From IMG/VR virus record IMGVR_UViG_3300027963_000305, positions 1 to 25,659 of that record: 25,659 nt of DNA. One strand, written 5' to 3'. Position numbers and translations under genes: made by a program. Source of the DNA: a virus. This document shows, one piece after another, positions 1-25,659 of this stretch (positions are counted from its first letter, which is position 1; every line of letters starts with the position of its first letter). The notes below the pieces were generated by a model, which was not told where the DNA came from, did not search any database, and was given only the letters and a program-made list of their open reading frames with translations.

Positions 1-627
1 ACCACCACCACCACCGGCTACATATCCTGAAGGTGAACCTAATGATAATAATGCAATTGTTGCATCATATACACCATTTCCACCATTTGGAGTTCCTCCA
101 CCACTACCTACTTGAATAAATCCTCCTCCACCTCCGGAGTTAGATGAACCACCATCAGCACCATTTTGTCCTTGTATACCTGTTCCACCTGTCATTGAAG
201 CTCCTGTTCCTGCACCACCACCACCTGATGCACCTCTACCACCGGAGCCTGATACATTACCTTGTGTTCCTCCACCTCCTCCGCCCCAAGCGAATGAAGA
301 TGTTAAACTACTTCCTGAAATGTATGTATCACCACCATTCTGTCCATTAAGATTAGTAGAACCAACTGATGCAGTTCCACCTCCTCCTACAAATACATTG
401 TATGAAACTGATGATGTAAGTGTAAGTGAACTACTAATGTATCCACCTCCTCCACCTCCTCCAGCTTCTCTACCAGAAGTTAAAGCACGACCACCTGCTG
501 CACCACCACCTACTAATACATAATATACTAATAAACTACCTGTTGGTGGAGCCGGAGTAACACTAGTTCCTCTTACAATTTCTTGTCCCAATGTTTGCAA
601 TTGGTTAGTATTTCTTAAATACAACAT
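1..627 (-). CDS. Glycine-rich tail adhesin, 3' part cut by window edge
   Basis: The frame is open without a stop from an ATG at 627 to the window edge, giving 209 codons and an incomplete C-terminus. Residues 1-35 are a non-glycine N-terminus, starting MLYLRNTNQLQTLG and likely an attachment segment. After YYVLVGGG the chain is dominated by Gly runs of 4 to 7 separated by short beta-prone stretches such as SLTLTSSVSYNVFVGGGG. This is the pattern of glycine-rich phage adhesins, in which polyglycine helices pack into a sandwich (known for T-even gp38-type adhesins). The reading direction, the position at the end of the protease unit and the 12-nt gap to the upstream gene fit a late structural operon. 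The CACCACC-like appearance of the plus strand is simply Gly codons. Role as receptor binder is inferred; a structural filler protein is possible. Confidence 0.75.
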   Translation of the reverse strand, partial: MLYLRNTNQLQTLGQEIVRGTSVTPAPPTGSLLVYYVLVGGGAAGGRALTSGREAGGGGGGGYISSSLTLTSSVSYNVFVGGGGTASVGSTNLNGQNGGDTYISGSSLTSSFAWGGGGGGTQGNVSGSGGRGASGGGGAGTGASMTGGTGIQGQNGADGGSSNSGGGGGFIQVGSGGGTPNGGNGVYDATIALLSLGSPSGYVAGGGGG

Positions 628-639
628 ATTCTTTTATTT

Positions 640-909
640 TTATCTTAATGCGATAATGTTGCCTACAGTCGTTGATGATGATATTGCAGTAAAGATACCA
701 GGGATAAATCCACTAGCACTTACAAATGTCAATACTGAACCATCAACAGTCTTTGCTACTAATTGTGATGTTCCACTTCCTTGTGTTCCAACATACAATC
801 CTGTTGCAGTAAATGGTAAACTTCCAATAGGGTTTGAACCTGTTACAGTTTGTCCACCTGAAAATTGACCATTTTCTACATTACCGCCCAAGTTAATTAC
901 TTTGCTCAT
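640..909 (-). CDS. Small structural protein, unknown function (89 aa)
   Basis: This 89-residue protein is rich in Gly, Ser and Thr. It opens MSKVINLGGNVENGQFSGGQ and ends SSTTVGNIIALR. No signal peptide, membrane segment or Cys is present. The composition and predicted beta-rich pattern resemble small virion decoration or fibre-tip proteins of Bacteroidetes-type phages, but no specific family is recognised. It lies 6 nt after the 112-residue gene and 12 nt before the glycine-rich adhesin, so it is very likely co-transcribed with both. The start has an A/T-rich upstream stretch (AAATTAAATTAAT) with no Shine-Dalgarno, like most genes here. It may be a partner or adaptor for the adhesin; that is inference from position only. 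Confidence 0.7.
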   Translation of the reverse strand: MSKVINLGGNVENGQFSGGQTVTGSNPIGSLPFTATGLYVGTQGSGTSQLVAKTVDGSVLTFVSASGFIPGIFTAISSSTTVGNIIALR

Positions 910-915
910 ATTAAT

Positions 916-1254
916 TTAATTTATTTTATATAATTTATTTTCAAATCTTGCTTTTGATACTGTTTGTAAATCTAATGTTCTCCATTGTGACCTACCAGTT
1001 TCGTTGTTCAATGTTGTTTTTATGTTAAACATACCTTCTGATGCTTTTGTAGAAGACCCACCGGCCTCTCCACCTACATATGCTCCACTATCCCACCACA
1101 TATAATAATAATCCACATTACCTTCTAATGTAGTCCATTCAACTCTTATCTTATTATTACGAGATGAACTTTCTAATAAGTCTTGAAATTCAGATAAACT
1201 GATATCAATACCTTTGAATTGGACAAGTTTATTATGATAAGAGTTACTATTCAT
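916..1254 (-). CDS. Hypothetical phage protein (112 aa)
   Basis: The ATG at 1254 overlaps the stop of the upstream protease by one base (TAATG junction), which supports this start and translational coupling. The protein has an aromatic central segment (VDYYYMWWDSGAYVGG), a Gly/Ser linker and a polar C-terminal half ending in KARFENKLYKIN. No catalytic motif, Cys pair or membrane segment is visible. Its place between the prohead protease and the late adhesin genes suggests a small virion or assembly protein. The family is not recognised. Coding is well supported by tight packing between two real genes and by absence of a credible competing frame. Confidence 0.75.
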   Translation of the reverse strand: MNSNSYHNKLVQFKGIDISLSEFQDLLESSSRNNKIRVEWTTLEGNVDYYYMWWDSGAYVGGEAGGSSTKASEGMFNIKTTLNNETGRSQWRTLDLQTVSKARFENKLYKIN

Positions 1255-2315
1255 TATATCAATGCTGGTGCAACAATTAAATCTTTTTTATCTTTCTTTT
1301 TTGCTGGCTCTCCTGCGTATGAACTACTTGGTATAGACGGCATTGCTTCGGTTTCGGTTAATAAACCTAATGTTCTTAACTTATTCCTACTCCAACCCAA
1401 TCCACTCTTTCCACCCCAAGCCATATACATAAGATATCCACAACCATCAGTAAATGATTTTGAACTTTGTAAATCACCTTCATGTCTACTTAAAAAAGAA
1501 TACATTCTCTTTATTGTATCTACACTAATTGGTTCACCCTTTGCTAATTGATTTGCTCTTTGTTTTCCAACAGGAGTTCCACAACTTCCCCAACCATTAT
1601 CATCTGCATATTTTAATGCTGCTTTAGCATTACTTTTAACACCATCTGGATAGTCTGAATAACTTTCCATCTCTACTCTCTTACCTGCTTTATATCTACT
1701 ATCTTTTTTGATTATATTTTTCATATAAGATAATACAACTAATGCTTCTTCATCTGTCAATTCTTCAACATTTTTAGAAAGTAAGATTTCTTCTTTTGAT
1801 GCCTGAATTAATTTATGTTCAAACAAACCTTCAATAGAAAATCCTTTTACCTTTCCAGTTTTAACATAATCATTCCATAAGTTATTATCACTAATCTTAA
1901 ACATACCCATCCAAGTTCCTTCAGGCACATTCAAACCATATCTACTGCTCTTATCTAACTTTCCTTCTTTAACCCAACTCTCAACTAAATGAACTCCTTT
2001 GATATTTTTATCATGTTCCAAAGTAGCCTTATCAGTATACTTTTTCATTAAGTAATTTTGAGCAACGGTTTTAATCGTATCTTTTGTTAGGAATACATGA
2101 TAAGGTTGACCTTCACCATCTACTCTTAATATCTTTTTATCAGGTATTAAGATTGGGCCAATTAACATTTGTTGGTCTTTATCAACAGATGCAAACATTA
2201 CTTCTTCTTTATCAAAAGCAATCCAATCCATTTCTATTGCTGGAGCCTCAACTAAACTAATAGCAAAGACTTCATCAACACCATCCTCTTCAACTTTAAG
2301 CTCATACAATTTCAT
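1254..2315 (-). CDS. XkdF-like prohead maturation protease with C-terminal extra domain
   Basis: The N-terminal half (about residues 12-170) matches the XkdF/S78-type phage serine protease pattern: ISLVEAPAIEMDW near the start, LIGPILIPDKKI at 51-62, His101 in LEHDK, Ser113 in LVESWV, and GTWMGMF followed by GFSIEG near 158-163. His101 and Ser113 are the likely catalytic pair. Residues about 217-315 form a second domain (YPDGVKSNAKAAL, SCGTPVG, GCGYLMYMAWGG) that is often joined to this protease in Bacteroidetes phages; its role is not known to me. Near the C-terminus, residues 331-336 are SSYAGE, also found near the N-terminus of the capsid protein. A Lys-rich tail (KKKDKKD) follows. The enzyme would process capsid and scaffold proteins inside the prohead. 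It is unusual that it lies after the tape measure, far from the capsid gene. The putative late promoter lies 4 nt upstream. Confidence 0.8.
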   Translation of the reverse strand: MKLYELKVEEDGVDEVFAISLVEAPAIEMDWIAFDKEEVMFASVDKDQQMLIGPILIPDKKILRVDGEGQPYHVFLTKDTIKTVAQNYLMKKYTDKATLEHDKNIKGVHLVESWVKEGKLDKSSRYGLNVPEGTWMGMFKISDNNLWNDYVKTGKVKGFSIEGLFEHKLIQASKEEILLSKNVEELTDEEALVVLSYMKNIIKKDSRYKAGKRVEMESYSDYPDGVKSNAKAALKYADDNGWGSCGTPVGKQRANQLAKGEPISVDTIKRMYSFLSRHEGDLQSSKSFTDGCGYLMYMAWGGKSGLGWSRNKLRTLGLLTETEAMPSIPSSSYAGEPAKKKDKKDLIVAPALI

Positions 2316-2319
2316 ATAT

Positions 2320-2350
2320 TAAAAACACTTTTAAGATTAAAAATAGTTAT
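2320..2350 (-). promoter_or_regulatory. Putative phage late promoter, copy A (before protease unit)
   Basis: Read on the minus strand this is a perfect ATAACTATTTTT, 10 nt, then a perfect GTGTTTTTA. The TAA stop of the tape-measure gene is embedded in the first box. Only 4 nt separate the second box from the protease ATG, so a transcript starting there would be leaderless or nearly so. The same sequence and spacing recur at 14877-14907, 17426-17456 and 21432-21462. Promoter function is inferred. Confidence 0.6.
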
Positions 2351-4452
2351 CCCCCAACAAATGTAGCTGCTCTACTAGTCCTTCTATCTAATGCTTGTTG
2401 TGATGAAACTTCACCACTTACAACATAAGCTTTCAGAGGAGCTTGTGCTTTGTTAATTGATTGTGCAATTGCAGTAGATGGATTTTGTCCACCACTAACA
2501 TTTATCGTAGGTGCAGCTGCTCCACCAACTTTTGGTGTTGGTATATTTGGTGCTGCACCAATTGAACCTCCACTACCTCCACCAGTTACACCGGCTTGAG
2601 ATGCTGCAGAATTAATTTGTTGTATTGATTTAACTGCTGATGCAATTGTTGATGCAATACTTAAACCTGCTGATATAGTATTAATTAATACCCACGGAGC
2701 TCCAAATGTTAAAGGTGATGCTGCAACTGCTTTTGCATTTGCTATACCTGTATTTGCAACAATTTGTCCGATTGATGCTGCTTGTGATATAATAATACCT
2801 GCAATTGCTAATGCTTTATTCTTACCTGCAACTTGACTCAATAGATTACCAAATTGTTCAAACAATTGTAGGTAAGCCATATTGATTTCTTGTTTGGCCT
2901 GTGCTGCAGCTTTCTCTGTTGCTATCTCTTGGTCACTAATATCCTTTCTAGCATCTGCATATTTCTTTCTGATTTGAGTTTTTTCAAATTCAGTTAATTC
3001 AGTATTTTGTAATTCAGTAGTTTCTTGTTCTTTAAGGATATCTCTTTGTTGTGTTAATCTTTGTAAGTCAGCTTCAAAGTCACCATCAATCTTTTTATTT
3101 TCAGCATCTAATGCTTCTAATTTAGTTTGTAATCCTAATAATACAATACCTCTTTCATCCTCACCTTTCTTTTTAAGTCTTTCAGTTTCTTTTTCATCTA
3201 ATTCCTTCTTCTTATCAGCATCTTCTTCTGCAAACTTCTTTCTCATTGTAGCAAGTTCTGCCTGAAGACCTGTTTCTAATATTGTAGTGTCTTGTTTATA
3301 CTTTGTAGCAGTTGCAATTAATGCAGCATACTTTTGATTTATTTCATATTCAGTTCTATCTCTTTCATCCAAAGTTGCTTTGAATGCGTCTTCTTCACCT
3401 TTTCTAACTTCACCTAATTCTTGGTCTCTTAATCTTTTTAATTCATCTAACTCTCTTTGTTTCTGAGCTATCTTCTTATCACTTGCAACTTTATTTTTAC
3501 CAGCTAACTCTTTATTCTTTGCTTCCTCTTCTTTTAACTCATCTGCTTTATTATTTAATCCTACTTCTTGTGCAGTTGCATATGCATCTTTTGTTGCCTG
3601 TTGTCTTTTAGTTAAATTATCTCCTAACTTTTTAAGACCTTCTGCATCTGCTTTACCTAAATTATCATTATATAATTTTACAGCTTCTTGCTCATCTTTA
3701 TATGCCTGTTCGTATGTATCTTTAGCCTGTCTAAATTGAGTCTCTCTAATCTTTTGTGCATCAGCACCTTGTGCTTTTAATCTAGCTAATTCAACTTTGT
3801 TTCTTCTATTTGTATCTGCTGCATTTAATTCTAATAATTCATTTTGTCTTTCTAATGCTCTATTTAATACATCCGCTGCAGCAGCTGCTTCTTTTTCACC
3901 CGTTGCCATTTCATATAATGCAGATGCTGCAGTTCCTAATAATACCACCAATGCACCAATACCTGTTGCAATTAATGCTGCTGATAATGCTTTAGCTCCT
4001 GCGGCTGCAGCAGCTTCACCAACTCCAACCTGAACAAATGATTTAGCTAAAAATCCGTTTAAGGCAGTATATGCTCTTGTGATACCTGTAAGTTCACCTA
4101 AACCTTTTGCTGCATCTGCTAAATCTTTTCCTAATTCAACAAATGATGCTTTTAAGTCAGCAAATTTTAATCCACCAAATTGTTTTAAGGTATTAACTGC
4201 ACCACTTACTTTGTTACCAATTTCACCAATCGGTCCTGGTAATTGTCCTAATACTTCCGTAAAGTTAGATGCACCAGTTCTTGCAGATTTGATTGCATCC
4301 TCTGTATCATTAATTTGTTGTTGTAGTATTTTGAACTCATTTGACCCAGCAGCAGTTTCCTTCAATTGCTTTTTAAGTTCTTTAAGAGCAGCAATAGATG
4401 GTTCTACATTGGTTTCTACATCAACCTTTACTTTTACTTGTTTGTCTGCCAT
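2347..4452 (-). CDS. Tail tape measure protein
   Basis: This is the only large, strongly coiled-coil protein of the window (701 residues). Residues 1-60 are charged helix. A long hydrophobic stretch lies at about 155-180 (ALIATGIGALVVLLGTAASALY). It is followed by about 350 residues of Lys/Glu/Ala-rich coiled coil, then a second hydrophobic region (LAIAGIIISQAASIGQIVANTG and on to ASTIASAV) and a Gly/Ala/Pro-rich tail. This domain order is typical of tape measure proteins, which fix tail length and help DNA delivery. At the usual rule of about 0.15 nm per residue, the tail would be near 100 nm (inference). The ATG at 4452 lies inside the end of the 50-residue upstream gene (19-nt overlap). 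No lysozyme or peptidase domain was recognised. Confidence 0.88.
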   Translation of the reverse strand: MADKQVKVKVDVETNVEPSIAALKELKKQLKETAAGSNEFKILQQQINDTEDAIKSARTGASNFTEVLGQLPGPIGEIGNKVSGAVNTLKQFGGLKFADLKASFVELGKDLADAAKGLGELTGITRAYTALNGFLAKSFVQVGVGEAAAAAGAKALSAALIATGIGALVVLLGTAASALYEMATGEKEAAAAADVLNRALERQNELLELNAADTNRRNKVELARLKAQGADAQKIRETQFRQAKDTYEQAYKDEQEAVKLYNDNLGKADAEGLKKLGDNLTKRQQATKDAYATAQEVGLNNKADELKEEEAKNKELAGKNKVASDKKIAQKQRELDELKRLRDQELGEVRKGEEDAFKATLDERDRTEYEINQKYAALIATATKYKQDTTILETGLQAELATMRKKFAEEDADKKKELDEKETERLKKKGEDERGIVLLGLQTKLEALDAENKKIDGDFEADLQRLTQQRDILKEQETTELQNTELTEFEKTQIRKKYADARKDISDQEIATEKAAAQAKQEINMAYLQLFEQFGNLLSQVAGKNKALAIAGIIISQAASIGQIVANTGIANAKAVAASPLTFGAPWVLINTISAGLSIASTIASAVKSIQQINSAASQAGVTGGGSGGSIGAAPNIPTPKVGGAAAPTINVSGGQNPSTAIAQSINKAQAPLKAYVVSGEVSSQQALDRRTSRAATFVGG

Positions 4453-4586
4453 GCGTGTCTTTTTATTTTATACCAAACATCTCTCCATGTTGTTGGCAAT
4501 TTATGTTTACCTTTTGCTATTTCAACTCTATCGGAAATGTTATAATGTTCTCCTGTATTCAATAATTCAATTATACCTTTTATCAT
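4434..4586 (-). CDS. Small basic protein upstream of the tape measure (50 aa)
   Basis: A complete 50-codon frame runs from the ATG at 4586 to a TAA at 4434 and overlaps the start of the tape measure gene by 19 nt in another frame. The product is basic and aromatic (MIKGIIELLNTGEHYN, then GKHKLPTTWRDVWYKIKRHAW). It fills the only gap between the preceding tail gene and the tape measure and follows a degenerate copy of the putative late promoter by 4 nt. In many phages the genes just before the tape measure encode tail-assembly chaperones, but this product is too short and unlike those families to claim that. Function unknown; coding support is position, overlap and reasonable composition. Confidence 0.55.
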   Translation of the reverse strand: MIKGIIELLNTGEHYNISDRVEIAKGKHKLPTTWRDVWYKIKRHAWQTNK

Positions 4587-4590
4587 ATCT

Positions 4591-4622
4591 TAAAAACAAT
4601 CTTTTTATTATAAATTAGTGAT
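4591..4622 (-). promoter_or_regulatory. Putative late promoter, degenerate copy B (before tape measure unit)
   Basis: On the minus strand the second box reads TTGTTTTTA (8 of 9 match to GTGTTTTTA). The first box reads ATCACTAATTTA (9 of 12), with an 11-nt rather than 10-nt spacer. It lies 4 nt before the ATG of the 50-residue gene, the same distance as at the protease unit. It is weaker than the four near-exact copies, so it is called with lower confidence. Confidence 0.4.
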
Positions 4623-6154
4623 TATAAACAACCACCACCACTACATATAGCGGTATTAGTTAAAGTTAGAGTATTTCCAACATCACCACTCACTACTGTA
4701 TAAGTTGATGAAAAATCATTTGCAATACCTGTTGGTGGAGGTGCACAATCTAGGGCACTTACAATACCTGTGGCTTCTACATTTGAATAATTACCACCAC
4801 ACTCATCACAAGTTAGTTCAACATTGATTGTATCACCAACATAAACTGTATATATTCCACTTGATGTGTTGCTTCTACTTTCAACAATTAAACCATTCAC
4901 ATAAATATCCATTTGTCCTCTTGCACCAGCTAATTCACTAAATGTCCATGATAATGTTGCACTTCCACCTGACCCACTAACAAAATAATATGAGTTAGAG
5001 AATGATGATGTTACTGCTCCACAATTTTCATACATTCTATAATATGTTGATGCAGTAGGTGCAGTAATTACTCTTGGAGAATTACATCCACCTGTATTGC
5101 TTCCACCCCATGTAGAACCATCTAATGAAGTTTGTATTGTTGTTGCAGTGCAACCAGAACATCCACTACCTGTTGTAAAGAAAATACTAATATTTCCTGA
5201 ACTAACTGATGCAGTAGTTATTGTAGGAGTGCAACAACTTCCACTTAATATAATATTAGTGCTACCTGAAATTGTAATATTGTGTCCTGCCGTAAATGTT
5301 GTTGGGAATGTTATAACCCTATCACCACTACCTGAATAAATATATTGTGTTGAACTTGTCACCGGTGTTCCATTATCTAAAGTTGTTAATGTTGCAGATG
5401 CCGTAGTATACGGGCCCCACACAGTTGAACCACCATCTTTACCTTCCATAACTACATTAGCAACTGTTCCACCTGAAATACTTTGTGAGAAATTGCCACT
5501 AAAATAATAAGCCGTTCCAGATACAATTAAGTTTGCATCTATAAATGCAGTTGGACTTGCGTTATACTCTGCCAAATTAATTGATGCAGTTGCATATGCA
5601 GTGCTACCAGTTGGTGGTGTTGGTATAGGTTGCAAATCACTCAATGTATCACCAATGATTGGCCCTAATAATTGTAAATTACAACTACCATCTTTCAATG
5701 AATAATCGTTTATTGCTCTTAAATGATAATAGTTACCTCTAAAGTTTACTACATCATTCAATTCCATTTTAATATAATCAGCTAAAGGTATAATTGCTTC
5801 ACAATTTAATAATCTTGTTTTAGGATTATAAAGGAGTGAAATATAAGTTTCCCAATAATTTGTGTAAAGACTACCGGTTGGTATTTCTCCATACGCTGCA
5901 GCTTCATTATTAAAAAGTAAGCTATCACTATTTGTTGTTGGAAAACTACCAGTTACTACATTATAGTTGTCAAAATATGGAAAACTAGTTTGTGAATAAC
6001 TAATACCTGCAGTAGTAAAACTACCGCTTTCTAACCACCATTCCTCACAATCTATCAATCCATTGTAAAAATAGATATGTGGTAAAACTCTGCTTGGATT
6101 GAAGTTTTGGTCACTAATAAATGTTGGTATGTATATTGGTATAATTTGACTCAT
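4622..6154 (-). CDS. Tail/baseplate protein with Cys-rich C-terminal modules
   Basis: This 510-residue protein has two parts. Residues 1 to about 185 contain the segment LLNCEAIIPLADYIKMELNDVV and then YYHLRAINDYSLKDGSCNLQLLGP, a pattern seen in the last tail/baseplate protein of several Bacteroidetes phage morphogenesis clusters. From about residue 190 on it is Ser/Thr/Gly-rich and contains several beta-sandwich-like (Ig/FN3-like) stretches with paired Cys (CCTP, GCSGC, TCDECGG), and it ends CSGGGCL. The C-terminal half may be a surface-exposed or receptor-contacting region, with disulphides or metal binding at the Cys pairs; this is inference. It lies 10 nt after the 678-residue gene, and a degenerate late promoter begins within its stop region. 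Confidence 0.7.
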   Translation of the reverse strand: MSQIIPIYIPTFISDQNFNPSRVLPHIYFYNGLIDCEEWWLESGSFTTAGISYSQTSFPYFDNYNVVTGSFPTTNSDSLLFNNEAAAYGEIPTGSLYTNYWETYISLLYNPKTRLLNCEAIIPLADYIKMELNDVVNFRGNYYHLRAINDYSLKDGSCNLQLLGPIIGDTLSDLQPIPTPPTGSTAYATASINLAEYNASPTAFIDANLIVSGTAYYFSGNFSQSISGGTVANVVMEGKDGGSTVWGPYTTASATLTTLDNGTPVTSSTQYIYSGSGDRVITFPTTFTAGHNITISGSTNIILSGSCCTPTITTASVSSGNISIFFTTGSGCSGCTATTIQTSLDGSTWGGSNTGGCNSPRVITAPTASTYYRMYENCGAVTSSFSNSYYFVSGSGGSATLSWTFSELAGARGQMDIYVNGLIVESRSNTSSGIYTVYVGDTINVELTCDECGGNYSNVEATGIVSALDCAPPPTGIANDFSSTYTVVSGDVGNTLTLTNTAICSGGGCL

Positions 6155-6164
6155 AATAATTTAT

Positions 6165-8201
6165 TTATAAACAAGGATATCCATAAGTTGAACAAGTATC
6201 TCCTGTATCTGTTGCAACTGCAGTTGAAGTGTTTATTGAGAATAATTCACAAGTATTATAATCTAAAATCCATTTATATCCTGTCAATGGAGTAACTCCA
6301 TATGCATCAAAGTATAATACTGCACTATCTTCTAATACACCCGTAGATGAGAATATTGTTTGATTTGCAATACCATTACAAACATATGATGGATTGGTAT
6401 TTTGTGAAATTGCATATTGACCTGGTAATTGATATGCTATTGGTTGAGGATTTAATCCACTAACACTACCTGATAAACCTGTTCCTGCAATTCTAACTAA
6501 TGGGTCAGATGCAAATGTAGTTTTAACATTAAACTCACCTTGTGAGAAAAAGTTAGCAGTATCCACATAATATGATTTACCATATTCTCTATTTGCAGCT
6601 TTAGCAAATTGTTGTGAAATATAATCAGTATCTAATGTATCTCCAAAGTTTAATTTATTTACAGCAAGATTGTTTGCTGGAATTACTTCTATATTTTTAT
6701 CTAAATTGATATACCTATTAAAATCTTTTACTTCACCCCTCTTATACCAATTATTAAATTCTTCAATTATGAATTGATTTAATCTTGTTTTATCTGGATA
6801 GATTACTAAATTGAACTTTCTTTGTAATCCAATTATGAAATCAATTTGCTTAATACCTACTGTTCCAAAAGGCATATTTGATGGAATATCTATAACTCTA
6901 CCATCAGCTGCTTGTCTTACTTCTCTAATTTCCAAATAAGATTTAGTTGTAGATTGTGGGTCTAATGTTACAAGTGGTTGAGATGTTGGAGGTGGGTTAT
7001 TTGGACTTTGTCTTAATTGAAAATAATAATTTCCTGGTGGTATATCATCTAACTTAAATTCAGTTTGTAATTCATATGTTGTATTTATACCAAAGCTACC
7101 TCTACTTTGTTGTAGTTGGTCAAAAAAGAATATATAAGATTGAATTGCACGAGTTGAATAGGGAGTTGAACTACCTGTTTCTAACATTCTTATTTGCCAT
7201 GTTCCATTTGCAGATAATGTTCCTGGCATATTATTAACAGAGCAACTTACATTCACATTTACATTTAATATACCTGAAAGATTAGTTCGTTTCTCTACTT
7301 TATATGCTGCATTATTGTAAAAGTTTTGTGGGTCTGATAATTTATTATACCAAGGAAGTGTTGTCCAACTACCTGATGGAAGAGTTCTATCTGTCATACC
7401 ACTCCCACTAATTGCACCTATTTTTATTTTACCATATGTTTCCAAATCAATATCAGAAAATTCAGGATACTTTAATGAGTTATTACAAATCATATAGGTA
7501 TCATCAATAAATGATTGTTCAAAAAATGATGATGAGTATGTATATCCTGCTTCTGCAAATATTGCATCTAATACTGGTTTTACCCTAATTGCAGGTTTGA
7601 AATTTTGAACTGTCAGTGCCCCATCTTCGTCATCCATTCCAAATAATTCATATTGTCCTGATGTAAATTGATATCCACTACCATAATCGGCAAGTGGATA
7701 AACTATATCACCATTGAAAAGATTACCACTCCAACTTGCTGTAATATTATTGTAAGATGCAGTATGATTATATGCAGATAGTGATGTTAAATCAGTTAAG
7801 AAGTTTCTGTTGATATCTCTACCAAAACTGGAAAGAGTTCCATAAATAGTTACTTCATATGAGTCAATAAATTTATTAGCAATTACATTTACTTTGTTTA
7901 ATTGAATATATCCATTTGATAAATACACAGAGTCAAAATCAAAGTATGCAGGAACTTTTATATTCGTTGCAAATAAGAATGGATTATCAATAGAGATATC
8001 ATATACATGTTCAAAGAAAGCATTATTTACTTTTGTTCCTGGAAGTGTAATCTGACGAGTAAAATCAGAAGGTAACTGACCTATATCAAATAGACCAGTT
8101 ACATTATTTGATAACTTAATATCTTCGTCTTGAAATATATCTAATTGTGTTCCGTTTGCAATTAATCTAAAAGTAAACGCTTGTGTTGATATTATACCCA
8201 T
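6165..8201 (-). CDS. Large tail/baseplate protein (678 aa)
   Basis: The protein begins MGIISTQAFTFRLIANGTQLDIF, followed by DIKLSNNVTGLFDIGQLPSDFTRQITLPGTKVN. This N-terminus is characteristic of large tail proteins found just before or after the tape measure in Bacteroidetes phages; I recognise the type but not a named family. It is predicted to be mostly beta-structured, with no membrane segments and no obvious enzyme motif. Residues near 430-520 (VGIKQIDFIIGLQRKFNLVIYPDK, then FNNWYKRGEVKDFNRY) resemble hub-like regions. The C-terminus ends DTCSTYGYPCL, a two-Cys ending similar to that of the next gene. It starts 1 nt after the stop of the 387-residue gene, so the two are tightly coupled. 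Confidence 0.72.
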   Translation of the reverse strand: MGIISTQAFTFRLIANGTQLDIFQDEDIKLSNNVTGLFDIGQLPSDFTRQITLPGTKVNNAFFEHVYDISIDNPFLFATNIKVPAYFDFDSVYLSNGYIQLNKVNVIANKFIDSYEVTIYGTLSSFGRDINRNFLTDLTSLSAYNHTASYNNITASWSGNLFNGDIVYPLADYGSGYQFTSGQYELFGMDDEDGALTVQNFKPAIRVKPVLDAIFAEAGYTYSSSFFEQSFIDDTYMICNNSLKYPEFSDIDLETYGKIKIGAISGSGMTDRTLPSGSWTTLPWYNKLSDPQNFYNNAAYKVEKRTNLSGILNVNVNVSCSVNNMPGTLSANGTWQIRMLETGSSTPYSTRAIQSYIFFFDQLQQSRGSFGINTTYELQTEFKLDDIPPGNYYFQLRQSPNNPPPTSQPLVTLDPQSTTKSYLEIREVRQAADGRVIDIPSNMPFGTVGIKQIDFIIGLQRKFNLVIYPDKTRLNQFIIEEFNNWYKRGEVKDFNRYINLDKNIEVIPANNLAVNKLNFGDTLDTDYISQQFAKAANREYGKSYYVDTANFFSQGEFNVKTTFASDPLVRIAGTGLSGSVSGLNPQPIAYQLPGQYAISQNTNPSYVCNGIANQTIFSSTGVLEDSAVLYFDAYGVTPLTGYKWILDYNTCELFSINTSTAVATDTGDTCSTYGYPCL

Positions 8202-8202
8202 A

Positions 8203-9366
8203 TTACATTATTAACTTATAAGGTTGTCCATATTGGAAATCAAATTGATATTGAATTAACTTATCAACTACTCCTGTTTTGAATACAATATTTTGTGTAA
8301 CGATAGTTAATGGTCTTACTGAATTAGTTGCTTCGTTATATACCCAATAAATCTCATCAGATACTAATAATTGTTTTAGAATATCATTATAAGTTTCAGG
8401 CAACCAGTTTGTATTTACCTGTAATCCTTGTTTACTATCTACGATATATGCAAGATTTGCTGAGTCGTATGGTTGATAGGATAGTGTTGAACTTTCCCAT
8501 GTTCCTAATTGTGGTTGATAAGTTCTTCTTTCAGTTTCAAAAGATTGTTTGCTTATCATATTAAAGTTTAGATAATCAAATTGTCCATATCTATTTTTCC
8601 ACTTAATTCTTACATTTGGATATTTTTGTTGACAAGTTAAATCATAACGAACAGAAGTTCCTAATGGACTTGCTCCGTTATATGCTTGAACAGCAAACCA
8701 TTCTAATCCTATTGTTGAAAGAGGGAAACCACTTTGAGTTGGCCCTATTGGATATGTTGCAATTTGTGCAGATGAAGATGTGTTACCACTAACTGCATAA
8801 TTAGCACTTCCTAAATTAGAAGTATAAACTACTTTTGTTGGACTAGTTGAACCCACATTACCAACATATACACCTGATGTTCCAACATTTGAGTCAAAAC
8901 AACTTTGAGAAACTGGCCCGTCAGTCATCAACGGCCAATAAACAGACGATGTAAATAATTGTTGTCCTATTGGTTCTTGAAATACTCCATATCCATCTAA
9001 TGCTTTATAAACATTTGATTTAACATGTGAGCCTGTTACAAATGTTGACCCACTTTTGTATTGATAATAAAAATCAACTGCAAAGTATTTTACATTTGAT
9101 GGGTTAGCAATTGCTAAATCAGTAAGAGTTGAATTGATTATTCTATTCAAATCAAAGATACCTACATTTTGTGTATTAGGATATTTTACAATTGTGTAAT
9201 CAGGAACACTTCCTGAATTTGATACAGAGCCAGTCCAATAGTATAATTCACCAAAATATTGAAATGAAGATGATGTATATACAGGTGTGCTTTCTAGCAC
9301 CGAAAATATAATTGGTGATTGAGCTAAAGATGCTGTTGCTGGTGTTTGTGTAAACGATAATGACAT
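8203..9366 (-). CDS. Tail protein, distal tail or baseplate (387 aa)
   Basis: A beta-rich protein of 387 residues. It starts MSLSFTQTPATASLAQSPIIFSV and has a conserved-looking middle (GIFDLNRIINSTLTDLA, FAVDFYYQYKSG). Its C-terminal part is VRIKWKNRYGQFDYLNFNM, followed by YNDILKQLLVSDEIYWVY and QYQFDFQYGQPYKLIM. Proteins of this type occur together with the 678- and 510-residue types as a three-gene tail block in Bacteroidetes phages. Unusually for this genome, AAAGGA sits 8 nt before the ATG and could act as a Shine-Dalgarno. The gene opens a transcription unit after a 52-nt intergenic gap holding a degenerate late-promoter motif. Exact role (distal tail, hub or tip) cannot be fixed from sequence alone. 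Confidence 0.7.
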   Translation of the reverse strand: MSLSFTQTPATASLAQSPIIFSVLESTPVYTSSSFQYFGELYYWTGSVSNSGSVPDYTIVKYPNTQNVGIFDLNRIINSTLTDLAIANPSNVKYFAVDFYYQYKSGSTFVTGSHVKSNVYKALDGYGVFQEPIGQQLFTSSVYWPLMTDGPVSQSCFDSNVGTSGVYVGNVGSTSPTKVVYTSNLGSANYAVSGNTSSSAQIATYPIGPTQSGFPLSTIGLEWFAVQAYNGASPLGTSVRYDLTCQQKYPNVRIKWKNRYGQFDYLNFNMISKQSFETERRTYQPQLGTWESSTLSYQPYDSANLAYIVDSKQGLQVNTNWLPETYNDILKQLLVSDEIYWVYNEATNSVRPLTIVTQNIVFKTGVVDKLIQYQFDFQYGQPYKLIM

Positions 9367-9383
9367 TTCTTTTTTCCTTTATA

Positions 9384-9413
9384 TAAAAACCACTAAATTC
9401 AAAAAAGTATGTG
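9384..9413 (-). promoter_or_regulatory. Putative late promoter, degenerate copy C (before tail block)
   Basis: On the minus strand a GTGGTTTTTA sequence (one extra G compared with GTGTTTTTA) lies 17 nt before the ATG at 9366. It is preceded by CACATACTTTTTT, a shortened version of ATAACTATTTTT. Spacing is altered by the indels. It is listed because it sits at the only sizeable gap of this part and at the start of a gene block, just like the exact copies. Confidence 0.35.
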
Positions 9414-9418
9414 ATACC

Positions 9419-9829
9419 CTATTCTATTTCATTTACAATATTAGTTGCAACCGTTTCTCCTATTAAATCTAATAATTCATCTAATCCTCTTTGAAATTCA
9501 GGAGTATAGATTGCTTTGTCTACGAAATTTATTGCATCAGGTATATTTTTTGTGTTACCATTTCTGATATTCTTTGCAACCGTTGGGTCATTCCACCATC
9601 TACCATATGGAGCATCATCTGGTGAAACATTAATTGAAAATTCAAATGATTGTATTGGAATTACCTTTGAAGTTGAACCTTGCACATCAAATACAGTATT
9701 AATAGTATTTGCTTTAATTAAAGCTTTCCTTAATCTACCTGTTTTGTATGGTGCTTTATTGGCAACTTGTCTGATAAGAACATCAGTAATTGTTTTTGCC
9801 TTCTTTGTAATGTCGTTAATTGTTGCCAT
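9419..9829 (-). CDS. HK97 gp10-like head-tail / tail completion protein
   Basis: This 136-residue protein carries the typical gp10-like core in residues 20-40 (RQVANKAPYKTGRLRKAL), in which an Ala-Pro-x-x-Thr-Gly-x-Leu signature marks the family. It is followed by DDAPYGRWWNDP and a helical C-terminus. Such proteins join the connector to the tail in siphoviruses. In most phages this gene lies directly after the head-closure genes. Here it comes after the inserted fibre and LamG-like adhesin genes, 1 nt downstream of the latter. It is the last gene of its unit before a 52-nt gap. Assignment rests on motif and length; experimental role is inferred from the family. Confidence 0.68.
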   Translation of the reverse strand: MATINDITKKAKTITDVLIRQVANKAPYKTGRLRKALIKANTINTVFDVQGSTSKVIPIQSFEFSINVSPDDAPYGRWWNDPTVAKNIRNGNTKNIPDAINFVDKAIYTPEFQRGLDELLDLIGETVATNIVNEIE

Positions 9830-9830
9830 A

Positions 9831-10586
9831 CTAATATGATACTGATGATGATACTAAAGAATATTGTGTATTCATTTCTTCATTTGTTAAAAGTGAATTA
9901 TAAATTGCAATTATTTGAGCAGTTCCATTATAATATCCAGCTGAACCACTACCAAATACTAACGGATTATTATATGGAAATATTACACTACCGAATGTAG
10001 TTCCTTGATTATTCCAGCCAAATGAGTCATTACTACCTGACCATAAACTACTTGATGCATTTGCAAATCCTGTATTTAATGCACTTGATGTTAAATTTGT
10101 TGATTGATAACCAATAAAATTTATACTGCCAGTTGCTGCACCTACAAATCCCTGATTTACATATCCCACACCGGATTGGCCATAAGTTTGTAATGCATCT
10201 CTTGTTGCAGTAAATCTTTGTGTAAGATATGAGTTCCAACCATTTGGCATAACACCTTTTCTAAAAAGAGTATGATTAACCGATGGTAAGCTTCTGTTAA
10301 TATTATAATTAGCATTTCCCCATAAAATAATTGTTAATGCAGCACTTCCTGAAAATGAAGGCATATTAACAAAATTATTAGTTCCATTAAAAAGTAAACC
10401 TTGACCATTTACTAAATTAAGAACACTACCTGTTACTTGAGCATTATTATTGTTTCCACTTATATCATACCAAATATTATCAGTGCTATTATAAGAATTT
10501 ACATCATAGTATGCTATTAAATTAGTAGTAGATAATCTAATATTATTTTGTTGAGAACCTACAAATGCAGTTGGTGTAAATCTCAT
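9831..10586 (-). CDS. LamG/concanavalin-like adhesin, fibre-cassette partner
   Basis: Residues about 22-250 form a LamG-like (Laminin_G_3 / concanavalin-fold) domain. The diagnostic pieces are LIAYYDVNSYNS, IWYDISGNNNNAQVTG, GLLFNGTNNFVNM, LTIILWGNAN and the C-terminal AIYNSLLTNEEMNTQYSLV. These domains usually bind carbohydrate or other surface ligands. A short N-terminal peptide (MRFTPTAFVGSQQ) may attach it to the fibre. Its ATG overlaps the stop of the 404-residue fibre gene by one base (TAATG), exactly the junction used by the beta-propeller gene after the paralogous 786-residue fibre. It is therefore likely the tip or receptor-binding part of that fibre; receptor unknown. Confidence 0.78.
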   Translation of the reverse strand: MRFTPTAFVGSQQNNIRLSTTNLIAYYDVNSYNSTDNIWYDISGNNNNAQVTGSVLNLVNGQGLLFNGTNNFVNMPSFSGSAALTIILWGNANYNINRSLPSVNHTLFRKGVMPNGWNSYLTQRFTATRDALQTYGQSGVGYVNQGFVGAATGSINFIGYQSTNLTSSALNTGFANASSSLWSGSNDSFGWNNQGTTFGSVIFPYNNPLVFGSGSAGYYNGTAQIIAIYNSLLTNEEMNTQYSLVSSSVSY

Positions 10587-11800
10587 TATGCTAAATTTTT
10601 AATAGAAGTTGCGTATAAAGTAGTTCCAAAAGAAATTAATGTAACAATGTCTTGTGCAGATGCACTAGGTGTTGCTGAATATGTATTTCCAATTGGTTGT
10701 AAAATTGTTGAAGGTATTACAATTGTTCCAAATCCTACTGCAGGTTGTAATACTTTTAGATTTATAGTTTGACCTGCTTTTATATTTGATGGTTGTAATC
10801 TAGTAGCAGACCCACTTACTAATGTTAAAGTAAATAAATTACTTGTTGATACATCCATACTAGCAGTTTGTGATGTAATACTTAAAGAAATGGTATTTCC
10901 ATAAACACTTCCTGTTATGGTTTGATTACCATTAAATGAATTACTACCTGTTGTTGCAAAACTGCCTGTTTCACTTTCTGTAATAAAACTACCTGATTGG
11001 CTTCCTAAATTACTCCATTTTGTATTATCAATAGATTGTGATACTTGTAAATTTTGAATAATCGGTTGATATGATGAAGTCCAAGTATTTAATTTGTCTA
11101 ACGATGTATTCATTGAAGCAGTTGTAACTGCCAAATCATTAAACTTTTGATTATCAATTAATCTATATGCATTCAAATCAGTTAATCTTAAATCAACACT
11201 TGCAGAGTATGTTGTAGGATTTCCAATACCAGTTAATGTTGTTGTTGTAACTACATTTGATGTAATGGTTTGAGAAACCCCCAAAGAACCCGTTATTTGT
11301 TCGTTTCCTGACACTCTAACTAATCCGTTGAGTGTTTGTATGTCTGAAGCATCATCTCCCAAAATATTAGACCCAGATGAGAATATGACACTACTGCTTT
11401 CTATTGTAGTATTTATTTTATATGCACTAATAGTTCCTGTTACTGATAAATCACCCGTTACACTTTGATTTCCTATAAATGAATTGCTTCCAGTAGTTGC
11501 AAAAGATGAAGTTGCAATTATTAAAGCAGATGCAGTATTTTGTAATGATATTAATTGGTTAGAAACAGATGCTGAATAACTAACAGGGTTTCCAAATCCA
11601 CTTATTGTTGATGCACTAACTGCAGAAGCGGATATTGCATTTGTTACTCTTAAATTACCTGTGGTATTTACAAATACTCCTACACCATTACCCAATGCAT
11701 CTTGTATTTCTGCAAAAGTTGCAGATGCAGTATTATCACTCCCTAAATGTAATAGAGATTGAAACGATTGTGAGATGTATTGATTACTTAAATTTCCCAT
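10586..11800 (-). CDS. Tail fibre paralogue 2 (404 aa)
   Basis: A low-complexity Ser/Thr/Asn/Gly-rich fibre of 404 residues. It shares with the 786-residue protein several phrases in the same order: SSVIFSSGSN, DIQTLNGLVRVSG, TKWSNLGSQSGSFITESETGS and FATTGSNSF. It also shares a clearly similar C-terminal domain of about 100 residues (GSVYGN, TSQTASMDVSTSNLFTL, ILQPIGNTYSATPSASAQDIVTL). The shared C-terminus suggests a common trimerisation or adhesin-docking domain. No Cys is seen. It starts 14 nt after the connector-like 284-residue gene and is followed by an overlapping LamG-like adhesin. Homology to the larger fibre is read directly from the two proteins; trimeric fibre structure is inference. 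Confidence 0.78.
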   Translation of the reverse strand: MGNLSNQYISQSFQSLLHLGSDNTASATFAEIQDALGNGVGVFVNTTGNLRVTNAISASAVSASTISGFGNPVSYSASVSNQLISLQNTASALIIATSSFATTGSNSFIGNQSVTGDLSVTGTISAYKINTTIESSSVIFSSGSNILGDDASDIQTLNGLVRVSGNEQITGSLGVSQTITSNVVTTTTLTGIGNPTTYSASVDLRLTDLNAYRLIDNQKFNDLAVTTASMNTSLDKLNTWTSSYQPIIQNLQVSQSIDNTKWSNLGSQSGSFITESETGSFATTGSNSFNGNQTITGSVYGNTISLSITSQTASMDVSTSNLFTLTLVSGSATRLQPSNIKAGQTINLKVLQPAVGFGTIVIPSTILQPIGNTYSATPSASAQDIVTLISFGTTLYATSIKNLA

Positions 11801-11814
11801 ATTATTATTTTATT

Positions 11815-12669
11815 TTAATCTGTTATCCATGTTCTAAAATCACTATAATCACCTGCCCATGTTGCTGGTGTTGTATTCCATATCTTTGGTTCAATCCATA
11901 ATTCACAAATATCACAATTGATTAAATTAGATTGTGGCCAATTGACCATTGGAATATTTACAAATTGCCAATTAGCTTGTTCTAATCCCTCACCTACACT
12001 AAAACATTTCAAATTACCATAGTTTGCAGGTAATGATGTGTTTATTTTAGTTGCAAATGCTCCACCTATGTTCTGACCCTCACCGACAGATATAATTGCG
12101 TTATATGGTATACCAGTAATGCAATCGTTTATTCTATATCCTAAAAAGTTCGGGTCAATTAAAAAAAAAAGACAACGATTTTTATCATTGTGAGTAGTGA
12201 GTGTGAATGTTGCACTCCACCCAGCCAACCCATTGTTGAACCTATCACTAAATGGTTCACATACAATCTCCGTATTGATTTCAAATCCATCTACACTCCT
12301 TTGTGTGTATGAAGTTAAATCATTTAAGATACTGAATGTGTTTGCATGAATATCAACTAAATCATCTCTTTTATAAAATGGAATAGTTATTTCATTGTTT
12401 GTCGGGTCACTTTCGTTATTTTTGTTTTTAACTTTATCTGCTACTATTAATTGTATTTGGTAATCCGTTGTTGATGTTCCCCAATTAGCGTTAAGAATTA
12501 CTACATTCCCTACTGGATAATTTGGAAATTCATCGTAGTCAAAATCACTCAATGCACCCTGTGATACCATCATGATAGAAGGGTGGTTTGTCATAATAGT
12601 TTTGAAATAATTCAAAATATTATAATAAAGTGAGTAATTTATACCAGAATTATGAACGATTGCTGCCAT
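11815..12669 (-). CDS. Tail-completion-like protein with C-terminal extension across a T10 run
   Basis: Residues 1 to about 165 (SLYYNILNYFKTIMTNHPSI, NYPVGNVVIL, ADKVKNKNN, DLTSYTQRSVDGFEI, GLAGWSATFTLTTHNDKNRC) look like the small head-tail or tail-terminator-type protein that follows connectors in Bacteroidetes phages. After Cys166 the frame crosses ten consecutive T (Leu-Phe-Phe-Leu, 167-170). It then continues for 114 residues of unfamiliar, Trp/Asn/Gly-rich sequence with two SVGEG phrases, ending FRTWITD. There is no Met in the extension until residue 241. Either shifted frame meets a stop at once after the run, so slippage would release a protein of roughly 170 residues, about the size of the N-terminal part alone. 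Whether one or both forms are made is unknown. Confidence 0.7.
   Translation of the reverse strand: MAAIVHNSGINYSLYYNILNYFKTIMTNHPSIMMVSQGALSDFDYDEFPNYPVGNVVILNANWGTSTTDYQIQLIVADKVKNKNNESDPTNNEITIPFYKRDDLVDIHANTFSILNDLTSYTQRSVDGFEINTEIVCEPFSDRFNNGLAGWSATFTLTTHNDKNRCLFFLIDPNFLGYRINDCITGIPYNAIISVGEGQNIGGAFATKINTSLPANYGNLKCFSVGEGLEQANWQFVNIPMVNWPQSNLINCDICELWIEPKIWNTTPATWAGDYSDFRTWITD
12161..12170 (-). other. T10 homopolymer, potential slippery site
   Basis: On the minus strand the coding sequence reads CTT TTT TTT TTA, which contains the classical -1 heptamer T TTT TTA. A -1 slip leads to AAT TGA and a +1 slip to TAA, so both alternative frames stop immediately. The run lies exactly at the boundary between the familiar N-terminal part and the unfamiliar C-terminal extension of the 284-residue protein. 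A sequencing or assembly length error is the simplest alternative. Confidence 0.35.
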
Positions 12670-12677
12670 AGTTTTAA

Positions 12678-13196
12678 TTATAATTGTATACCGCCGAAGT
12701 ATTGATTACTTTGGTCAGGATAGATTTGTGTTTGGTTACCAACTGATTGTAAGTATTGAGGAATGTTTGCAGAATATGCAATTAGATAGTTTTGTAATCT
12801 TAATGCATAATAATCAGCATTTGATAATGCTTTAGCTAACAAATAATCAATCTCACTTTTAGATGGTGCCGTTCCTTGGTCACTTTGTTGTTTAACACTA
12901 CCATTAGATTTGAATTGAACAGAACTAAATGGAATATATTCAACTGATGAATACCATATTAAAGTATTTTTAATGTAATCATCTAATAAGTCTTGATAAT
13001 ATACACTCAATTGTGCTACAGTCCCAGCAGTTATTTGGTCTTGTAAAAAATCAAAAAGAACAGTTCCTAATAAGTTCTTTAAGTATTTATCTTGTGCAGT
13101 TCTAACGAATGGCAATAAAGCATCAGCATCAATTGCACCTTGCAACGGAGTGTTCTTTATAATATCGTTTCTGTTTATGAATAATGCGTATGACAT
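12678..13196 (-). CDS. Head-tail connector, DUF6712-like
   Basis: A 172-residue, mostly helical protein. It starts SYALFINRNDIIKNTPLQGAIDADALLPFVRTAQDKYLKNLLGT (positions 2-45), then DYIKNTLIWYSSVEYIPFSSVQFKSNGSVKQQSD. The pattern of an N-terminal INRxDI with AQDKYLKNLLGT is that of DUF6712-type proteins, found directly downstream of portals in Bacteroidetes phages and regarded as head-tail connector or adaptor proteins. It lies 2 nt after the portal stop and 8 nt before the next gene. The function is family- and context-based. Confidence 0.72.
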   Translation of the reverse strand: MSYALFINRNDIIKNTPLQGAIDADALLPFVRTAQDKYLKNLLGTVLFDFLQDQITAGTVAQLSVYYQDLLDDYIKNTLIWYSSVEYIPFSSVQFKSNGSVKQQSDQGTAPSKSEIDYLLAKALSNADYYALRLQNYLIAYSANIPQYLQSVGNQTQIYPDQSNQYFGGIQL

Positions 13197-13198
13197 AG

Positions 13199-14485
13199 TT
13201 ATTTTTTATTATATATTTCGTATTCTTTTGAATTTACTTCCATCATTGAGAACTTTTGGTCTTCCAAGTTAGGGTCAGTCACTACTGCATCTTGTCCATC
13301 ATCGGTTGTTGATGGATTTTCCATTGATTTGTTAGTTTCATCTTCAACCTGTCCTACTGTTTTACCAGTTTCTTCTGCAGTTTGTGATAAAATTACTAAT
13401 GGAGTTAATTGTTCAAAATATAATTCAGTATCCGTATATCCTGAACAAGTTAATGCGTAATCCAATGTATTTAAGATTAAGTTTTGGAATGGAGCAATAG
13501 TCATTGTTTGCATGATGCTAAATGCTGTTTTCATTTCCTCACTTTGTGAACTGAAACCATTATTCTTTGTTCTAATACCAAATAATAAAGGAGAAGTTAC
13601 TCTATGTGAAACTAATATTCTATCTTGAACATAATCTGCAACATAATCGTATTTCTCATGTAAGTTTTCAATGTTAATTACATCAATTGTAGGTTTAGTA
13701 GCAGGGTCATCGTTGAATGATAACATAAATCTACCAGCGTTATCCGTTCCTGTAAACTTTGCTTGAATTAAATCTTCAATAGTTTCTCTTTCTTCAGGTG
13801 CAGGAACTCCATTATTGAAGTTAATCATTACTGCAGGTAAGAAACCATTAGTAATGTTATTGTAATGTAAATTAGCTATCTCACCTTCTGAAATTGCTAA
13901 TTGTAAAGATGAAATCCAATCAGGAAGGGAATAATAGTATAAACCTGGACAATAGTTCTTAATGTAAAGTATTTCTAACTTTTCTTCTGATGTTTCAAAA
14001 GCAGGTATCTTCTTTTTCTCTTTAATCTTTCTGTTATCATGCCAATCAACACAATAATAATAGTTTTCTATCTTTGGATTACCATATAGTTTTTCAGCAC
14101 GAAGTGTTTGCACTGGAATATGATACATCTTCTTTATTTTTGTATGTGTATCATCCCAATATACTTGAAATGCTGCATTACCAAACAATTTCAAATCAAA
14201 CGATACTCTTTTTAAGTCCTCTTGTGGAACTAATTTTTGTAATGTTTCGTTAAAGGCTTCATTTTTAGAATAAACTCCTTTACCAAATATTAAATCAGCA
14301 ATACCTTCAACCGATGCTGCATTAGTTGTTGAAACATTAAATGCTGCAATTATTGCATCAAAGAAATCATCTTGTCCATAAACACCAAATGGTATCCATG
14401 AGTAACGAGTTCTCGTATCTTCCGTAATTATTGGAAGTTGATTATTATTTACATTTACAATTGCGAAATTTTGTTTTCCTTTCAT
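13199..14485 (-). CDS. Portal protein
   Basis: At 428 residues it fits the usual portal length. It contains the portal hallmarks: an N-terminal DDFFDAIIAAFN, a wing region with LKLFGNAAFQVYWDD and KMYHIPVQTLRAEKL, and the segment GLYYYSLPDWISSLQLAISEGEIANLHYNNI. These are followed by GNxxxFMLSFND-like (NAGRFMLSFNDD) and SHRVTSPLLFGIR, and finally a crown region with FNSQSEE-like FSSQSEEMKTAFSIMQ. The C-terminus is acidic and Gln/Glu-rich (EETGKTVGQVEDETNK). Portals form the 12-subunit DNA channel and bind the terminase. The gene begins 1 nt after the 123-residue gene and unusually lies downstream of the capsid and tail-tube genes. Confidence 0.85.
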   Translation of the reverse strand: MKGKQNFAIVNVNNNQLPIITEDTRTRYSWIPFGVYGQDDFFDAIIAAFNVSTTNAASVEGIADLIFGKGVYSKNEAFNETLQKLVPQEDLKRVSFDLKLFGNAAFQVYWDDTHTKIKKMYHIPVQTLRAEKLYGNPKIENYYYCVDWHDNRKIKEKKKIPAFETSEEKLEILYIKNYCPGLYYYSLPDWISSLQLAISEGEIANLHYNNITNGFLPAVMINFNNGVPAPEERETIEDLIQAKFTGTDNAGRFMLSFNDDPATKPTIDVINIENLHEKYDYVADYVQDRILVSHRVTSPLLFGIRTKNNGFSSQSEEMKTAFSIMQTMTIAPFQNLILNTLDYALTCSGYTDTELYFEQLTPLVILSQTAEETGKTVGQVEDETNKSMENPSTTDDGQDAVVTDPNLEDQKFSMMEVNSKEYEIYNKK

Positions 14486-14486
14486 A

Positions 14487-14858
14487 TTAGTTCATTATTA
14501 TGTATTTGTTTTCACTTACGTGTGAAGTGATTGGAGGTATTTGGTTTTCATATACGGATTTATCTATACTTTGAGATGCATATACTTGAACTGAACCTCT
14601 CCATATATCAACACTACCTGTTGGAGTTCCATTATATAATACTGCACGATATTCAGATGCAACAATTGCACCACTTATACTTGCAGTAAACCCTATATAA
14701 CTTTGGTATCCTTCATAAGTTATACCAGACATAGATGCAGTAAATGTTTGCAATGTAGTCATATCAGTCAAAGACATTGTAAATTCATTCAATGTAGATG
14801 CTGTTGGCTCGGTTCTAAAGGTATATGAGTTGCTTTGTGAGATATAATAACTCTGCAT
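14487..14858 (-). CDS. Small beta-rich structural protein (123 aa)
   Basis: The protein starts MQSYYISQSNSYTFRTEPTAS and has a repeated beta pattern (SLTDMTTLQTFTASMSGITY, YEGYQSYIGFTASISG, SEYRAVLYNG). It continues with SVDIWRGSVQVYASQSIDKSVYENQI and ends SENKYIIMN. It looks like a small Ig-like or fibre-head domain of the type found near portals in Bacteroidetes phages. I cannot name a family. It is the first gene of the portal unit, 18 nt after an exact copy of the putative late promoter, and 1 nt before the portal gene. A decoration, neck or head-fibre role is possible. Confidence 0.68.
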   Translation of the reverse strand: MQSYYISQSNSYTFRTEPTASTLNEFTMSLTDMTTLQTFTASMSGITYEGYQSYIGFTASISGAIVASEYRAVLYNGTPTGSVDIWRGSVQVYASQSIDKSVYENQIPPITSHVSENKYIIMN

Positions 14859-14876
14859 TATCTATAATTTATATAA

Positions 14877-14907
14877 TAAAAACACCACTTTATCTAAAAA
14901 TAGTTAT
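14877..14907 (-). promoter_or_regulatory. Putative phage late promoter, copy D (before portal unit)
   Basis: A perfect ATAACTATTTTT, a 10-nt spacer and a perfect GTGTTTTTA are read on the minus strand, 18 nt before the ATG at 14858. The site lies just downstream of a strong intrinsic terminator that closes the capsid/tail-tube unit. A new promoter is needed here for the portal unit, which supports the promoter reading. Confidence 0.68.
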
Positions 14908-14913
14908 GACAAT

Positions 14914-14941
14914 AAAAAAACCCCACTCGTTTGAGTAGGGT
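14914..14941 (-). terminator. Rho-independent terminator after the tail-tube gene
   Basis: On the minus strand ACCCTACTC pairs with GAGTGGGGT around an AAAC loop, a 9-bp stem with one G-U pair. Seven T follow immediately. It lies 25 nt after the stop of the tail-tube-like gene and is the clearest terminator in the window. It would isolate the scaffold-capsid-tail-tube unit from the portal unit. Confidence 0.88.
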
Positions 14942-14966
14942 CTAATATTTTAAGTCATAATATTAT

Positions 14967-15521
14967 TTATGAACCATAAACGATAGTTGGTTGTGTTGTT
15001 AAACCAGCGAATGCGTTATTTACTGTGCTTCCAGATAAGAAGTAAGCCGGTTCTTTTTCTAAACCTGTAAGAGTGATTGAGTAACCGAAAAGGTCACCTA
15101 ATGCTCCACCTGTTTGAATAGTTCCTGCAGTTACATCACATCCTTCTTTGTTACCAATCAATAATGCTTCACCATTTAATGTCCAAACTACAACCTTGGG
15201 ACGCCCGTATGCCATAAGTTTAAGCTGCGTAGTCATCTCGTTAGTCAACTTCTTTAAGTTAAGAGTTAATTCTTGTTGAAAGAATGTAGTTCCGTTATCT
15301 CTTGATGAGTTAACAGTCTCTGTGTAAGAAGAGTTACCTTTAAGTTCATAATAATACGCTGAACCACTTGTATTTAATGCTGTTACCAAATCGTTAGCGT
15401 TAGTAGTAGCAGATGCAGTATAGTAATTCAAGAAGTAAACTCCTTGTAAACCACCTACTGACTCTTTGCAGACTTCTTGTCTACCCAAAGTAACTGTGCA
15501 TTGTCCTGATGTGTAAGCCAT
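14967..15521 (-). CDS. Major tail (tube) protein
   Basis: A 184-residue beta-rich protein. Its central region YYYELKGNSSYTETV, DNGTTFFQQELTLNLKKLT, LMAYGRPKVVVWTLNG and GCDVTAGTIQTGGALGDLFGYSITLTG resembles the abundant tail-tube or major structural protein of Bacteroidetes phages. The sequence GYSITLTGLEKEPAYFL close to the end is typical of these. It follows the major capsid gene after 63 nt containing a hairpin and ends before a strong terminator, consistent with very high expression. Placement right after the capsid gene and before the portal is unusual; an alternative is a capsid decoration protein. The two Cys near the N-terminus are not a known motif. Confidence 0.7.
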   Translation of the reverse strand: MAYTSGQCTVTLGRQEVCKESVGGLQGVYFLNYYTASATTNANDLVTALNTSGSAYYYELKGNSSYTETVNSSRDNGTTFFQQELTLNLKKLTNEMTTQLKLMAYGRPKVVVWTLNGEALLIGNKEGCDVTAGTIQTGGALGDLFGYSITLTGLEKEPAYFLSGSTVNNAFAGLTTQPTIVYGS

Positions 15522-15546
15522 ATTATTTTAATTTAATTTGTTTGTT

Positions 15547-15573
15547 AAAAGGTGGGAGTTTTACCTCCCGACC
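15547..15573 (-). terminator. Hairpin after the capsid gene, possible attenuator
   Basis: On the minus strand GGTCGGGAG pairs with CTCCCACC around a 6-nt loop, with one bulged C, followed by only four T. It lies 11 nt after the capsid stop. It may be a partial terminator that lowers read-through to the tail-tube gene, or a 3'-end stabiliser or processing hairpin of capsid mRNA. The short T-run makes full termination doubtful. Confidence 0.5.
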
Positions 15574-15584
15574 TTAATTATTTT

Positions 15585-16610
15585 TTAGTAAGCTCCGTAG
15601 TAAACGATGTCTTGACCTACACCAAACTGAACACCAGCAGTGTATCTCATGATAATTCTGTAATTTTGAGAACCATCAATGTTAGCCATATCAATCACCT
15701 TAACTTCATTTGTGTCAGACATCAAACCTGTTCCGAAGAATAAGTTAGATTTTTGAGCTGCAACTAATTTAGATGCAGTCATACCTGGACATAATACTAA
15801 ATCAATACCATTGAAGTTGTATGGTTTTTCACCAACTGTAAATTGATTTTGGTAACCATTAGCACCACCATTTGCAGTTCCAGTTGAAGCAGGAACAGAT
15901 GTTTGACCTGCTAATGCTAATTGATAAGCTTTAGCTACATTCGTAGGAACATAGATAACTAAATCTTGCTTACCATAAACTGTATCAGGGATAGTGTCAA
16001 CTACTGATTGTAATTTAGAGATTACATTCGCAGATGTAATACTACCAGAGATAATTGCAGAACCACTTCCTGCGCTTCTTGCAGGTAAAACTGCAGTTGC
16101 ACCACCCGCTGCTACTGAAGCAGAAAGGATAAGTTGGAAACCATTAAATTCACCATTTGTTGTTCCGTTACCTGCCCAAATAGATTGTTCAATAGCTTGA
16201 GCTACATTACCACCTACATAAGAGATTAAGAAATCGTTAAAGTTTTTAGGGATTTCATCAAAAGCTGAGAAACCTAATTGTAAGGCATTCCAGCTATCTA
16301 CGAATTGTTGCTTACATAATTGTAAGTTAACTTGAAACTCTTCAGGAACTAAAACCTGTTCAGAGATTGATGCTGTTGCAGTTGCGTTAAAATCGCAAGA
16401 TGCATCAGAGATTAAAGAAGATAAGGCTAATTTTTGGATAACGCTCTTAAATTTTACATTTGGCATTATCGTAACTAACTTCTTATCCAATGTGTTTGCA
16501 GATAATAACGCTGCTGCGATATATCCACTTGCGGCTTCACCTGCGTATGAAGAGTTACCGGTTGGGCCGATACCTTCTGGCATTGTGCCGAATTTTTGAA
16601 TTTTGTTCAT
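15585..16610 (-). CDS. Major capsid protein, HK97-fold type
   Basis: At 341 residues it has the size of an HK97-fold capsid protein. The N-terminal arm (1-30) contains PEGIGPTGNSSYAGEAASGY. Features further on are KLVTIMPNVKFKSVIQKLAL, a Cys/Ala-rich stretch, VPEEFQVNLQLCKQQFVDSW, FLISYVGGNVAQAIEQSIWAG near the middle (typical spine helix and P-domain start), YVPTNVAKAYQLAL and a C-terminal VIDMANIDGSQNYRIIMRYTAGVQFGVGQDIVYYGAY. The last phrase is typical of Bacteroidetes-phage capsid proteins. The SSYAGE hexapeptide at 20-25 is repeated near the C-terminus of the protease, suggesting N-terminal maturation cleavage nearby. It lies directly after an acidic scaffold-like gene. The start codon lacks a Shine-Dalgarno. 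Confidence 0.85.
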   Translation of the reverse strand: MNKIQKFGTMPEGIGPTGNSSYAGEAASGYIAAALLSANTLDKKLVTIMPNVKFKSVIQKLALSSLISDASCDFNATATASISEQVLVPEEFQVNLQLCKQQFVDSWNALQLGFSAFDEIPKNFNDFLISYVGGNVAQAIEQSIWAGNGTTNGEFNGFQLILSASVAAGGATAVLPARSAGSGSAIISGSITSANVISKLQSVVDTIPDTVYGKQDLVIYVPTNVAKAYQLALAGQTSVPASTGTANGGANGYQNQFTVGEKPYNFNGIDLVLCPGMTASKLVAAQKSNLFFGTGLMSDTNEVKVIDMANIDGSQNYRIIMRYTAGVQFGVGQDIVYYGAY

Positions 16611-16639
16611 GTTAATTCGTTTTTTGTTTTTTAATTATT

Positions 16640-17404
16640 TTAATTATAAAGTTTAGATAAGAAAGAACCTTGTGGGTCTTGTATTTTCTTACCATAATTT
16701 TTTCTATTTGCTTCAAACTTTAAGATAGAATTTGTATCTTCAATTGGAGCACCATCTAATTTAGGTAACTCTTCTTCGTCAACTTCAGCCATTTTAATAC
16801 CATCTACTTCTTGAGCTACTTCTGATGATAATGGTGGCATCATTGCTTGTTCCATGTTCATCATTTTCTTTTCCATCTCTTCAATTCTGTAAGCCATTTT
16901 CTCCATCATCTTTTTCAAGTCAATATTGATTGTGCCACTTTCCTCACTATCATCTTCCATTGGTTCACCATCCGTTTCAGGCATGTTAGGGTCAACTTCA
17001 TCAGTTGTTTCAGCCATCTTTAGAGTTCCTGATGTTACTTGACCTTTTAAGTCAGGCATCACATTCTCTTTGTCTTCGTTACCAACTGCAGGGATAGGTT
17101 CAGTTTTAACCATGTCAGCATCAACATCAGCCATCTCAACATTTTCTCTTTCAACGATTTTACCGTCTTCAGATTTTACTTTTAATAAAGTTTCGTTTCC
17201 TTCTGTGTCTTTCAACATCAAATCGTGGAAACCATTTGGAGCTGGAGATTTTGTTCCATCTTCTGAAACTACAAACAAGTCTTCACCAACATCAAATGTT
17301 GCAGACTCTACAATTGTTCCATCAGCTAATTTAGCGTAAGTCATTTCTACTTCATCTTTTGATAAAAGTCCTAATATCTTACTTAATACTGTTTTTGAGT
17401 TCAT
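16640..17404 (-). CDS. Acidic scaffold-like protein preceding the capsid gene
   Basis: A 254-residue, strongly acidic and Met/Glu-rich protein. Residues 1-100 contain a beta-like module (TYAKLADGTIVESATFDVGEDLFVVSEDG, positions 22-50). The middle is disordered and acidic (EVDPNMPETDGEPMEDDSEE). Residues about 160-190 form a coiled coil (KKMMEKMAYRIEEMEKKMMNMEQAM), and the C-terminus is FEANRKNYGKKIQDPQGSFLSKLYN. Position immediately upstream of the capsid gene, acidity and a coiled coil are the marks of a scaffold or prohead core protein. No enzymatic motif is visible. It opens the capsid unit behind an exact late-promoter motif. The scaffold role is inferred. Confidence 0.72.
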   Translation of the reverse strand: MNSKTVLSKILGLLSKDEVEMTYAKLADGTIVESATFDVGEDLFVVSEDGTKSPAPNGFHDLMLKDTEGNETLLKVKSEDGKIVERENVEMADVDADMVKTEPIPAVGNEDKENVMPDLKGQVTSGTLKMAETTDEVDPNMPETDGEPMEDDSEESGTINIDLKKMMEKMAYRIEEMEKKMMNMEQAMMPPLSSEVAQEVDGIKMAEVDEEELPKLDGAPIEDTNSILKFEANRKNYGKKIQDPQGSFLSKLYN

Positions 17405-17425
17405 ATTTTAATTGTTTATATAAGG

Positions 17426-17456
17426 TAAAAACACCTTTTGTTAAAAAAATCGTTAT
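17426..17456 (-). promoter_or_regulatory. Putative phage late promoter, copy E (before capsid unit)
   Basis: On the minus strand ATAACGATTTTT (one mismatch, AAC core kept), a 10-nt spacer and a perfect GTGTTTTTA lie 21 nt before the ATG at 17404. It starts right after the stop of the 50-residue gene. A small AAGGT/ACCTT inverted repeat surrounds the second box only in this copy. Confidence 0.62.
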
Positions 17457-17457
17457 T

Positions 17458-17610
17458 TTAATTTATTTCTTCTAAAGTATTTAATATAGTATCATCTGCT
17501 ACATCTATTGTTTCATATATCCATCCATTATTTAAGGATGTATAATATGTTGTAGGATTAGCATCTACTATCAATTCTTTATCTTCTTTGGTTAATTTGA
17601 ATACTTGCAT
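17458..17610 (-). CDS. Small acidic protein at end of fibre cassette 1 (50 aa)
   Basis: A complete frame of 50 codons runs from an ATG at 17610 to a TAA at 17458, 10 nt after the stop of the beta-propeller gene. The product is acidic (MQVFKLTKEDKELIVDANPTT at the start, then WIYETIDVADDTILNTLEEIN at the end) with a plausible mixed secondary structure. No family is recognised. It fills nearly all of the space between the adhesin gene and the late promoter of the capsid unit, which supports coding. It may be a fibre-assembly chaperone or a short virion protein; there is no direct evidence for either. Confidence 0.55.
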   Translation of the reverse strand: MQVFKLTKEDKELIVDANPTTYYTSLNNGWIYETIDVADDTILNTLEEIN

Positions 17611-17620
17611 AGTTTATTTG

Positions 17621-18763
17621 TTATCTCATTCTTGCTATAATACCATTATATTCTGCTAATGCAGTTGCAGTTGCAGCTGGAACATTAGATGCAGTCATTT
17701 TATATAAAGTTGTTCCTTGACCAAAGTAAATATGACCATTTACATCCATAACACACCATTGTAAGTTTTGTTGTGGAGCTGTAAAATAACTAACAGAGTT
17801 TGCAATTGGATTATAAGTGTAAGCATTGTTTGTTCCAAAAGTTGGATTACCAAACACATATATTAAACCATCAGCCCCCATGACAGAAGCCTGTGCTCTA
17901 ATATCAGTTACACTTCCTAAAACGGATGTTCCTCCATTTGTTGATGGTGTTATTTGCCATATATTGCTTGCACCATATGCTGGGAATGTATAAGCATATC
18001 CATCATAGTGTGTGCAGACAGTTCTATATATGTCAGAAGTATTTCCTAATGCAGATACAAATTCATTAGTATCAGTATTTGCATTCCACACGTGAAGACC
18101 TCCACCAGAACCTCCACCACTTCCCATATAAAGTTTTCCATTAGCTGCCATCATACCTGTTAAGGTATCACCTTGACTAGTTACTGGACTTAATGATGTA
18201 GCAGTATTGTTAAGAGTATCTACTTTGAACCATGTATTGCTTGAAAACCAACCATTACCATAAATGTATCTTCCATCATATCCTGAACCATAAATGCTAC
18301 CATAATTACCTGTTACTGGATTTGCAATAGATGCAGCTATGGTATCTGTTAATGTATCAACTACTACAATATATCCATTTGCTACAAAATATACACATTT
18401 ACTATAATCATTATAATATCCTGTATAGTTTACTAATCCATACGGAGATGTTATATTAGTCATTGTGCTAGTGTTGGTATTCCAAACATAGATTGTTGTT
18501 CCACCATCACCTGCCATATAGATTTTACCATTTCTGGCCAATTTACCACCAAATATATTGCTTCCTAATGATGTTGATATTGAAGCTGGTGCTGAATATG
18601 TTACACCATTACCTACTGCAAATACACTACTCGCAGCTGATAACCATTGTGCAGTTTCAGTTGATGTCCAAGTTCGTATTGATTGGTCAGGAAATACTGC
18701 AGCCGCTGGTGCAGCTGCTCCTTTTACTTTTAATCTATTAAATCCAAAGTTTTGAAATATCAT
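17621..18763 (-). CDS. Beta-propeller adhesin, fibre-cassette partner
   Basis: The 380-residue protein has at least five recurring blade-like units of the form (N/D)G-(K/L/H)-IY-(M/V/F) followed by (V/T)-W/Y-N-x-N-T. Examples are ARNGKIYMAGDGGTTIYVWN, GYDGRYIYGNGW, MAANGKLYMGSG, GADGLIYVFGN and DVNGHIYFGQG. This is the pattern of Kelch- or NHL-like beta-propellers, which often bind proteins or sugars. Residues 1-60 (MIFQNFGFNRLKVKG, Ala-rich, then IRTWTSTETAQWL) likely attach it. Its ATG overlaps the stop of the 786-residue fibre by one base (TAATG), as in the LamG-like adhesin pair. It is therefore probably the receptor-binding tip of fibre 1. Ligand unknown. Confidence 0.75.
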   Translation of the reverse strand: MIFQNFGFNRLKVKGAAAPAAAVFPDQSIRTWTSTETAQWLSAASSVFAVGNGVTYSAPASISTSLGSNIFGGKLARNGKIYMAGDGGTTIYVWNTNTSTMTNITSPYGLVNYTGYYNDYSKCVYFVANGYIVVVDTLTDTIAASIANPVTGNYGSIYGSGYDGRYIYGNGWFSSNTWFKVDTLNNTATSLSPVTSQGDTLTGMMAANGKLYMGSGGGSGGGLHVWNANTDTNEFVSALGNTSDIYRTVCTHYDGYAYTFPAYGASNIWQITPSTNGGTSVLGSVTDIRAQASVMGADGLIYVFGNPTFGTNNAYTYNPIANSVSYFTAPQQNLQWCVMDVNGHIYFGQGTTLYKMTASNVPAATATALAEYNGIIARMR

Positions 18764-21123
18764 TATATCATTTTTAATGTTGATACTACATTCACCTTTG
18801 AAGAGTTAAATGCTACAAATGAAAGTATATCATTTGAACCACTTACAGATGCAGTATATGCACTTCCTGATGGTTGTAATACATTTGAACTCCATACGAT
18901 TGTTGAAGATGTTACACCATTCAATGCTAAAGTAGATGTTACTCCACCTTTCAAATTACTTACTTCAATTCTAATAGGAGATACACTTGCACTTAATTCA
19001 AAGTAGTTTCCTAAATTGAAATTCATTGATGCGGTATTAGAGGTTACACTCATTGATACTACATTACCGAATGCACTACCTGTTAAACTTAAACTACCTG
19101 AAATACTTTGACTTCCGATAAATGAGTTAGAGCCTGTTGTTGCGTAACTACCTGTTAAGTTTCCTAATGTAGTATTCTTTGTATCTTGTGATGCAGTGAA
19201 ACTATTCAATGCAGTAATGTCAGTTGTTACTGCACTACCTGTATTAACTGTAATGTTAAATGTAGATGCATCACCCTTTGTAAATGTAATTGTGTTAAGA
19301 TTTACCGAAGCGGTTACTAATGAACTTGCAGTGATTGCAGATGTTACATAACTTCCAGTTTGTCCTGCTAAGTTACTCCATTTAGTATCGTTAGATGCAG
19401 TATAAGAGTTTAATGATGTGTTACCATTACTTGCTGTAAATGTATTTAAGTTAGTCAATGAACTATTTACACTTGCAGTATAAGTAGCTAATGTTGAGTT
19501 CTTTGTATTTTGTGATGCAGTGAAAGCATTAAGAGAACTAATATCAGTTGACCCTGTCGCTACTGGAAGTCCGTTAATTGTTAAAGTTCCTTGCACCTTA
19601 ACACTACCTGAAAGAGTTTGTATGTCTGATAACTCATCTCCGAATTGATTTGAACCACTAGAATAAATTACACTAGCCGTTTCATAAGTTGTTTGAACAT
19701 ATTGGAATGATGCAGATACTGCAGTTATGTTTGTGAATGTTTGATTAACACTAAAGTTATTATCTACATTCGTTCTTGCAAAAGAAGCAGTTTCACTTTC
19801 AGTAATCCAACTTCCAGATTGAGTTCCCAATGTAGAGAACTTTGTATCAATACTTGCGGTATATGTTGCAAGTGTAGAGTTTTTAGTATCTTGTGAAGCA
19901 GTGAATGAATTTAATGAAGAAGTTACATTTGCAAGAGTTGTATTCTTTGTATCTTGTGATGCAGTAAATGCATTCAATGAAGTTAAAGGAATTTGTCCTG
20001 GTAGATTTGTTAATGCACTACCATCACCTTTGAAATAAGAAGCAGTTACTGCTCCTGTTACTGATATAGATGATGATACCGATAAATTACCATTAGGTAT
20101 TAATATTGTCAAATTACCTGGGTTAAGAGGTATTTGTGTTTGTATTAAATCTACATATGCAGTTCCGCCTTGGAAATAAGTTCCTTTGATTTCAGCAGAT
20201 GCAGATATAGATTGAAATATTTGTGAACTTGTAAATCTATTAGTTGCGTTAGTTACTGCAAAACTACCTGTCTCACTCTCTGTAATCCAACTGCCTGATT
20301 GTGAACCTATGTTAGAAAACTTTTGGTCAACCGATGCAGTATATGTAGCAAGTGTAGAGTTCTTTGTATTTTGAGATGCAGTGAATGCATTTAATGATGT
20401 AATGTCAGTTGTTTGTGCACTACCTGTATTAACAGTTACTGCAAATGTTGTATTATCACCTTTGGTAAAAGTTAATGTATTTAAGTTTACACTAGCAGTA
20501 ATTAAGAATGAACCACTTTCGGTTTCAGTTACCCAACTACCAGATTGTGTTCCTAAATTACTCCACTTTGTATTATTAGATGAAGTATAAGCATTTAGTG
20601 ATGCAGTTACATTTGCAAGTGTTGTATTCTTTGTTTCTTGTGATGAAGTGAATTGATTTGTGCTAGATGTAAATTGATTAATACTAGCAGTCAAAGAATT
20701 AAAAGAAGATGTCGTTACTAAATTGTTTGTGTTAACAGATATAGTTGCGATACCAGCTTGAAGACTTGCACTAATGTTTGAACCACTAAAATTTAATTGA
20801 GTTGCATATCCTAATAAAATACCTTCATCAGATATAGGAATTGCAACTGATGCAGTTATGTTTGTTAATTTGCTACCATCTCCTACGAATACACTTGCCG
20901 AAACAAATGATGAAGCAGAGATAGATGTAAATGAGTTTGCTTGTGTAAAATCGTTACTACCTGTTGTGATAGCATAACTGCCAGTATTAAGACTATCTAC
21001 AAGTGTGTCTATAACACCTGTATTAAAATCCCTTAATACTTGTGGTGTAATTGCACCCGTAGTATTGTCAGGAAATGAACTAGCGTTTGATGCTGATAAT
21101 TGATTTTTGGTTAATATCGCCAT
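18763..21123 (-). CDS. Large repetitive tail fibre, paralogue 1 (786 aa)
   Basis: A Ser/Thr/Asn-rich fibre without Cys. The N-terminus (MAILTKNQLSASNASSFPDN, then ITPQVLRDFNTGVIDTLVDS) is a typical virion-attachment segment in aquatic Bacteroidetes-type phages. Residues about 140-690 repeat a unit like SLNAFTASQDTKNTTLA followed by TYTASVDQKFSNIG and SQSGSWITESETGSFA, at least five or six times and imperfectly. In between are VFVGDGSKLTNI and YFKGDGSALTNLPGQ turns and one SVIYSSGSNQFGDELSDIQTL block. The last 100 residues match the C-terminus of the 404-residue fibre. The protein likely forms a long trimeric shaft whose tip is the overlapping beta-propeller protein. Sitting between terminase and capsid genes is unusual for a fibre. 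Confidence 0.8.
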   Translation of the reverse strand: MAILTKNQLSASNASSFPDNTTGAITPQVLRDFNTGVIDTLVDSLNTGSYAITTGSNDFTQANSFTSISASSFVSASVFVGDGSKLTNITASVAIPISDEGILLGYATQLNFSGSNISASLQAGIATISVNTNNLVTTSSFNSLTASINQFTSSTNQFTSSQETKNTTLANVTASLNAYTSSNNTKWSNLGTQSGSWVTETESGSFLITASVNLNTLTFTKGDNTTFAVTVNTGSAQTTDITSLNAFTASQNTKNSTLATYTASVDQKFSNIGSQSGSWITESETGSFAVTNATNRFTSSQIFQSISASAEIKGTYFQGGTAYVDLIQTQIPLNPGNLTILIPNGNLSVSSSISVTGAVTASYFKGDGSALTNLPGQIPLTSLNAFTASQDTKNTTLANVTSSLNSFTASQDTKNSTLATYTASIDTKFSTLGTQSGSWITESETASFARTNVDNNFSVNQTFTNITAVSASFQYVQTTYETASVIYSSGSNQFGDELSDIQTLSGSVKVQGTLTINGLPVATGSTDISSLNAFTASQNTKNSTLATYTASVNSSLTNLNTFTASNGNTSLNSYTASNDTKWSNLAGQTGSYVTSAITASSLVTASVNLNTITFTKGDASTFNITVNTGSAVTTDITALNSFTASQDTKNTTLGNLTGSYATTGSNSFIGSQSISGSLSLTGSAFGNVVSMSVTSNTASMNFNLGNYFELSASVSPIRIEVSNLKGGVTSTLALNGVTSSTIVWSSNVLQPSGSAYTASVSGSNDILSFVAFNSSKVNVVSTLKMI
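19150..20710 (-). repeat. Imperfect coding repeats of the fibre shaft
   Basis: The unit encoding FTASQ(D/N)TKN(S/T)TLA recurs near 19175-19215, 19498-19540, 19865-19915, 19942-19980, 20359-20400 and 20629-20664. DNA identity between copies is high over about 40 nt (for example TTTGTATCTTGTGATGCAGT on the plus strand). Such repeats can recombine and change shaft length. Confidence 0.75.
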
Positions 21124-21136
21124 ATCTTTATTTTAT

Positions 21137-21418
21137 TTATATCGTAATTTCAAAACCTGAGCTAAAGCCTGAAGAGAATGGACCTGTAAGCACTACTGCT
21201 TCAGGAGCAAATTGTATGTTACCAATACCTTGTTGCATCAATGCACCTTTACAACATGCAACATCATAGGTATCACTATTCAAACATAGACATCCTCTTC
21301 TGCTATTCTTTGGTGAACTTAATCCTCTAGTAGGCCCAATGTATACTCCTGATGCATTCTCTCTATTGACAGAATAACGAAGATTACCATTGCGACTGTT
21401 AGACCACTTACCACTCAT
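21137..21418 (-). CDS. Small Cys-containing structural protein (93 aa)
   Basis: The 93-residue product starts MSGKWSNSRNGNLRYSVNRENASGVY. In the middle it has the phrase RRGCLCLNSDTYDVACCKGALMQQGIG, with four Cys as C-x-C and C-C at about residues 43-58, and it ends in a Gly/Ser/Phe-rich stretch (GPFSSGFSSGFEITI). I know this RGCxC...CC-G pattern from phage structural clusters of aquatic Bacteroidetes-type phages, but not a function. Paired Cys could bind a metal or form disulphides. The gene opens fibre cassette 1, 13 nt behind an exact late-promoter motif and 13 nt before the fibre ATG. It may be a fibre-attachment protein. Confidence 0.7.
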   Translation of the reverse strand: MSGKWSNSRNGNLRYSVNRENASGVYIGPTRGLSSPKNSRRGCLCLNSDTYDVACCKGALMQQGIGNIQFAPEAVVLTGPFSSGFSSGFEITI

Positions 21419-21431
21419 AGTTTCATTTTAA

Positions 21432-21462
21432 TAAAAACACTAATTAACGGAAAAATAGTTAT
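21432..21462 (-). promoter_or_regulatory. Putative phage late promoter, copy F (before fibre cassette 1)
   Basis: Perfect ATAACTATTTTT, a 10-nt spacer and perfect GTGTTTTTA on the minus strand, 13 nt before the ATG at 21418. The first box contains the TAA stop of the -1-frame extension of the upstream gene, as the protease-unit copy contains the tape-measure stop. Confidence 0.66.
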
Positions 21463-21722
21463 GACCCACTTCTTTTCATTGCCTCTTTGTGCAACATCGT
21501 TTCCATCATATTCTTATCTGATTTATAACACAGATACAATAGACACTCTTCTAATGGTGTATTAATTATTTCTTTGTATTTTGTAATATCCCCATTGGCG
21601 AGTTCGTGAATGGCTGCATAACCTCTCCACTTCTTACCAAAATTTGCCTGATATTGTGAGGTAACTCCATCTCCATCGTAGATTTCAGGATAGAACTCAA
21701 CAAGTCGGTTGACAAATGAACA
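21459..21722 (-). CDS. -1-frame extension of the 219-residue gene (frameshift product)
   Basis: This frame is open from the poly-T run to a TAA that overlaps the late promoter. It encodes 87 residues that look like a genuine protein (YQANFGKKWRGYAAIHELANG, positions 23-43 of the extension, then DITKYKEIINTPLEECLLYLCYKSDKNMMETML). It has no credible start of its own; an ATG at 21770 lies within the other frame and gives a poor N-terminus. Joined to residues 1-168 of the 0-frame gene by a -1 shift it would give a 255-residue protein. The tight fit of its stop to the next promoter suggests that this is the true 3' end of the gene. Confidence 0.65.
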   Translation of the reverse strand, partial: CSFVNRLVEFYPEIYDGDGVTSQYQANFGKKWRGYAAIHELANGDITKYKEIINTPLEECLLYLCYKSDKNMMETMLHKEAMKRSGS

Positions 21723-22225
21723 AAAAAAAAGAGAGCTCCAAAGTGAACATGCATGCCAACCTCTAACCATTTACCATCATCATCGTTTGGTATGTAAGGT
21801 TTAATAGAATACATATCACCTTTCTTTCTTTCAATAGGTCTATATAATATATTCATTATGTTTTGCCAGTTCTTATCAATAGTAAATGTGTCAAACTTTG
21901 TAATATCTACATATGCACCATAAGTCATTTGAGATAAGTTAGGTTCAAAGCCATACTCAATACCATCTATCGTTACAAACTTCTGCAATGGTAATTCTGT
22001 TTTACCTATAAAGTCCTCTATATCTTTTTTAATGTTTGTGTAATCCTCTAATGATAAACCTTTTAATTGGTTAGGGTCTAATCCACATAAGTGATAAAAG
22101 ATAACAGCAGTTACTGCTTCTTCATCATCTTTATAGTTTTCCATTTCAGTTTGTAATGCTAACCATTTCTTTAAGGTAATGTCCTCATAAGATTGTGGTA
22201 TGTTAATTGTTAGTTCCTGCACCAT
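21566..22225 (-). CDS. Putative tail-assembly-chaperone-like protein, 0-frame product
   Basis: The 219-residue 0-frame product starts MVQELTINIPQSYEDITLKKWLALQTEM. Residues about 30-135 are a helical region (DDEEAVTAVIFYHLCGLDPNQL, ITKFDTFTIDKNWQNIMNILYRPIE). This helical, acidic form with IPxSYxDITLKxW resembles small assembly proteins of Bacteroidetes phages. After Phe168 the 0 frame continues for 51 residues of less protein-like sequence (VHLSTDLLSSILKS to ILQNTKK), while the -1 frame gives a better extension. Tail-assembly chaperones are the classic users of such -1 shifts, but here the gene follows the terminase rather than preceding the tape measure, so the assignment is tentative. Its start overlaps the upstream gene by 23 nt. 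Confidence 0.62.
   Translation of the reverse strand: MVQELTINIPQSYEDITLKKWLALQTEMENYKDDEEAVTAVIFYHLCGLDPNQLKGLSLEDYTNIKKDIEDFIGKTELPLQKFVTIDGIEYGFEPNLSQMTYGAYVDITKFDTFTIDKNWQNIMNILYRPIERKKGDMYSIKPYIPNDDDGKWLEVGMHVHFGALFFFVHLSTDLLSSILKSTMEMELPHNIRQILVRSGEVMQPFTNSPMGILQNTKK
21722..21730 (-). other. T9 run, candidate -1 ribosomal frameshift site
   Basis: The minus strand reads CTC TTT TTT TTT GTT in the 0 frame, offering a T TTT TTT heptamer. A -1 shift leads to TGT TCA TTT and an 87-codon open frame ending at 21459. One extra T in the true genome would give the same fusion without shifting, so an artefact of run length cannot be excluded. Confidence 0.55.
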
Positions 22226-22424
22226 TTGTTAAAAATTTTATCATGTTGTTTAATCTAATTACTTTCTTTTCTTCTCTTTCTAAAGCAGTATTCATCATTA
22301 TCATTTTTGCTCTCAAATCCTCATTTTCCTGTTGTAAACTCTTAGCGTAGAGTATCAACTCCCTAATTTCGGTCTCGTTCCATTGCTTTTGATTAGTATT
22401 TATGTCTTCCGATTGATATTGCAT
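22203..22424 (-). CDS. Small coiled-coil protein (73 aa)
   Basis: A 73-residue charged protein. Residues about 15-66 (NETEIRELILYAKSLQQENEDLRAKM, positions 16-41, then ALEREEKKVIRLNNMIKFL) form a continuous amphipathic coiled coil. It overlaps the end of the large terminase gene by 32 nt and the start of the next gene by 23 nt, which argues for real, tightly packed coding. No DNA-binding or enzymatic motif is visible. It could be an oligomerisation or assembly factor; no family is recognised. Confidence 0.65.
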   Translation of the reverse strand: MQYQSEDINTNQKQWNETEIRELILYAKSLQQENEDLRAKMIMMNTALEREEKKVIRLNNMIKFLTNGAGTNN

Positions 22425-23577
22425 ATTTACCTGCTTGTATTTTCTTTTGATTTAATTGTTCCATGCAAACATAACGGATTGCATCTATTGCGTGGTTAGA
22501 GTAATCAACGGGTATGTTTTCAAAGTCACCATTCTTATTTACAGTCCACACATACTCACTAAACTCTCTAACGATATTAACACTGCTTTTAAGGATATGT
22601 AGTTTGTGTTGGTGCATGATATCAATTCCCATCTTAATACTATCCTTACCTTTCTTAACAGGCTTTATATTGAAACCTGCTCTATATATCTCTTCTATCA
22701 ATCTACCTTCCGCACTATCTCCCCATATTGGATTTCTCTCTACATCAAGTGATTTTAATTCAGCTACGATTTCCGATGTGACTAAACCTTTCTTATATAG
22801 GAGTTCTTCAAAGTATAAGTTCTCTCTCCACTTATATACTGCTACTAATGTTGTTGGGTCAATACTAAATCCAAAGTCCATACCGAATGCAACAAACTCT
22901 GCTTCATCAGGTATCTCCTCTACTAACTCTGCACTAAAGATTGTTCCTACATTATTGCCTGGTAAACCCAATCCATATATCTTATAGTATTCAGGGTTAA
23001 CCCACTTTAACCTTTCAATCTCATCTACAATAGACTTCTCTAAAAATGGATTGTCTAAAAATGTGCTAATATATAAACTGCTCTCAGGGTGTGTTTGTAT
23101 TTCATTAAAGATATAGTGGTTAGTTCCGAATGATGGGTTATACGCTATAATAGTTTTAATTCTAGTTCTAATAAATAACTGAAAGTAATCCTCTCTACTT
23201 AATTCATTACACTCATCTATAAACAAATAGTCTCTTGCACTACCCTTTCTCTTTTCCGAACTATCAATTGACATAAACTCTACCATTGAACCATTGTCAA
23301 AATTGTATATGTGTTCAGTAGCAGACCAGTTGTTATCATCCCATATCTCTAAATCTTTAAGTATTGTTTGCCAGTCTCTCATAATACTAACTCTCATAGA
23401 TGGAAAAGACTTTCTTACTACTGAAACTACTATGTTAGGCTCCATTAAACAATGAACTAATATCCATTGTAAAGCAGAATATGATTTACTGCTTCTAGTT
23501 CCACCTTGCAGTATACATATCTTTTTACTCTCATCAATATCCCTATATGTCTTTGATGTGGTTATGTTTAGTTCCAT
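22393..23577 (-). CDS. terL: Terminase large subunit, PBSX-like
   Basis: At 394 residues it has both terminase domains. The ATPase part shows the Walker A motif GGTRSSKS at 25-32 and Walker B YLFIDE at 117-122, followed by IIAYNPSFGTNHYIF near 143-157, typical of the PBSX (Terminase_3) group. The nuclease domain has the three acidic residues expected for an RNase H-like fold: Asp234 in GMDFGF, Asp287 in WGDSAEG and Asp365 in SNHAIDAIRY. It packs DNA into the prohead through the portal and cuts concatemers. Its start overlaps the small-subunit gene by 35 nt and its end overlaps a coiled-coil gene. All key residues are present, so it should be active. Confidence 0.93.
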   Translation of the reverse strand: MELNITTSKTYRDIDESKKICILQGGTRSSKSYSALQWILVHCLMEPNIVVSVVRKSFPSMRVSIMRDWQTILKDLEIWDDNNWSATEHIYNFDNGSMVEFMSIDSSEKRKGSARDYLFIDECNELSREDYFQLFIRTRIKTIIAYNPSFGTNHYIFNEIQTHPESSLYISTFLDNPFLEKSIVDEIERLKWVNPEYYKIYGLGLPGNNVGTIFSAELVEEIPDEAEFVAFGMDFGFSIDPTTLVAVYKWRENLYFEELLYKKGLVTSEIVAELKSLDVERNPIWGDSAEGRLIEEIYRAGFNIKPVKKGKDSIKMGIDIMHQHKLHILKSSVNIVREFSEYVWTVNKNGDFENIPVDYSNHAIDAIRYVCMEQLNQKKIQAGKYAISIGRHKY

Positions 23578-23863
23578 CTACTATGTTTAGGTTGATTGAT
23601 TGTATCTTTGCATTGACTTCCATTGTTCCTTTCACATCTATGCTTCTCATCTTTGGCATTGCATATTCTAATAACCTCATTGATAACTCTATAGCTTTCT
23701 CTGGGTTTTTCTTTTTTAGTTCTTCTAAGTCTTGCTGTATTGTGGATAAAGTATTATTAACTGCACGATTGATTGTTAACCTCATTTGTTCTGTGGTTCT
23801 ATTCAATGCTCCTTTTGGTCTCCCATTAGCATTTATTCTTTTATCTCCTTTAACGAACGCCAT
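23543..23863 (-). CDS. terS: Terminase small subunit (putative)
   Basis: A 106-residue protein directly upstream of and overlapping the large terminase gene by 35 nt. The N-terminus KGDKRINANGRPKGALNRTTEQMR (split over residues 5-28) has the basic GRPKG-x-x-NR-x-T segment common in phage small-terminase or DUF5681-like proteins and suited to DNA contact. Residues 30-75 form a helical hairpin (LSTIQQDLEELKKKNPEKAIEL) suited to oligomerisation. The C-terminal part (KIQSINLNIVDG) resembles the terminase-binding tail. The role, recognising phage DNA and starting packaging, is inferred from these features and position. Confidence 0.75.
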   Translation of the reverse strand: MAFVKGDKRINANGRPKGALNRTTEQMRLTINRAVNNTLSTIQQDLEELKKKNPEKAIELSMRLLEYAMPKMRSIDVKGTMEVNAKIQSINLNIVDGTKHNHIKDI

Positions 23864-23906
23864 AGTATTTTAATTGTATTTTACTATTATATAAACACAT
23901 CTTATA

Positions 23907-24002
23907 TTATTTGTTAGTAAACACCTCCCAAGCAACTAATAGTGTCAGGGTGGTCAGGTATACCATCATTAATACGATTATTTCTTTATCTTGCTTCTTC
24001 AT
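23907..24002 (-). CDS. Very small single-span membrane peptide (31 aa)
   Basis: A 31-codon frame starts at an ATG at 24002, inside the last codons of the 128-residue gene (17-nt overlap), and ends at a TAA at 23907. It encodes a charged N-terminus (MKKQDKEI), one hydrophobic helix of about 20 residues (IVLMMVYLTTLTLLVAWEVF) and TNK. Charged-hydrophobic-charged order is that of a small membrane protein, for example a holin-like or accessory peptide. It occupies the only sizeable gap between the surrounding genes. So short a frame may arise by chance; confidence is moderate. Confidence 0.45.
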   Translation of the reverse strand: MKKQDKEIIVLMMVYLTTLTLLVAWEVFTNK

Positions 24003-24372
24003 AATTAAACCATTTATTATTATTGTGGTTCTCTACTGCTTTAATTAATCTCTTTACTCTATCCTTATAACTTCCTAACCATAGTTCATTTGCTTTAACA
24101 CCTACTTCATATGGTAACTCTTTTCCTATTGATGTATATTGTTCCGCAGTTATATCAATGATTGTTCCCATTTCATCAACACACCACCAATGCCATTCAC
24201 CTTCCCAATCTAATCCTTTATTTAATTGTAAGTTAGGATAAAAGTGTTTAAGTGTTGCCGATGAATGATAACAATGTCCATACATAGGATTTGCTACATT
24301 CCTATCATGCATCCACATTGGTAAAAGGGATGGTGTTAACTTAGCTTTTATTATTTCTATTGTTTCATTCAT
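23986..24372 (-). CDS. Hypothetical phage protein with possible Cys-His-Asp site (128 aa)
   Basis: This 128-residue protein has Cys34 in YGHCYHSS, His61 in EGEWHWWCVD and Asp73 in GTIIDIT, with AEQYT following. The order Cys, then His after about 27 residues, then Asp in a beta strand (xIxDxTAEQY) matches the catalytic arrangement of papain-like or transglutaminase-like folds. Similar small proteins with GHCYHASE and IIDxTAEQF phrases are common in phages but have no settled function as far as I know. The C-terminal half is helical and basic. It overlaps the upstream 56-residue gene by 8 nt. Activity as a protease, amidase or ligase is a hypothesis from residue order only. Confidence 0.72.
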   Translation of the reverse strand: MNETIEIIKAKLTPSLLPMWMHDRNVANPMYGHCYHSSATLKHFYPNLQLNKGLDWEGEWHWWCVDEMGTIIDITAEQYTSIGKELPYEVGVKANELWLGSYKDRVKRLIKAVENHNNNKWFNYEEAR

Positions 24373-24535
24373 TCTCTATTGCTTCATATCCATACATTCC
24401 AACTGTCCTTCCATCTGCATCTAATACAACTATCATACCTGCCCATTGATTACCTCTTAATATAATTTGCTTATCCTTTATCCAATTCCAGTCAAAGTTA
24501 AGATGAACATACTTATAATCTATTCTAGTATTCAT
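24365..24535 (-). CDS. Small hypothetical protein (56 aa)
   Basis: A frame from an ATG at 24535 to a TGA at 24365 encodes 56 residues (MNTRIDYKYVHLNFDWNWIKD, then QWAGMIVVLDADGRTVGMYGYEAIENE). It overlaps the zinc-ribbon gene by 11 nt upstream and the 128-residue gene by 8 nt downstream, the tight packing seen throughout this part. The segment GMIVVLDADGRTVGMYGYEA looks like a beta hairpin with a DADG turn. No family is recognised. Without this gene there would be an unexplained 150-nt gap. Confidence 0.6.
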   Translation of the reverse strand: MNTRIDYKYVHLNFDWNWIKDKQIILRGNQWAGMIVVLDADGRTVGMYGYEAIENE

Positions 24536-24971
24536 AGTGTCCGCGAGTATCAGGATATTCTTTTCTAATCATATTCTTTGTCTTTAGATTATTATTTTTT
24601 CTTTCTCTTGGCACCTTTCTATCAAATATCCATTCCATTATACCCAACTCTTTAGCTTCTTTCAATTGTTTCTCATAGTGTGCAAGAACATAAGACTTAT
24701 CACCAGTCTTATTGTATTCTTTCCATGCATTACTTAAAGCAGTTCTTATACTACAAAATCTTGCACCTGCTTCATTTGTTCTATTATTAAAAGGATATGG
24801 TTTTTTTAGAGGACGCTTTGCTCTTTTAACTTCTTCAATTACTTTTTGTGCTTTATTAACACATAACCTACATTTGTTAATTGGTTTCATTGTATGATAT
24901 GCAGAACCACATTCTTTACATATCCTATCTTCACCATTCTTGTGGTCAAACTTTCTAGCCCATAATGACAT
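24525..24971 (-). CDS. Zinc-ribbon phage protein (148 aa)
   Basis: Residues 18-37 contain a C-x2-C-x12-C-x2-C arrangement (Cys18, 21, 34, 37) of the zinc-ribbon type. A basic helical region follows (KAQKVIEEVKRAKRPLKKPY), then TNEAGARFCSIRTALSNAWKEY and a very basic segment near residue 120 (RKVPRERKNNN). A zinc ribbon plus Lys/Arg-rich helices suggests nucleic-acid binding, for example as a regulator or endonuclease accessory protein. No HNH or other catalytic motif is visible. It begins 5 nt after the sigma-factor stop, and the two could act together in late transcription; this is inference. Confidence 0.7.
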   Translation of the reverse strand: MSLWARKFDHKNGEDRICKECGSAYHTMKPINKCRLCVNKAQKVIEEVKRAKRPLKKPYPFNNRTNEAGARFCSIRTALSNAWKEYNKTGDKSYVLAHYEKQLKEAKELGIMEWIFDRKVPRERKNNNLKTKNMIRKEYPDTRGHYEY

Positions 24972-24976
24972 ATAAC

Positions 24977-25525
24977 TTATTGTTTATTAAATGGATTGTC
25001 TAATGTGCTCTCTAAATACTTTCTTATCTTCTTAACTGAAAGGAATACTGTTGACTTACTTATCTTTATATCATTTGCTACTTCATCAAGAGTTTTGTCC
25101 GACATCCAATATAGTTCAAATATCTTTGCAGGTGCCCACATTCTTGTTGCTGATAACTTTTGTAGTTCATCTATCACTTCTCTATGTGCCTTCTCTAACT
25201 CTTGGTCTTTATCTGTATCATATTCTTCAAAAACATCTTCACTTACGACTTCTTCTTTATACACTATTCGGTTTAGCTTTTTGGTTTTGTTAATCCATCT
25301 GCTTTCCAAAAATCTATAACAATAAAACATATGATAAGATACACCATAAAATATCTTTGGATTACATTTCTTATGTAGGTATTCATAAAGTTCTTGCACT
25401 AAATCTTCTGCTTCTTCTTTATTCTTTGTAATCTTTTTAGCGTGTTTGATTAACCAATCGTTACTATTGATGTATAAATTGGTTAATCTTTGTTCACACT
25501 CCAAAGATAAACTACCTGTTATCAT
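24977..25525 (-). CDS. Phage-encoded ECF-like sigma factor
   Basis: This 182-residue protein has the two parts of a minimal sigma-70 family factor. Region 2 lies at about residues 20-85 with LIKHAKKITKNKEEAEDLVQ and ELYEYLHKK (the EEAEDLVQE phrase is a sigma region 2 hallmark) and a following aromatic helix (YHMFYCYRFLESRW). An acidic linker (EEYDTDKDQE) follows. Region 4 lies at about 145-176 with the helix-turn-helix TLDEVANDIKISKSTVFLSV and KKIRKYL. Region 3 is absent, as in ECF factors. It would direct host RNA polymerase to phage promoters, and the repeated AAC-N17-GTGT motif in this window is the natural candidate target. The start overlaps the preceding gene by 14 nt. Confidence 0.75.
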   Translation of the reverse strand: MITGSLSLECEQRLTNLYINSNDWLIKHAKKITKNKEEAEDLVQELYEYLHKKCNPKIFYGVSYHMFYCYRFLESRWINKTKKLNRIVYKEEVVSEDVFEEYDTDKDQELEKAHREVIDELQKLSATRMWAPAKIFELYWMSDKTLDEVANDIKISKSTVFLSVKKIRKYLESTLDNPFNKQ

Positions 25526-25659
25526 TTACTTTTATATAATTGTTAAGTGTGTCAACTGCAGCTTTCCAATACTTTCCTGCTGATGAACAAGTGCATGGTC
25601 TTGCACCATGATTACCATCTATCTTATTATACATGTCCCAAATATATCCTGTTTGATGT
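25512..25659 (-). CDS. Small Cys-containing protein, 5' part outside the window
   Basis: The last 48 residues of a gene whose start is beyond the window edge. The visible part includes GYIWDMYNKIDGNHGARPCTC, then SSAGKYWKAAVDTLNNYI, and ends KVNDNR at a TAG at 25512. The RPCTCSSAGxYWxxAVxxL phrase is a recurring C-terminal segment in small Bacteroidetes-phage proteins of unknown function; the Cys-x-Cys could be part of a metal site. The gene overlaps the sigma-factor start by 14 nt, suggesting that they are co-transcribed. Confidence 0.65.
   Translation of the reverse strand, partial: HQTGYIWDMYNKIDGNHGARPCTCSSAGKYWKAAVDTLNNYIKVNDNR

Follow-up and report, generated by a model that had tools for sequence, protein, structure and literature searches.

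Some phages redirect the RNA polymerase of their host to middle and late genes with sigma factors of their own, e.g., gp28 and gp34 of SPO1 and gp55 of T4, all of them essential for infection (PMC9429907). As in the phage analysed here, phiEco32 gp36 (and gp32 of phage SU10) pairs a phage sigma, which uses the host RNA polymerase, with a short phage-specific motif (tAATGTATAtA, 6-8 nt before the start) found before a few middle and late units (PMC4281155). Our consensus differs from that motif and, unlike phiEco32, this phage has two boxes (a -10 element of the TGTTTTTA type and a -35 element of the TAAC type), probable leaderless mRNAs and several specificity types; the host group and the type of phage differ as well. 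By analogy, both systems would work alike, without being of the same sequence class. The sigma subfamilies and the promoter sequences of SPO1 and T4 are also different from those described below. The ECF promoters of Flavobacterium (SM6, F. psychrophilum), in contrast, form a host regulon, while ours belong to a phage and have a -10 that begins with TGT and not with CGT. The kind of system is thus known (phiEco32 gp36, SPO1, T4), and for phages of Bacteroidota it is apparently new; a literature search on late transcription control in these phages found no paper.

The virus record and its genes

The window (the whole stretch of DNA that was analysed) is a virus record of 25,659 bases in which almost every gene is on the minus strand. 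It contains a late block with terminase, fibre region, capsid, portal, tail, tape measure and XkdF-like protease, and its upstream end covers the last part of an operon that includes a sigma-factor gene. The genes referred to by name below are:

1254-2315, minus strand, XkdF-like protease (Pfam Peptidase_S78_2)
13199-14485, minus strand, portal protein (matches to Phage_portal and portal_PBSX, both weak)
15585-16610, minus strand, probable major capsid protein (MCP), named from its position in the gene order
22393-23577, minus strand, terminase large subunit, TerL (Pfam Terminase_3)
23543-23863, minus strand, terminase small-subunit-like ORF (TerS)
24977-25525, minus strand, ECF-type sigma factor of 182 aa, just upstream of the terminase block

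A close relative (G001) of 34,317 bases has a terminal overlap of 123 bases and is therefore probably a complete, circularly read genome of ca. 34.2 kb. The host is probably a member of the freshwater Bacteroidota. The sole cultured relative found for this phage group infects a flavobacterium. None of the curated families matched the MCP ORF above cut-off, and a distant match was gene 02 of Nonlabens phage P12024L. Capsid relatives in the GTDB set were restricted to one contig of a Bacteroidia MAG and one contig binned as an archaeon. The latter (L306, CP070803.1) is part of a MAG labelled Woesearchaeota; the capsid relative under this archaeal label is probably a binning error or a free phage.

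A bipartite motif ahead of the late units

The starting point was the original prediction that a bipartite motif, ATAACTATTTTT-N10-GTGTTTTTA, recurs on the minus strand at six places, each shortly before the first gene of a structural block, and that it is the late promoter of the phage. All six sites stood, three exact, one with a single mismatch and two degenerate; the count did not, as a seventh copy before the terminase had been overlooked. The upstream half is called here box 1 and the downstream half box 2. The copies, together with a terminator, are:

2320-2350, minus strand, predicted promoter copy, exact, 32.1 bits; precedes the XkdF-like protease ORF 1254-2315; has orthologous copies
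4591-4621, minus strand, predicted degenerate promoter copy, box 2 TTGTTTTTA; kept in register in relatives
9384-9414, minus strand, predicted degenerate promoter copy, box 1 CACATACTTTT, box 2 TGGTTTTTA; precedes the tail-region ORF 8203-9366
14877-14907, minus strand, predicted promoter copy, exact, 29.6 bits; precedes ORF 14487-14858 and the portal gene
14918-14943, minus strand, intrinsic terminator of the capsid unit, an 11-pair stem and then a T tract; just upstream of the portal-unit promoter
17426-17456, minus strand, predicted promoter copy, one mismatch, 34.6 bits; precedes ORF 16640-17404 and the capsid unit
21432-21462, minus strand, predicted promoter copy, exact, 31.4 bits; precedes ORF 21137-21418 and the fibre cassette
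23890-23920, minus strand, seventh, weak predicted promoter copy, TTACTAACAAATAATATAAGATGTGTTTATA, box 2 TGTTTATA; precedes the TerS-like ORF 23543-23863 and TerL

These numbers are far above chance. Four matches with up to 3 mismatches were found in the window against 0.03 expected, and four were reached in none of 100 shuffles. The motif is confined to the coding strand of the window, and a search of either strand for GTGTTTTTA gave no occurrence outside these copies. With a 31-column matrix trained on 18 sites from relatives (the window and G001 were left out) the four strong copies scored 29.6-34.6 bits, against 10.3 bits for the next best place in the window and 15.7 for the best of 30 shuffled genomes. 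Both degenerate copies had a low score with this matrix; they align in the same register, with no gaps, and relatives keep them at the same places. On the strength of this conservation we take the two as real. Box 2 of the copy at 4591-4621 is 4 nt from the ATG of the small ORF 4434-4586, behind which comes the tape-measure-like ORF 2347-4452. At the site orthologous to 9384-9414 box 2 reads GGTTATTA in the type B genomes described below and GGTTAAA in type C. At the terminase site box 2 is intact in close relatives, TGTTTTTA in three genomes (L122, L018, G016) and TGTTATTA in four (G007, G006, G002, L148), and it reads TGTTAGATA in G010.

The distance from box to start codon is 4 to 21 nt in the window, as had been claimed. 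At 2320-2350 the end of box 2 is 4 nt from the ATG. In this copy and in that at 21432-21462, box 1 shares bases with the stop codon of the gene or ORF before it. The strong terminator said to stand before the 14877 copy is a terminator-like hairpin (14943-14918) located just upstream.

The late genes of ca. 20 genomes are syntenic with the window, their proteins often being just 30-80% identical, and in nearly all of them the motif is found before the same genes. A generic pattern (T.[AC]..A[TC]-N15-box 2) was applied to 13 genomes that belong to the two main types and include the window, and it gave 59 matches on the coding strand and one on the reverse strand. All but one of the former (58/59) are at syntenic places, upstream of late units, of the terminase or of a small non-coding RNA. 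The expectation that matches would lie only upstream of late units was borne out except for the copy before this RNA, which belongs to the early region. A looser pattern applied to whole records gave the same picture, and a reversed control pattern gave 0 matches. As far as comparison of sequences goes, the sites and their conservation can be read directly from these genomes.

Aligned on box 2, the upstream half has the consensus wTAACtAYTTTT, and 17 positions upstream of the T of TGTT there is an A in all type A and B copies and in 97% of those of type C. Box 2 is the better-conserved half of the motif and comes in four types, A (TGTTTTTA, that of the window phage), B (TGTTATTA), C (TGTTAAA) and D (TGTTAGA). 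The type is uniform within a genome, with 3 exceptions of one site each among 64 records compared. Type C and D genomes have a weak box 1, and in every genome box 1 is weak at two or three sites. For the distant relative G015, a search for repeat pairs did not recover its motif.

The small RNA is found in relatives, upstream of the sigma gene and outside the window (L050:6717-6892; about 12,820-12,970 in G001). It is conserved and structured, has ca. 120 nt and ends in a terminator, and is also present in L019, L053, L098, L125, L127, L130, L136, L146, L158, L165, L175 and L179. On its 5' side there is a copy of the motif (TTAACTATATTT-N11-TGTTWTTA); its stems show compensatory changes, one loop is conserved (CGCTATTCAGCATT), and the terminator has a variable stem with a similar loop. 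No Rfam family matched it at its threshold; a match to mir-2943 nearby, sub-threshold and on the wrong strand, was discarded as chance. In the upstream parts of L125:47-222 and L165:8343-8518 the phage motif and a promoter of host type (TTG-N20-TATATTTG) overlap; L158, L175 and L179 lack the latter. There are hints here of a double promoter, early plus late.

The phage sigma factor and the types of box 2

The original prediction included neither the sigma gene, nor the terminase copy, nor the co-variation between sigma and motif. ECF (group IV) sigma factors consist of regions 2 and 4 only, have about 160-200 aa and match a sigma-70 superfamily profile. ORF 24977-25525 has this size and matches NCBIfam TIGR02937 (sigma70-ECF) with 49.0 bits over residues 25-173 (cut-off 42.9), as well as the sigma factor family PHROG_1740. 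Its predicted structure (mean pLDDT 85.6) has an ECF fold, the top PDB matches being ECF sigma factors (sigma L, H, E, K, W) with probability near 1, a best E of 1.2e-3 and low TM values (0.33-0.49), in line with what a different placement of the two domains would give. A viral fold search retrieved mostly other phage sigma factors. No recognisable relative was found in the bacterial genomes of the GTDB set, and tblastn against named phages gave no match. The gene itself has no copy of the motif and in most relatives directly follows an upstream gene. ECF promoters were taken to have AAC in the -35 and a CGT-like -10, 16-17 nt apart; the window has AAC-N18-TGTT and P12024L AAC-N17-CGTT. We propose that the product of this ORF is the cognate factor of all seven copies.

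P12024L (Inhavirus), a cultured phage of a marine flavobacterium and a distant relative, is a parallel case. It has a sigma-70 region 2 gene (P12024L_35) just upstream of the terminase, whose product can be aligned with the window sigma family (hhalign E 4e-8; ca. 27% identical over 124 columns). The gene order (sigma, terminase, capsid, portal) and the presence of a bipartite motif before gene blocks are as in the window phage. The motif is different, AAAAC-N17-CGTTAATA, occurring seven times with up to 2 mismatches (0.4 expected) and on one strand (L307:145-27607); the AAC-to-TGTT spacing of the window (18) is one nt longer. The -10 of P12024L starts with CGTT, as in flavobacterial ECF promoters (motif SM6, PMC9723704), and this speaks for reading TGTT in the window as an ECF-type -10. 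Its copies are exactly 4 nt from the ATG in six of the seven cases and 3 nt in the other. The annotated record of P12024L includes no promoter annotation.

Box type was mapped on trees of the sigma factor and of other genes, all with the same rows. The sigma tree, in which type A is a clade, requires 3 changes of box type, the minimum possible for four types. The numbers for the other trees are 12 (TerL), 10 (p21566), 8 (MCP), 9 (pre-capsid), 6 (portal), 10 (p21137), 8 (protease) and 16 (TerS). Even the neighbours of the sigma gene behave like this, with 10 changes for each of the two genes directly upstream and 9 for the downstream neighbour p24525, where sigma needs 2. A single type A clade is rejected by TerL (p-AU 2e-42) and by p21137 (p-AU 1e-4). 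TerL is located between sigma and the p21137 promoter, so linkage alone would predict the opposite pattern. Individual genomes illustrate the same point: compared to the window, L148 has a TerL 95% identical, a sigma 64% identical and type B promoters, L060 has 94% and 53% with type C, and G009, with only 42% in TerL and 80% in sigma, has type A. As the box types are few and phylogenetically clustered, only a small number of switches underlies the co-variation, and short proteins give noisy trees. The sigma assignment and its co-variation with box type can, like the sites, be read from the genomes.

TerL itself has been swapped between otherwise diverged genomes, being ca. 95% identical where sigma is just 53-64% identical.

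The sigma residues that best separate types A and B are 66, 70, 71, 74 and 77, within a predicted helix (66-85), plus 27 and 28. Five of these seven fall in the stretch 54-78 (p = 6e-4, for a stretch chosen after the residues were seen). ECF sigma factors read the -10 element with the helix that follows the region 2.3 loop, and we would regard helix 66-85 of the model as the equivalent of that helix.

Proposed mechanism and its alternatives

We give a probability of ca. 0.9 to the reading that the motif corresponds to late promoters read by the host RNA polymerase with the phage ECF-type sigma. Box 1 (wTAACtAYTTTT) would be the -35 element and box 2 (TGTTTTTA in the window phage) the -10 element, both read by host polymerase carrying the product of ORF 24977-25525. 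The sigma gene sits in an upstream, presumably early, operon and its product, once made, would activate the terminase and fibre units, those of capsid, portal and tail, and the tape-measure and protease units. The original prediction of a late promoter is in this way supported, and from the same sites we infer promoter activity, timing and transcript starts. Transcription would begin ca. 5 nt past box 2, so that the first mRNAs of two units, protease and tape measure, probably lack a leader. Wherever box 2 was recognised, across all loci, it is never less than 4 nt from the start codon, and exactly 4 nt is the commonest distance before the protease and before the small gene that precedes the tape measure. 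This floor suggests starts at about the A of the ATG, i.e., leaderless mRNAs, which in F. psychrophilum are just 5.5% of the mapped mRNAs (PMC9723704).

Generic sigma-70 promoter scans remained at background level, and host-type early promoters in G001 (1 coding-strand match vs. 6 on the reverse strand) gave no reliable map. The primary sigma of Bacteroidota was taken to use TTTG at -33 and TAnnTTTG at -7, and box 1, alone or with an unseen element, could be a promoter of this kind, with box 2 as an element of the transcribed 5' leader. TATTTTT does resemble TAnnTTTG, and TATATTTG overlaps box 1 at the early small-RNA site. However, the coding strand of the window has no match to the host consensus TTG-N19-23-TAHHTTTG, in agreement with the misfit to the house-keeping promoter pointed out in the original prediction, and it is box 2 that is better conserved, often lies just 4 nt before the ATG and has a type that tracks the phage sigma; we find this very improbable. 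Another phage regulator, co-inherited with sigma, might own the motif as its promoter or operator, and in the phiEco32 group a small phage protein does act on some middle and late promoters (PMC4281155). The genes right next to sigma fail to follow box type, though, and the separating residues are in the expected -10-reading helix, which makes it very improbable, even if a further phage protein might conceivably act alongside sigma.

The copies are at module borders, and modules are exchanged among these phages, as the conflicting trees indicate, so boundary sequences guiding recombination, and not promoters, would also be found at such places. These should follow their flanking genes, but the copies follow the distant sigma gene instead, and we consider this highly improbable. 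Hardly credible at all is a translation signal (ribosome-binding or Kozak-like) of highly expressed genes. The motif is indeed just ahead of start codons, and Bacteroidota lack Shine-Dalgarno sites and prefer A-rich leaders (PMC6847099), but the distance from box 2 to the ATG goes from 4 to about 30 nt across loci while the spacing between the two boxes is fixed. Besides, the motif is absent before the genes inspected inside units (e.g., p12678 and p916), it tracks sigma, and one of its copies precedes a non-coding RNA.

Under the preferred reading, late promoters served by a phage sigma, the sigma-promoter pairs might act as specificity types, an extension that we offer tentatively and consider rather doubtful. 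When the -10 helix changes, all seven or more promoters would follow; late genes would not be cross-activated between co-infecting types; module exchange would occur only together with, or be followed by, a promoter change; and most late mRNAs of P12024L and some of the window phage would be leaderless by design.

Late transcription control is little studied in phages of Bacteroidota, and what we have here is a testable regulon with its factor, derived solely from sequence, both for an uncultured group that has been widely sampled and for the cultured P12024L. The natural gene swaps among the relatives amount to an experiment that ties one sigma allele to all its promoters, and the named sigma residues that track the -10 sequence may help to read the code of region 2 in ECF sigma factors.
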